Shown: positions 1-64,000 of the stretch, piece after piece
Layout: every line of letters begins with the position of its first letter
Position numbering within the stretch: the first letter of the stretch is position 1
Assembly (NCBI RefSeq): GCF_000003815.2
Contig: NW_023365758.1
Span: 488,679 to 552,678 of the forward strand
Reading direction: 5' to 3'
Length of the DNA: 64,000 nt
DNA from: Branchiostoma floridae
Lineage: Eukaryota; Chordata; Leptocardii; Amphioxiformes; Branchiostomatidae
The notes under the pieces: generated by a model
What the model was told of the DNA's origin: nothing
Database searches by the model: none
Seen by the model: only the letters and a program-made list of their open reading frames with translations
Translations under genes and position numbers: made by a program

Positions 1-75
1 TGCAGATGGCTTGCAAAGGCAAATGAAGGGGGCTTTGCCGAGTAAAGTATAGATGTAGATGTAGATGTAAGAAGC
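1..75 (+). repeat. Possible LINE 3' tail with ATGTAG repeats
   Basis: A short open stretch ends at a stop codon near 41-43 and runs into three ATGTAG-type repeats (51-69). LINEs of the CR1/L2 group often end in short 3' repeats, and another LINE fragment in this window (58.3 kb) ends next to TCTGCA repeats. The piece is cut by the window edge, so assignment is weak. Confidence 0.25.
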
Positions 76-719
76 CTTTTCTTGGGAAATGTTGGCATTT
101 TGGAGCTGAAAATTATATGTTAGGGTTCTGGTTATTTTATTTTGTAAGAAAAAAGGACTTTCTGCCATGTTTGGAGTGCCCTAGACAGTATAGAGTAAGC
201 ATAGTTTCTGTGTGATTGATTCTCCTTCAAGGAGGTCAAAGGTCACCAGAGTTTGTTATTCTTATGTGTGTGAGGAGGTGGGGGCGCTTTGCGTCGAACC
301 AAATGTATTCAAATTCGCTATATGGACATTGTAGAGGTCAGACTACCCTGCTAATGTGAGTTGTGCATCAACTTAACCTCAGGTAGGTGAATTTTGACAC
401 CCCTTTTCTTAATGTTTTCTAGGTATTTGAAATTGGGAGACTCTAGTAATTTGTGGGCTGTGTGTAGCCCTATTCTTTCTTACACACACACACATACACA
501 CACACGTACATAAACACACAAGCATACAAAAACACACACTATTCAACTTATCAATCGGGATTATACTTGACTAGTCGTTGTGAATGTCCACGACGTTTAT
601 ATCGTAATGCCCCCCTCCCCCTACATATCGATCAATGATTTTCCCGTGAGCTGTTTCTAAAGTACCGCATAATTTAAATAGAAGACCTAGAGTATATAAT
701 CAGTTAAGAAATGTTTTAC
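76..719. other. Non-coding region left of the inverted first-exon module
   Basis: No gene is visible. A CA-rich microsatellite lies at 482-539; read on the minus strand it is the same GT-rich tract found in the introns of most genes here, so this may be the intron belonging to the inverted first exon at 720-864. A perfect direct repeat AGGTCA-A-AGGTCA (DR1) lies at 233-245. No zinc-finger coding exon is found on the minus strand between 1 and 700. Confidence 0.5.
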
Positions 720-864
720 TTGCCGGTTTATGGTGCTTCTGATGTGTTGAATTGTCTTGAAAATGACGTCAATGAAGGAAATATCGTGATACTCCGACAA
801 ACACGCCCTTTGCAAACTGACCTGTTCTTCTGTGGAGGTCGAAGGTCAAAGGTTTCATACCTGA
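720..864 (-). promoter_or_regulatory. Inverted, orphan copy of the ZNF first exon/promoter module
   Basis: Read on the minus strand, this follows the first exons of the plus-strand genes: TCAGGTAT at the start, TTTGACCTTCGACCT, an AGGTCAG half-site, TTGTCGGAGTATCACG, TTTTCAAGACAATTC and a final CCGGCAA followed by GTAAAA as donor (GT at 719-718). The YY1-like CCGCCATTTT is replaced by unrelated bases. It would drive transcription leftward, out of the window. It may be the first exon of a divergent gene beyond the left edge, or a dead promoter. Confidence 0.65.
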
Positions 865-1048
865 TAATCCCATATTGCTGATAACAATATAAGGCCCCTC
901 AAGGCCCCACAATATAAACTAATGCAATGAAAACAATTTCTTTTGAAAAGCTGCCAAAAGCTCCTAAGTAAAGGAGTCTTTTGCACTCAACCTTGCAAAT
1001 GTACACCGTGGAACATAGTGTATCATTCCTACATGATATGACATGATT

Positions 1049-1295
1049 TTTTTTATATGAATGAATGAATGAACTTTATTGAGCGACATTTGTACATGGT
1101 ACAATTGTACGGCAACAGTAACAAGTCAATTAACATAATGATACTCGTCTAAGGTCTATAACTACATACGTGTATAGTATAGGAATGTGAACATAAATGA
1201 CGTATTGACATAGTCGGTCTGTTACTGTTAGCAATATGAACGTTACATCAGTTAGGCATGAAAGGAATGTAGAAGGACTGCTACTTCAATATTCT
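1049..1295 (-). mobile_element. LINE 3'-end fragment (TTTATTG... family)
   Basis: A run of ATGA repeats (about 1056-1071) precedes AACTTTATTGAGCGAC, TTGTACATGG and GGCAACA. The same order occurs at 15350-15420 next to recognisable LINE reverse-transcriptase C-terminal sequence, and at 28510-28560. I infer a minus-strand, heavily 5'-truncated copy of one LINE family with an ATGA tail. The flanking 865-1048 shows nothing recognisable. Confidence 0.5.
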
Positions 1296-1372
1296 ACAGT
1301 GTAAGTTGATTTTATCCCAATTTTACAAACAACCTTGTCCTTCCAGACCACAAGAAGATTGCTTGCATTAGT

Positions 1373-1540
1373 CAGGTATGTCAACTTTGACCTTCAACCT
1401 TTATAGCGCTCCAAGGGTCAGCTCTGTCCGCCATTTTGATTTGTCGGAGTGTCACGCACACGGTTTCTTTGTCTCCAGTTTGAGGCCGTTTTCAAGACAA
1501 TTCAAGATTTCAGCACATCATCAGCCCCACAAACCCATAG
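1373..1540 (+). promoter_or_regulatory. ZNF-1 first exon/promoter module
   Basis: Contains the shared order of motifs: TCAGGTATGTCAACTTTGACC, an AGGGTCA half-site, CCGCCATTTT (1428-1437, YY1-like), TTGTCGGAGTGTCACGCAC, CTCCAGTTTGAGGCC, TTTTCAAGACAATTC and a terminal CCATAG followed by GTAAGA. The donor at 1541 and the matching acceptor before the ZNF-1 ATG make this a non-coding exon 1. The transcription start inside the module cannot be placed from sequence alone. Confidence 0.75.
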
Positions 1541-2362
1541 GTAAGAAATTCAATTACAGCCTGTCCGCTATTCGTCTGCTTTTTATGTATACTTTAGGTT
1601 TATTTCGGGTAGACTAATCGATTTCTAAGTGGAGGGGGGGGGGGATAATTTTCACAACGTATGTGGGGGAACTAAAGAGCATATGTGCTTTAAAAAGCAC
1701 ATATGAGCAAAGAACCAGGATACAAGTACTAGTAGAAATACATGACAAAGAACCACCTTCCAGAGAACCGCACCTTGCCTATATCAAGCGGTGAAATAGA
1801 CGCAAAACAACAACAACAACATTATCGATCATAAATGAAACATGTATTAGCATTAACACTGCCAAGTTTTCATAACTCTTTTAATCAAACAATCCCGAAT
1901 CATTTATGGGGGGGGGGGGGGTCCTTCAATTTTTTGTGGGTACAAATTGCTGCATGTGTTATATGCATGCCAGTGTCTGTGTGTGTTTCTGCGTACTAGT
2001 ATATGTTATGTGTTTTACTAAAGTGCGAGCGCGTGTGTGTATTTTCCCTCTGTGTGTGTATGTGTATATATGCTTGTACATGTGTGCATTTATGTACACT
2101 AGTGCGTCTGTGCGTGTATGTGTGTGGGCATGAATGTGTGTCTGCGTGCAATGCATGTGTTTGTGTGCGTGCGTGTGTGAACGTGTGTTCTGGCATGTCT
2201 GCGTGTGTACGTGTGTATGAGATCTATAATACTTTACGCATCATGTTGTATTTTATCTGCATCTGCATCTGCATCTGCACTACTAATGAAAGCAGATACA
2301 AATAGAATGGGACTGTTCCATGTCTTATGACAATTCTTTGATGATTTATCATTTTATTGCAG
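1541..2362 (+). other. ZNF-1 intron 1
   Basis: Begins GTAAGA and ends in TTTTATTGCAG. Holds a run of 14 G (1908-1921), a GT-rich microsatellite (about 1968-2212) and TCTGCA repeats (2260-2279). Short open frames over the GT tract exist on both strands and are low-complexity. Confidence 0.7.
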
Positions 2363-2364
2363 AA

Positions 2365-3255
2365 ATGGCCAAGAGAAGAAGGGAGACTGCTGTGGACAAT
2401 CTGTTAACTGTACACCCTGGGGACGAGGCAAGCAGCAGCGCGAAATTTGAGACGGGAAAGCAACAGGACACCGAAGGGGACATTCCATGCGAGGAAAAGT
2501 GCGGAGTAGAATCTGACAATCCTCTAACACAGGGTGAAACAGAACAAACGGACAGGCCTGTGGTAAAACGTGATGTGCTTAAACGCTTTGCGTGTACGGA
2601 GTGTGGCTATAGGGGAGCCAAAAAGGACAACTTAATAAGACACACAAGAACACATACAGGCGAGAAACCCTTTAAATGTGACCAGTGTGACTATACTGCC
2701 GCTCAGAAAAGTACTTTAGACCTTCACCTTAATAAACACACCGGAGAAAAGCCATTTTTGTGTGGACAGTGTGGATACAGGACTGCTAGAAGGTCTCACC
2801 TATCCGAACATATGAGGAGACATTCAGGTGAAAAGCCCTATAAATGTGACCAGTGCGACTATTCTGCTTCACGTAAAGGTTATCTAGATAAACACATGCT
2901 TAGACACACCGGCGAAAAACCCTACATGTGTGGGGAGTGCGGATTCAGGACCCCTGACAGGTCTTCCTTAACCAGACATATGAGAAGACATTCAGGTGTG
3001 AAACCTTATAAGTGTGACCAGTGCGACTATTCCGCTGCACAGAAATTTGCCCTGTACAGACACATGGCTAAGCACACTGGAGAAAACCCCTTTATTTGTG
3101 GAAAGTGCGGATACAAGACGAATATCCTATCTAGCTTAACTAGACATATGAGAACACATACAGGCGAGAAACCATATAAGTGTGACCAATGCGACTTTTC
3201 TGCTACAAGGAAAAGGGATCTAAACAACCACTTGGCCAAACACACTTCCCAATGA
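2365..3255 (+). CDS. ZNF-1, C2H2 zinc-finger protein, 8 fingers
   Basis: Likely nuclear DNA-binding protein of 296 residues. The start is the ATG 2 nt after the acceptor AG (2361-2362); upstream in-frame Met codons are intronic. Residues 1-74 are the acidic cluster-specific leader (with CEEKCG), then eight C2H2 fingers every 28 residues from about residue 75 with TGEKP-type linkers. Predicted contact quartets (helix -1,2,3,6): KDNR, QSTL, RSHE, RGYK, DSSR, QFAR, ISSR, RRDN. Fingers 3-8 match ZNF-2 fingers 7-12 except for one residue, so this is the shortest array and probably a product of exchange with ZNF-2. Its leader is the most divergent (MAKRRRE start). Its 3' flank carries a 3.7-kb transposon. 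Target and function are unknown. Confidence 0.9.
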   Translation: MAKRRRETAVDNLLTVHPGDEASSSAKFETGKQQDTEGDIPCEEKCGVESDNPLTQGETEQTDRPVVKRDVLKRFACTECGYRGAKKDNLIRHTRTHTGEKPFKCDQCDYTAAQKSTLDLHLNKHTGEKPFLCGQCGYRTARRSHLSEHMRRHSGEKPYKCDQCDYSASRKGYLDKHMLRHTGEKPYMCGECGFRTPDRSSLTRHMRRHSGVKPYKCDQCDYSAAQKFALYRHMAKHTGENPFICGKCGYKTNILSSLTRHMRTHTGEKPYKCDQCDFSATRKRDLNNHLAKHTSQ

Positions 3256-3728
3256 TCTAGTTGACAGTTGTAGATACAGGAAGGTTGACAGGCATAGTTA
3301 TAACTTATCCAAAAACAGGCAAAAAGTACAGATGGGGAAAATGTTCTTCACAAAACAGCACAACACGCATGAAGTACTACATGTGTGTTTTCTGTTTTTT
3401 ATTGGGATTTCCATTAGTGATATGATATATTGTACCACTTTTCTTTCTGGAATCTTTAACAATCCATATACAACAAAACATAGCATAAGCAACAAAACGT
3501 TTTTAGCGGGTCAGAGGTCAACATAAACTAACAGAACCATTATCTGGGTGTGCAGTGCAGGTTCACCGAGATGGAACTTACATTTGGTGAAGTTCAGCTA
3601 ATTTTGAAATGTGCCGCTCTGTAATAATGTAAATTATACCCCCAGTTTGAACGCGTCTTGTATATAAACCTGTTCTATCATAGGATTTCATAGTTTCTGT
3701 TAAAAAATCAGGCCATCTGGAAGAAAAA
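3256..3728 (+). other. ZNF-1 3' flank / probable 3' UTR
   Basis: Closely matches the ZNF-2 3' flank (10077-10565) apart from a divergent block at about 3453-3560. No second gene is seen. The match breaks at 3729, where the transposon begins, and resumes at 7401; the likely poly(A) signal of this unit therefore lies beyond the transposon at 7642-7647. Confidence 0.6.
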
Positions 3729-3829
3729 CACTGTGCGAAAGGGTGTCATTTCCGGACGTTTCTATGTTTGTATACATCCGGATCGGGACCGTTTCTGGAT
3801 ATATCCGGACAATATCCGGACGAAATCTG

Positions 3830-4212
3830 ACATGACTCCCCTGCGTTTTCGGAAAATTTCAGGAGTCCGGAACGGGACCATTTAATTCCTGCCTCATATC
3901 CGGATTTCCAGTAATGGAACGTTTTCGGACTCTTTGGAGACAAACCACGTTCCGAATATTTCGTATATATCCGGATAATTTCAGAAGTCCGGAACGGGAC
4001 CAAATAATTACGTCTCATATCCGGATTTCAAGTAATGGAACGTGTTCGGACTCTTTGGATACAAATCACGTTCCGAATATTTCGTATTAATCCGGATAAT
4101 TTCAGGAGTCAAGAATGGGACAATATAATCATGTCGCATATCCGGATTTCAAGTAATGGAACGTTCTAGGACTCTTTGGAGACAAAACACGTTCCGAATA
4201 TTTCATATTTTC
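3830..4212. repeat. Left subterminal tandem repeats of the CACTG element
   Basis: About three copies of a ~123-bp unit, recognisable by AGTCCGGAACGGGACC near 3862 and 3985 and a diverged copy near 4107. Each unit contains CATATCCGGATTT, CGGACTCTTTGGA and CACGTTCCGAATATTTC. Probably transposase-binding or spacing repeats. Confidence 0.75.
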
Positions 4213-4763
4213 TGAGCGCGTTCGGGGCTATTACGCCCCGGAAAGGTTGCATAAACTTAAGATATACTGAAACATCATAAGAACAATACAACACATTATT
4301 TCAGAATATCCAGTAACTTTACGATCATGCTAAATACCTAATATTTAACGTTTCCTGTCCGTTTTAACCCCGAAAATGCTAACTCGGTAAGGCTACATTT
4401 TGTGAAAGCTTTTCAAAGACTTTCCTGTATAAATCAGATGACACAAGTATGACAACAAATACATTATGTGGGGAACAGATCATGTTAACGTCAAGGGGCA
4501 AATCAATATGCATTTGTCTCTTAGTCTTACCAAGGAAGTTTTAGCTCACTACAACCTCATTGGTCTTCACAAAAAGTGAAGCTCGAATGAAGCCAAAGTT
4601 AAACAGTTCACTGTCAGATTCAATAATATCAAGCCCAAGTCAATAACATCATAACAAAACTGATCAGTTTAAATGTACAATATCAAATGTACAGTATCCG
4701 ACACAAGTCTAACGTTATAAACCATACAATCAATATTCGTAGGATAAAAATGTCATTACGAAA

Positions 4764-6060
4764 TCAGTACGACAGTCCATTTTCAAGTCCTCTATAAGTC
4801 CGTATCGTGTTGACTGTGGAATCATCGTCCGGGGCGCCCTCTTCTGCGTCTTTGTGGTAGTGGACGATCATTGGCGACGGAAGATGCTCTGGCAAGACCC
4901 CGCAATATCGACGGCACGTCTCGAGGACAGTCCGCTTCATTGCATAGTCCAGGCACCGTCCGTCTTCAGAGACTGAATAGAAACACAACGGCACCGGGCA
5001 CAGACTGTCGTAAGTGTTACCAGGAAGTAGGCCTCGGTCGTCGGCATGGCAGGACAGGCGATTGGGAAACAGAGGCTCAGCGGCTGGAATGGAAAAAAAA
5101 CGGCTAGTAACTGCCCCGAACCCATGAACGGTACATGTAAAATTATTCAAACAACACGGCCATAAAAATCACAGCAGGACAAGACGGGGACAAAGGCAGG
5201 AATCTGGAGTCGGCTATCATCAAAGGGTGCGGGCCACACAGATGGCACAGATAAGGACCCCCAGAGAACGAATGGAATTTTATATGCACACAATCACATT
5301 GGTCCTAGTGAGGAGATTACAGTTTCTTCTTGGTTCTATTAAAGATTTAGCCAGCCAAAACAACAGGACAGGAAAGTTTAGAAGCAGCCGTTACGGCACA
5401 TACAGCACAAAATAATATGAGAATTTAACTAACTATGGAACGGGCAATTTGTAAACAAGCCGGGGATGACACGCGGGGGTTCCAGCTGAAAGAGAAGTGA
5501 TCTACCATACAACAATCTTTACAAAGAGATCACACTACTAATTATTAAATACACAAAACACTAGGAAGGGATAACAGACATTGCTGACAGACATATACGG
5601 AACTAAGAACGGTAACTGCTATGTATATACAATCTATGTACTAGAGAGCTACACTACTCACTTCTTGGTCCGGTAGCGGCTAGCGGCAGCGGCAACTGAG
5701 ATTCAAATCTAGTTTCAAAGTTTAACCTAACTGCTGTCACCAGCTGGTCTACTATTGGTCTAGTCAAGTCATGTGGCTTCCTAATATAGTCTTGTTACCT
5801 AAGGACTCCTCCAGATGGTTCCAAGCAAGTTAGTGTCATCCATCATGCCTTTTTCACGGAAACACATGGCATTGTGCATTATTTTTGTGAATAAATGCAT
5901 CATGTACTTACCAGTTTCAAAGTTGTACACAGCAGCAAACGCTGTGGCGCGGTGTAGGCTGTTATCTGCAACGACTGCCCCAGTAGGCGCACCGTTGACA
6001 TGCCAACGCACTGGTCTGCTCGGCACTTTGCACAGCTTGCATAACCGCTTTACGAGTAAA
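4764..6060 (-). pseudogene. Captured two-exon gene fragment inside the CACTG transposon
   Basis: Minus strand. Exon A (about 6060-5912) reads ...GAPTGAVVADNSLHRATAF... and ends with ACTG before GTAAGT, in phase 1. After an 828-bp intron (5911-5084) with a strong acceptor (T8, then CCATTCCAG), exon B (5083-4764) begins with two bases that restore the frame, codes for about 106 residues with seven Cys (including TCRRYCG) and ends at a TGA. Matching phase, good splice sites and a GC content above the surrounding element point to a real gene fragment. I do not recognise the protein family; it could instead be an accessory gene of the element. Any 5' exon and promoter are missing. Confidence 0.45.
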
Positions 6061-6070
6061 GTTGCCTCGT

Positions 6071-6374
6071 GATATTGTCCGGATATGGGCCATTCCCACA
6101 CAGCAACGCTGGTGTGGAGTGTTTTGACTGAACTTTTTCAAGATATTGTCCGGATATGGACCTATCCCAAACTGCACCGCTGGGGTGGAGTGTTTTGACT
6201 GAACTTTGTTCAAGATATTGTCCGGATATGGACCTATCCCAAACTGCACCGCTGGGGTGGAGTGTTTTGACTGAACTTTATTCATAATATTGTCCGGATA
6301 TGGACCTATCCCAAACTGCACCGCTGGGGTGGAGTGTTTTGACTGAACTTTGTTCAAGATATTGTCCGGATATG
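6071..6374. repeat. Internal ~72-bp tandem repeats, about 4 copies
   Basis: Each unit begins near GATATTGTCCGGATATGG, continues with CAAACTGCACCGCTGGGG and ends TTTTGACTGAACTTT. The first copy is diverged; the next three are almost identical. Lies in the CACTG transposon and shares its TCCGGATAT motif. Long open frames on the minus strand here are repeat artefacts. Confidence 0.85.
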
Positions 6375-7400
6375 CAAAGAAACAATAATACTTGACTCAT
6401 AATTGTTACCATCGCAAAGATTGCTTTCTGTGTCATTTGATTGTAAATGTCGATGTCAGTATATTTGCACATGTATATGGAAGCTTACGCTTCAATTACC
6501 AGAAAATTAAAGAGTAAACATACATTGACATCGGCCATACTCGTTGTAGAATAAAAACACATATACAGAAGCAAAAACGTTAATGACGTGTATTTGACAA
6601 GATAGGAAACCTTTTTAAGGATACCCAACAAAACAATCTCAGATTCATGTATGACAAGAAAAGTAACCATTAAATTGTCCGAAAACTGATCTCTGGAATG
6701 TTTCTGTTTTGGACATCTGTCGTAAATGGAACGGAATATGAATTCGGAAGGAGCGAAAATTTTGGCAAAAAAATGCAGTCTTATTTGTTCAGATGCGCAA
6801 TAAAACAATCACCGATTCACAATTCACGTATAGAATACCTTTATCGGTAACGGTCAGAATATGCTAACTTCGAATCTGTCCTAAAACTAATCCATGGAAT
6901 ATCTGTCGCGGATATGTCTCGTAAATGGAAAGAAAAGAAAATAGTATGAATTCGAAAACATGAAACGTCCCTGACACGTATTCGGAAGAACGGGAAATTC
7001 TATCCGTCCGGGCATGTGCTGAAACATTTCATGACTCATGATATTCTGAGACATAATGAATTGAAAATGTCATCTGACAATGGCCCAGAAATAATGCACA
7101 TCATGCTTCGTGCAAACTCCTAATTTGTCCGGGTATTCCTTATCGAAATATATGGACCTTGGATATGTAAAGAATGTAGAACATATCACGTATTCGGAGG
7201 CAAGAAACGTCAATGGCGCGTATCTTGAAAAGCAGGAAAGTCTTATTTGTCCGGATACATAACAAGACAATTCCTGACTCATGATATTTCCAGATATGGG
7301 AAATATTGAACATCGTGCCCAGACACAGTCCGAATATTTAGCGTGTCCAAAAATATGTCAACTCCGACTTTGTCCGGAAATCACACCCTTTCGCACAGTG

Positions 7401-7974
7401 AAATTCTCTATAAAACATTTACATTTACTGTTGTGTATTTTATACCATTATTACTAGCAGAAAGTGTTTTGCTCATATTTCGATTTTCGATTTCATACTG
7501 TCACCAGTTATGTTATTGTTATGTAGTACAACGTTTGTATACCATGTATGTCTAATAATATATGCTGCATTGCTGATAGATTTATTAGGACTCGATGCAA
7601 TCTGTATCTCTGTTTTGTTCTATCTGGCCCTTTCATCACTCAATAAAAAGCGACCAGCACGCCGATTTGAGCTTCTCAGGAATAATTAAGATTCAAACAA
7701 TGCATAAAATTAGCTTTTGTTTTATTTGTTAGTATTTTCATTAATTAGATATGATAATAGACGTAAAATGAAAAATAGAATAAGCTTGACTGTATCCGTA
7801 TTTGTATCTGTATAGCCGGTATAACCGCCGTTTGGCGTAACACACCAGCTTCGCAGGCACTCATCGCGGCAGCAGCTCGTGCACTTCGTTGAAAATATTT
7901 GCGTTACTAGCGCATTATTCTGTGCTACCCTCCCAAAATAGCCACTTCACATGCACTTTGTTTGGTTGCAATAA
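7401..7974 (+). other. Continuation of ZNF-1 3' flank and upstream region of ZNF-2
   Basis: Matches 10566 onward in the ZNF-2 to ZNF-3 interval, showing that the two intervals are duplicates. Contains AATAAA at 7642-7647, the likely poly(A) signal of the ZNF-1 unit. The final ~150 bp, with GTAACACACCAGCTTCGCAG, is shared with the ZNF-3 upstream region. No gene seen. Confidence 0.55.
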
Positions 7975-8147
7975 TCAGGTATGTCAACTTTGACCTTCGA
8001 CCTTCGTAGCGCGACAAGGGTCGACTTGCCTGTCCGCCATTTTTATTTTGTCGGAGTGTCACGCACACGGTTTCTTTGTCTTCAGTTTGAGGCCATTTTG
8101 AAGACAATTCAAGATTTCAACTATTAGTCAGCCCCACAAACCCATAG
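7975..8147 (+). promoter_or_regulatory. ZNF-2 first exon/promoter module
   Basis: Full module: TCAACTTTGACCTTCGACCT, YY1-like CCGCCATTTT at 8034-8043, TTGTCGGAGTGTCACGCAC, and CCATAG before a GTAAGA donor at 8148. Nearly identical to the ZNF-3 copy (11565-11737), including more than 100 bp of upstream sequence. Confidence 0.75.
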
Positions 8148-8847
8148 GTAAGACATTGTTTAGTAGTGAGACATTGTTTACAGCCTTTCCACTCTTCGTA
8201 CGCTAATCATTTGTCCTTTATTTCCGGAAGACAGTGATCGATTTCTAAGTGGAAGAAGGGAGAGGGGATCTGGAGGACTAAAAAAACATTCTCAAAACAT
8301 GTATGAGTAAAGTACCAGGATACAAGTTCAGGCATTAGTAAAGATACAGAGCATTTTCTAGCCGTTAGATAGAAGAACAGCAAAAGCATGATAAAAATGT
8401 AACATTGACAAGGAATGATAAGGTCATATTTTAATAACTCGTTGAATCAAACAAGCCAAGAGCATGAGTCCTTGGGGAAGAGTCTTTTAAAATCGTTCGT
8501 AACGATTTTTTCACGTGTGTTTATGTGTGTGTGAGTGTCTCCCTGTCTGTGTGTACTAGTGTATTTATTTGTGTGTGCGCGTGTGTGTGCGTATGCTTGT
8601 GTGTGTATGTATGTATGTATTTTAATATATGTCTGTGTATATGAGCTTGTGTTTTTGCATGTCTTCGTGTGTTACGCGTGTGTGTGATCTAGCGATTCTA
8701 GGACACTTAATATAACACGGTGTATTTTCTGCATTACTAATCAAGGCGATTACAAATAGTATGGGCTGTTTGATTTGATTTGATTTGTTTATTCGGCTGT
8801 TCCCTGTCTATATATAGTATAAATGGAAGATTTATTGTTGTTTTCAG
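8148..8847 (+). other. ZNF-2 intron 1
   Basis: GTAAGA donor; TTGTTTTCAG acceptor at 8846-8847. Contains a GT-rich tract (about 8512-8682) and a short TTTGA repeat (about 8768-8790) missing from the ZNF-3 intron. Confidence 0.7.
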
Positions 8848-9035
8848 AAATGGACGAGAGAATCACCGATACTGTAATGGACGATCTGTCAGCTACCCTC
8901 CCTTACGACTAGGCAAGCAGCATTGAGAAATCAGACACGGGAAGGCAGCAAGACAACAAATGGGACATTCCATGCGAGGACAAGTGCGGAGAAGAATCTG
9001 ACCATCCTCCCACGGGTCGAACGGAGCAGACTGAT

Positions 9036-10076
9036 ATGCTTGAGGTGAAACGCACTGTGGACAAACGCTTCCTGTGTACGGAATGTGAGTTTAGGGCAGC
9101 CTCAAAGTCTAACCTGATAAAACACACAAGAACACATACCGGTGAGAAACCATATAAATGTGACCAGTGTGACTATGCTGCTGCACGTAAATACACTTTA
9201 GACATTCACATGGCTGGTAAGCACAGTGGCGACAATCCCTACATGTGTGGAAAGTGCGGATACAGGGCGGCTGAAAGGTCTCGCCTATCCGTACATATCA
9301 GAAATCATACATGTGGGAAACCTTACAAATGTGAGCAATGTGACTATGCTGCTGCAAGTAGAAGCACTTTAGACCGGCACATGGCTAAACACACTGGCGA
9401 GAAACGCCACCTTTGTAATGAGTGTGGATACAGGACGGCTCAGAGATGTCGCTTATACCAACACATGAGAAAACATACCGGTGAGAAGCCCTTCAAGTGT
9501 GACCAGTGTGACTTTTCTTCTGCATATAAAGTTTCTTTAGACCTTCACCTTTCTAAGCACGCCGGAGAAAAGCCATTTTTGTGTGGACAGTGTGGATACA
9601 GGACTGCTAGAAGGTCTCACCTATCCGAACATATGAGGAGACATTCAGGTGAAAAGCCTTATAAATGTGACCAGTGCGACTATTCCGCTTCACGTAAAGG
9701 TTATTTAGATAAACACATGTATAGACACACTGGCGAAAAACCCTACATGTGTGGAGAGTGCGGATTCAGGACCCCTGACAGGTCTTCCTTAACCAGACAT
9801 ATGAGAAGACATTCAGGTGTAAAACCTTATAAGTGTGACCAGTGCGATTATTCCGCTGCACAGAAATTTGCCTTGTACAGACACATGGCTAAGCACACTG
9901 GAGAAAACCCCTTTATTTGTGGAAAGTGTGGATACAAGACGAATATCCTATCTAGCTTAACCAGACATATGAGAACACATACAGGCGAGAAACCATATAA
10001 GTGTGACCAATGCGACTTTTCTGCTACAAGGAAAAGGGATCTAAACAACCACTTGGCCAAACACACTTCCCAATGA
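9036..10076 (+). CDS. ZNF-2, 12-finger C2H2 protein with a stop codon in its leader
   Basis: The normal start (8850-8852, just after the acceptor) opens the cluster leader, but codon 21 is TAG (8910-8912) where ZNF-3 has GAG. The frame stays open from the Met at 9036, giving 346 residues with all twelve fingers but almost no leader. Contact quartets: SSNK, RYTI, ESRV, SSTR, QCRQ, YVSL, RSHE, RGYK, DSSR, QFAR, ISSR, RRDN. Finger 2 has an H-x4-H spacing. Against ZNF-1, the shared last six fingers differ by ten silent codons and only one residue, which suggests constraint on the array or gene conversion. Either a leaderless protein made by reinitiation, or a young pseudogene. Confidence 0.65.
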   Translation: MLEVKRTVDKRFLCTECEFRAASKSNLIKHTRTHTGEKPYKCDQCDYAAARKYTLDIHMAGKHSGDNPYMCGKCGYRAAERSRLSVHIRNHTCGKPYKCEQCDYAAASRSTLDRHMAKHTGEKRHLCNECGYRTAQRCRLYQHMRKHTGEKPFKCDQCDFSSAYKVSLDLHLSKHAGEKPFLCGQCGYRTARRSHLSEHMRRHSGEKPYKCDQCDYSASRKGYLDKHMYRHTGEKPYMCGECGFRTPDRSSLTRHMRRHSGVKPYKCDQCDYSAAQKFALYRHMAKHTGENPFICGKCGYKTNILSSLTRHMRTHTGEKPYKCDQCDFSATRKRDLNNHLAKHTSQ

Positions 10077-11044
10077 TCTAGTTGACAGTTGTAGATACAG
10101 GAAGGTTGACAGGCATAGTTATAACTTATCCAAAAACAGGCAAAAAGTACAGATGGGGAAAGTGTTCTTCACAAAACAGTACAACACGCATGAAGTGCTA
10201 CATGTGTGTTTTTTGTTTTTTTATTGGGATTTCCATTACTGATATGATATAGTGTACCACTTTTCTTTCTGGAATCTTTCTCTGTGAACAAGGCTGACGG
10301 AGTCGGCTGAAAATTTGGGGTAAGTCCCAATTAATCTTAGTGTTGGTTAAGTAAAGTTTAGTTTTTCCACAATGTCATTTACCAACACAGATGAACTTTC
10401 ATGCTGAGATGGAACTTACATTTGGTGAAGTTCAGCTAATTTTGAAATGTGCCGCTCTGTTATAATGTAAATCATACCCCCAGTTTGAACGCGTCTTGTA
10501 TATAAACCTGTTCTATCATAGGATTTCATAGTTTCTGTTAAAAAATCAGGCCATCTGGAAGAAAAATTCTCTATAAAACATTTACATTTACTGTTGTGTA
10601 TCTTATACCATTATTACTAGCAGAAAGTGTTTTGCTCATATTTAGCGGAATTTCGATTTAATACTGTCGCCATTATTCTTATGTAGTACTACGTTTGTAT
10701 ACCATGTATATCTAATAATATATGCTGCATTGCTGATAGATTTATTAGGACTCGATGCAATCTGTATCTCTGTTATATTCTATCTGGCCCGTTCATCCCT
10801 CAATAAAAAGCGGCCAGCAAGCCGATTTGAGCTTCTCAGGAATAATAAAGATTCAAACAATGCATTAAATTAGCTTTTGTTTTATTTGTTAGTATTTTCA
10901 TTAATTAGATATGATAATAGACGTAAGATGAAAAATAGAATAAGCTTGACTTTATCCGTATCTGTATCTGTATAGCCGGTATAACCGCCGTTTGGCGTAA
11001 CACACCAGCTTCTGTATCTCTATCTGTATAGCCGGTATAACCGC
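10077..11044 (+). other. ZNF-2 3' flank
   Basis: Duplicate of the ZNF-1 flank without the transposon; the uninserted site is near 10560-10570. AATAAA at 10802-10807 is the likely poly(A) signal. A short tandem duplication of CTGTATAGCCGGTATAACCG lies near 10970-11045. No gene seen. Confidence 0.6.
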
Positions 11045-11412
11045 TGTAACATTTGGTCTTAGTGGTAGGACTTGGGCATTACCTATACGTCAGTATGACG
11101 CGTCGATACTATACACTCTCACAAGAAGCCAAGGACCAGGGTTCGGTATACAGTTTGATGTGATCTTTATTACTACGACCGATTGTATACAGTTTTGGCA
11201 AGTGAACGGATGTAATGATACAGACTGGCTTAATACAAATAATACAAGATAAGATACCTGGACAGATGCGGTTGTCCTTGTCTCTGAGTCTACTTCTAGC
11301 CTAAGCGCGGCGGGGCGTGGCCAAGCTGACGCCAGGGCACGACCAGGGCCACGTGCTCTCACCACGTGACCCCTGGACCGCCCAACGTAATAATGAGATT
11401 TTCGGTGTAACA
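11045..11412. mobile_element. ~360-bp insertion flanked by TGTAACA, class unknown
   Basis: The region upstream of ZNF-3 matches that upstream of ZNF-2 except for this block, which is bounded by TGTAACA at 11045-11051 and 11406-11412 where the ZNF-2 copy has a single GTAACA. The content is GC-rich toward the right and matches nothing I recognise. A solo LTR or a MITE is possible; the ends do not decide it. Confidence 0.4.
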
Positions 11413-11564
11413 CACCAGCTTCGCAGGCACGCGGCGCGACAACAACTGGTCTAATCAAGCTCAGATCGTGTACTTCGTGGAAAATATTTTGCGTTACTAG
11501 CGCATTATTCTGTCCTGCCCTCCCAAAATAGCCACTTCACTTGCACTTTGTTTGGTTGCAATAA

Positions 11565-11737
11565 TCAGGTATGTCAACTTTGACCTTCGACCTTCACAGC
11601 GCGACAGGGGTCAACTTGCCTGTCCGCCATTTTTATTTTGTCGGAGTGTCACGCACACGGTTTCTTTGTCTCCAGTTTGAGGCCATTTTCAAGACAATTC
11701 AAGATTTCAACTATTAGTCAGCCCCACAAACCCATAG
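11565..11737 (+). promoter_or_regulatory. ZNF-3 first exon/promoter module
   Basis: Full module with TTTGACCTTCGACCT, CCGCCATTTT at 11624-11633, and CCATAG before GTAAGA (donor 11738). Nearly identical to the ZNF-2 module. Confidence 0.75.
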
Positions 11738-12166
11738 GTAAGACATTGTTTACAGCATTTCCACTCTTCGTATGCTAATCATTTGTCCTTTATTTCCGGA
11801 AGACAGTGATCGATTTCTATTAGTGGAAGTGATGGATCTGGAGGACTAAAAAACATTCTCAAAACATGTATGAGTAAAGTACCAGGATGCAAGTTCAGGC
11901 ATTAGTAAAGATACAGAGCATTTTCTAGCCGTTAGATAGAAGAACAGCAAAAGCATGATAAAAATGTAACATTGACAAGGAATGATAAGGTCATATTTTG
12001 ATAACTCGTTGAATCAAACAATCCCAGAGCATGAGTCCTTGTGGGAGGGTCTTTTAAAATCGTTCGTAACGATTTTTTCACGTGTGTTTATGTGTGTGTG
12101 AGTGTCTCCCTGTCTGTGTGTACTAGTGTATTTATTTGTGTGTGCTTGTGTGTGTGTGCGTATGCT

Positions 12167-12201
<35 letters not shown>

Positions 12202-12393
12202 TTTAATATATGTCTGTGTATATGAGCTTGTGTTTTTGCATGTCTTCGTGTGTTACGCGTGTGTGTGATCTAGCGATTCTAGGACACTTAATATAACATG
12301 ATGTATTTTCTGCACTACTAATCAAGGCGATTACAAACAGTATGGGGCTGTTCCCTGTCTATAAATGGAAGATTAATTTATTGTTGTTTTCAG
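11738..12393 (+). other. ZNF-3 intron 1
   Basis: Ends in TTGTTGTTTTCAG. GT-rich microsatellite at about 12079-12256. Otherwise closely similar to the ZNF-2 intron. Confidence 0.7.
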
Positions 12394-12395
12394 AA

Positions 12396-13622
12396 ATGGG
12401 CGAGAGAATCACCGATACTGTAATGGACGATCTGTCAGCCACACACCCTTGCGACGAGGCAAGCAGCATTGAGAAATCAGACACGGGAAGACAGCAAGAC
12501 AACAAATGGGACATTCCATACGAGGAAAAGTGCGGAGAAGAATCTGACCCTCCTCCCACACAGGGTCGAACAGAGCAGACTGATATGCTTGAGGTGAAAC
12601 GTACTGTGGACAAACGCTTCCTGTGTACGGAATGTGAGTTTAGGGCAGCCTCAAAGTCTAACCTGATAAAACACACAAGAACACATACCGGTGAGAAACC
12701 ATATAAATGTGACCAGTGTGACTATGCTGCTGCACGTAAATACACTTTAGACATTCACATGGCTGGTAAGCACAGTGGCGACAAACCCTACATGTGTGGG
12801 AAGTGCGTATACACGACGGCTGAAAGGTCTCACCTATCCGTACATACCAGAAATCATACATGTGGGAAACCTTTCCAATGTGAGCAATGTGACTATGCCG
12901 CTGCAAGTAGAAGCACTTTAGACCGGCACATGGCTAAACACACTGGCGAGAAACGCCACCTTTGTAGTGAGTGTGGATACAGGACGGCTCAGAGATGTCG
13001 CTTAATCCAACATATGAGAAAACATACCGGTGAGAAGCCTTACAAGTGTGACCAGTGTGACTTTTCTTCTGCACATAAAGTTTCTTTACACCTACACCTT
13101 TCTAAGCACGCCGGAGAAAAGCCATTTATGTGTGGACAGTGCGAATATAGGACTGCTAGCAGGTCTCACTTATCTGTACATATGAGGAGACATTCAGGTG
13201 AAAAGCCTTATAAATGTGACCAGTGCGACTATTCTGCTTCACGTAAAGGTAGTCTAGACAAACACATGCATAGACACACCGGCGAAAAACCCTACATCTG
13301 TGGAGAGTGCGGATTCAAGACACCTGACAGGTCTTCCTTAACCAGACATATGAGAAGACATACAGGTGTGAAACCTTACAAGTGTGACCAGTGCGATTAT
13401 TCCGCTGCACAGAAATTTGCCTTGGACAGTCACATGGCTAAACACACAGGAGAAAAACCCTTTATATGTGGGAAGTGTGAATACAAGACGAATGTCCTAT
13501 CTAGCCTATCCATACATATGAGAACCCATACAGGCGAGAAACCATATAAGTGTGATCAATGCGACTTTTCTGCTACAAAGAAAAAGTATCTAAACAATCA
13601 CTTGGCCAAACACACTTCTTAA
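12396..13622 (+). CDS. ZNF-3, C2H2 zinc-finger protein, 12 fingers
   Basis: 408 residues from the ATG 2 nt after the acceptor (12392-12393). Leader 1-74 is intact and acidic, with YEEKCG in place of the usual CEEKCG. Twelve fingers follow in 28-residue register; finger 2 has H-x4-H and the linker before finger 4 is CGKPF. Contact quartets: SSNK, RYTI, ESHV, SSTR, QCRQ, HVSL, SSHV, RGSK, DSSR, QFAS, VSSI, KKYN. It is the intact sister of ZNF-2: fingers 1-6 are close to it, fingers 7-12 have diverged. It ends HTS and a stop, as in the ZNF-1 to ZNF-5 group. Probably a sequence-specific nuclear DNA-binding protein; target unknown. Confidence 0.92.
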   Translation: MGERITDTVMDDLSATHPCDEASSIEKSDTGRQQDNKWDIPYEEKCGEESDPPPTQGRTEQTDMLEVKRTVDKRFLCTECEFRAASKSNLIKHTRTHTGEKPYKCDQCDYAAARKYTLDIHMAGKHSGDKPYMCGKCVYTTAERSHLSVHTRNHTCGKPFQCEQCDYAAASRSTLDRHMAKHTGEKRHLCSECGYRTAQRCRLIQHMRKHTGEKPYKCDQCDFSSAHKVSLHLHLSKHAGEKPFMCGQCEYRTASRSHLSVHMRRHSGEKPYKCDQCDYSASRKGSLDKHMHRHTGEKPYICGECGFKTPDRSSLTRHMRRHTGVKPYKCDQCDYSAAQKFALDSHMAKHTGEKPFICGKCEYKTNVLSSLSIHMRTHTGEKPYKCDQCDFSATKKKYLNNHLAKHTS

Positions 13623-13717
13623 GAAAACAACACACTTCTAAATGATATAGTTTACAGTTGCAGATAGAGGAAATTTTATCTAGAAACAGGCAAAAAGTAC
13701 AGATGGAGACTAAAATC

Positions 13718-13800
13718 ACAAATGTTATCATTGTGACTATTCTGCTTCATTGAGCAGTGGTCTACTTATGGTCAAATATACATGTGAGCGACCCTGCATG
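13718..13800 (+). pseudogene. Decayed finger in the ZNF-3 3' flank
   Basis: Resembles a CDQCDY-type finger codon by codon (TGTGACTATTCTGCTTCA, then a Leu-rich stretch and CATGTGAGC), but with stops and lost cysteines. The same relic is present after ZNF-4 and ZNF-5, so it predates their duplication. Confidence 0.5.
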
Positions 13801-14062
13801 TATGGTATGCTAATCTATACCATAGACCTTGATAACTGTTGTTACAAACATAGATACTGCATGTCTCAATCAGAGTACAAGAAGCTGTATTAAATTTTGT
13901 ACTTATTGTTGTAAATGGGAATTGATATACTTCAGGGAATGGTATTTAATGATTTGCTAACCGTAGATTTTTTTTCGTATTGACTTTATACTTATTTTAC
14001 TTATATTATAACCATACATCGAAATATTGTAAGATCGTGTTTCATGCATTATTTTGATAATG

Positions 14063-14396
14063 CAGGGCTCGAAATACCACCTACATATGCAGGTTGGTGC
14101 AGGTAAAATTGGAGCTGTGCAGGTATTTCTAGTGTCTACCTGCACCTAACCTGCACTGGTCCATGTACTGGGTTTTATACACAAATGTCCTATGATGTAG
14201 GTGTGTATGGATTGATATCAGCTGCATTGATGAAGTATGAAAGAAAAAATAGCAATGCATGGTTTCTGAACAATTTTAGTATGATTCATAATTCCTAAGT
14301 TCAGAGTGCTGCAGGTAAAATTTGTCTGGTGCATGCAGGTAATTTTCAACGTTACCTGCACCAGTGCAGATATGCAAAAAAGTATTTCAAGCCCTG
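14063..14396. mobile_element. hAT-like MITE, 334 bp
   Basis: Ends CAGGGCTCGAAATAC and, inverted, CAGGGCTTGAAATAC. TAATG occurs directly on both sides; a canonical hAT duplication would be 8 bp, so this point is unresolved. The ZNF-4 and ZNF-5 flanks have no such insert between their ATGCATTAT and CATCAT blocks. Internally it is built of ACCTGCA/TGCAGGT motifs in both orientations. Confidence 0.65.
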
Positions 14397-14423
14397 TAAT
14401 GTGATATTTACCTCATGTGGGAA

Positions 14424-14429
14424 AATAAA
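14424..14429 (+). terminator. Probable poly(A) signal of ZNF-3
   Basis: AATAAA in a block (TGATTTTGGGTATTGTTCG) conserved in the ZNF-4 and ZNF-5 3' flanks. Confidence 0.35.
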
Positions 14430-15344
14430 TTGATTTTGGGTATTGTTCGTAAGCATTGATTGTTTATTGTACATGTTATAATTTCCACCTATGTATATAA
14501 CGTACTGATTTTGATTTGTTTAATTGCATTTTCTTTACAGTAATGTCAGCTGTTTTGGCATGTAACTGTATCATTTCATTTGTTATTCAATATAGTTTAG
14601 AGTATAAACACTTTTTTTGTAGAGTAGCAGTACTTAGCGCTCATCAGTTTTCATCCGTTTCCAAAAATAAAGTTTTCCACCATGCTTTGAACCGTACGAA
14701 ACAGCTGTAAATGGAGCAAATTCATGCCGTAGATTAAAAGAAAAATATATCCGGAAACATACACTAATGTCAATGTCAATTCCAATGTAAAAGAAGAAGA
14801 ATGCGAAAACAAAAGTTAAATATATATTGTTCGGCATTCAATATTTTGTTGTTGGCATTTGGTTAGCCTTCCATACCACTTAGATTTCATAATAAATGCA
14901 CCTGGGGGGGGGGGGGGCAACCATTTTTATTCGCACCAGTTTTGGGATTCCCATAGGATGTAATGATTGTCATCCATATAATGAAATCAACATGGCCTAA
15001 ATAAAGCTGCTTAAGTGGGTCCTTTGTTTTACTTGATTTTCTTGAGTAAACACTGGTGCCTCTTGTCTGAGAAGCTGGCAGACATAATATATTCCCACTC
15101 ACGTTGCCTCAGTGGAGAGTTAAGGACTGGGGTGAGAAGACCGAGGCATCGTGGAATCCGAGATTCCATGCTTACCCGTAAAATACTTAGGGGGTGGGTG
15201 GGTGGGGGGGCTAAAAATTTGACTGCACTTCTTTCCCGTGCTCCCCCCATCTACTAATATCCTCTTCAGCAGAAAAGGTGAAGAATTGCTCCGAAACTTG
15301 ATATCATGTGTTGCGCTCTGTTGTACAGGTATAACACAGAAAAG
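14430..15344. other. Intergenic, no gene
   Basis: AT-rich with a run of 14 G at 14904-14917 and a G/T-rich patch near 15190-15210. Short overlapping open frames on both strands have no supporting signal. Confidence 0.5.
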
Positions 15345-15722
15345 ACACCTACACTTGAACAGAACTTTATTGCCCGACAATTGTACATGATATGGCAACT
15401 ATCATTACACAAAGTACCAAATGACTGACACTTGGTTTTATTCCGACTGCTGTACCACATGAGAAAGAGCCATACACTCTTTGTGTCTGGCGGTAGGCTG
15501 TTCCAGACATTGGGCCCACGGTAGGCTATTGATCTTCTGAAGGTCTCTCGCTTAGGCTTTGGGACAACCAGTTGACTACTTGCTTTGGTTGTTCGTGTAC
15601 TCTGGTCCCTGCAGTACACAAACATCTAGCGCATGTAGGGTGGTAGTCGCATATAACTTCGGAGCTTTGGATAATCCACACAGATCGGAGATATCCCTCT
15701 GGTGAAACATTCGGCGCTAGAA
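15345..15722 (-). mobile_element. 5'-truncated LINE fragment with reverse-transcriptase C-terminus
   Basis: Read on the minus strand, the frame contains STRTTKASSQLVVPKPKRET and AYRGPNVWNSLPPDTKS, the conserved region just before the stop of CR1/L2/Jockey-type LINE proteins. Farther 5' a second frame has RMFHQRDISDL, so at least one frameshift is present. Its 3' end (15345-15420) has the TTTATTGCCCGACAATTG sequence also seen at 1.05 and 28.5 kb. The 5' side runs into the assembly gap. Confidence 0.7.
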
Positions 15723-16000
15723 NNNNNNNNNNNNNNNNNNNNNNNNNNNNNNNNNNNNNNNNNNNNNNNNNNNNNNNNNNNNNNNNNNNNNNNNNNNNNN
15801 NNNNNNNNNNNNNNNNNNNNNNNNNNNNNNNNNNNNNNNNNNNNNNNNNNNNNNNNNNNNNNNNNNNNNNNNNNNNNNNNNNNNNNNNNNNNNNNNNNNN
15901 NNNNNNNNNNNNNNNNNNNNNNNNNNNNNNNNNNNNNNNNNNNNNNNNNNNNNNNNNNNNNNNNNNNNNNNNNNNNNNNNNNNNNNNNNNNNNNNNNNNN
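15723..16000. other. Assembly gap (N)
   Basis: 278 unspecified bases. Translated frames across it carry no information. Confidence 1.
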
Positions 16001-17169
16001 AAGTTCCTACATTTCCCTTCATTTAATCATCTCGCAATCCTTATTCTTCTCCTTTCCCTTTTCCCAATCCTTATTGTCTTCATTCCCCCAATCCCTTATA
16101 TTTACTCCCTCACCTCTGTGCCTTTCCGTACAAAACCCTCTACGTATGCATTAAGCCACCTTGACAACACAGCAGCATCCCCTATGGTCTGCTGCGCATG
16201 CTTGTTGTTATCAACAGGGTGGGTGTAAGACTATCACAGTCACAGTCATCAGTCTTTAGGTGTTCCTCAGGAATGCAGATTGATCCCTGGTTCTCAGCTA
16301 AGTTCCTTGGGCGCCTAAGGTCCGGCTCGAGTGGGACCTGTCCAATCCGAACTCAGTGGAATGGTCGACGACCAGTCCGATTAGATAGAGAACCCTTAGA
16401 GATTACCTGAGACCAACCTCTCCCAGGTTTACAGTAGTTCAACTCATCTTGCGTCGTGTTGGAAATCAAACATTGATTTCTCTGCGTATACAAGAACAAT
16501 ATTCTAGCTGCAGAGAAAGCTATCACCACAATGCTTGCTCAGTATCCAACCTGTAACTGTCGACCTTACGCACAGTTCTATGTATTTCAGTCTGGACAGG
16601 CCCCACTCGCTTCCCGGACCACCAGGCCGAAGCCAGTATGGGTGGCAACAGCTTAAGGGAGCTGAACACGGTCCACGAGTGAGAACTAGGCCAGCTAAAG
16701 GTAGCCAATAAACAGGAACACAGAAAATCCAATGGTAGGAAGGAATGTGACACGAGAAACTCGTCATGATCTTTGTCTTTATTCAAAACTTGCAAAACAA
16801 GAAAACGCAAACACCGGTTCAGTCGACGGTAAAATCACCATCCAACATTACCGTGCAGACGCTGCGGACCTTATCGAAAATTGCATGTCGCCCAAGGTCA
16901 CAATCTAATTGTGACAACCGAAGTTCCATTGTTCCCATTGTGTCCTCCATTCCTTTGACCTTTACTTCTGACCTGTCCAACAAGGTAGGTCTTCACTGTA
17001 CTACCGTGCGGTCTTGTTACCTACCATGGATTTGTTCACCAACCATGCAAGAAACCAAACAAAATCTGAGGTTGTCCAACAACCTGTCGTCATATCAAAT
17101 GAAACACCGACTCAAATCAAACAAAGTTACGATTACCGTTCACCGGCGCCCGTTGTCTTACAGCGAAAA
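16001..17169. other. Intergenic, no gene
   Basis: Starts with a pyrimidine-rich stretch (16001-16150). No splice-coupled or family-like coding sequence is visible. The open frames that begin here continue into the minisatellite and are explained by it. Confidence 0.5.
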
Positions 17170-18615
17170 TCCACTATACCGTCTGACGCACCCCGCTGTC
17201 CAACAACGAATTCTCTACACGATTGTCCAACAATCTCACCACACCGTCCACCGGTGCCGTTGTTCAACAGCGAGTACAATATACAACCATGTACTGCACC
17301 CCACCGTCCGACGGTGCCGCTGTCCAACAGCAAATACAACATACAGTCATATACTGCACCACCCCCTCCAACGGTGCCACTGTCCAACCGCAAATACCAC
17401 ATACAACAAAGTACTGTACCACACCGTCCAACGGTGCCGCTGTCCGACAGCGAATACAACATGCAACCATGTACTTGTACTACACCGTCCAACGGTGCCG
17501 CTGTCCAACGGCGAATACAACATACAACCATGTATGTACTGTACCACACCGTCCGGCGGTGCCGCTGTCCAACAGCGAATACAACATACAACCATGTACT
17601 GTACTACACCGTCCGACGGTGTCCGCTGTCCAACAGCGAATACAACATACAACCATGTATGTACTGTACCACACCGTCCTACAGTGCTGCTGTCCGACAG
17701 CGAATACAACATACAACCATGTACTATACCACACCGTCCAACGGTGCCGCTGTCCAACAGGAATACAACATACAGTCATATACTGCGCCACACCGTCCGG
17801 CGGCCACGCTGTCCGACAGCAAATGCAATATACAACAAAGTACTGTACCACACCGTTCAACGGTGCCCGCTGTCTGACAGCAAATACAATATGCAACNNN
17901 NNNNNNNNNNNNNNNNNNNNNNNNNNNNNNNNNNNNNNNNNNNNNNNNNNNNNNNNNNNNNNNNNNNNNNNNNNNNNNNNNNNNNNNNNNNNNNNNNNNN
18001 NNNNNNNNNNNNNNNNNNNNNNNNNNNNNNNNNNNNNNNNNNNNNNNNNNNNNNNNNNNNNNNNNNNNNNNNNNNNNNNNNNNNNNNNNNNNNNNNNNNN
18101 NNNNNNNNNNNNNNNNNNNNNNNNNNNNNNNNNNNNNNNNNNNNNNNNNNNNNNNNNNNNNNNNNNNNNNNNNNNNNNNNNNNNNNNNNNNNNNNNNNNN
18201 NNNNNNNNNNNNNNNNNNNNNNNNNNNNNNNNNNNNNNNNNNNNNNNNNNNNNNNNNNNNNNNNNNNNNNNNNNNNNNNNNNNNNNNNNNNNNNNNNNNN
18301 NNNNNNNNNNNNNNNNNNNNNNNNNNNNNNNNNNNNNNNNCCGTCCGACGGGGTCTCGTGGTCAACAGCAAATACAATATACACAAATTACTGTACCACA
18401 CCGTCCGACGGTGCCGCTGTCCGACAGCCAATACAATATACAACAATTGCTGTACCAAACCGTTCGACGGTGCCGCTGTCCGACAGCAAATACAATATAC
18501 ACAAATTACTGTACCACACCGTCCGACGGTGCTGCTGTCCGACAGCGAATACAATATACAACAATTACTTTATTACGTCAACCGACGGTGCCGTTGTTCG
18601 ACGGCGAATTCTAAC
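17170..18615. repeat. Minisatellite, ~61-bp unit of paired near-palindromes
   Basis: More than ten visible units on the left of the gap and about four on the right. Each has ACCGTCCGACGGT followed at once by GCTGTCCGACAGC, then AAATACAATATACAAC and TACTGTACCAC. Both 13-mers are palindromic around a CCG centre, so each unit can form two short hairpins. No stop codons fall in the consensus in several frames, which creates spurious frames of up to about 600 codons. An assembly gap interrupts it. Confidence 0.9.
17898..18340. other. Assembly gap (N) inside the minisatellite
   Basis: 443 unspecified bases flanked on both sides by the same tandem unit, so the true array length is unknown. Confidence 1.
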
Positions 18616-18717
18616 CAATTAAAACATTAAATCGATCGACGATCCTCAGTCATACAGAGTCAAAACCTAAAGTTTCCCCACAAAAGTTACGTCCTCGGTA
18701 CTAAGAAATCAGACCAC

Positions 18718-19112
18718 TGCGCCCCGCTGATCAGCCTGACAGGAGCTGGGGAGGAGCGAATACCGGGTTAGTGCAAAACTGCGACCCACTCCGAAACTAC
18801 GTCCCGCTGATCAACCTGACAGGAGCTGGGGAGGAGCGAATACCGGGTTAGTGCAAAACTGCGACCCACTCCGAAACTACGTCCCGCCGATCAACCTGAC
18901 AGGAGCTGGGGAGGAGAGAACGCCGGGTTAGTGCCGAACTGGGCCCCGCCAGTCAGCCTGACAGGAGCTGGGGAGGAAAGAACGCCGGGTTAGTGCCGAA
19001 CTGCTCCCCGCCGATCAGCCCGACAGGAGCTGTGGTGGAGAGAACGCCGGTTTAGTGCAGACCTGCGACCCGCCCCGAACTGCGCCCCGCCGATCAGCAT
19101 GACAGGAGCTGG
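18718..19112. repeat. Second tandem array, GACAGGAGCTGGGGAGG unit
   Basis: About five copies of a 65-90 bp unit. Each has CCGATCA(A/G)CCTGACAGG, AGCTGGGGAGGA, CCGGGTTAGTGC and CTGCGACCC. The first two full units are almost identical; later ones are shorter and diverged. Adjacent to but unrelated in sequence to the minisatellite. Confidence 0.85.
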
Positions 19113-20288
19113 TAAACTGGAAGAAGGGCACATCACATGTTACGTCATCGCGGCAAAAATTACTGAGAAAACAGAAACATCACGAGTTCACGACGGTTAA
19201 AAGATCTCTTACTAGCGTACAGGCTGTCCGACAACCTGAAGTGCCAAAGCAAACACTTTCAGAAAGGATATCACAGTCAACTTGGAATCACCGCTGCAAA
19301 TTGTTGACTACTGCCCGAGTATTGAAGTCTTTGAGCCTGGTCCAACCACTTTCCGGGCTGTTGACTGCTCCACAGATTGCAGAAATGCTGGCCTAGCACA
19401 GAAAACCATGGCAAAATTGTACGGTAAAACAGACAAGCAACACTGCTAAAACGAGAGCAGCCCAATCAGGCAACTCTACCCGAAACATGGCGCTTCGGCA
19501 CACACAGAAAACACTGACCACCACTTTTACGACTGCCCGAAGTTTCCAAAAAATGGCTTAACTCACCCACAGCGGTGTCAGTAATAAGTTTAACCACTGT
19601 TGTCGTCAGGGGAGGAATGTCAGGTGCTCCTCCAGGCCCTCGGTGATCAGTTCAGTGTTGTTCTGCTCCATTAGGCTCCTTGCGCGAGAAAACAAGGATT
19701 ACGGCAGTCCTGGTGGTGATACAGCCTTGTCTGAATACCTAACTCATGCGAAAAAACAAACAAACAAGGAAATCAAAATGCATCCAAGTTAACAGCCAAG
19801 TTAACCACGCTAAGTTGAATCAATCTCACCTGCGCACCCAAACACGTGCGCTCCACATACAGATGCAAATTCCACTCATAAATGACACGAGTATCAGAAA
19901 GAACATTTGAAAACTCGAATAAGCTCTAAAACACAAGCTGCACGCCTTAGGAAAGGTGAGCAAACAAATTCACAGAATAATGAAACGAAATTCAGACAGC
20001 AAAATGTCTCTGCACTGAGAACACTGTCCCGCCAAAGCGCGGGAAACAGACCGCCAAACAAAAATTCCAGAACACGCCATAAGGCGGCAAGGCAATACTG
20101 CGTACCTTCTAGGTTAGTGATACTAACGCCATAGGAAACTACTCAGTCATTTGCTGCCGGCAAGATACGTTCCCAGAAGTAAAAGATGTCACCGACTTGC
20201 ACATGGCTGGTACAGCGCTACAGGAGCTCTGCTAGACAACGTCCTGTTCGTACGGCTCATGATTCACTTGTGAATGGAGGGGGAGTTA
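19113..20288. other. Intergenic, no gene recognised
   Basis: No zinc-finger or transposon protein is visible. Short open frames on both strands lack supporting context. Confidence 0.5.
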
Positions 20289-20348
20289 TATCACATGTCA
20301 TGAACTCACGCGAGTGGAGATCTCGCGAGAGTTCATTCCATTGTGATA
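20289..20348. repeat. 60-bp inverted repeat (hairpin)
   Basis: Arms TGAACTCACGCGAG (20301-20314) and CTCGCGAGAGTTCA (20322-20335) pair with one mismatch around a 7-nt centre; outside them TATCACA and TGTGATA extend the symmetry imperfectly. Could be a small MITE or a structured site. Confidence 0.6.
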
Positions 20349-20595
20349 TCATTGGGAATCAGATATAATTTCCTGCACTTGGCAGGGATTTGTGAACTGC
20401 CCTCTTCCCAGCCCACTGACCCAGTTACAAAATATCAATGTTCGTACATGTTACAAGAAATGATGAATCTATGTTTGAGCAGTTTAGAAACTAACAGAAA
20501 TAATGTATTTGATTTGAAATGTTTCTAATATTAATGCATACAGTAGAAAATATTAAGAACGTCAAACAGATGTCTTCCTATCACGTGTGGGGTAA

Positions 20596-20766
20596 TCAGG
20601 TATATCAACTTTGACCCTCGACCTCTACAGCGCCAATAGGTCAGTCTGCCTGTCCGCCATTTTGACTTGTTGGGGTGTCATAGCACGATTCCTTTGTGTC
20701 CAGTTTTGGAGCATTTTTCAAGACATATCAACATTTCAGCAATTAATCGGCACCATAAACCGGCAG
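20596..20766 (+). promoter_or_regulatory. ZNF-4 first exon/promoter module
   Basis: TCAGGTATATCAACTTTGACC, a TAGGTCAG half-site, CCGCCATTTT at 20654-20663, TTCAAGACATATC and CCGGCAG before GTAAGA (donor 20767). Just upstream, 20380-20440 shares a repeat with 39600-39710 (CAGCCCACTGACCCAGTTAC here). Confidence 0.75.
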
Positions 20767-21272
20767 GTAAGACATTTGTGTACAGCCTGTAGCCTGTCCA
20801 CTCTTCGTCTGGTTATTATTTTGTAACAAAGGTTTAGAAAAAAAAAGGTTCATTTTTGGAAGACTGATCGATTTTCGAAAGGGGAGGGGGGCATAATTTT
20901 CACGACGTATAGGGCTGTGTACCCAAAACCCGTACCTGTACCGTACCTGTAAAATCATTAAGGTACAGGTCCGGACCTAAACATCTGTGTAACTGTACCT
21001 AAGCAAACTGTGCGTGTGTGCGTGTGTGCATGTATGCGCATGCATGTATGAATGTGTGTGTACATGCATACATGTGTGTGTGTTTGTGTATATGTTTTTG
21101 TATATGAGCGTTAGCCTCTACCAGGCTACTCCCCTAGCGTACTGTAGTCTCTATTTGTCCAATTTCTACAATTAGACCACCGATTCACGAAGCCTGGTAG
21201 AGGCTATATGAGCGTGTGATTCTGCATGTCTACGTGTGCATTCAATTATGGATGATTTACTGTTGTTTTCAG
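20767..21272 (+). other. ZNF-4 intron 1
   Basis: Shortest intron of the cluster (506 bp). GT-rich tract at about 21008-21100 and a 95-bp MITE at 21112-21206. Acceptor TGTTGTTTTCAG at 21262-21272. Confidence 0.7.
21112..21206. mobile_element. MULE-like MITE, 95 bp, with 9-bp target duplication
   Basis: Perfect 16-bp terminal inverted repeats TAGCCTCTACCAGGCT, flanked directly by TATGAGCGT at 21103-21111 and 21207-21215. A 9-bp duplication with short inverted repeats is typical of Mutator-like elements. Too short to encode anything. Confidence 0.8.
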
Positions 21273-21274
21273 AA

Positions 21275-22582
21275 ATGGACGAGAGAAGCGGTGAGGTCGC
21301 TATGGACGATCTGTCGACTGTACATGCTGGGGACGAGACTAGGAGCATCGACGAATTAGACACCGGCAGGCAGCTGAACAAGGAAGAGGACATTACCTGC
21401 GAGGAAAAGTGCGGAGTAGAATCTGACCTTTCTCCCGTTCAGGGTCGAACAGAGCAGACGGACAGGCTTGCGGTGAAACGTACTGTGGACAGACGCTTCC
21501 TGTGTACGGAATGTGACTATAGGGCAGCCACAAATGCTAACCTTATAAAACACAAAAGAACACATACTGGTGAGAAACCTTACAAATGTGACCAGTGTGA
21601 CTATGCTGCTACATGTAAAGGCTCTTTAGACAGACACATGGCTAATCACACCGGCAACAAACCCTACATTTGTGGGCATTGCGGATACAGGACGACTGAG
21701 AGGTGTCGCCTAACCCAACATATGAGAAAACATACCGGTGAGAAACCTTACAAATGCGACCAGTGTGACCTTTCTTATGCACATAAAGTTTCTTTAGACC
21801 GTCACCTTCTTACACACAGCGGAGAAAAGCCATTTCTGTGTGGACAGTGCGAATACAGGACTACAAACCGGTTTTACCTATCCGACCATATGAGGATACA
21901 TTCAAGTGAAAAGCGCTACAAATGTGACCAGTGCGACTATTCTGCTGCACAGAAAGGTACTCTAGACCGACACATGCATAGACACACCGGCGAAAAACCC
22001 TACATCTGTGGAGAGTGCGGATTCAGGACGCCCGACAAGTCTTCCTTAACCAGACATATGAGAAGACATTCAGGTGTGAAACCTTACAAGTGTGACCAGT
22101 GCGATTATTCCGCCGCACAGAAATTTGCCTTGTACAGACACATGGCAAAGCACACTGGAGAAAAACCCTTTATATGTGGGAAGTGTGAATACAAGACAAA
22201 TGTCTTATCTAGCTTAACCATACATATGAAAAAACATACAGGTGTGTACAACTTCATGTGTGGAGAGTGCGGATATAGGACGGCTTACCGCCGTTCTTTA
22301 ACCGTACATATGAGAACACATACTGGCGTAAAACCTTATAAGTGTGGCCAGTGTGACTATTCTGCTGCAAAGAAAGCAAATTTAGATCGACACATGGCTA
22401 CACACACCAGAGAAAAACCCTTCATGTGTGGAGAGTGCGGATACAGAACTGCTCGCAAGTCTGACCTATCTCGACATATGATCAAACATACGGGAGAAAA
22501 AACATATAAGTGTGACCAATGTGACTTTTCTGCTACAAAGAAAAAGTATCTAGACGATCACTTGGCCAAACACACTTCTTGA
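21275..22582 (+). CDS. ZNF-4, C2H2 zinc-finger protein, 13 fingers
   Basis: 435 residues from the ATG 2 nt after the acceptor. Leader 1-74 intact with CEEKCG. Contact quartets: TANK, CGSR, ECRQ, HVSR, NFYD, QGTR, DSSR, QFAR, VSSI, YRSV, KANR, RSDR, KKYD. The two finger classes alternate except at fingers 9-10, both of the G class and joined by a TGVYNF linker in place of TGEKP; one D-class finger has been lost there. ZNF-5 has the same break, so the two are sisters sharing one ancestral rearrangement. Ends HTS and a stop. Confidence 0.92.
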   Translation: MDERSGEVAMDDLSTVHAGDETRSIDELDTGRQLNKEEDITCEEKCGVESDLSPVQGRTEQTDRLAVKRTVDRRFLCTECDYRAATNANLIKHKRTHTGEKPYKCDQCDYAATCKGSLDRHMANHTGNKPYICGHCGYRTTERCRLTQHMRKHTGEKPYKCDQCDLSYAHKVSLDRHLLTHSGEKPFLCGQCEYRTTNRFYLSDHMRIHSSEKRYKCDQCDYSAAQKGTLDRHMHRHTGEKPYICGECGFRTPDKSSLTRHMRRHSGVKPYKCDQCDYSAAQKFALYRHMAKHTGEKPFICGKCEYKTNVLSSLTIHMKKHTGVYNFMCGECGYRTAYRRSLTVHMRTHTGVKPYKCGQCDYSAAKKANLDRHMATHTREKPFMCGECGYRTARKSDLSRHMIKHTGEKTYKCDQCDFSATKKKYLDDHLAKHTS

Positions 22583-22697
22583 GAAAACAACACACGTCTT
22601 AATGATATAGTAGACAGTTACAGATGCATCAAGGTTGACAGGTCTAAATCATAACTTAGTCAGAAACAGACAAATAGTAGCGATGGAGACTAAAAGC

Positions 22698-22796
22698 AAA
22701 AATATGATCGGTGCAACTTTCCTGCTTCATGGATAGTAGTTTAGACGTACACATGGTTGAACGCGCCTGTGAGCAACACTTCATGTCTTGTAGATG
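22698..22796 (+). pseudogene. Decayed finger in the ZNF-4 3' flank
   Basis: Pattern of a D-class finger (GATCGGTGCAACTTTCCTGC, TTTAGACGTACACATGG) with stops and a lost first cysteine, followed by a decayed next finger start (CACTTCATGTCTTGT). The same relic follows ZNF-3 and ZNF-5. Confidence 0.55.
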
Positions 22797-23937
22797 TTAA
22801 TACTATACCCTAGACCTCGATAGCTGCCCTTCTAAACACAGGTATTACATGTCTTAATCAGAGCACGTGAAGCTGTATTACATAGTATTTTTAGCTATAA
22901 ACTTCCGTGAATTGTAGTTAATAATTTGATAAGCTAAGATATTTGCCATTTTAATTTAACACCTGATTTACTTTTATTTACTGATAATTATTTTCTAAAT
23001 GCATCGAAACGTTGTATCAAATTTATTTGATGCATTATCATGGAAATATAATGATCTACATCATTTAGAAGATGAAATCAATTGTTTTTGGTTATTGTTC
23101 GAAAGCATTGAATGTGTATTATAATTTGGCACCTGTGCATATAACTGCTGTTTTGATTTCTGTAATATAATTTTCTTTTAAGTCATGTTATTTGTTATGT
23201 CATTTGATTGTATTACTTCTTTGGTTACATATTATAATAGTTAATATAAGAATATAACTAATATTAATTTTTATAGAGCAGTGGTGCCTAGTGTAAGCGC
23301 CGATTTTTTTTTCCTTTCGCCCACACGTTCTATTGTTTGTTGTAACTTATGTTATTTCTTGTTTTCGTGCAAATAAATAGACAGATAAATAGAAAAAAAT
23401 TCTCGACTTCAGATATTTAAGCTTCTTGTAAAATGAGTAAGAAGCGTTTCTTCTAGAAAGAAACGTTATTAGTTATGCATGCCGTGCGTTATTAGTTATG
23501 CATGCCGTGCATTTAATTTATCAAAGTTGCTATTTATAAATCGGACGTTCTACTCGAATGAACTGGATTTATCCGCACGGTGGAGTATTTTCTGTTACGT
23601 CACAACCCGAAGCTAATTTTCCCTAACTAGAGAGGAAACATTTTTGTGAAAATGCAGAATTTTTCCCAGCAGTTTTAACGGTCACTAGTCGACCGCTAAA
23701 TTTTCCGTAGCAACTTTTTGATTCCGCAAATCCTCCCCGCCACCTCTTGCCGCTGCACTGATTACTATGTGGTTATATACATTCACATGCAAGCTCTGTT
23801 TCTTTACCAAAACATGCCCACAAATGTAGAACAGAAAGTCCCAAGGTTTTGGTGGGTTTTTATGTTCTGGTCGCAAGACAAATGTATTGTTTATATGAGA
23901 TGGCTGTTTAAAAGGAAAAAAAAATTACACTTGAAAT
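22797..23937. other. ZNF-4 3' flank and intergenic sequence
   Basis: 22797-23400 aligns with the ZNF-5 3' flank (28770-29340). AATAAA at 23372-23377 sits in a block (TTTTCGTGCAAATAAAT) shared with ZNF-5 and is the likely poly(A) signal. A 23-bp tandem duplication containing TTATGCATGCCGTGC lies at 23467-23512. No gene seen. Confidence 0.5.
23372..23377 (+). terminator. Probable poly(A) signal of ZNF-4
   Basis: AATAAA conserved in position with 29299-29304 after ZNF-5. Confidence 0.4.
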
Positions 23938-24660
23938 GTTTTTCCCTCCGTGAACTCGAACCCGGGTTGAACCAGGATCCATGCTTTACGATCCCGCTCA
24001 TTCCAACAGCGGGAAAATGCAGAACAAAAAATCTGAAATACGGGTTTTAACGTTGTGGTTGCAAGACAAATGTATTCTTATACTAAATTGATGTTTAAAA
24101 GGGAAAAAAGGACAACTGAAAAAAAGTCTACAACTTCGGTCTCGAACCCGGATCGATCCAGCAACAAAAGCGTACGAGGCAGTGCACTGACCATTCGGAA
24201 ACTTGGCACATGGGTGATATATAGAGCTTTTAACAGGTATAAAAAAGGTACTGCATAAGTCCGTTCATAATTTCCAAGATTACACTTGAACAAAAAAATT
24301 ACACTTAAAAATTTTTTCCCTCCGCGAAATCGAACCCGGGTTGAACCAGGATCCATGCTTTATGATCCCGCTCATTCCAACAGCGGGAAAATGCAGAACA
24401 AAAAATCCGAAATACGGGTTTTGACGTTGTGGTTGCAAGACAAATGTATTCTTATATTGAATTGATGTTTACAAGGGAAAAAAGGACAACTGAAAAAAAG
24501 TCTACAACTTCGGTCTCGAACCCGGATCAATCCAGCAACAAAAGCGTACGAGGCAGTGCACTGACCATTCTGAAACTTGGCACATGGGTGATATATAGAG
24601 CTTAACAGGTATAAAAAAGGTACTGCATAAGTCCGTTCATAATTTCCAAGATTCCAAGGT
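23938..24660 (-). repeat. Two tandem copies of a ~374-bp tRNA-related (SINE-like) repeat
   Basis: The two copies are offset by 374 bp (CCCGGGTTGAACCAGG at 23961 and 24335). On the minus strand each holds two Pol III box-B-like sites, GGTTCGAGTTC (RC of 23952-23962 in copy 1) and GGTTCGAGACC (RC of 24138-24148), so the unit looks like a dimer of tRNA-like modules. Cloverleaf pairing is poor, so these are not working tRNA genes. A partial third copy lies near 23830-23937. Confidence 0.55.
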
Positions 24661-24986
24661 CCAATTTTCTGAAGATAATGTTTTTGTGTGAAAAATTAAC
24701 GATTTCATTCGTTCCATGGCGGGCAACTTCCTCCTGGAGCACCTGCTTGGTCGAAGGCATGGCTGAGGCCTGAGTTTTTCGCTGCCATAATGAAAACTCG
24801 ATGCCGAGTGTCATTTTGTGTCCTGTGCGTTGATAGGTTCACCTCTGACGTATCCCCGAGAAAGTTGGACTTTCGGCCAATTAGATATGATCCCTTTGAT
24901 AAGCAAGTCAGCACTGTCGGTGACTTTTAGTTTTTTTAATCAAATCATCTGTTCCAGTCAGACTTGTCAAAATTTTAAAGGAAGTA

Positions 24987-25946
24987 CAGTCAAACCTGCC
25001 CAAGACCACCACCCGGGGGACCGGACAAAAGCGGTCGATTTGGACAGGTGGTCGATGAGAAGAGTATCGACTCAAAACATGCCCGATGCAAAGTATAAAT
25101 GGTTTCCGTTGTGTTTAATGGCAAATAGCAAGCACGCTGCACGCACGCAAAGAAGCGAGGTCTTAAATGTCAAATACAGCACGCACACTGTAAATTGTAA
25201 ATCTAACCCCAATCTTTTATCGAGCTTTTATACGATACAGTGTTTTAAAGCTCAGTATTTGTACATTAACGTTTTAGACGGTAAGGGAACTTTGATGCTG
25301 TCAGTTACCTTACAAGCCTTTATGCGTTGCTGTGTTCTTGATCGCCGTATCTGAAATAACTACGGTGCACCTTTCGAATTCGATGCCCGGTACGTCCCGA
25401 TAGCGTACTTACCCACGGGTGAACGTGCAGTACAGTTGGACAAAAGCACACACACAGATCTTTTTTAAAAAGGTATGAGCTACACAGATCTTTCTTTAAA
25501 AAGTATGAGGCTATATACGCTTCAGCATTCGTTCACTTTATAATGATACAGACTATAAAAAAAAAAAAAAACTTCTGTAACAACTAAATTCGGATTTTCT
25601 TACAACGGATTTTTCACCCATATTACAGTAGACTGCCCCATTGACCGCCGCCATCTTTATTCTAAACATAACATCATAATGGCAGTCAAAATCCGACGCA
25701 AACTGGCCGATTTTGTGCAATCGCGCTAATTATCATCAAAAATCGATGAAAACCTCAATTTTGAAAATTATGCGGTCGTTATGGGTCCAAATTTGGACCG
25801 GTCGCGGTCGCATTGGCCAGGTTGTCGTTGAGAAAAGGTCGCTTAATGCTTACGTCAATAGGGAGAAAAAATCGGGACCTAGAAAAAGCGGTCGAAATGG
25901 CCAGGTGGTCGCTGAGAAGAGGCGGTCGCTCGGGCAGGTTTGACTA
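24987..25946. mobile_element. TA-flanked (Tc1/mariner-type) non-autonomous element, 960 bp
   Basis: Ends CAGTCAAACCTGCCC and, inverted, TAGTCAAACCTGCCC, flanked by TA at 24985-24986 and 25947-25948. The region upstream of ZNF-7 supplies the uninserted site (AAGTATCTAAATTTCC, single TA at 34974-34975). Subterminal GGTGGTCG/CGACCACC motifs recur on both sides. No transposase; the open frame crossing its left end is spurious. Confidence 0.8.
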
Positions 25947-25989
25947 TATCTAAACTTCCAACCTGAAAGTCTTTCTCACAACTGTGTAA

Positions 25990-26160
25990 TCAGGTATATC
26001 AACTTTGACCCTCGATCCCCCCAAGCGCACAAAGGTCAGTTTGCCAGTCCGCCATTTTGAATTGTCGGAGCAACACGCACACGATTCCTTTGCTCCAGTT
26101 TGAGGCTGTTTTCAGGACAATTCGACACTTCAACGATAAATCAGCACCAAAAAACGAAAG
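25990..26160 (+). promoter_or_regulatory. ZNF-5 first exon/promoter module
   Basis: TCAGGTATATCAACTTTGACC, an AAAGGTCAG half-site, CCGCCATTTT at 26049-26058, TTGCTCCAGTTTGAGGC, ACAATTCGACACTTC, ending GAAAG before GTAAAA (donor 26161). Sequence before the TA-element insertion (24889-24980) matches that upstream of ZNF-8 (41948-42050). Confidence 0.75.
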
Positions 26161-26915
26161 GTAAAACATTTGCCAACCTCTTGTCCGTTCTTCGTCCGAC
26201 AATTCTTTATTTTCTTTACTAGACCAGAAGTCGTATTTTTTCTAGGGAGAGGGGGGCATGAAATTATTTGCGATGTAATTTATTTTGAGCGAGGCTATCG
26301 ACACATGTACGGGAGCCCTTATATACAAAATCTTTAAACCATTGACACACCGGGATGCCAGCCAATTAGAGCTGGTCATATGGGTAAGGTTATGCCGTTT
26401 ATGTCTCACGAATATGTAAATGAGAGACAGAAAATGAGAAGAATGATGCCAAAGACAATTAGTATAGAGTTACAGGACTTTGGAAGTAGTTTGTGTTGTA
26501 CGTGAGATAACAACTGTATAGTCCTTTTATTTTAAAAATCCTGCCCGATGACTAGTTGCACTTACAGTCTCGACGTCATATAGTAACATGACATGGCACT
26601 AGTTTCTAATCGTAATTGTTGTTTCTAATTAACTGCAACGTACTGCATTTACTATTGTTGAGTTTGACTTCTCCGAAGGCAGTGGTTAAAGAACTGTCCC
26701 ACGTTCTGGAAAATAAGTGGGGTTTTTGTGATTTTGACAAAAACGTAGTCTTTTGGTAAGTAAGTACTAGTAAATAAGTAGTGCCTCTGTGACTTGAATT
26801 GTCCTTAAATCGTAAAAGCTCAATGGCAACAGTTTGAAACTTTGAACCATTCTTTATGTCTCGTAGTGAGGACATCGACTTATAAAATGTAATTCACTTT
26901 CCACTGCATTATTAG
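26161..26915 (+). other. ZNF-5 intron 1
   Basis: Lacks the GT-rich tract seen in most of the other introns. The acceptor is CATTATTAG (AG at 26914-26915) instead of the usual TTTTCAG, and the exon begins CAATGG instead of AAATGG. Confidence 0.6.
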
Positions 26916-26917
26916 CA

Positions 26918-28270
26918 ATGGACAAGATAAGCAGCGAGACTGCCATGGACGACCTGCCAACTGTACATGCTGGGGACGAGACAAGCTGCAGTGACACATT
27001 AGGCACCGGTAGGCAGCTGAACAACGAAGGGGACATTCCATGCGAGGAAAAGTACGGGGTAGAATCCGACCATCCTCCCGCAGAGGGTCGAACAGAGCAT
27101 ACAGCCAGACTTGCCCCTAAACGTACTGTGGATAAACGCTTTGCTTGTACGGTATGTGGCTATATGGCAGCCTCAAAGGCTTACCTACGAAAACACACAA
27201 GAACACATACTGGTGAAAAACCATATAAATGTGACCAGTGTGACTATGCTGCTGCACGTAAAGGGTCTTTAGACAAACACATGGCCAATCACACTGGCAA
27301 CTGGCCATACATGTGTGGGCAGTGCGGATACAAGACGACTGAGAGGTGTCGCCTAACCCAACATATCAGATTGCATACCGGTGAGAAACCTTACAAATGT
27401 GACCAGTGTGACTTTTCTTATGCGAATAAAGATTCTTTAGACCGGCACCTTCTTACACATAGTGGAGAAAAGCCATTTCTATGTGGACAGTGCGAATACA
27501 GGACTACAAACAGGTATTACCTATCCGACCATATGAGGATACATTCAAGTGAAAAGCGCTACAAATGTGACCAATGCGACTATTCTGCTGCACAGAAAGG
27601 TACTTTAGACCGACACATGCTTAGACACACCGGTGAAAAACCCTACATCTGTGGAGAGTGCGGATTCAAGACGCCTGACAGGTTTTCCTTAACCAGACAT
27701 ATGAGAAGACATTCAGGTGTGAAACCTTATAAGTGTGACCAGTGCGATTATTCTGCTGCACAGAAATTTGCCTTGGATAGACACATGGCTAAACACACTG
27801 GAGAAAAACCATTTATATGTGGGAAGTGTGGATACAAGACCAATGTCATATCTAGCTTAACCATACATATGAAAAAACATACAGATGTGTACAACTTCAT
27901 GTGTGGAGAGTGCGAGTACAGGACGGCTCACAAGTCTTCTTTAACCGCACATATGAGAACACATACTGGCGTGAAACCTTATAAGTGTGACCAGTGTGAC
28001 TATTCTGCTGCAAAGAAATTTGCCTTGGATAGACACATGGCTAAACACACTGGAGAAAAACCCTTCTTTTGTGGAGTGTGCGGATACAGAACTGCAGACA
28101 AGATTGACCTATCTCAACATGTGATCAAACATACAGGTGAAAAACCATATGAGTGTGACCAATGCGACTTTTCTACTACAACGAAAAAGTATCTAAACAA
28201 GCACTTGGCCAAACACACGTCTAAACAAAACACACTTCTTAATGATATAGTTGATAGTTGCAAATCATAA
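26918..28270 (+). CDS. ZNF-5, C2H2 zinc-finger protein, 13 fingers, extended C-terminus
   Basis: 450 residues; the first ATG of the frame is also the splice-supported one. Leader 1-74 with CEEKYG (second Cys of CEEKCG lost). Contact quartets: SAYK, RGSK, ECRQ, NDSR, NYYD, QGTR, DFSR, QFAR, VSSI, HSSA, KFAR, DIDQ, TKYK. Fingers 9-10 repeat the ZNF-4 anomaly with a TDVYNF linker. The stop that ends ZNF-3 and ZNF-4 after HTS is lost by a small change, giving a tail of 15 extra residues (KQNTLL...) from former 3' UTR. Sister gene of ZNF-4. Confidence 0.9.
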   Translation: MDKISSETAMDDLPTVHAGDETSCSDTLGTGRQLNNEGDIPCEEKYGVESDHPPAEGRTEHTARLAPKRTVDKRFACTVCGYMAASKAYLRKHTRTHTGEKPYKCDQCDYAAARKGSLDKHMANHTGNWPYMCGQCGYKTTERCRLTQHIRLHTGEKPYKCDQCDFSYANKDSLDRHLLTHSGEKPFLCGQCEYRTTNRYYLSDHMRIHSSEKRYKCDQCDYSAAQKGTLDRHMLRHTGEKPYICGECGFKTPDRFSLTRHMRRHSGVKPYKCDQCDYSAAQKFALDRHMAKHTGEKPFICGKCGYKTNVISSLTIHMKKHTDVYNFMCGECEYRTAHKSSLTAHMRTHTGVKPYKCDQCDYSAAKKFALDRHMAKHTGEKPFFCGVCGYRTADKIDLSQHVIKHTGEKPYECDQCDFSTTTKKYLNKHLAKHTSKQNTLLNDIVDSCKS

Positions 28271-28359
28271 TTTATCCAGACACAAAGTACTTCTTCTTCT
28301 TCTTCGTGTCATCACTACACTTTCCTTGCAGTAGACACAAAGTACTGATGGAGACTAAA

Positions 28360-28460
28360 AGCAAAATATGCTCAGTGAAACTATTCTGCTTCATGGAAAG
28401 TAGTTCAGACTTACACACGGTTAAGCAAGTCTGTGAGCAACTCTACATGTGTTGTAGATG
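28360..28460 (+). pseudogene. Decayed finger in the ZNF-5 3' flank
   Basis: Same relic as after ZNF-4 (AAACTATTCTGCTTCATGG, then TCAGACTTACACACGG), with cysteines and frame lost. A TTC-repeat insertion flanked by direct copies of AGACACAAAGTAC lies just before it (about 28270-28345). Confidence 0.5.
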
Positions 28461-28499
28461 CTAACCCTAGACTTTGATAGCTCCTCTGGCAAACATAGA

Positions 28500-28765
28500 T
28501 ACTAGTAATAAGAAATTTATTGCACGACAATTGTACACGATACAATGTATGGCAACACCTATTACACAAAGTACAAAGTAGAGGTATAGGATAAAGCTTA
28601 ACAACCAAGTTAACATAACAATTAGGGCTAAAATAATTCTTTGGTATAGTATTACAGCGGAGTAGGCTAATCATTAGTTTTGGTATTCTTTCTAATAGCA
28701 GAGCAGTCCTTGATATATTTGCCTATTTTTGACGTATAAAAATATATTCAAATCTGTTTGTAACA
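28500..28765 (-). mobile_element. LINE 3'-end fragment in the ZNF-5 3' flank
   Basis: AAATTTATTGCACGACAATT, TTGTACACGATAC and GGCAACACC match the 3' end of the LINE at 15.3 kb and the fragment at 1.05 kb. Absent from the equivalent place after ZNF-4, whose sequence is continuous there (CACAGGTATTACATGTC). Confidence 0.6.
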
Positions 28766-29298
28766 TCATTACATGACTCAATCAGAGCACATGAAGCTGT
28801 ATTATATACCATTTATTGCTATACATGCGAGTTGATACACTTCAGTGAATTGTAGTTAATAATTTTATAAACTTAAATATTTGCCATTTTAACTTAACAC
28901 TTGATTTACTTTTATTTGCTGATAATCATTTTTTTCAAATGCATCGAAACGTTTGTGTATGGAATTTATTTGATGCATTATCATGAAAATATGATGATTT
29001 ACATCATGTTGAAGAGAAAATCAATTGTCCTTGGTTATTGTTCGAAGCATTAGATGTGTATTTACATGTACACTGTATTATAATTTGCACCTATGCATAA
29101 CTGATTAATTTCTGTAATAAGATTTTCTTTTAATCCTGTTATTTGAGATATCATTTGATTGTATTCGTTGGCTACATACTATAACTAATTTTAGATTTTA
29201 TGGAGCAGTAGTGCCTACCGTAAGCATTGAATGTTTGTTCCTTTCTCCAACACGTTTCTTGGTTTTTTACAACTTATGTTATTTATTGTTTTCGTGCA

Positions 29299-29304
29299 AA
29301 TAAA
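29299..29304 (+). terminator. Probable poly(A) signal of ZNF-5
   Basis: AATAAA in the TTTTCGTGCAAATAAAT block shared with the ZNF-4 flank. Confidence 0.4.
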
Positions 29305-29644
29305 TTGATAAATGAATAAACTTTTCTCGACTTCAGTTATCCAAGCTTCTTGTAAAATGAGGAAGAAGCATTTCTTCTTGAAAGAGCTTCGTACTAGTTA
29401 TAATAACAAGTTGTGCACTTGATTTATTTATTCATCTGCCGTCCATTCCAAGTCACCACAAGGGTTTTCATTGTCGTATAATTTATGCTTTCAATTCTTT
29501 AAATTATATGCCTGGGAGATTTACTAATTTCTTAATATTTCCCCATTTGTATAAAACTTCACTTTCTGCGCAGCTCCGGGAAATACCCCCCCCCCCCTAG
29601 AAATGTAGATGCCTTAATATATTCACAACAGCAATATGAATTCA

Positions 29645-29819
29645 TCAGGTATACAAACTCTGACCTTTGAGGTCAGCGGAAGAAATTGTCATTTTCCAGA
29701 AGGGAGTGTCCGCCATTTTGATTTATCGGAGTATCATATTCATCATATTCCGTCTCCAGTTTCGGCATTATCAAGACAATTCACCACATCAGAAATTCAA
29801 CAGCATTGCAGACTGACAG
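29645..29819 (+). promoter_or_regulatory. ZNF-6 first exon/promoter module
   Basis: The most diverged plus-strand module that still keeps the YY1-like site: TCAGGTATACAAACTCTGACC, TTTGAGGTCAGCGG, CCGCCATTTT at 29710-29719, TTATCGGAGTATCA, TATCAAGACAATTC, and CTGACAG before GTAAAA (donor 29820). Confidence 0.7.
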
Positions 29820-31145
29820 GTAAAACGTTTTTAATCGCTTGCGTTAATTCTAGGTCTGCTAATTACTTAAGAAACGGCTAAGAAACGGGAAAGCGGATTG
29901 GGCTAATTGTGTAGAGGAGGGGCGCTTTTTTTTTAAATTTTTTTTTTAAATTTATTTATTGTATTTTCAATTATTTACACACAGGGGGGGGGGGGCGCTT
30001 TACGATGTAAACATCGGACATCGACAAGGAGTAGCGATTCAAATCAGTAGCATAAATGGTTATTATGGATTATGTGGATTATGATTTTGATTTGTCTGCC
30101 GTCTTTCATGTTTCATTTGTACTTATGTGTTCCGATGTCTTTGTCTATTTATTTTCTTTGTAATAAGCTTTTATTTCATTGTATTGTGAAACTGGGCGCT
30201 ATTGAAAATCATTTTGTTTAAACTGAATAGGCTGCCCAGGCGTTTCAAAATAAACAAACAAACAAATATCTTGATATGTGATGTTTAGGCTAATGGTGGT
30301 AGATATTGATGTTTTCTAAGGTTGGTAGATATTGATATGTGATGCATAGAATTGGACATAGGTATCGATATGTGATATTAGATATTATGACATATTATAT
30401 TAGATATGATATGATGGTATACGTGATACTATTGAACTGCTATATAATACTAATTGATATTGGTTGTTTTATTGTCAACGCCACAAGTGAGATCGAAAGA
30501 AAGAGGAAATAAAGAAAGGTACGTATTATATTGTGTAGTCAAGTCACGTTTTTCGCACAACTATTGCATAAGAAACAATGTATGGCAAATATCAAATACT
30601 ACGAACAACCACATACTATCTAAATGTACATTTGTGTACTAAATCTAAAATCATTGCTCAATTGAAAATTAACAACATTTTCAATATTTCTCTACTTGTT
30701 TGTGGTGATATTATATGGTCAATGATATTTTCCTTTCATCATCATCATTATAATGATAATGTTCATGCCCGCCCGTAGGCTAAAAGCACAAAGGACCATA
30801 TGTGGTCTAATGGATAAAAAGGAAGAACTAATACAGAAAATTCAAACCGAATTGGATGAAAAACGAGCTAAAACATCATGTATTTATGTAGAATATATCA
30901 TAAACTATTGTTAACCGCTAAATCTAATGTATTCTTCTTTCTTTTTAAAACACGTGGAGACATACTGTGTTAATCGCATGATCATTCCTGCATTACATCA
31001 AGTATTATAATAAGGGCATATTGTCAGATTGGTCCAGGACAACGAGGCAGGTATAGATAATGGCATGACAAGGTATAAATAAAAGTGGACATATTAATTG
31101 TTTCTCTTCAATGTTGCATGATTCGTTTTGTTAACTCGTTCTCAG
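29820..31145 (+). other. ZNF-6 intron 1
   Basis: 1.33 kb, longest of the cluster. No GT tract; T-rich and G-run low-complexity sequence at 29925-29996 and repeats of TTGATATGTGATG at about 30270-30400. Similar GATATTGATATGT repeats lie downstream of the gene. Acceptor CGTTCTCAG at 31145. Confidence 0.6.
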
Positions 31146-31147
31146 AA

Positions 31148-32479
31148 ATGGACCATAGCAGTAACGAGGTTGCAATGGAAGACCTGCCAGCTACACACCA
31201 TGGTGGTAGCGGAACGAGTAGCAGCGAGACATCAGACACGGGAAGGCAGCAGAACAAGGAGGTGGGCGTTCCATGCGAGAAAAGGTGCGGAGTAGAATCT
31301 GACCATCCTTCAGCACGGGTTGGGAAGACGGACAGGCTTGCGGTGAAGCATCGTGTCGAGTGTACGGAATGCGACTGTCCCCCTGCACAGGGTCTAACAG
31401 AGCAGACGGACAGGCATGCGGTGAAACGTTCTGTGGACGTACGCTTTGAGTGTACGGTATGTGGTTATAGGACAGTCACAAGGACTAGGCTAACCATACA
31501 CATAAGAAAGCATACTGGTGAAAAACCCTATAAATGTGACCAGTGCGACTATTCTGCTGCACAGAAAGCAAATTTAGGCCAACACATGGCTAAGCACACC
31601 GGAAAACAACACACAGACAGACTTGAGGTGAAACGTTTTGCATGTACGGAGTGTAGCTATAGGGCAGCCACTAAGTACGGCTTATTACAACACACGAGAA
31701 AACACACCGGTGAAAAACCCTTCAAATGTCACCAGTGTGACTTTTCTACTGCGCACAAAGTTTCTTTACACCGCCACCTTACCCATCACAACGGAGAAAA
31801 GCCATTCATGTGTGGACAGTGCGGATACAGGACGGCTGTTAAGTCTAGTCTATCCGAACATATCAAAATACATGTGAAACCATACAAGTGTGGCCAGTGT
31901 GAATATTCTGCTGTACATAAATGCATTTTAGACAAACACATGGCCAAACACACTGGCAGAAAGCCTTACATTTGCGGTGAGTGTGGATACCGGACGGCGG
32001 ACAAGACTATCTTAACCGTACATATGAGAATACATGCTGGTCTGAGACCGTTTAAGTGTGACCAGTGTAACTATTCTGCTACACAAAGTGCAACTTTACG
32101 CCAACACATGACCAGGCACACTGGAGAGAAACCCTACACGTGCGAGGAGTGTGGTTACAGGACAGCTCACATGTCTCACCTACGTGAACATATTAGAAAA
32201 CACACAGGTGAGAAACCCTACAAGTGCGACCAGTGCGGCTATTCTGCTGCACGAAAGAACACTTTAACGCAACACATGGCTACACATACGGGAAACAAAC
32301 CCTACGTGTGTGGGGAGTGCGGGTTCAGGACGACAACTAGTTCTAGCCTAGCCGTACATGTGAGAAAACATACAGGCGAGAGACCTTACAGATGTGACCA
32401 TTGCGAATATTTTGCTGCAACGAAAAGTATTTTAAACCGGCACATCGTCAGGCGACATTTACGAATTCAGGACGGTTGA
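31148..32479 (+). CDS. ZNF-6, C2H2 zinc-finger protein, 12 fingers, rearranged leader
   Basis: 443 residues. The leader starts normally (MDHSSNEVAMEDLP, CEKRCG), then its distal part is duplicated: TDRLAVKHRVECTECD (start of a finger, broken) is followed by PPAQGLTEQTDRHAVKR and the first true finger. A leader-like TDRLEVKRFACTEC also recurs between fingers 2 and 3, replacing a TGEKP linker. Contact quartets: TTRI, QANQ, TYGQ, HVSR, VSSE, HCIK, DTIV, QATQ, HSHE, RNTQ, TSSV, TSIR. Finger 12 has H-x4-H. The fingers are the most divergent of the cluster, and the C-terminus (RRHLRIQDG) fits neither subfamily. Looks like the product of unequal exchange between array starts. Confidence 0.9.
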   Translation: MDHSSNEVAMEDLPATHHGGSGTSSSETSDTGRQQNKEVGVPCEKRCGVESDHPSARVGKTDRLAVKHRVECTECDCPPAQGLTEQTDRHAVKRSVDVRFECTVCGYRTVTRTRLTIHIRKHTGEKPYKCDQCDYSAAQKANLGQHMAKHTGKQHTDRLEVKRFACTECSYRAATKYGLLQHTRKHTGEKPFKCHQCDFSTAHKVSLHRHLTHHNGEKPFMCGQCGYRTAVKSSLSEHIKIHVKPYKCGQCEYSAVHKCILDKHMAKHTGRKPYICGECGYRTADKTILTVHMRIHAGLRPFKCDQCNYSATQSATLRQHMTRHTGEKPYTCEECGYRTAHMSHLREHIRKHTGEKPYKCDQCGYSAARKNTLTQHMATHTGNKPYVCGECGFRTTTSSSLAVHVRKHTGERPYRCDHCEYFAATKSILNRHIVRRHLRIQDG

Positions 32480-33344
32480 CAGGTGTAGCATTTCCACATA
32501 CTTGAAAAAAATACAGGTACTCATTGCGCATATCAAGTTTTTTCACTTTCCTTTTGTTTAGGTCCCACACAATTTGAACAGTCCTAATGATCTAGAATTT
32601 TAGACTGTGATAGTTGCTGTTTTGAATAGTTTTGAATAGATAGTGCATGCCTTAATATTATGGAAATACCAGACACCATGGGAAAGTACAGTTACCAAAC
32701 AACAACCTATGAGGGACCGGTTTCAATTGATTTGAAGTCTGTTTTGCTTAAGTGTGTAGCATATATAAAAACTGTATTTCATTCCCGTCAAATACTTACC
32801 AGGTAGAACTGTATGTAACGTTTATATTGAAATTCAGGAGAATTTCATTTCAATAGGGATGTTACGTTAGATATGGAAGGATGATATTATTTGTGAGCTA
32901 AAACTCTTGGATATTAAGGTGATATGATATTGATAAGATGTGATATGTCATATTCTATTCAAATTAAGACTGTTCATAATATATTGATTTGTGGTATGAT
33001 ATTTAACCTAAGGTGTTGACATTTGATATTGTGCGTAGACTAAGGTTTACATATTGATATATAATGTTTTGGCATAGCTTGTTAGATATTGATATGTAAT
33101 GTTTTGGCATAGCTTGTTAGATATTGATATGTAATGTTTATGCTACAACTGTTAAATATTGATATGTGAGGTACGTGATATAGGCTGTTTCATATGTCAC
33201 AGATGTCTTGTTACACAATCGGAAATAAAAAAGAAGTCTGTCGTTTTCAAGATGTTGTTTTCGAGATGAGCTCCTCCTTAGTTTTATTGCTTGGCTTGCA
33301 ACTCTGGTTTCTCAGCATCATGCGGGTCTTAAACATCACATAAA
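32480..33344. other. ZNF-6 3' flank, GATATTGATATGT repeats
   Basis: No gene. 32930-33180 is rich in imperfect GATATTGATATGTAATG repeats, including a ~38-bp near-perfect tandem pair with TTTTGGCATAGCTTG (about 33060-33125). AATAAA near 33224 could serve as poly(A) signal. Confidence 0.5.
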
Positions 33345-33519
33345 TTAATCTCCAAGCAGATCCTACAATGGCATAAGATAGTGCCAAACTGGCCAAGGAG
33401 TGTAGTCTGCCAAGAGGTGTCTATATGCCTTGTAGCGAAACACAATCCTAAGCCGGCTTCACTCCTCTGCCAGCTTTTGATACTAATTTATGCTACCGTA
33501 GAATCTGCTTGGAGATTAA
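33345..33519. mobile_element. MITE, 175 bp, TTAATCTCCAAGCAGAT ends
   Basis: Terminal inverted repeats of about 22 bp (TTAATCTCCAAGCAGAT, one mismatch further in). CACATA occurs just outside both ends and may be part of the target duplication. The related half-end TATCTCCAAGCAGATATG lies in the introns of ZNF-9, -10 and -11. Confidence 0.7.
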
Positions 33520-33630
33520 CACATAGACGACGTCCAAAGAGCTCCCCTTCTCGGTTGTGTGGTGGTTGATACTGATGTTAGTTAGCTGAGGGTCCACTAT
33601 ACTTTATACAGTATACAAAATATAGGATGA

Positions 33631-33840
<210 letters not shown>

Positions 33841-35023
33841 ACAGTTGATAGCCACGGATACAGGACGATGGGTGAATCTATCCGGACACATGCAAGACAG
33901 CACAGGTGAAGACATAAGTCACAAATATGATCGATGAAAATAGTTAACTACCTAAAAATAAAATTTTTGCTTAGTCATGGTTAAACGAACTGCATGTAAC
34001 ATGACCTTGACTTTGCACCAGATCACTAGAGCTAAAGAACGGATGAAAACCGGTTAATACACGGCGAATATTGAACATTGAATATACAATATAGAATTTC
34101 TGTATTCTTCGATATTCACTAATAAGTCTTTTACAAGTTTATCTTTGACGCCATTAGATGAACCATGCATTATAGTTTACAGTTTACAGTTACCGTTACT
34201 TCTGTCTTCAGTAGCGATAAGCAGTTGAACCAGGACATGCCATTGTCATCTGCATTAGTCACTGTAAGTGTTGCGTTACCGCTTGAGCCATTCAGAAACA
34301 GAGCCTTTCGGATGTTTCTTTACTGGAATATTTTGTCCAATCAGTAGGGTTCATTACGACGTAAGTGGTTGTGGCTATTTAGTGATTTACAAGGATTAAC
34401 AATGCATTACTCTAAACATTAAACGACTCTCAGAGGAATTTTTGTCCAGAGTGTCTTGCTAAATTTTCGGGAATTGTATCACGTGTGTGTGTGTGCGCGC
34501 GCGTCTGTGCGGTGTGTGTCTCCGTGAGTATTTGTGTCAGTTAGGATGTGGGTTACGGAATACGCCTTGTTGTTTTTGTATGTTCTGGCGTCATGCGACA
34601 TGAAAGTTGGCGCGTACTGATACTGTACGTATTTCAGACAAACGAAAAGGACGACAATCCAATCGGCAGTTTAAAAAGTGGTTTCGACCACCATAACCAT
34701 ATAAACTTATTACTATCCTAGACAGAAACAAAGGCCAGAGACAGATTAGTATAACAAATGACAAACTTACTGGTTACAAGATTCAAAATTTCTGTTTTGA
34801 TAAAGAACACTAACAATGTGACACAAGGAAATTAAACTGTTACGTAATCCAAGGAGGATAAATCAGACAAAATCATTTTGATAATCAAGACAATACCATA
34901 TACAACTTTTATTTTTTGATGTTGTTCAAGACTGGTCTTTCAAATCAGCCATATCAAATTTTTTTTATTAAAGTATCTAAATTTCCAAGATGTCTTCCTA
35001 ACACGTCGGGTGCACCAGGGTAA
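33841..35023. other. Intergenic, upstream of ZNF-7
   Basis: No gene. GT/GC-rich microsatellite at about 34484-34512. 34940-35000 contains the TA target that is filled by a transposon upstream of ZNF-5. Confidence 0.5.
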
Positions 35024-35190
35024 TCAGGCATATCAACTTTGACCTTCGACCTCCATAGCGTAGAAAGGTCAGTTTGGCTGTCCGCCATTTTGGTTTGTCT
35101 GAGTATCACGATTCCTTTGTAGTCCCTTGTGTCTCCAGTTTTCAAGACAATCCGACAATTCAGCAATTAATTAGAACCACAAACCAGAAG
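35024..35190 (+). promoter_or_regulatory. ZNF-7 first exon/promoter module
   Basis: TCAGGCATATCAACTTTGACC then TTCGACCTCC, an AAAGGTCAG half-site, CCGCCATTTT at 35082-35091, TTGTCTGAGTATCACG, TCAAGACAATCC, and CCAGAAG before GTAAAA (donor 35191). Confidence 0.7.
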
Positions 35191-35837
35191 GTAAAACATT
35201 TGACATCTATCTGTCTGATCTTCGTCTAGTAGTTATTTATTTTCTTTACTTGTAGTTGTAGTTGTATTTTTTCTGATTATTCTCTACTACTACTCAGAGT
35301 ACTACGGAGAAATCTGTTCTGTTCTTTATGCGATTTTGACTGTATAATAAAACTACAGTTCAATTTACGTTTTGTGGACGACAAAGGTAACAGAATGAAC
35401 CCCAGCTAGGTATCAATCGTTACCTGTACTACGTAAACATCTGTTGAGTTTCTTACTGATAGCAAGGACGTTACGTTGATGTAACGTCCTTGGTGATAGT
35501 GGGCACAGATTTTGAAGGGTTTCAGAGCCAAAATATTCTCCGCACTGGTAGTCTCAGCACTCGGTTTCCAATGCCGATAGGTCAGGTATTCCAGTGCTGA
35601 AGCTCACTAAACAATGGACTTGCAGTGCAGACATCCACTTCAGGTGTTAAAAAGCTAAGAGAGGAACCCGGTTTTAATTTTAATTTTTTTTTTACTAAAT
35701 TGTCATTCAGGGTGTGAGCATACCATGATTATGTTTGTGTGTGCGCGCGCGCGCGTGTGTGTGTGTTCGTGCGCGCGCGTAAGTGTGCATGTGGGTATTT
35801 CCTATCTTTTAATTTCGTATGATTTATTGTTGAATAG
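35191..35837 (+). other. ZNF-7 intron 1
   Basis: GT/GC-rich tract at about 35733-35790. The acceptor is GTTGAATAG (35836-35837). The usual AAATGGGTGAGAGAAGCG that starts the coding exon elsewhere is missing, so a short deletion removed the normal start. Confidence 0.6.
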
Positions 35838-35848
35838 GCGAGATTGCC

Positions 35849-36685
35849 ATGGACGATCATCCAGCTACACACCCTGGCGACGAGACAAACAGCAGCGAGA
35901 CACCGGACACCGGAAGGCAGCAGAACAAGGAAGGGGAAATTCTATACCAGGAAAAATGCGGAGTAGGATCTGACCATCCTTCCACACAGGACCCAACAGT
36001 GCAGACGGACAGAGTTGCGGTGAAACGTACTGTGGATAAACGCTTCGAGTGTACGGAGAGTGACTATATTGCTGCAACAAAGGCTGACCTAATGAAACAC
36101 ACAAGAAAACATACTAGTGAGAAACCCTATAAATGTGACCAGTGCGACTATTCTGCAGCACAGAAAGTTCATTTAGACCGACACGTGACTAAACACACCG
36201 GAGAAAAACCCTTCATGTGTGGGGAGTGCGGGTACAGAACGACTGACAGGTTTAGCCTATCCGAACATATGAGCAGACATACAGGTGAGAAACCCTACAA
36301 ATGCGACCAGTGTGACTATTCAGCAATACGGAAAGTTTATTTAGGCCGACATATGACTAAACACACTGGGGAAAAACCCTACATGTGTGGGGAGTGCGGA
36401 TACAGGGCCGCTGCCAGGTCTAGCCTATCCAAACATTTGAGAATACATACGGGCGTAAAACCATACAAGTGCGACCAATGCGACTATTCTGCTGGACACA
36501 AAGGTAATTTAAGCCGACACATGGCTCAACACACTGGCGAAAAACCCTACATGTGTGGAGAGTGCGGATATAGGACAGCTGACAGGTCCAACCTATCTCT
36601 ACATATGAGAACGCATACGGGCGTAAAACCCTACAAGTGTGACCAATGCGACTATTCTGCTACACAGAAAAATACTTTTAAGTAA
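35849..36685 (+). CDS. ZNF-7, interrupted C2H2 zinc-finger gene, N-terminal part
   Basis: The first ATG left after a start-region deletion equals leader Met 10 of the paralogs, so the leader is 65 residues. Finger 1 is disabled (CTES for CTEC). Seven further fingers follow: TADK (broken), QVHR, DFSE, RVYR, ASSK, HGNR, DSNL, then finger 8 ends in a TAA (36683-36685) two codons before its first zinc-binding His. The paralogous codon is often CAA or CGA, so a single C-to-T change is likely. If made, the 278-residue protein would keep six sound fingers. Three independent lesions suggest a pseudogene or one well on the way. Confidence 0.7.
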   Translation: MDDHPATHPGDETNSSETPDTGRQQNKEGEILYQEKCGVGSDHPSTQDPTVQTDRVAVKRTVDKRFECTESDYIAATKADLMKHTRKHTSEKPYKCDQCDYSAAQKVHLDRHVTKHTGEKPFMCGECGYRTTDRFSLSEHMSRHTGEKPYKCDQCDYSAIRKVYLGRHMTKHTGEKPYMCGECGYRAAARSSLSKHLRIHTGVKPYKCDQCDYSAGHKGNLSRHMAQHTGEKPYMCGECGYRTADRSNLSLHMRTHTGVKPYKCDQCDYSATQKNTFK

Positions 36686-36688
36686 CAC

Positions 36689-37216
36689 ATGGCTAGTCAC
36701 ACAGGCAAAAAACCCTACAAGTGTGGAGAGTGCGGATACAGGACGGCTGACAGGTCTTACTTGACCAGACATATGAGAAAACATACAGGTGAGAAACCAT
36801 ATAAGTGTGACCAGTGTGACTATTCTGCTGCACATAAAGTTTCATTCGACATTCATCTTACTAAACACACCGGTGAAAAGCCATTTATGTGTGGACAGTG
36901 CGAATACAGGACTGCTAACAGGTCTCACCTATCCGAACATATGAGGAGACATTCAGGAGAAAAGCCTTATAAATGTGACCAGTGCGACTATTCTGCTGCA
37001 CACAAAGGTAATCTAGTCAAACACAAGGCTAAACACACCGGCGAAAAACCCTTCATGTGTGGAGAGTGCGGATACAGGACGGCTGACAGGTCTCACTTGA
37101 CCGTACACATGAGAAAACATACAGGTGAAAAGCCCTATAAATGCGACCTGTGTGACTATTCTGCTGCACAGAAATGCAATTTAGACCAACATGTAGCTAA
37201 ACACAATGGCGAATAA
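36689..37216 (+). pseudogene. ZNF-7 continuation after the in-frame stop, 6 fingers
   Basis: Continues in the same frame directly after the TAA with the rest of finger 8, then fingers 9-14: DSYR, HVSI, NSHE, HGNK, DSHV, QCNQ, and the subfamily end HNGE. The frame is otherwise open, so the stop is recent. Fingers 11-14 and the 3' flank are almost identical to the end of ZNF-11. Separate translation from a Met at 36689 is unlikely because no promoter or splice acceptor precedes it. Confidence 0.8.
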
Positions 37217-37412
37217 CCCAACGTTCAGGGAGTGTGGATACATGGACGGCTGGCAGGTATTCCATATCCTTAGATATGACAGACAATTTACAATAGCACA
37301 GTGATACATTGTAAATAGACACAGGATGGGACACACCATGGAAACTATGAATGTGATCAGTGTGAATATACCCCTGCACATAAATCGATACATGGCTAAA
37401 CACACAATTGTA
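37217..37412 (+). pseudogene. Fossil fingers after the ZNF-7 stop
   Basis: Directly after GGCGAATAACCC the sequence still reads like a finger in a shifted frame (GGGAGTGTGGATACATGG, ACGGCTGGCAGG), then a D-class relic GAATGTGATCAGTGTGAATA, CATGGCTAAACACACA. See the matching relics after ZNF-8 to ZNF-11. Confidence 0.65.
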
Positions 37413-37545
37413 GATACGATCATATTACGATGTGTGACCATACCGCCACTGTGACCTTAACAATTATGTGCGTATCTACTTTAGACCAACATATGGTCCT
37501 TTGACAAAGAATTGAGTTTTTTGAAAACTGACGCTTCACTTTTTT

Positions 37546-38143
37546 GCATTTTGCGACTTGCAGTCGCAAAATGCCTTCTATCCATAGTAGTCGCCGTTGT
37601 GATGGGGTGATGGGGTGATGGAGTGATGTTGAGATGAACGGACCTGTTCAATCCATGCCAAACATTTCTATACCTGTTAAAACAGGCCTTTCTTCAACAT
37701 GTTCGCACTGGCGCAGTGGTTAGAGTTTACGCATTCTAAACCAATGCACCCGGTTCGAATTCGGGGAGGTAGATTTTTTTTTTTTCTTTTTTACATCCAT
37801 TAAAATACTAATTTTTACATCCATTTGGCCACACCAATTTATTTCTTTGGTTAACGGATTCGCCGCTTCGTTTTTTTGCCGAATAGAAATAAAAATTAAA
37901 AGAAAAAAAACTTAAAAATGCCCGCAACAGAGCTCACTCAAAAACAGGCAGTGTAGTGAAATTTGCTGCAGTTCACGCAAATTTTAACAGGTGGCGTCTA
38001 GATCTAGATTCAGGCACATATGTGAATCTCTCCATGCGCCAATATCAGGTTTAGTTACTCTGTTCTATTTATATGACATTCTAATAACTAGGAAAAAACG
38101 TTCACACACGCAAACATTGGCAAAATGCCAGCTTTTTTAAAAG
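37546..38143. mobile_element. 598-bp insertion with 9-bp target duplication and tRNA-like boxes
   Basis: Absent from the duplicate at 60740, where CACTTTTTT runs straight into AACTAGG. Here CACTTTTTT (37537-37545) and CACTTGTTT (38144-38152) flank the insert. It opens with a perfect 13-bp hairpin (37546-37574, GCATTTTGCGACT arms) and has a tRNA-like segment in the middle. No protein. The class is uncertain: SINE-like by its Pol III boxes, MULE-like by the 9-bp duplication. Confidence 0.75.
37702..37772 (+). other. tRNA-like sequence (Pol III box A and box B)
   Basis: Box A TGGCGCAGTGGT (37709-37720) and box B GGTTCGAATTC (37752-37762). A 5-bp anticodon-like stem (GCATT/AATGC) with loop CTAAACC and a T arm fold well, but the acceptor arms do not pair and the variable loop is one base. 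A tRNA-derived remnant within a mobile element, not a tRNA gene. Confidence 0.5.
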
Positions 38144-38283
38144 CACTTGTTTAACTAGGAACTGTAAAGAAGGGTCTAGTAAATTAGTTATCATTGTCGA
38201 TTTGTGGGATATGCCTTTTTCTATTTATACATATGTATATTCCATAGTATAGACATTGATAGGTCATTCTGCATAAATAGATA

Positions 38284-38457
38284 CAGTGGAAGCCAGTTAA
38301 TTGCACATCGGATTAACGCACACTTCTGTTAACTGCACGGAATCCCACAATCCCAAACCGGTGCGGTCCAGCTAGATTACTTCGCATTATTGCACCAGTC
38401 GGATAATTGCACCAAATTCACTGGCAAATAGGCCGTGCAATTATGCGGATTCTACTG
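38284..38457. mobile_element. pogo-like MITE, 174 bp
   Basis: Ends CAGTGGAAGCCAGTTAATTG and, inverted, CAGTAGAATCCGCATAATTG, with TA on the left. The TTAATTGCAC-type ends are typical of pogo/Tigger-group Tc1/mariner elements. The copy at 60873-61046 is its duplicate. Confidence 0.65.
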
Positions 38458-38771
38458 TTTTGTATTGTGTATGTATTGATATAACGCTCTCTTGTCGTTT
38501 CTTCTCACTGACATTTATTCATACATTGCATCAAATGTTTTTGATCAATTCAATGCATGGTTATCATATTATGACAATTTACAACACATTGAATAATAAA
38601 ACCAACTGTAATATTTAAAACAGATGTTACTGCTGTAATAGACTGATGGAAAACTGCTGTAATAGACTGATGATTCTTCTGGTGGAAAATGCCTGGTTAT
38701 TATTATTTATCACCCAAATATTGATATGACGCTCTCTTGTTGTTTCTTCTCACTCAAACTTTTTAAATATA

Positions 38772-38901
38772 CAGTAGAATCTGCTTAATTGCACGGCCTA
38801 TTTGCCAGTAAATTTGGTGCAATTATCCGGCTGGTGATTTGGGATTCTGGGATTCCGTGCAGTGTGCGTTAATCCGATGTGCAATTAACTGGCTTTAACT
38901 G
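38772..38901. mobile_element. pogo-like MITE, 130 bp, opposite orientation
   Basis: Starts CAGTAGAATCTGCTTAATTG and ends AATTAACTGGCTTTAACTG, flanked by TA on both sides (38770-38771, 38902-38903). It is an inverted relative of the MITE at 38284, with about 310 bp between them. Its duplicate falls in the 61149-61501 gap. Confidence 0.65.
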
Positions 38902-41900
38902 TATTGAGTCAAACTTTTTTGTCAATCAATTAAGGCATGGTTATAACAGTATGACGATTTCCATTACATTGCAAAATAAGATAAACTGTTCTCTTAAACT
39001 CACAAAGTTTCTTGCAAGACCTTTTCTTGCTGGCTATGCATGTTATTACGATAAATACAGTGAATAGATTATAGTACTAGTATACAATATGAGTGTGCGT
39101 TTACGGGTAAGTACATTCAACCGCCCAATGAATTAATAATTCAATTACTCAATTAGTCGATCATTTCTGAAAATTCCACTAATCAGAGTCTGTTGAGAAT
39201 ATATAGGAAATGTGTCTGGCTGGTTGATTGTTAAAATTTTAGAACGACTTAGAGTCCATTCCAAGTCACCATGTGGTTTTTTAGGAGATATTTGTAATAA
39301 GTCTGAATTATTTTGAATAAAAGAATATCTAAGCCACAATAATAAAATTCTTTAAAAAAATTGACTAAGGAAATACTCATTTATTTGAATTCCTTTGAAT
39401 ATTTTAGAAACATTTTGAAAGTAAATGTACAAAAATATCTTTATTTAGAATAATTGTGAAACCTCTGTGTGATTCTTTCATAATTACAAATATTTACAAA
39501 TATTTGTAAACTTTGCCAAATGGTAAAATTAGTTTATTGTCCCCATAAAAAGTGAGCCCTATTGTTGCCTCTGTATATTTTTAGATTTCACTACTGGGCA
39601 CTGCAAGATCCTTTGTGGTGGGCCATTGTTGCATGACACCCAACCATACTTTGTAAGGATGTGTGAATTGCTATCTTCCTGGCCCACTGACCCATTTACA
39701 AAATGTTATAAAAAATGCTAGAAAATGGTAAACAGTGGTAGAATGCTGTTATCATTATTTAGAAACCATTAGAAGTATCCAAATTCACATCATGATTATT
39801 TCCAAAGTTTTACAGGACCGGGGAAGTATTTATAAAGTTGAAACAATGTTAACAAGAGTCGGAAAACTCAAACCTGCTTGAAATATTTTGTTTTGTGATG
39901 GTGCGTATGGTGTGTTGTGGGGGTTGATATGGTTTGACGTTTGACAAAATTATTCCATCATTGTTCTTAAGTTATATATCTACCTATGGTAAACAGTGAG
40001 ATCCAAAACTACACCTTTCTGGTGTCCTCACCATTTCATTTTTATTTCCTATTGTTACACCTGCACCTGGCACATACATTGTATCTCAATGTGTATATAA
40101 TGGTTCACACCATACAGAGGTGACAGCGATGGTCACAGTTGCTCTTTTTTGCTCCTTGGAAGATTTTGACCAGAATGCCCCAGCAGTTCTAGAGCAAGCT
40201 GCTAGAGGGCCCAAACATACAACACTTCTTCCTTACACCACAAGCTATGTGCCACCAAAAATCAAGACCATAGCATATCCATGTCAAAAGATACAAAAAT
40301 CCAAGTTCTGTTGCAGTACCAAGGTCACACACCAGGGAATCCAAAATTGACTTTGACCTTCTTCTTCCAAACACCTACCCAAATACCAAATATCATTACA
40401 ATCCATCAACAGGTTCTAAAGTTATGCTGACCACAAATATGTGGAAACACAAACAGACACACACACAGACACACCAAAAACTATACCTCCATTTTTCATG
40501 GAGGTAAATCACACGTTCTGTTCTGGAGATATAGCACTGGAAACGACCCTTCCACACACTCCCATGCTACTGAAAACTCAAAACACATGTTACAGCTGCT
40601 AGCTGTCCCCAAGGTGGTTGAGACAGAGGGAATGAGGCCAGATCACTCCATATCAGGAAAAGGGGTGTAAATATTTAAAAAAAACGAACCACAAAACAAC
40701 AGCAAACTTCTAATCTACTTAATAGCACTTTAGGTCACACACTCTATCCCCATAGCAAAGGAAATCGCAATCCATCCAGAGGTTCTAGAGATATCGGTCC
40801 GGAATCACAAAGATCCCTACCAGAAACAGTACATGCTTTTTTCAAGCATGTAAAAATATTTGTGAAGTATCAAATGTCCTAGACATATAATGACAAACTT
40901 TAAAATTAATTCTGAACAATGGCAACAAACATCCGCATGGTGACTTGGAATATACAATAGTTAGTAATTCCGGACTGGTATGCCATCGATGTTGGGTAGG
41001 GGACTGTTACACTTGCACAGCTTTACTAGAGACCCATGGCGCCTGACGAGTACTTATATACATAAGCTTGTCCTCGCTATAAAACGGTATATCTGATACC
41101 ATATAGTGTACTCGAGGTATGCTACGATATGGTATCATGCCGAAAGAGCGTGTTACTGTCGGTATTACTGGAATACCCTGCAGTGGAACAGTGTCGTTGT
41201 AAGTTTGAATCTGCCGCCTTTAGTTTTAGATTAGCATAAGTTACTTCCCGCCACTAGTACCCCACTAGCCTGGTTACCAAACCCCAGCCCGATCTCAAAT
41301 ATCTATCGTGCAGGGGTCTGGCCGGATGGGATAGGCCGGCTTCTCAATTTTACCCCTTATAGTGGGCAAAAAAACTCCACCAGTAGAACAGCAGCAGGAT
41401 CAGCAGGAGGTAATACACCCCTACCATGATTGGTTAAAGACTCCCAACTGTATTTTTTGAATCCATAACAGTGGCCACTAAGTACCTCTCGATCACGGGC
41501 CGAACACAATACCACTGTACTACGCGGTCCCAAGACCTCACGAACAAGAGCTCACCTTGGAGTATATACAAGAACTGAGGAGTACCACAGGAACTCAACC
41601 CCAGGAGTAAATTCACCCATCAAGAAAGAAGCAAGAATTCACTGAGGACACAACTAAGGACTCACTCAAGAAGATTCAGAGAAAGGGACAAAACCAGAAC
41701 TTTCCAGTTTAGTTTGGCGGCCTTTTGTACAACTACTAACACTGCTTAATTAAACTATCAAAACGAATAAGTCAGCGAGTGCGTATCGTCCCACTCAAGA
41801 CTTCTCAGCAAAGACAAGGTGAGTTCAGTTAAAACATTTTCTAGACCCCGACCTAGCTGAAGCGCTGAGAGTCAAGGCACTAACAGTCGTCCTTCCATAC

Positions 41901-42099
41901 AGATTGACCTAAATAACTGCTCATCATCGATGGAGGTCTCAATCAGATACGATCCCTTTGATGAGCAAGTACTATCGGTAACTTTTAGTTGTGTTTTTTA
42001 ATTAATTATTATCAAATCATCTGTTCTAATCAAACATGTCAAAATTTTATGAGTTAGGCCGAGAACTTATTGATCACCCCTCGTACACCTGTGGGATAA
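38902..42099. other. Intergenic, no gene; repeat-derived in part
   Basis: AT-rich sequence, mostly inside the segmental duplication. A degenerate dispersed repeat with AAAATTGACTTTGACCTTC and two related CCATC(A/C)A(C/G)AGGTTCTA motifs lies at 40300-40800. A short inverted repeat TGATACCATAT/ATATGGTATCA lies at about 41093-41138. The 76-codon frame at 40120-40350 is identical in both duplicates but has no other support. 41948-42050 matches the region upstream of ZNF-5. Confidence 0.5.
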
Positions 42100-42275
42100 T
42101 CAGGTGTATCAACTTTTACCCTCGACCTCACCAGCACAGGAATGCAGACAGGTGAGTTTGCCCCTCCGCCATTTTGGTTTCTCGGAGATTCACTAACGAC
42201 AACTTTGCTCCAGTTTGAGGCCAGTTTCAAGACAATTCGACATTTCAACGCTATATCAGCACCACAAACCTGAAG
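42100..42275 (+). promoter_or_regulatory. ZNF-8 first exon/promoter module
   Basis: TCAGGTGTATCAACTTTTACC, CTCGACCTCACC, CCGCCATTTT at 42166-42175, TTGCTCCAGTTTGAGGCC, TTTCAAGACAATTCGAC, and CCTGAAG before GTAAAA (donor 42276). The first receptor-like half-site has lost its G (TTTTACC). Confidence 0.75.
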
Positions 42276-42334
42276 GTAAAATATTTGCCAACCTCTTGTC
42301 CGTTCTTCGTCTGATATATATATATATCTATATA

Positions 42335-42391
<57 letters not shown>

Positions 42392-42956
42392 TTTACCAGA
42401 ACTAGAAGTCGTATTTTTACTAAAGGGGGAGGGGGGCATTATTATGTAAGCTAATTTTGGAAACAAGTTGTGACTACAAGGATTAACAATGCTCCGGTTT
42501 CATAACTTTTTACATTTCACAATTCATTTAATGACTCAATTGGCAGCACGAACTGAACGACACCGGGCAACCTGTTAGTCCTCTGTACTGAAATTCCCAA
42601 GGGAGACACGAATGAACCCCTGGTGTAGATTTTACTCGTAGCCACTGAAGGCAGACTGTTATGAAAACACAATGATGTATTTAAATCGATAACCCGTCGG
42701 TTTGTAAGTTTTTTTGTAAGTTTTTGAAATGCCCCATGTTTCAGAATGTCCAATATTTTGCCACTACTGACAATGTATGGCAAATTCGGGTGTAATACAT
42801 GTACAGAACATCAAAACTAATATCTGCGTAGTTGCATACACATAACAATGGCGAAGGGTTCTATGTAGCAAATGACTAATCTCCATCCATGGGGAGGGGT
42901 TTTCGTTAAACTGTCATTCCAGGTGTGTGCTAACTCTTAAAACTATGAGTATATAC

Positions 42957-43002
<46 letters not shown>

Positions 43003-43202
43003 CTGACTGACTTGTGTGTATCGCGTGTGTGTGTGTGTGTGTGACTGACTGACTGACTTGTGTACCGTGTGTTTGTGTGACTGACTGACTTGTGTACCGT
43101 GTGTTTGTGTGACTGACTGACTTGTGTGTACCGGCAAGACAGGTATGATAGCATGTGTGTGTTCCCTACGTTTTAATTTCGGATGTTTTATTGTTATTTT
43201 AG
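42276..43202 (+). other. ZNF-8 intron 1 with AT and GT microsatellites
   Basis: AT microsatellite at 42315-42389 and a GT tract from about 42970, which continues into a ~32-bp tandem repeat of GTGACTGACTGACTTGTGTA (about 43040-43135). Acceptor GTTATTTTAG at 43202. Frames translated over these tracts are artefacts. Confidence 0.7.
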
Positions 43203-43204
43203 AA

Positions 43205-44599
43205 ATGGGTGAGAGAAGCGGTGAGTACGCTATGGACGATAATCCAGCTGTACACCCTGGGGACGAGACAAGCAGTAGCGAGAAATTAGACACAGAAAGG
43301 CAGCAAACTGGGGAAGGAAACATTCCATGTGAGGAAAAGTGTGGAGTAGAATCTGACCATCCTCCCGCACAGGGTCGGACAGAGCAGAAGGACAGACTTG
43401 CGGTGAAACGCACTGTGGATAAACGCTTTGCGTGTACGGAGTGTGGCTATAGGGCAGCCAAAAAGTATGTCCTAATCAAACACACAAGAAAACATACAGG
43501 TGAGAAACCATATAAGTGTGAGCAGTGTGACTATTCTGCTGCACAGAAAGTTCAATTAGACCGACACATGACTAAACATACCGGCGAAAAACCCTACATC
43601 TGTGGAGAGTGTGGATACTCGGCCGCTATCAGGTGTCACCTATTGGAACATATGAGAACACATGCTGGCGAGAAACCTTACAAGTGTGACCAGTGTAAAT
43701 ATACCTCTGCAACAAAATACAATTTAGACCAACACATGACTAAACACACCGGGGTAAAAACTCTCATGTGTGGGGAGTGCGGATTTCGAACGGCTAATAG
43801 GTCCAATCTATCTCGACATATAAGAACTCATACGGGCGAGAAACCCTACAAATGTGACCAATGCGACTATTCTACTACACACAGAAGCGCTTTAAACCGA
43901 CACATGGCTAAACACACCGGCAACAAACCCTACATGTGTGATGAGTGCGGATACAGGACTGCTAGCAGGTCTCACCTATCCGAACACATGAGAACACATA
44001 CAGGTGAAAAGCCTTATAAATGTGACCAGTGCGACTTTTCTGCTTCACACAAAGGTAATTTAAAGAAACACATGGCTAAACACACCGGCGAAAAACCCTA
44101 CATGTGTGATGCGTGCGGATACAGGACGGCTGACAAGTCTTCCTTGACCGAACATATGAGAACACATACCGGCGAGAAACCTTATAAGTGTGACCAGTGT
44201 GACTATTCTGCTGCACATAAAGTTTCTTTAGACCGTCACCTTACTAAACACACAGGAGAAAAGCCATTTATGTGCGAACAGTGCGAATACAGGACAACTA
44301 ACAGGTCTTACCTGTCCGAACATATGAGAACACATACAGGTATGAAACCTTATAAATGCGACCAGTGCGACTATTCTGCTTCATGCAAAGGCAATCTAGT
44401 CAAACACATGTATAAACACAACGGCGAAAAACCCTACATGTGTGGAGAGTGCGGATTCAGGACGGCTAGAATGTCTTGCTTAACCGTACACATTAGAAAA
44501 CATACAGGTGAAAAACCTTACAAGTGTGACCAGTGCGACTATTCTGCTGCACAAAAATTCCATTTAGACCGACATGTGGCTAAACACAACGGCGAATAA
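43205..44599 (+). CDS. ZNF-8, C2H2 zinc-finger protein, 14 fingers
   Basis: 464 residues from the ATG 2 nt after the acceptor. Leader 1-74 intact (MGERSGEYAMDD..., CEEKCG). Contact quartets: KYVK, QVQR, ICHE, TYNQ, NSNR, HSAR, SSHE, HGNK, DSSE, HVSR, NSYE, CGNK, RSCV, QFHR. The linker before finger 5 is TGVKTL, shared with ZNF-10 and ZNF-11. Ends HNGE then TAA, the subfamily mark of ZNF-7 to ZNF-11. The first six fingers are close to those of ZNF-9, -10 and -11, the later ones are a different selection of the same finger types. Confidence 0.92.
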   Translation: MGERSGEYAMDDNPAVHPGDETSSSEKLDTERQQTGEGNIPCEEKCGVESDHPPAQGRTEQKDRLAVKRTVDKRFACTECGYRAAKKYVLIKHTRKHTGEKPYKCEQCDYSAAQKVQLDRHMTKHTGEKPYICGECGYSAAIRCHLLEHMRTHAGEKPYKCDQCKYTSATKYNLDQHMTKHTGVKTLMCGECGFRTANRSNLSRHIRTHTGEKPYKCDQCDYSTTHRSALNRHMAKHTGNKPYMCDECGYRTASRSHLSEHMRTHTGEKPYKCDQCDFSASHKGNLKKHMAKHTGEKPYMCDACGYRTADKSSLTEHMRTHTGEKPYKCDQCDYSAAHKVSLDRHLTKHTGEKPFMCEQCEYRTTNRSYLSEHMRTHTGMKPYKCDQCDYSASCKGNLVKHMYKHNGEKPYMCGECGFRTARMSCLTVHIRKHTGEKPYKCDQCDYSAAQKFHLDRHVAKHNGE

Positions 44600-44890
44600 C
44601 CCAACGTTTAGGGAGTGTGGATACATGGACGGCTGGCAAGTAATCCGTAACCTTAGATATGACAAACCATTTACGTGTAAGTAGTGTGACTACACTGCAG
44701 CACAGTAATACCATGTTAACAGACACAGGACGAGACAAACCGTGGAAACTTCACCAGTGTGTACTTGATATTAATAAACCTATCCAGATACGTGCAAAAT
44801 ACAGTAGAAGTAAAGCAAAAATGTGACCAGTGAGACTATTCTGCTTTAAGGAAAAGTAGTTTACACTTACACATGGCCTAACACGCCTGT
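44600..44890 (+). pseudogene. Fossil fingers after the ZNF-8 stop
   Basis: The TAA stands where AAA (Lys of TGEKP) is expected, and finger-like sequence goes on: GGGAGTGTGGATACATGG, then CCATTTACGTGTAAGTAG with TGTGACTACACTGCAGC, and at 44818-44890 a full D-class relic (TGTGACCAGTGAGACTATTC ... CACATGGCC) with a stop inside. At least three fingers have decayed. Confidence 0.75.
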
Positions 44891-45212
44891 AAATTACCCA
44901 ACCCTACATGTGCGGTATGCCCATCTCATCACTGAACCTTGGTACTTGGCTGTTGCAAACATAAATACAAAATGTATTGAATGACTCAATTTGAGGACAA
45001 TATTCTGTATTCAACATTGTATTATTGCTGAATAAGATACTCTTAGATAAACATGCGAGGAAGTGCTAACTTGACAACTTGCCAAACGTAGATATAGTAC
45101 TGACGGTTATTGAGTTTATTCTAAGTGTGTTTTTTCATGCATAACTTGGAACCTTGGTGATATTTCATGCGTTGTTAAACGTTTCAACATGATTATTCAC
45201 ATCACGTGGAAA

Positions 45213-45218
45213 AATAAA
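45213..45218 (+). terminator. Probable poly(A) signal of ZNF-8
   Basis: AATAAA after CACATCACGTGGAA; the same block with AATAAA or GATAAA follows ZNF-9 (49865) and ZNF-10 (56541). Confidence 0.45.
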
Positions 45219-45830
45219 TTTAGATTTTCAAAAAGGCTGTCAAGGTCTTCTCTGGCTGGATATGCATGACATCTCTCTCTCTCTCTGCTTGCTATAAGTG
45301 ATAGTATCCAAATTGAATGTACGCTCACGAGTATGTAGTTCAATCAATTAATCAGTCGGTCATTTCTAATAATACTTGGTAAAGGTTTTCAGATAATTTT
45401 CCACTGATATTAAATTCATGGTTGTTAGTATCAAAGTTTTTAGGAGTCCATTGTTAAGCTATCAGGATTTATTATACCAGTAGTAGGGTCTGGTCATTAT
45501 TTCTATTTTATTTATTGGTTTGGCTATTCAGCACGCACAGCCAGGGCTGCCCAACTAGACTGTTGCTATTACAAAGGGCTAGCCTTACTGACAAAAGCAT
45601 AGACAATACAAATGGAATTGGGCAAGGACAGGATACCTATCAATAACAATATTCTAAATACATAAAGATATAGAAATTAAGAATAAAAATAAATTACCAT
45701 TTACCGCAGATTCCACCTCTCTGTTGTGCACGGAAGAATAACTACGGCATTAGCAAGTACTGCGTGGCACTATTTTGACCCGAACTACTTTTGGGGACGG
45801 TGTCGCGGATAAATACTGGGTTATGAGAAC
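45219..45830. other. ZNF-8 to ZNF-9 intergenic sequence
   Basis: No gene. 45480-45650 (GGCTATTCAGCACGCACAG, GCCAGGGCTGCCCAAC) recurs before ZNF-10 (52360) and ZNF-11 (56840) as part of the duplicated unit. 45440-45480 gives the uninserted form of the site filled by a LINE at 50.36 kb. Confidence 0.5.
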
Positions 45831-45969
45831 TTGAAAGGTCAGTTTGCCTGGCAGCCATTGTTGTTTGTCGGAGTGTAACGTACGTGTATACGACTACTTT
45901 GCTCCAGTTTGAGACCACTTTCAAGACAATTTGACACTTCAGCGATGAATCAGCATCACAAACCGGAAG
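45831..45969 (+). promoter_or_regulatory. ZNF-9 first exon/promoter module, altered 5' part
   Basis: Keeps AAAGGTCAGTTTGCC, TTGTCGGAGTGTAACG, CTCCAGTTTGAGACC, TTTCAAGACAATTTGAC and CCGGAAG before GTAAAA (donor 45970). The YY1-like site has become GCAGCCATTG and the upstream TCAACTTTGACC block is replaced. ZNF-10 and ZNF-11 share these changes. Confidence 0.7.
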
Positions 45970-46880
45970 GTAAAACTTTTTTCACCTAATTTACGTTCTT
46001 CGTCTGATAATCCTTAATTTTCTTTTACCAGAAACCGTATTCTTCTAAGGCGAGAGGGCCATGACGATGTAATTAGTATGTGACCGGAGGCGGTAACATC
46101 CGGCGACAGACTACTACTTGTAGTACTAGTGTTGCTTTTGTCCACGTAGCGCGTTGGCATTTGTATCTGTATGTTCCCGTTGTCGCATTCGTATGTACTT
46201 TGGTATGTCCTCTGCACATTTTTCGCGATGATGAACATTTTTCGCGGTAGCTGTTTTTATTATCGATGTAAACATTTCAGAAATCATCCCTGTATTTGAT
46301 ATCTAGTAGAACAGGTCATGTGGTGTGGGCCTTAGTAATTACATTATCTCCAAGCAGATATGATGTTCTCTAATGTTGAACAACTGTTAACATTTTGCGG
46401 CCGGGAGAGGAATCCCTTACAGCTGTTAGACTCTAGCTTCGAATTCCTAGCTCATTTCTTTGGTTATCAGTGCCAGTGTTTTAGTTAACAGGTACATACT
46501 TTGTTCTGGTAAGCTATCAGTATTATTAGGGCTTCGTTTTCTTTCCTATTTGTCTGTCTGTAACTGTCCATATCACCGGCATAAAATACATTATGTTGTT
46601 GCAACTGACGTGGCGGAACCATAAATTCGTCAAAAAGTACTAATATGTTATAATTATCTACGGCCATTTTATCTACGGTTTATTATCTGTCTGTACCCTT
46701 GCAATTAGCCTACGGGCATGGATTTGCACATAAATACAAGAATGTAAATGCATAAATGTATTATTCGGGAACGAGTGACTACATGGGCTAATACATATAA
46801 TTGTGTGTGTGAGTACGTTTCCGTGTGTGTCTACCAGTATTTCTTCTCGTTTAGTTTCGGATATTTTATTGTTGTTTTAG
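45970..46880 (+). other. ZNF-9 intron 1
   Basis: Closely similar to the introns of ZNF-10 and ZNF-11. Includes a MITE-like half-end (TATCTCCAAGCAGATATG near 46346) and a short GT tract (46802-46830). Acceptor GTTGTTTTAG at 46880. Confidence 0.7.
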
Positions 46881-46882
46881 AA

Positions 46883-48787
46883 ATGGGTGAGAGAAGCGGT
46901 GAGGTCGCTATGGACGATCATCCAGCTGTACACCCTGGAGACGAGACAAGCAGCAGTGAGAAGTTAGACAAAGAAAGGCAGCAAAATAAGGAAGGAAACA
47001 TTCCATGTGAGGAAAAGTGCGGAGAAGAATCTGACCATCCTCCCGCACGGGGTCGAACAGAGCAAAAGGACAGACTTGCGGTGAAACGCACTGTGAATAA
47101 ACGCTTTGCGTGTACGGAGTGTGGCTATAGGGCAGCCAAAAAGTCTGTCCTAATCAAACACACAAGAAAACATACAGGTGAGAAATCATATAAGTGTGAC
47201 CAGTGCGACTATTGTGCTGCACAGAAAGTTCACTTAGACCGACACATGACTAAGCATACCGGGGAAAAACCCTACATGTGTGGAGAGTGTGGATACTCGG
47301 CGGCTATCAGGTGTCGCCTATTGGAACATATGAGAATACATACTGGCGAGAAACCTTACAAGTGTGACCAGTGTAACTATGCATCTGCATCGAAATACAG
47401 TTTAGACCAACACATGACTAAACACACCGGAGAAAAATCCCTCATGTGTGGGGAGTGCGGATACAGGACGGCTGATAGGTCCAACCTATCTCGACATATG
47501 AGAACTCATACGGGCGAGAAACCCTACAAATGTGACCAATGCGACTATTCTACCATACACAAAAGTGCTTTAAACCGACACATGGCTAAACACACCGGCA
47601 ACAAACCCTACATGTGTGATGATTGTGGATACAGGACGGCTAACAGGTCTTACTTGACCAGACATATGAGAAAACATACAGGTGAGAAACCATATAAGTG
47701 CGACCAGTGCGACTATTCTGCTGCACATAAAGCTTCTTTAGACCTTCATCTTACTAAACACGCCGGAGAAAATCCATTTGTGTGTGGACAGTGCGAATAC
47801 AGGACTGCTAGCAAGTCTCATCTATCCGAACATATGAGAACACATACAGGTGAAAAGCCCTATAAATGTGACCAGTGCGACTATTCTGCTTCACACAAAG
47901 GTAATCTAAAGAAACACATGTATAAACACACAGGCAAAAAACCTTACATGTGTGGAGAGTGCGGATTCAGGACGGCTAGTAGGTCTTCCTTGTCATTGAC
48001 CAGACATATGAGAAAACATACAGGTGCGAAACCATATAAGTGTGACCAATGCGACTATTCCGCTGCACATAAAGTTTCTTTAGACCTTCATCTTACTAAA
48101 CACACCGGAAAAAAGCCATTTATGTGTGGACAGTGCGGATACAGGACTGCTATCAAGTCTCACCTATCCGTACATATGAGGAAACATTCAGGTGAAAAGC
48201 CCTATAAATGTGACCAGTGCGACTATTCTGTTGCACAGAAATGCCATTTAAACCGACACATGGCTAAACACGACGGAGAAAAGCCATATAAGTGTAGAGA
48301 GTGTGGGTACAGAACGGCTCAGAGGTCTAACCTGTCTGTACATATGAGGAAACATTCAGGTGAAAAGCCCTATAAATGTGACCAGTGCGACTATTCTGCT
48401 TCACACAAATGTAATCTAGCCACACACATGTATAAGCACACCGGCGAAAAACCTTACATGTGTGGAGAGTGCGGATACAGGACGGCTGACAGGTCTTACT
48501 TAACCGTACATATGAGAAAACATACAGGTGAGAAACCTTACAAGTGTGACCAGTGCGACTATTTTGCTGCACAGAAATGCCATTTAGACCAACATATGGC
48601 TAAACACACCGGAGAAAAACCCTTCATGTGTGGAGAGTGCGGATACAGGACGGCTGACAGGTCTCACTTGACCGTACACATGAGAACACATACAGGTGCG
48701 AAACCTTACAAATGTGACCAGTGCGACTATTCTGCTGCACAGAAATGCAATTTAGACCGACATGTGGCTAAACACAATGGCGAATAA
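46883..48787 (+). CDS. ZNF-9, C2H2 zinc-finger protein, 20 fingers
   Basis: 634 residues, the longest protein of the cluster. Leader 1-74 intact with CEEKCG. Twenty fingers in register; quartets: KSVK, QVHR, ICRE, SYSQ, DSNR, HSAR, NSYR, HASL, SSHE, HGNK, irregular, HVSL, ISHV, QCHR, QSNV, HCNT, DSYV, QCHQ, DSHV, QCNR. Finger 11 carries a 2-residue in-frame insertion (SSLSLTRH) that lengthens the Cys-His spacing from 12 to 14, so it may not fold or may act as a hinge. Ends HNGE then TAA. The extra fingers relative to ZNF-10 are pairs of the two classes, as expected if arrays grow by 168-bp steps. Confidence 0.93.
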   Translation: MGERSGEVAMDDHPAVHPGDETSSSEKLDKERQQNKEGNIPCEEKCGEESDHPPARGRTEQKDRLAVKRTVNKRFACTECGYRAAKKSVLIKHTRKHTGEKSYKCDQCDYCAAQKVHLDRHMTKHTGEKPYMCGECGYSAAIRCRLLEHMRIHTGEKPYKCDQCNYASASKYSLDQHMTKHTGEKSLMCGECGYRTADRSNLSRHMRTHTGEKPYKCDQCDYSTIHKSALNRHMAKHTGNKPYMCDDCGYRTANRSYLTRHMRKHTGEKPYKCDQCDYSAAHKASLDLHLTKHAGENPFVCGQCEYRTASKSHLSEHMRTHTGEKPYKCDQCDYSASHKGNLKKHMYKHTGKKPYMCGECGFRTASRSSLSLTRHMRKHTGAKPYKCDQCDYSAAHKVSLDLHLTKHTGKKPFMCGQCGYRTAIKSHLSVHMRKHSGEKPYKCDQCDYSVAQKCHLNRHMAKHDGEKPYKCRECGYRTAQRSNLSVHMRKHSGEKPYKCDQCDYSASHKCNLATHMYKHTGEKPYMCGECGYRTADRSYLTVHMRKHTGEKPYKCDQCDYFAAQKCHLDQHMAKHTGEKPFMCGECGYRTADRSHLTVHMRTHTGAKPYKCDQCDYSAAQKCNLDRHVAKHNGE

Positions 48788-49362
48788 CCCAACGTTCAGG
48801 GAGTATACGTACAAGACTACAATCCATAACCTTAGACATGACAAACCATTTACGTGTAAGTAGTGTGACTACACTGCAGCACAGTAATGCCATGTAAACA
48901 GACACAGGACGAGACACATCAGAGAAAATAAGAAAGACAAATGGGTACAAAACTTAGCCTAAAATAATTTTTTATTCCATCGGTAGACATTCACATTCTA
49001 AAGGGAAAGAACGATTGGTGTATAATTATAGAACTGATGAATGTAATAACAAATTGAAGTGGATATTCTTATTGTATTGTAGCTGTTAAGCACCAATTTA
49101 AAATAACAAGTACTATAGTAGTTTTTACCGAATTGCAGATATATTATATTTTAGAGCTGTATTTGTCTTAGACGTCTGTTAGTGATTCAGTCCGAGTTCT
49201 ATTTACTTTTCAAATCAGTTAACTACATGTACATCTAGTTAACTGCTAGACTTTCATTTCCAATGTTCGAATCAATAAAAAGCAAATCATCATCAAACTA
49301 TGAATGTAACCAGTGTGAATATGCTCCTACACAGAAATTGATACATGGCTAAGCACACAGGT
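48788..49362 (+). pseudogene. Fossil fingers after the ZNF-9 stop
   Basis: Same pattern as after ZNF-8: GAATAACCCAACGTTCAGGG, CCATTTACGTGTAAGTAG with TGTGACTACACTGCAGC (to about 48890), and a D-class relic at 49302-49362 (GAATGTAACCAGTGTGAATA ... CATGGCTAAGCACACAGG). All frames broken. Confidence 0.7.
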
Positions 49363-50359
49363 CCGGATACGATGTGTAACCACACCGCCAATGATACCTT
49401 GACAATTATTTGTGTTTCTACTTTAGACCAACGTATGGTATTTTATAAAGAATTGAGTTTTTCGAAAACTGACGTTGGGACAGAGCTTCACCTTTGTAAC
49501 TAGAAACTGTAAAGAAACGTCTACTAAATTAGTTATCCATTGTCGACTTGTGGGATATGCCACTTTCTATTTATACATATGCATATTCCATATTATAGAC
49601 ATTGATAGGTCATTTTGCGTAGATAGACATTGCATATACATTTGAGGACAATGTTCTGTATTCAACATTGTATTTTTGCTGAATAGGATGTTGTTACTCT
49701 TAGATAACAATGCTAGGAAGTGGCAACTTGATGAAGATTTGCCAAACCTAGGTATATAGTACTGACCACTATTGAGTGTATTCTTATGTTATTTCATGCC
49801 TTACTTCGAAACGTGGTGATATTTCATGTTTTGTTTAACAATGGTTATTCACATCACGTGGAAAGATAAAGTTATACTTTCAAAGCGACTGCCAAGGTCG
49901 TCTCTGGCTGGATATGCATGACATCTCTCTGTGTGTCTCTCTCTCTCTCTGCATGCTATAGTATAGTGATAGTATCCAACTTGAATGTACGCTCTCGAGT
50001 GTAGTGACCTAGATGTAGTGACCTAGATGTAGTGACCTTAAGAAATAGTGTCCTAGATGTAGTACCAGTTAATTTGCATGCTCCATATACAGTCCACAGT
50101 AAGTCACGTAGGCATTGCTTCCCCACGCTACCCTCCTGCAGTGCATAAAGTTGTAGAGCTAGTGGACGGACGTGTGTGCGAGTGCTCTCTGCGTTAGCCC
50201 TTCTGAAATCTGAATACACACCGCACCACACAACGAGTATGTAATTCAATCAATTAATCAGTCCATCATTTCTGATAATACTTCCTCTGATAATATTCCA
50301 CTGATATTAAATTCATGGTTGCTGGTATCAAAATTTTTAGGAGTCCATAGTTTACGCTA
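49363..50359. other. ZNF-9 3' flank
   Basis: GATAAA at 49865-49870 aligns with the AATAAA after ZNF-8 and ZNF-10. A tandem run of GTAGTGACCTAGAT (about 50010-50065) and CT microsatellite (49925-49950). No gene seen. Confidence 0.5.
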
Positions 50360-52330
50360 GGGAAGGGGGTCATTTTCTAGGTGCAGGTTTGTGGGGCTGA
50401 TTTGTGGCTGGTGGCTTTTGGCTCCTCAGTGGGCAGGGGCGCCGCTCCCTGACCGCCGTGTTGTTGTGTGGCGGCGAGTACCCGTAGACTTGGTTGAGGT
50501 TTAGTGGCTGGCACGGAGGGCATTTTTAAATGCCTCCAAGTTTTTCGCCTGAGCTATATGTTCTGGGAGGGCATTCCATTCGCGAGCTGTTTTGATGTAG
50601 AAAGAGTTTCGGTGGTAGTCAGTTCTAGATGGAGGAATTCGAAAGGCAAGGCTGTTCTCTGTGCGGGTGGGTCTCAGGTGATCCTTGGTGGACAGTGGCA
50701 TGTCGGAAGAGACAAGTTTGTTTTGGATTTTATAAAACATATGAAGTCGTGCTTCTTGTCTCCTCTCTGCCAGTGTGGACCAGTCAAGTGAGTTGAGCAT
50801 GTTAGACACGCTTGACTGCCTGCGGTAGCGGTGGAGAACAAAACGTGCGGCTCGTCTTTGTACGGCCTCTAGGGTTTTGATGTTGTTGTGGGTGTAGGGA
50901 TCCCATACCGTCTGGCAGTACTCCAATATAGGACGTACCAAGGTTTGATATGCACGGGCTTTGATATGGGGGTTTGAAACATTGATGTTTCGTTTCAAGA
51001 AGTTCAGTGTGTTGGTAGATTTTGTTGACACTTGATCAATGTGTTGGTCCCATCTTAAGTCTTCTGTTATTGTAACACCAAGGTACTTGACACAGCTGAC
51101 GTGCTTTAGTATGTATAGTCAAACACGATGGGGGTTTTCTTTCTGGAGATGGTAAGAACCTCACATTTGTTTGGATGGAATTCCATCATCCACTTGTCTT
51201 CCCAGTGGGTCAGAGTGTCAAGGTCTGCCTGGAGTTTTTGGACATCATCCAGACAGGAAATGGTCATGTAAATTATAGTGTCATCCGCGAAAAGGCGTGT
51301 GGTGGACTGTAGGTTTTCGGCTATGTCATTTATGTAGTACAAAAACAAACATGGTCCGAGCACCGAGCCCTGAGGGACGCCTGAGATCACATCAAGTTTA
51401 CTTGACATGCAACCCTCAACAACGACTGACTGTGTTCGTTTGTAAAGAAAGTCCTCGATCCAGTCTCTTGTTTCTGGCTCTACTCCATACCACTGCAGCT
51501 TCCTGATCAGGCGTTTATGACCAACCTTATCGAAGGCTTTAGAGAAGTCGAGTACACAGACGTCCGTCTGGAGGCCATTATGCATGTTAGTGTTGACTTC
51601 ATGAACAAATTTAAGAAGTTGCGTCTCACAAGATCTTCCAGGTCTAAAGCCATTTTGTAGTTTGTAGAACAGATCGTGTTGTTCGGCATGTTTCATCAAA
51701 CTACTACAGATGATGTGTTCCATGATCTTTGAGCATATACAGGTAAGGCTGATTGGTCTGTAGTTAGCCTTGTCGTACCTCTGGCCCTTTTTAAATATGG
51801 GAGCAACATTTGCATGTTTCCAATCATCCGGTACAGTTCTTTCTTTAAGGGATTTCTGGAATATGCGTGTCAGAGGGTCTGCAACTTCGTTACAAAGTTC
51901 TTTTAGGATGCGGGGGCTTATGCCGTCAGGGCCACAGGCTTTTGCTGGGTTGAGCTTCTGCAGTAGTTTCAGTACTCCAAGCCGGGTGATGTTGATCCTT
52001 GGCATAGGTTTTGTCTTTCTGCCTCGTCGATTTGGTATGTTTGGAGTTTCTCTGGTGAATACTGACTGAAACTGTGCGTTCAGGATCTCCGCCTTTGGCT
52101 GTGGGTCTGTGACAAGTTTCCCATGGTCTTTCAGCGGTGCGATCCCTGAGTGGTCAGTGCGCTGGTACTTTATGAATTTCCAGAACCTCTTCATGCTGTT
52201 AAAGATTTCGCTGTTCTCGTTGTTTTCAGGAGTGATGGTCTCTTCAACATATTGCCAGTACGCCCTCCGCAGGTCACGTTGAACTTCTCTTTTCAGTTTT
52301 TGGAACTTGGCCTCATCAGAAAGTCGCCCA
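50360..52330 (-). mobile_element. 5'-truncated CR1/L2/Jockey-type LINE, ~1.97 kb
   Basis: Minus-strand non-LTR retrotransposon with reverse transcriptase, cut at its 5' end near 52330. The uninserted equivalents lie after ZNF-8 (about 45440-45480) and ZNF-10 (about 56770-56820); a few bases were lost at the junction and no clear target duplication is visible. No endonuclease domain is present, as expected from 5' truncation. Confidence 0.85.
50501..52330 (-). pseudogene. LINE reverse transcriptase, 5'-truncated and frameshifted
   Basis: Reading leftward: RLSDEAKFQKLKREVQ at the truncated start, NYRPISLTCICSKIMEH, the FSKAFDKVGH block, SGVPQGSVLGP and the catalytic LFADDTIIY (the D-D pair of the active site). 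Near 51107 the frame shifts (after VFDYTY) and continues as KHVSCVKYLGVTITEDLRW, then TAREWNALPEHIAQAKN and a stop at 50501. The single frameshift and missing N-terminus mean it cannot make a working protein. Family: CR1/L2/Jockey superfamily of LINEs. Confidence 0.9.
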
Positions 52331-53625
52331 GTTTATTGTACCGGTAGTACGCCATTATTTCTATTTCATTTATTGGTTAAGCTAATTCAGCACGCACAGC
52401 CAGGGCTACTCAACCTGGCTGTGGCTATTACATAGGGCTGGCCATGCTGACCAAACAGGGACAATACAAATGGAATTGAACACGGACAGGACACTAACAA
52501 TATTCTAGATACATAAAAATATAGAAATAAGAATAAAAATGACTATACAAGGCCTAAGATAGCACACGTAGTGTCTATAATAGAACATATAACATAACAT
52601 GGTCTGTATATACACGTGTATAACTACATTTGTATTCGTAAGGGTCGCCGGCATTCCCAGACTGGCCATAGATATTCTTTTAATCATTATAATGCCTTTA
52701 GATATAAACGTCTTTCCTTTATTAGCAGATCCCACCCGGCCATCTCAGGCAGATGGACAAACGAAAAAGACAACAATACAAAAGCACTTTTGAAATAGTT
52801 GTTTGGCAGGCTTAAACGCCAGGTCGTTATCATACTCATAGGTTAAAACGGTGTAGGGTATTCATGTATATCAACCATGACCTTCGACCTCCACAGCGCA
52901 CAAATGAAGATATCAGTACACAGTTTTTCGCCTTTGGGGATTTATATGGTTAAGGACCCCAAAGTCAGGAGGTTCGACGCCTAAAAATTCATTGCAAGGT
53001 GCAGAAATATTTTAAAAGAATTTAGTATGTTGAAGTTCAGTGTACGATGTAGAAAATATCTGAAAATGAGCATGGCTTTGCCGGCTCGTTTCTTTGTAAT
53101 AGTTTCCTATCCACACTGCGCACTCATTGGTTCATGCTTCATAGGTGATTAAGGTATGGGGAGTAGCCGAAGTCGCGTGGCGAAAGCAGACACTTGAAAT
53201 CTCATGCCTAACGAAGAGGGTGGGTGGGTGGGAAGCCTCTGAGACAAAGACGGTCCTCTCCCAACCCCTGCCCAACCCCAACCAACAGCCTTCCTCCCAA
53301 ACCTTACTGGGTCGCCTTCCCCCGCTCATTGGCGGTGCGGATGAATCCAAAAGAGAGACAAATAGGAGGTCATGAAACTGCAGACGACGAACAGGAAGTG
53401 CCGGTAACAGTATCAAGGCGCAAATTTCCGCTGGCCGAAGAAGCAACGTGATCCAACTTATACAGTATGAACACCGATGTATTCCTCTACCATTTACCAA
53501 AGTTTCCACATCGCTGTTGTGCACGGAAGAATAACTACGGCATTAGCAAGTACTGTGTGGTGCACTTTTTTGACCCGAACTACTTTTGGGGACGGGGTCG
53601 CGGATGAATACTGTGTTATGAGACC
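52331..53625. other. ZNF-9 to ZNF-10 intergenic, with a first-exon remnant
   Basis: 52358-52530 repeats the block seen at 45500 and 56840. At about 52858-52905 a decayed piece of the promoter module remains (GTATATCAACCATGACC, TTCGACCTCCACAGCGC), so an older promoter was displaced. 53100-53470 contains a block shared with 57010-57460 (CGCACTCATTGG, CAGGAAGTGCCGGTAACAG). No gene supported. Confidence 0.5.
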
Positions 53626-53743
53626 TTGAAAGGTCAGTTTGCCTGGCAGCCATTGTTGTTTGTCGGAGTTTCACGTTCGTGAATACAACTACTTCGATCC
53701 AGTTTGAGACCATTCTCAATAAATCAGCACCATAAACCGGAAG
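53626..53743 (+). promoter_or_regulatory. ZNF-10 first exon/promoter module, internally deleted
   Basis: AAAGGTCAGTTTGCCTGGC, GCAGCCATTG (altered YY1-like site), TTGTCGGAGTTTCACG, CAGTTTGAGACCATTCTCA, then straight to ATAAATCAGCACC and CCGGAAG before GTAAAA (donor 53744). About 25 bp containing the usual AAGACAATT...CTTCAGCG is missing. Confidence 0.65.
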
Positions 53744-54692
53744 GTAAAACTTTTTTGTCACCTCATTTACGTTCTTCATCTGATAATTCTTTATTTTGTT
53801 TACCAGAAACCGTATTCTTGACCACTTTTCTAAGGCGAGAGGGACATGGCGATCTAATTAGTTTGTGACCGGAGGGTAACCTCCGATGACAGACTACTAG
53901 TATTGTTTATGTAACGCGTGATACATAATGTCTATGTAACGCGTTCGCGTCTGTATCTATATGTTCCCGTTGTCGCATTCGTATGTACTTTGGTTACAGT
54001 TTGGTATGTCCTCTGCACGAACCTGCACGATGATGCACTTTTTTTCGCGGTAGCTGTTTTTATTATCGATGTAAAAATTTCAGAAATCATCCCGTATTTG
54101 TTATCTAGTAGAACAGGTCATGTGGTGTGGGGGCTTAGTAATCAGATTATCTCCAAGCAGATATGATGTTCTTTAATGTTGAACAACTGTTAACATTTTG
54201 CGGCCGGGAGAGGAATCCCTTAACAGCTGTAAGACTCTGGCTTCGAAATCGTACCACATTTCTTTGGTGATCAGTGCCAATGTTATAGTAAACAAGAACA
54301 TACTTTGTCCCGGTAAGCTATCAGTAATATTAGGGCTTCATTTTTTTGTTGTTTATCACTATTTGTCTGTCTGTAACTGTCCATATCATCGGCATAATAT
54401 ATATCATGTTGTTGCAACTGATGCGGGGTAACCATAAATTCGTCAAAAAGCACTACTATGTTATAATTATCTACGGCCATTTTATCTACGGTTTACTATC
54501 TGTCTGTACCCTTGCAATTAGCCTACGGGCATGGATTTGCACACAAATACAAGAATGTAAATGCATAAATGTATTTTTTGGGAACGAGTGAGTACATGGG
54601 CTAATACATATACTTGTGTGTGTGAGTACGTTTGCGGTGTGTCTACCAGTGTTTCTTCTCGTTTAATTTCGGATGTTTTATTGTTATTTTAG
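53744..54692 (+). other. ZNF-10 intron 1
   Basis: Close match to the ZNF-9 and ZNF-11 introns, with a short GT tract (54614-54645). Acceptor GTTATTTTAG at 54692. Confidence 0.7.
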
Positions 54693-54694
54693 AA

Positions 54695-55921
54695 ATGGGT
54701 GAGAGAAGCGGTGAGGTCGCTATGGACGATCGTCCAGCTGTACACCCGGAGGACGAGACAAGCAGCAGTGAGAAATTAGACACGGGAAGGCCGCAAAATG
54801 AGGAAGGAAACATTCCATGTGAGGAAAAGTGTGGAGTAAAATCTGACCATCCTCCCGCACAGGGTCGAACAGAGCAGAAGGACAGACTTGCGGTGAAACG
54901 CGTTGTGAATAAACGCTTTGAGTGTACGGAGTGTGGCTATAGGGCAGCCAAAAAGTCTGTCCTAATCAAACACACAAGAAAACATACAGGTGAGAAACCA
55001 TATAAGTGTGACCAGTGCGACTATTCTGCTGCACAGAAAGTTCACTTAGACCGACACATGACTAAACATACCGGCGAAAAACCCTCCATCTGTGGAGAGT
55101 GTGGATACTCGGCCGCTATCAGGTGTCGCCTATTGGAACATATGAGAATACATGCTGGCGAGAAACCTTACAAGTGTGACCAGTGTAACTATACTTCTGC
55201 AAAAAAATACAATTTAGACCAACACATGACTAAACACACCGGAGTAAAAACTCTCATGTGTGGGGAGTGCGGATTTCGAACGGCTAATAGGTCCAACCTA
55301 TCTCGACATATGAGAACTCATACAGGCGAAAAGCCCTACAGGTGTGACCAATGTGACTATTCTACTACACGCAAAAGCATTTTAAACCGACACATGGCTA
55401 AACACACTGGCAACAAACCCTACATGTGTGAAGAGTGCGGATACAGGACGGCTGACAGGTCCTACTTGACCATACATGTGAAAAAACATACAGGTGAGAA
55501 ACCTTACAAGTGTGACCAGTGCGACTTTTCTGCTGCACATAAAGTTTCTTTAGACCTTCACCTTACTAAACACAGCGGAGAAAAACCCTTCATGTGTGGA
55601 CAGTGCGAATACAGGACTGCTCTCAGGTCTCAACTATCCGAACATATGAGAACACATACAGGTATGAAACCTTATAAATGTGACAAGTGCGACTATTCTG
55701 CTTCATGCAAAGGCAATCTAGTCAAACACATGCATAAACACACCGGCGAGAAACCCTACATGTGTGGAGAGTGTGGATTCAGGACGGCTGACAGGTCTTC
55801 CTTAACTGTACATTTGAGAAGACATACAGGTGTGAAACCTTACAAGTGTGACCAGTGCGACTATTCCGCTGCACAGAAATGCCACTTAGACCAACATGTG
55901 GCTAAACACAATTGCGAATAA
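54695..55921 (+). CDS. ZNF-10, C2H2 zinc-finger protein, 12 fingers
   Basis: 408 residues from the ATG 2 nt after the acceptor. Leader 1-74 intact with CEEKCG. Contact quartets: KSVK, QVHR, ICRE, KYNQ, NSNR, RSIR, DSYI, HVSL, LSQE, CGNK, DSSV, QCHQ. Finger 3 begins SIC in place of YIC; the linker before finger 5 is TGVKTL. Ends HNCE then TAA, the subfamily end with Gly changed to Cys. The upstream 1.2 kb and fingers 1-6 are shared with ZNF-9 and ZNF-11. Confidence 0.92.
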   Translation: MGERSGEVAMDDRPAVHPEDETSSSEKLDTGRPQNEEGNIPCEEKCGVKSDHPPAQGRTEQKDRLAVKRVVNKRFECTECGYRAAKKSVLIKHTRKHTGEKPYKCDQCDYSAAQKVHLDRHMTKHTGEKPSICGECGYSAAIRCRLLEHMRIHAGEKPYKCDQCNYTSAKKYNLDQHMTKHTGVKTLMCGECGFRTANRSNLSRHMRTHTGEKPYRCDQCDYSTTRKSILNRHMAKHTGNKPYMCEECGYRTADRSYLTIHVKKHTGEKPYKCDQCDFSAAHKVSLDLHLTKHSGEKPFMCGQCEYRTALRSQLSEHMRTHTGMKPYKCDKCDYSASCKGNLVKHMHKHTGEKPYMCGECGFRTADRSSLTVHLRRHTGVKPYKCDQCDYSAAQKCHLDQHVAKHNCE

Positions 55922-56235
55922 CGCAACGTTCAGTGAGTGTAGGTACAGAACGGCTGTAATCCATGATCGTTTATGGTAAATATGACAAACCATTTACGTG
56001 TAAGCAGTGTGACTAAATACACCGAAACACAACAATACCGTGTGTAAACAGACACAGGACGAGACACACTATACATGTGACTATAGTGTGTATATAATAA
56101 TCCATATGATAATAAGTACTTAAGTATCCAGCCTCGTACAAAAATACAGTTGTAGACGTAAAACAAAAATGTGATCGGTGCGTCTATTCTGCTTCAAGTA
56201 AAAGTAGTTTACACTTACACGTGGCCGAGCCTGTA
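55922..56235 (+). pseudogene. Fossil fingers after the ZNF-10 stop
   Basis: CGCAACGTTCAGTGAGTGTA, CCATTTACGTGTAAGCAG with TGTGACTAAATACACC, and a D-class relic at 56168-56235 (TGTGATCGGTGCGTCTATTC ... CACTTACACGTGGCC). Homologous to the relics after ZNF-8 and ZNF-9. Confidence 0.65.
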
Positions 56236-56540
56236 AACTACCCAACCCTACATGTGCGGTATGCCCATCTCATCACTGAACCTTGATAGTTGTTGTTGCA
56301 AACATGAATATTGAATGACTCCATTTGAGGACAATATTCTGTATCCAACATTGTATTTTTGCTGTAATAAGAAGTTGATACTCTTAGATAACAATGCTAG
56401 GAAGTGGTAACTTGATAACTTGCCAAACGTAGATATAGTACTGACCGTTATTGAGTTTATTCTTATGTTATTTCATGCACGTGGAAACGTGGTCATATTT
56501 CATGCATTGTTTTAACATTATTATTCACATCACGTAGAAA

Positions 56541-56546
56541 AATAAA
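56541..56546 (+). terminator. Probable poly(A) signal of ZNF-10
   Basis: AATAAA in the block CACATCACGTAGAAAAATA shared with ZNF-8. Confidence 0.45.
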
Positions 56547-57598
56547 GTTATACTTTCAAAGCGGCTGCGAAGGTCTTCTCTTGCTGATTATACATGGCAT
56601 TTCTCTCTATATGCACGTTATAAATGATAGTATCCAACTTGAATGTACGCTCACGAGTACATAATTCAATCAATTAATCAGTCGGTCATTTCGGATAATA
56701 TTTGATAAACTTTCTCAGCTAATTTTCCACTGATATTAAATTCATTGTTGTTAGTATCAAAGTTTTTAGGAGTCCATAGTTTAAACTATCAGGAGTAATT
56801 AGACCAGTAGTCTGGTCATTATTTCTATTCTATTTATTGGTTTATATTAGATGTTCGGCACGCACAGCCAGGGCTGCCCAACTAGCCTGTGGCTATTACA
56901 TAGGGCTGGCCTTGCAGATAAAACATAGGCAATACAAACGGAATTGGACAAGGACAGGATACTTAACAGTAACAATATTCTAAATACATAAGAATATAGA
57001 AAATAGTTTCCTATCCACACTGCGCACTCATTGGATCATCCTTCATATGTGATTAAGTGATGGGGATAGCGCCGAAGTCGCGCGGCGAAGCTGGGACCCT
57101 TGCCAGATGTTGACAAATATAAAAAAGGGTGGGTGGATGGGTGAGAGGGTGTTTTTTTCTCTTCATTTTTCTGATAGATCCCCTTCTCGGAAAAACCCCG
57201 TTTCCCACCGAATCTCCCTCAAGCTGTTACTTCCTGGGTCGATCGCGACCTCACCACGCTCCTCGGCGTTGCGGATGGATCCCACAAAGAGGCCCTTGTA
57301 CTTACATTGTACTTTGTAATAGACACTTTGATTAGACCCCCAGCGTAGGTCATAGAACTGCAGACGACGCGCAGGAAGTGCCGGTAACAGTATCAAGGCG
57401 CAAATTCCTTCCGGCCGAAGAAGCAACGTAATCCAACTTATACAGTATCAACACCGATGTATTCCTCTACCATTTACCACAGTTTCCACCCTGCTGTTGT
57501 GCACGTAAGAATAACTACGGCCTTTGCAAGTACTGTGGTGCACTATTTTGACCCGAACCACTTTTGGTGTCGCGGATAAATACTGTGTTATGAGACCT
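56547..57598. other. ZNF-10 to ZNF-11 intergenic sequence
   Basis: Duplicated-unit sequence (56640-56990) followed by the block shared with 53100-53470. The minus-strand frames of the two copies share a short similar stretch (ICALILLPALP), which reflects the repeat. No gene supported. Confidence 0.5.
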
Positions 57599-57736
57599 TG
57601 AAAGGTCAGTTTGCCTGGCAGCCATTGTTGTTTGTCGGAGTGTAACGTACGTGTACACGACTACTTTGCTCCAGTTTGAGACCATTTTCAAGACAATTTG
57701 ACACTTCAGCGATAAATCAGCACCTCAAACCGGAAG
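57599..57736 (+). promoter_or_regulatory. ZNF-11 first exon/promoter module
   Basis: AAAGGTCAGTTTGCCTGGC, GCAGCCATTG, TTGTCGGAGTGTAACG, CTCCAGTTTGAGACC, TTTTCAAGACAATTTGAC, and CCGGAAG before GTAAAA (donor 57737). Lacks the ZNF-10 deletion. Confidence 0.7.
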
Positions 57737-59015
57737 GTAAAACATTTCTTTCACCTCCTTTACGTTCTCCGTCCGATAATTCTTTATTTTCTTTACCAGA
57801 AATCGTATTCTTGACCACTTTTCTAAGGCGAGAGGGACATGGCGATCTAATTAGTTTGTGACCGGAGGGTATCCTCCGGTGACAGACTACTAGTAGTGTT
57901 TATGTAACGCGTAATACATAATGTCTATATAACGCGTTCGCATCTGTATCTGTATGTTCCCGTTGTCGCATTCGGATGTACTTTGGTTACAGTTTGGTAT
58001 GTCCTCTGCACGGACCTGCGCGATGATGCATGCACGCTGTTTTTTGCTCCGCGGTAGCTGTTTTTATTATCGATGTAAAAATTTCAGAAATCATCCCTGT
58101 ATTTGATATCTAGTAGAACAGGTCATGTGGTGTGGGGGCTTAGTAATTACATTATCTCCAAGCAGATATGATGTTCTCTAATGTTGAACAACTGTTAACA
58201 TTTTGCGGCCGGGAGAGGAATCCCTTAACAGCTTCGAATTCCTAGCTCATTTCGTTGGTGATCAGTGCAAGTCTGCATCTGCATAAGATACCCCCAAATG
58301 ACCCCGCGAGGGGCAAAAGTAGGGGGGGGGGGGGCTGAGGCTCCCGGGTTAGGGCGGGCAGGCCGCCTGCCTGGCACGGAAGTGCTCAACGTTGGAAGCG
58401 CTTACAACCGTGCCAGGCAGGGCATTCCACTCGGGAATTGTGCGTAGGAAAAAAAAGAGTGTTTGTAGATGTCGGTGCGTGCGAATATGTGTTGATATTA
58501 GAAGTCGTGACTACCCCGGGTGCGCCCTTGGGCAGGCTTCAGAATATTGCTGGCGTCTATGTTAATATTATTGTTCACTACTTTATAGAAAAAGGTCAGG
58601 CGGGCGTTCCTCCTCCTTTCGGAGAGTCTTACAGTAAACAAGTACATACTTTGTCCTAGTAAGCTATCAGTATTATTAGGGCTTCGTTTTCTTTCCTATT
58701 GGCGTTATTTGTCTGTCTGCAACTGTCCATATCATCGGCATAAAATACATTATATTGTTGCAACTGACGTGGCGGAACCATAAATTCGTCAAAAAGCACT
58801 AGTAAGTTATCTACGATCACTTGTTTATTATCTATCTGTACCCTTGCAAATAGCCTACGGGCATGGATTTTCACACAAATAAATGTATAAATGTATTATT
58901 TGGGAACGAGTGAGTACATGGGCTAATACATATAATTGCGTGTGTGTGTAAGTTTGCGTGTGTGTCTACCAGTGTTTCTTCTCGTTTAATTTCGGATGTT
59001 TTATTGCTGTTTTAG
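57737..59015 (+). other. ZNF-11 intron 1
   Basis: As in ZNF-9 and ZNF-10 but longer because of a LINE fragment at 58269-58632. Short GT tract near 58938-58965. Acceptor TTGCTGTTTTAG at 59015. Confidence 0.7.
58269..58632 (-). mobile_element. 5'-truncated CR1/L2 LINE fragment in the ZNF-11 intron
   Basis: The minus strand encodes RRNARLTFFYKVVNNN, then ...GRTRGSHDF, one stop, YQHIFARTDIYKHSFFF and LRTIPEWNALPGTVVSAS, ending at a stop (58351-58349): the C-terminus of CR1/L2 LINE proteins. TCTGCA repeats at the 3' junction and G-run near 58323-58334. Absent from the ZNF-9 and ZNF-10 introns, which read straight from GATCAGTGCCA into AGTTAACAGG or AGTAAACAAG. Confidence 0.8.
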
Positions 59016-59017
59016 AA

Positions 59018-60412
59018 ATGGGTGAGAGAAGCGGTGAGGTCGCTATGGACGATCCTCCAACTGTACACCCAGGGGACGAGACAATCAGCAGCGAGAAATT
59101 AGACACGGGAAGGCAGCAAAATAAGGAAGGAAACATTCCATGTGAGGAAAAGTGTGGAGTAGAATCTGACTATCCTCCCGCACAGGGTGGAACAGAGCAG
59201 AAGGACAGACTTGCGGTGAAGCGCACTGTGAATAAACGCTTTGCGTGTACGGAGTGTGGCTATAGGGCAGTCAAAAAGTCTGTCCTAATCAAACACACAA
59301 GAAAACATACAGGTGAGAAATCATATAAGTGTGACCAGTGCGACTATTGTGCTGCACAGAAAGTTCACTTAGACCGACACATGACTAAACACACCGGAGA
59401 AAAGCCCTACATCTGTGGACAGTGTGGATACTCGACGGCTATCAGGTATCGCCTATTGGAACATATGAGAATACATGCTGGCGAGAAACCTTACAAGTGT
59501 GACCAGTGTAACTATACTTCTGCAACAAAATACAATTTAGACCAACACATGACTAAACACACCGGAGTAAAAACCCTTATGTGTGGAGAGTGCGGATTTC
59601 GAACGGCTAATAGGTCCAACCTATCTCGACATATGAGAACTCATACGGGCGAGAAACCCTACAAATGTGACCAATGCGACTATTCTACCATACACAAAAG
59701 TGCTTTAAACCGACACATGGCTAAACACACCGGCAACAAACCCTACATGTGTGATGATTGTGGATACAGGACGGCTGACAGGTCTTACTTGACCAGACAT
59801 ATGAGAAAACATACAGGTGAGAAACCATATCAGTGCGACCAGTGCGACTATTCTGCTGCACATAAAGCTTCTTTAGACCTTCATCTTACTAAACACGCCG
59901 GAGAAAATCCATTTGTGTGTGGACAGTGCGAATACAGGACTGCTAACAGCTCTCACCTATCCGAACATATGAGGAGACATTCAGGTGAAAAACCCTATAA
60001 ATGTGACCAGTGCGACTATTCTGCTGCACACAAAGGTAATCTAGACAAACACAAGGCTAAACACACCGGCGAAAAACCCTTCATGTGTGGAGAGTGCGGA
60101 TACAGGACGGCTGACAGGTCTCACTTGACCGCACACATGAGAAAACATACAGGTGAAAAGCCCTATAAATGTGACCAGTGTGACTATTCTGCTGCACAGA
60201 AATGCAATTTAGACAAACACAAGGCTACACACACCGGCGAAAAACCCTTCATGTGTGGAGAGTGCGGATACAGGACGGCTGACAGGTCTCACTTGACCGC
60301 ACACATGAGAAAACATACAGGTGAAAAGCCCTATAAATGTGACCAGTGCGACTATTCTGCTGCACAGAAATGCAATTTAGACCGACATGTAGCTAAACAC
60401 AATGGCGAATAA
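59018..60412 (+). CDS. ZNF-11, C2H2 zinc-finger protein, 14 fingers
   Basis: 464 residues from the ATG 2 nt after the acceptor. Leader 1-74 intact with CEEKCG. Contact quartets: KSVK, QVHR, IYRE, TYNQ, NSNR, HSAR, DSYR, HASL, NSHE, HGNK, DSHA, QCNK, DSHA, QCNR. Fingers 11-12 and 13-14 are a 168-bp tandem copy (60063 and 60231 starts), almost identical at DNA level. Fingers 1-8 resemble ZNF-9 and the end with its 3' flank resembles ZNF-7, so the gene is a mosaic. Linker before finger 5 is TGVKTL. Ends HNGE then TAA. Confidence 0.93.
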   Translation: MGERSGEVAMDDPPTVHPGDETISSEKLDTGRQQNKEGNIPCEEKCGVESDYPPAQGGTEQKDRLAVKRTVNKRFACTECGYRAVKKSVLIKHTRKHTGEKSYKCDQCDYCAAQKVHLDRHMTKHTGEKPYICGQCGYSTAIRYRLLEHMRIHAGEKPYKCDQCNYTSATKYNLDQHMTKHTGVKTLMCGECGFRTANRSNLSRHMRTHTGEKPYKCDQCDYSTIHKSALNRHMAKHTGNKPYMCDDCGYRTADRSYLTRHMRKHTGEKPYQCDQCDYSAAHKASLDLHLTKHAGENPFVCGQCEYRTANSSHLSEHMRRHSGEKPYKCDQCDYSAAHKGNLDKHKAKHTGEKPFMCGECGYRTADRSHLTAHMRKHTGEKPYKCDQCDYSAAQKCNLDKHKATHTGEKPFMCGECGYRTADRSHLTAHMRKHTGEKPYKCDQCDYSAAQKCNLDRHVAKHNGE

Positions 60413-60602
60413 CCCAACGTTCAGGGAGTGTGGATACATGGACGGCTGGCAGGTTTTTCATATCCTTAGATATGACAGACAATTTACAATAGCACAGTGA
60501 TACATTGTAAATAGACACAGGATGGGACACACCATGGAAACTATGAATGTGATCAGTGTGAATATACCCCTGCACATAAATCGATACATGGCTAAACACA
60601 CA
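60413..60602 (+). pseudogene. Fossil fingers after the ZNF-11 stop
   Basis: Nearly identical to 37217-37412: GGGAGTGTGGATACATGG and the D-class relic GAATGTGATCAGTGTGAATA. Part of the duplication. Confidence 0.65.
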
Positions 60603-60872
60603 AGTGTAGATACGATCATATTACGATGTGTGACCATACCGCCACTGTGACCTTAACAATTATGTGCGTATCTACTTTAGACCAACATATGGTCCTTTGA
60701 CAAAGAATTGAGTTTTTTGAAAACTGACGCTTCACTTTTTTAACTAGGAACTGTAAAGAAGGGTCTAGTAAATTAGTTATCATTGTCGATTTGTGGGATA
60801 TGCCTTTTTCTATTTATACATATGTATATTCCATAGTATAGACATTGATAGGTCATTCTGCATAAATAGATA

Positions 60873-61046
60873 CAGTGGAAGCCAGTTAATTGCACATCGG
60901 ATTAACGCACACTTCTGTTAACTGCACGGAATCCCACAATCCCAAACCGGTGCTGTCCAGCTAGATTACTTCGCATTATTGCACCAGTCGGGTAATTGCA
61001 CCAAATTCCCTGGCAAATAGGCCGTGCAATTATGCGGATTCTACTG
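60873..61046. mobile_element. pogo-like MITE, duplicate copy
   Basis: Same element and same flanks as 38284-38457, so duplicated with its surroundings and not an independent insertion. Confidence 0.65.
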
Positions 61047-61148
61047 TTTTGTATTGTGTATGTATTGATATAACGCTCTCTTGTCGTTTCTTCTCACTGA
61101 CATTTATTCATACATTGCATCAAATGTTTTTGATCAATTCAGTGCATG

Positions 61149-61501
61149 NNNNNNNNNNNNNNNNNNNNNNNNNNNNNNNNNNNNNNNNNNNNNNNNNNNN
61201 NNNNNNNNNNNNNNNNNNNNNNNNNNNNNNNNNNNNNNNNNNNNNNNNNNNNNNNNNNNNNNNNNNNNNNNNNNNNNNNNNNNNNNNNNNNNNNNNNNNN
61301 NNNNNNNNNNNNNNNNNNNNNNNNNNNNNNNNNNNNNNNNNNNNNNNNNNNNNNNNNNNNNNNNNNNNNNNNNNNNNNNNNNNNNNNNNNNNNNNNNNNN
61401 NNNNNNNNNNNNNNNNNNNNNNNNNNNNNNNNNNNNNNNNNNNNNNNNNNNNNNNNNNNNNNNNNNNNNNNNNNNNNNNNNNNNNNNNNNNNNNNNNNNN
61501 N
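61149..61501. other. Assembly gap (N)
   Basis: 353 unspecified bases. By comparison with copy 1 it should hold the second pogo-like MITE (38772-38901). Confidence 1.
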
Positions 61502-64000
61502 ACTTTTTTCAATCAAATTTAATGCATTGTTATAACAGTATGACGATTTCCATTACATTGCAAAATAAGATAAACTGTTCTCTTAAACTCACAAAGTTTC
61601 TTGCAAGACCTTTTCTTGCTGGCTATGCATGTTATTACGATAAATACAGTGAATAGATAATAGTACTAGTATATAATATGAGTGTGCGTTTACGGGTAAG
61701 TACATTCAACCGCCCAATGAATTAATAATTCAATTACTCAATTAGTCGATCACTTCTGAAAATTCCACTAATCAGAGTCTGTTGAGAATAAATAGGAAAT
61801 GTGTCTGGCTGGTTGATTGTTAAAATTTTAGAACGACTTAGAGTCCATTCCAAGTCACCATGGGGTTTTTTAGGAGATATTTGTAATAAGTCTGAATTAT
61901 TTTGAATAAAAGAATATCTAAGCCACAATAATAAAATTCTTTAAAAAAATTGACTAAGGAAATACTCATCTATTTGAATTCCTTTGAATATTTTAGAAAC
62001 ATTTTGAAAGTAAATGTACAAAAATATCTTTATTTAGAATAATTGTGAAAGCTCTGTGTGATTCTTTCATAATTACAAATATTTACAAATATTTGTAAAC
62101 TTTGCCAAATGGTAAAATTAGTTTATTGTCCCCATAAAAAGTGAGCCCTATTGTTGCCTCTGTATATTTTTAGATTTCACTACTGGGCACTGCAAGATCC
62201 TTTGTGGTGGGCCATTGTTGCATGACACCCAACCATACTTTGTAAGGATGTGTGAATTGCTATCTTCCTGGCCCACTGACCCATTTACAAAATGTTATAA
62301 AAATGCTAGAAAATGGTAAACAGTGGTAGAATGCTGTTATCATTATTTAGAAACCATTAGAAGTATCCAAATTCACATCATGATTATTTCCAAAGTTTTA
62401 CAGGACCGGGGAAGTATTTATAAAGTTGAAACAATGTTAACAAGAGTCTGAAAACTCAAACCTGCTTGAAATATTTTGTTTTGTGATGGTGCGTATGGTG
62501 TGTTGTGGGGGTTGATATGGTTTGACGTTTGACAAAATTATTCCATCATTGTTCTTAAGTTATATATCTACCTATGTTAAACAGTGAGATCCAAAACTAC
62601 ACCTTTCTGGTGTCCTCACCATTTCATTTTTATTTCCTATTGTTACACCTGCACCTGGCACATACATTGTATCTCAATGTGTATATAATGGTTCACACCA
62701 TACAGAGGTGACAGCGATGGTCACAGTTGCTCTTTTTTGCTCCTTGGAAGATTTTGACCAGAATGCCCCAGCAGTTCTAGAGCAAGCTGCTAGAGGGCCC
62801 AAACATACAACACTTCTTCCTTACACCACAAGCTATGTGCCACCAAAAATCAAGACCATAGCATATCCATGTCAAAAGATACAAAAATCCAAGTTCTGTT
62901 GCAGTACCAAGGTCACACACCAGGGAATCCAAAATTGACTTTGACCTTCTTCTTCCAAACACCTACCCAAATACCAAATATCATTACAATCCATCAACAG
63001 GTTCTAAAGTTATGCTGACCACAAATATGTGGAAACACAAACAGACACACACACAGACACACCAAAAACTATACCTCCATTTTTCATGGAGGTAAATCAC
63101 ACGTTCTGTTCTGGAGATATAGCACTGGAAACGACCCTTCCACACACTCCCATGCTACTGAAAACTCAAAACACATGTTACAGCTGCTAGCTGTCCCCAA
63201 GGTGGTTGAGACAGAGGGAATGAGGCCAGATCACTCCATATCAGGAAAAGGGGTGTAAATATTAAAAAAAAAACGAACCACAAAACAACAGCAAACTTCT
63301 AATCTACTTAATAGCACAATAGGTCACACACTCTATCCCCATAGCAAAGGAAATCGCAATCCATCCAGAGGTTCTAGAGATATCGGTCCGGAATCACAAA
63401 GATCCCTACCAGAAACAGTACATGCTTTTTTCAAGCATGTAAAAATATTTATGAAGTATCAAATGTCCTAGACATATAATGACAAAACTTTAAAATTAAT
63501 TCTGAACAATGGCAACAAACATCCGCATGGTGACTTGGAATATACAATAGTTAGTAATTCCGGACTGGTATGCCATCGATGTTGGGTAGGGGACTGTTAC
63601 ACTTGCACAGCTTTACTAGAGACCCATGGCGCCTGACGAGTACTTATATACATAAGCTTGTCCTCGCTATAAAACTATCTGATACCATATAGTGTACTCG
63701 AGGTATGCTACGATATGGTATCATGCCGAAAGAGCGTGTTACTGTCGGTATTACTGGAATACCCTGCAGTGGAACAGTGTCGTTGTAAGTTTGAATCTGC
63801 CGCCTTTAGTTTTAGATTAGCATAAGTTACTTCCCGCCACTAGTACCCCACTAGCCTGGTTACCAAACCCCAGCCCGATCTCAAATACCTATCGTGCAGG
63901 GGTCTGGCCGGATGGGATAGGCCGGCTTCTCAATTTTACCCCTTATAGTGGGCAAAAAACTCCACCAGTAGAACAGCAGCAGGATCAGCAGGAGGTAATA
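61502..64000. other. Intergenic, no gene
   Basis: Duplicate of 38927-41420. The dispersed repeat with AAAATTGACTTTGACCTTC and the short inverted repeat TGATACCATAT are present again. No coding sequence supported. Confidence 0.5.

Follow-up and report, generated by a model that had tools for sequence, protein, structure and literature searches.

The window analysed here is a 64,000-nucleotide stretch of Branchiostoma floridae DNA that carries eleven zinc-finger genes (ZNF-1 to ZNF-11) on the forward strand, each preceded by a copy of the same module. The module is ~170 bp long and includes an exon 1 of ~110–130 nt. Head-to-head with ZNF-1 lies an inverted copy, and the 5′ half of the ZNF-10 module is found ~720 bp upstream of the remainder. 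The features are as follows.

716..864, minus strand: inverted module, predicted to be a ZNF gene's promoter and first exon (nhmmer E 3.1e-30; 9.5e-24 when left out of the profile)
C200:488050-487001, minus strand: exon 2 of the inverted module's gene, just left of the window; usual acceptor AG lost
1372..1544, plus strand: ZNF-1 module; exon 1 ends at 1540, exon 2 from 2363
7975..8151, plus strand: ZNF-2 module; exon 1 ends at 8147, exon 2 from 8848 (in-frame stop at codon 21)
11565..11741, plus strand: ZNF-3 module; exon 1 ends at 11737, exon 2 from 12394
20596..20770, plus strand: ZNF-4 module; exon 1 ends at 20766, exon 2 from 21273
25990..26164, plus strand: ZNF-5 module; exon 1 ends at 26160, exon 2 from 26916
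29645..29823, plus strand: ZNF-6 module, divergent (E 1.2e-19 with its clade omitted from the profile); exon 1 ends at 29819, exon 2 from 31146
35024..35194, plus strand: ZNF-7 module; exon 1 ends at 35190, exon 2 from 35838, with 278 codons before an in-frame stop
42100..42279, plus strand: ZNF-8 module, with a near-identical copy at C200:553367; exon 1 ends at 42275, exon 2 from 43203
45831..45973, plus strand: ZNF-9 module of the split form, lacking the DR1 half; exon 1 ends at 45969, exon 2 from 46881
52862..52906, plus strand: DR1-bearing 5′ half of the ZNF-10 module (nhmmer profile positions 1–45, E 1.2e-5)
53626..53747, plus strand: ZNF-10 module of the split form, its exon 1 carrying a deletion and ending at 53743; exon 2 from 54693
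57598..57740, plus strand: ZNF-11 module, split form; exon 1 ends at 57736, exon 2 from 59016

A conserved module at each zinc-finger gene

The module is real: an nhmmer profile recovers all 11 forward modules in the 64-kb window, together with the inverted and the partial one, and confirms the positions that an initial annotation had assigned to the forward and inverted modules. The 12 longer copies were found again when their own clade was omitted from the profile (each with E ≤ 1.2e-19), and the fragment at 52862–52906, which had no part in profile building, still scored between 5.5e-6 and 5.8e-5. The best decoy, from the full profile against the reversed window, scored 0.99. Copies have a sharp 5′ edge at TCAGGTAT in common, and information content climbs at TAATCAGGTAT and drops past the splice donor. 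Similarity outside the module is not nil, since non-coding stretches are also shared downstream of coding exons; among the 150 non-coding matches listed, 22844–23461 pairs with 28768–29385 at 77%. In self-comparison, two blocks of 38144–41415 match 60733–64000 at 98.8–98.9%. The window contained no tRNA and no Rfam family at the gathering score.

The initial annotation had described additional orphan copies within the window, and neither candidate holds. Downstream of the inverted copy lies its own zinc-finger exon 2, and the supposed independent remnant at 52858 is the ZNF-10 module's own 5′ half, separated from the rest. The window edge accounts for the first of these orphan-looking signals and an insertion for the second.

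Copies elsewhere in the genome

The initial annotation had suggested aligning the modules into a profile and searching the genome, and both were done, with the ZNF-5 module as the query of the genome-wide search. Modules occur in at least 61 places, on scaffold C200, in a cluster on C8 and at one gene on C15. Forty were scored among 59 candidates, comprising 32 on C200, seven on C8 (21.07–21.13 Mb) and one on C15, and 41 modules were read. Downstream of 39 of these lies a zinc-finger exon 2 of their own; one of the other two is a true extra copy outside the window (C200:469523-469628, minus strand), and the other, C8:21069112, runs into an assembly gap and was dropped as an orphan. The sole match beyond the two clusters, on C15, sits 0.3 kb before a zinc-finger gene of the same family. 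As to whether the module also precedes unrelated genes, none of the copies read precedes anything outside the zinc-finger family. Pfam detected C2H2-type fingers and apparently spurious overlaps in the three proteins scanned, and no KRAB, SCAN, BTB or ZAD domain in them.

Two further arrangements stand out. At C200:582052-582333, two back-to-back modules share sequence at their 5′ (DR1) ends; each has a YY1 site, a donor-like end and a zinc-finger exon to face, a layout that, judged by sequence, is what a promoter would do. At C200:473–480 kb, a single module faces four consecutive exons of the N-terminal plus finger type, which might be used alternatively from that one putative promoter. Coding exons without their own module number at least four.

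Motif content of the module

Shared motifs in every gene had been proposed; the shared module stands, while several of its motifs are altered or absent in some copies. The motif described as confined to ZNF-1 to ZNF-8 does behave in this way, with exact CCGCCATTTT once in each of these modules and nowhere else in the window; allowing up to one mismatch gives 13 sites in the window against 3.25 expected. The TGACCTTCGACCT motif has 0–1 mismatches in ZNF-1, 2, 3, 4 and 7, two in ZNF-8 and three in ZNF-5 and ZNF-6; at ZNF-9, 10 and 11, no match turned up with as many as four mismatches allowed. Exact TTTTCAAGACAATT among the window modules is limited to ZNF-1, 3, 11 and the inverted copy, ZNF-10 being deleted there. 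Across the genome, TTTTCAAGACAATT with up to one mismatch occurs 537 times forward and 474 times reverse, whereas its reversed pattern gives 268 and 253. AGGTCAG carries changes in ZNF-1, 2, 3, 6 and 8. The element AAGGTCAG may be the initiator; its presence in every copy was rejected, as five copies are without the AGGTCAG block altogether.

By sequence match, many copies combine a DR1 receptor element with a YY1 site. On the minus strand of the consensus, CAAAATGGCGGA has one mismatch in the 11 specified places of the YY1 consensus. Exact GCCATTTT was found by script in 21 of the 39 copies compared (those spanning at least 90 profile positions; merging an identical pair leaves 38), one of them, C8_21069112m, being scored at another site. 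The GCCAT of the site lies 13 nt downstream of the putative, sequence-based +1 in 28/39 copies. YY1 fits in sequence and position, and its binding to the module is somewhat more probable than not. The inverted copy has no such site, and in nearly all split-form copies it is degraded.

The initial annotation had read two nuclear-receptor half-sites in opposite orientations. TGACCT and AGGTCA are both literally in the consensus, as an exact everted pair 20 bp apart; we read the first as part of a DR1 and the second as the putative initiator. The DR1, AGGTCGAAGGTCA (AGGTCG-A-AGGTCA), is one mismatch from AGGTCA-N-AGGTCA, with a chance occurrence of ~8e-4 before any correction for multiple patterns. 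With at most one mismatch allowed, the consensus fits no further direct or inverted half-site arrangement at spacings of 0 to 8. A nuclear receptor acting at this predicted element is a possibility that we would put at somewhat below even.

All ten split-form copies (ZNF-9, 10 and 11, plus two more on C200 and five on C8) carry a TATA-like box, matching at 6 or 7 of 8 positions, at -32/-33 and have no adjacent DR1; in ZNF-9 and ZNF-11 the box is GATAAATA at -33. A split like that of ZNF-10 is also present at C8:21113355-21114044. Outside the split form, the TATA-like match reaches at most 5/8 in the 11 copies with a script-found initiator, the script having found none in 18/39 copies, some of which have one by motif count. 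None of the motifs is essential on its own: some copies lack the AGGTCAG block, some the YY1 site and some the adjacent DR1.

Exon 1 and splicing

From the predicted start onward, ATG occurs eight times in the 38 distinct, related copies, against 69.7 expected by shuffling; a few copies do therefore hold an ATG. The density of ATG falls from 15.7 per kb upstream of the putative +1 to 1.7 per kb in exon 1, compared with 24.4 for CAT, so that the avoidance is strand-specific. The reading frame into the start codon is broken in 7/11 window copies, the ATG count for window copies leaving out ZNF-10. The GTAARA donor that had been proposed is present as GTAAGA or GTAAAA in all 11 window copies, and exon 2 opens AG/AAATGG in 29/36 genes. 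Exon 1 is, as its sequence reads, non-coding, with a donor and a matching exon 2 acceptor.

Conservation of the module and rival explanations

In 15 pairs of recent duplicates, changes amounted to 7/401 in the 5′ promoter part, 110/1956 in exon 1 and 912/8335 in the intron. If the module were leftover similarity hitch-hiking passively after duplication, with no regulatory function, exon 1 would not be expected to change at about half the rate of the intron in the pooled pairs; module and intron differ at p < 0.05 (Fisher) in 7/15 pairs, and no pair is significant in the opposite direction. Copies do arise by tandem and segmental duplication, and module and exon-2 trees are concordant for several recent groups, as hitch-hiking would have it, most tree branches being weakly supported (11 and 6 of 32 starred). 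The two trees also disagree, exon 2 of the ZNF-8 group nesting within ZNF-9 to 11 and its module not doing so, which speaks against the promoter reading. The 600 bp upstream, in the eight pairs with a clearly homologous flank, are conserved about like exon 1 (they change at 0.026–0.088, more slowly than exon 1 in three). The initial annotation's claim that the module is better conserved than the surrounding intron therefore stands, though the upstream flank does not show the same contrast in every pair. In the closest gene pairs, module divergence (0.065) even exceeds that at four-fold sites (0.029). Over all pairs, however, it is lower in 228/368 and plateaus near 0.23, whereas four-fold divergence reaches 0.53 (7/36 genes with early stops or an unclear start being omitted). 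Between clades, modules are 68–82% alike and most flanks are near noise, in a free-end alignment whose null is itself noisy (upstream flanks, mean 0.36, maximum 0.60); intron starts rise above this null in some pairs, such as ZNF-5 versus ZNF-10 and 11 (0.69–0.70). Together with strand-specific ATG avoidance, these observations make passive hitch-hiking improbable. We consider it equally improbable that concerted evolution by gene conversion, rather than selection, holds the modules alike. At the start of exon 2, ZNF-8 and ZNF-9 to 11 are 92–93% alike, compared with 75–78% for their modules; conversion may thus act in the array, though it is seen on exon 2. The modules themselves differ by 18–32% between clades, occur in clade-specific short, long and split forms, and shift in information content at functional borders.

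A mobile element carrying a promoter and inserted repeatedly before zinc-finger genes could account for the sharp 5′ edge and for the inverted, partial and extra copies. The 3′ edge, however, is a splice donor, and all genes behind the copies read belong to this one family. TTTTCAAGACAATT also failed as a genome-wide marker, all nine exact loci read outside the C8 and C200 clusters being without a module, and repeated insertion, the least credible of the alternatives, is very improbable. Conservation of TTGTCGGAGT, CTCCAGTTTGAGG and TTTTCAAGACAATTC within the presumed transcribed part would suit an exon 1 that acts as RNA, either as a structured 5′ UTR or as a functional non-coding RNA. The consensus fold of nine window copies has an unfavourable covariation term (+0.74) and compensatory change in 0/14 pairs, for which RNA structure was rejected, and with no Rfam match in the window we hold such a role to be slightly less plausible than hitch-hiking or conversion. 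The best reading of the module remains a compact promoter with a non-coding first exon, duplicated together with its gene, and that selection has kept it as such is probable. The pairing with genes, the slower change than in the intron, the strand-specific ATG avoidance and the splice signals are all found in the sequences themselves.

Proposed model and significance

The module would be the ancestral core promoter and non-coding first exon of one zinc-finger family, copied along with the genes and then maintained by purifying selection. RNA polymerase II would start at or near the GGTCA(+1)GTTTG initiator or, in copies without the initiator block, near the YY1 site. YY1 bound to CCGCCATTTTG would position this TATA-less start, whose activity the DR1 element just upstream would tune. 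Exon 1, nearly ATG-free, would be spliced at GTAAGA/GTAAAA to an exon 2 that usually begins AG/AAATGG and would encode the whole protein.

Retention of the same promoter and first exon across dozens of duplicated zinc-finger genes suggests a common start signal. Common control of the cluster, as initially proposed, fits the data but is seen here as shared sequence, for which common descent alone would account. Whether the family is really co-expressed we would rate as an even chance. We doubt a stronger version, in which the at least 61 promoter copies stand under one DR1 and YY1 module, a single receptor/YY1 input sets the level of the whole repertoire, and one inherited insertion has rewired a ten-copy subclade by exchanging the adjacent DR1 for a TATA-like box.

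Expanding zinc-finger arrays are well known, but they less often reveal how a new gene copy retains a functioning promoter. In this genome, dozens of copies allow promoter and first exon to be traced, and the short, long, split and back-to-back variants amount to a natural series of start-site mutants. Should the module set common expression, an entire repertoire of putative DNA-binding proteins could be approached through it in a simple way.

Comparison with known systems

The arrangement clearly exemplifies a type already known and does not establish a new one. Among the titles listed by literature searches, none named this zinc-finger cluster. In a CAGE study of Branchiostoma lanceolatum, the YY1 motif was examined around the start of ubiquitous promoters, and divergent promoter pairs are described as common, at 25% of neighbouring genes (PMC6292497). 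The module likewise has a YY1 motif near its start, as predicted from sequence; the present case differs from those described in that a conserved stretch of ~170 bp with a DR1 is repeated before a whole gene family. In human promoters, YY1 sites just downstream of the start are reported to activate (PMC11269187), and the position relative to the presumed start is the same here, where it was derived from sequence instead of transcription data.

DR1 elements of the AGGTCA-N-AGGTCA type are reported to be bound by RXR and COUP-TF2 dimers, and a half-site of the CAAAGTCCA type is given as HNF4-specific (PMC10315846). The predicted AGGTCG-A-AGGTCA of the module is one mismatch off the former, its AGGTCA half-site differs from the latter, and in the split form the DR1 is not start-adjacent. 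The human 8q24.3 cluster of KRAB zinc-finger genes has TATA-less proximal promoters with motif content in common, described as having CpG islands and SP1/ETS/EGR sites and no classical initiator (PMC2865497). Both are clustered zinc-finger families with common promoter motifs; unlike the 8q24.3 promoters as described, the amphioxus copies share a long, alignable module with predicted YY1 and DR1 sites, ahead of genes whose three scanned proteins have no KRAB domain.

Detection and genome-wide distribution of the module

The window contains eleven C2H2 zinc-finger genes (ZNF-1 to ZNF-11), all on the forward strand, each with a single coding exon (exon 2, comprising the N-terminal part and the fingers). 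The ~170 bp modules placed before them by the initial annotation, each a putative promoter and non-coding first exon (exon 1), are real. When the twelve longer copies were used to build a profile, a search of the window with it recovered all twelve, together with a 5′ fragment at 52862-52906. With their own clade excluded from the profile, the longer copies still scored E ≤ 1.2e-19; the fragment, which lay outside the profile, scored E 5.5e-6 to 5.8e-5, and the best score of the full profile in the reversed window was E 0.99. Single motifs are weaker evidence for the module than the profile: TGACCTTCGACCT had 26 matches at up to three mismatches (11.1 expected), TTTTCAAGACAATT 29 (14.6 expected), and CCGCCATTTT 13 at up to one mismatch (3.3 expected).

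The genome searched comprised 513,431,437 bases in 431 contigs. The ZNF-5 module as query returned at least 59 candidates, and the 40 scored were distributed over C200, the contig of the window (32), C8 at 21.07-21.13 Mb (7), and C15 (1). A divergent module of the short form, which lacks the AGGTCAG block, returned at least 16 matches, 16 of 16 on C200. The known module places thus number at least 61, of which 20 were unread (12 candidates from the ZNF-5 query and eight more from the short-form query).

Sequence beyond the window was read in 20 pieces totalling 200 kb (C200, C8, and C12), plus a further 8 kb from C200 and 6.5 kb from C15. Modules were counted only if they covered at least 90 profile positions, which gave 41 including those of the window (39 plus one plus one). 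As to whether the module also precedes unrelated genes, 39 of the 41 have an exon 2 of the same zinc-finger family downstream (36 of 39 in the main set, two settled or added in the extra C200 sequence, and the C15 copy). The exceptions are an additional module upstream of another module (C200:469523) and one that runs into an assembly gap (C8:21069112). The C15 family gene, with its module (C15:10017930-10017750), lies far from the clusters, has a frame of nearly 300 residues downstream, and adjoins reverse-transcriptase-like frames.

Supposed orphan copies and exons without a module

Two further copies in the window had been described as orphans, a description that does not hold for either. 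Downstream of the inverted copy (716-864), on the minus strand, lie its own N-terminal exon and finger array (C200:488050-487001), a short way beyond the window edge. The usual acceptor AG of this gene is altered, and its first ATG opens a 348-codon frame in which the finger-pattern script counts nine fingers. The copy stands head-to-head with ZNF-1, with ~0.5 kb between them. The fragment at 52862 is not an independent remnant: it corresponds to profile positions 1-45 and complements the ZNF-10 module ~720 bp further on (positions 38-174), and the same split with a related spacer is present on C8. The sequence directly upstream is common to ZNF-9, ZNF-10, ZNF-11, and their relatives (the split form), among which a displaced 5′ half was detected for ZNF-10 and C8:21113355 only. 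A separate split at C200:469523 results from a minisatellite-like stretch.

Coding exons without a module of their own also occur. At C200:473165-480106, one module precedes four consecutive N-terminal and finger exons, the last three lacking their own. After each of the first three comes CAG|GTGAGA, which matches a splice donor well and sits within a TGEKP linker; the distance to the following exon is ~0.43-0.72 kb. A further exon of this kind is found at C200:462633; no module was found in the 6.6 kb read upstream of C8:21117415, a stretch that may include gaps, and upstream of two more candidates (C200:576-579 kb) the assembly is gapped.

Promoter and first-exon architecture

Upstream of the module, information content is low; it climbs at GGGGTAATCAGGTATATC, falls back between the candidate direct-repeat nuclear-receptor element (DR1) and the putative start, is high from there to the donor, and drops past it. 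ATG occurs at 15.7 per kb upstream of the putative +1 and at 1.7 per kb in exon 1, where CAT reaches 24.4 per kb; the eight ATGs in exon 1 compare with 69.7 expected by shuffling across 38 distinct copies, which are related, so that the numbers are not independent. This strand bias and the change at +1 would indicate which part is transcribed and in which direction. A coding role for exon 1 is unlikely, since the reading frame into the start codon is broken in 7 of the 11 window copies, and RNA structure in exon 1 found no support.

The opposite nuclear-receptor half-sites initially proposed are present in the consensus as an exact everted pair 20 bp apart, but a DR1 also fits with one mismatch (AGGTCGAAGGTCA, minus strand). 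None of the other direct or inverted spacings from 0 to 8 fits the consensus at up to one mismatch. The putative initiator GGTCAGTTTG, whose A is taken as +1, fits the initiator consensus, and CAAAATGGCGGA on the minus strand is presumably a YY1 site. In 28 of 39 copies, GCCAT follows 13 nt after the initiator A. Five copies pass from DR1 to YY1 in ~20 bp without the initiator-like block, which is therefore not universal. Published work describes DR1 as the site type of HNF4, RXR, and COUP-TF2 dimers, with HNF4 preferring a different half-site (PMC10315846), and YY1 sites as unusual in favouring locations shortly after the start, from which they activate (PMC11269187).

Two modules at C200:582052-582333 stand back to back and overlap in their 5′ parts. 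Both carry a YY1 site and end in a donor-like sequence, with a zinc-finger exon downstream of each; the pair may serve two zinc-finger genes as a natural divergent promoter. An amphioxus CAGE study examined YY1 motifs at ubiquitous promoters and reported bidirectional promoters for 25% of neighbouring genes (PMC6292497).

In all ten split-form copies, a TATA-like box (GATAAATA or a near match) precedes the initiator A by 32-33 bp, with 7/8 letters matching in four copies and 6/8 in six. In the 11 other copies with a script-located initiator the match is at most 5/8, and 18 copies were unscorable. Because the split is inherited, the ten boxes represent about one event, and the match may have arisen by chance (on the order of 1 in 500 by a rough hand estimate).

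Constraint and evolution of the array

The proposal that the module is better conserved than the surrounding intron is supported, a contrast that does not always extend to the upstream flank. Pooled substitutions in 15 recent-duplicate pairs, which share genes and include some gap-rich intron alignments, were 7/401 (5′ part), 110/1956 (exon 1), and 912/8335 (intron). The module was significantly slower than the intron in 7 of 15 pairs, and the opposite was significant in none. Over the 600 bp upstream, clear homology was lacking in seven pairs; in the remaining eight this stretch changed at 0.026-0.088, more slowly than exon 1 in three, so conservation of the upstream flank can equal that of exon 1. 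Between clades, modules are 68-82% alike, most flanks are near comparison noise, and some intron starts are above it. Among the 150 non-coding self-matches listed, promoter-side matches between clades start inside the module or no more than ~40 bp from its 5′ edge and extend up to ~140 bp into the intron; further matches sit downstream of coding exons.

Comparison with four-fold sites gave a mixed picture. Module divergence was the lower in 228 of 368 pairs (29 genes), with a plateau near 0.23 at a four-fold divergence of 0.53, and was the higher in the closest pairs (0.065 vs 0.029), possibly through conversion of exon 2. The module and exon-2 trees, in which good support is limited to 11 and 6, respectively, of 32 inner branches, have several recent groups in common by informal judgement and conflict elsewhere, as in the placement of the ZNF-8 group. 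The exon-2 start of ZNF-8 (43203 onward) is 92-93% alike to those of ZNF-9 to ZNF-11 (46881, 54693, and 59016), the modules 75-78%, which hints that exon 2 underwent gene conversion or that the promoter was replaced.

A segmental duplication in two blocks (38144-41415 against 60733-64000, 98.8-98.9% identity) reaches the window end and predicts a ZNF-8 copy, which is present at C200:553367-553546. In 26 of the 36 genes read, five or more fingers lie in the frame that starts at the first ATG, so part of the family may have decayed or may use another start. Other features of the array are as follows.

6071-6374, tandem repeat, ~71 bp unit
8910-8912, in-frame stop in ZNF-2 (codon 21)
17237-18609, tandem repeat, ~60 bp unit, with an assembly gap inside it
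33637-33910, stand-alone finger fragment in the ZNF-6/ZNF-7 interval, lacking a module and any N-terminal match
36683-36685, in-frame stop in ZNF-7 (after 278 codons)
50501-52332, minus strand, reverse-transcriptase-like open frames between ZNF-9 and ZNF-10, presumably a non-LTR-type retroelement

From its sequence, the module is best interpreted as an ancestral promoter plus first exon, carried along with its genes and under constraint. Common expression, or a promoter switch in the split subclade, would raise its importance if proven true; the module is a clear and useful case of an arrangement already known.
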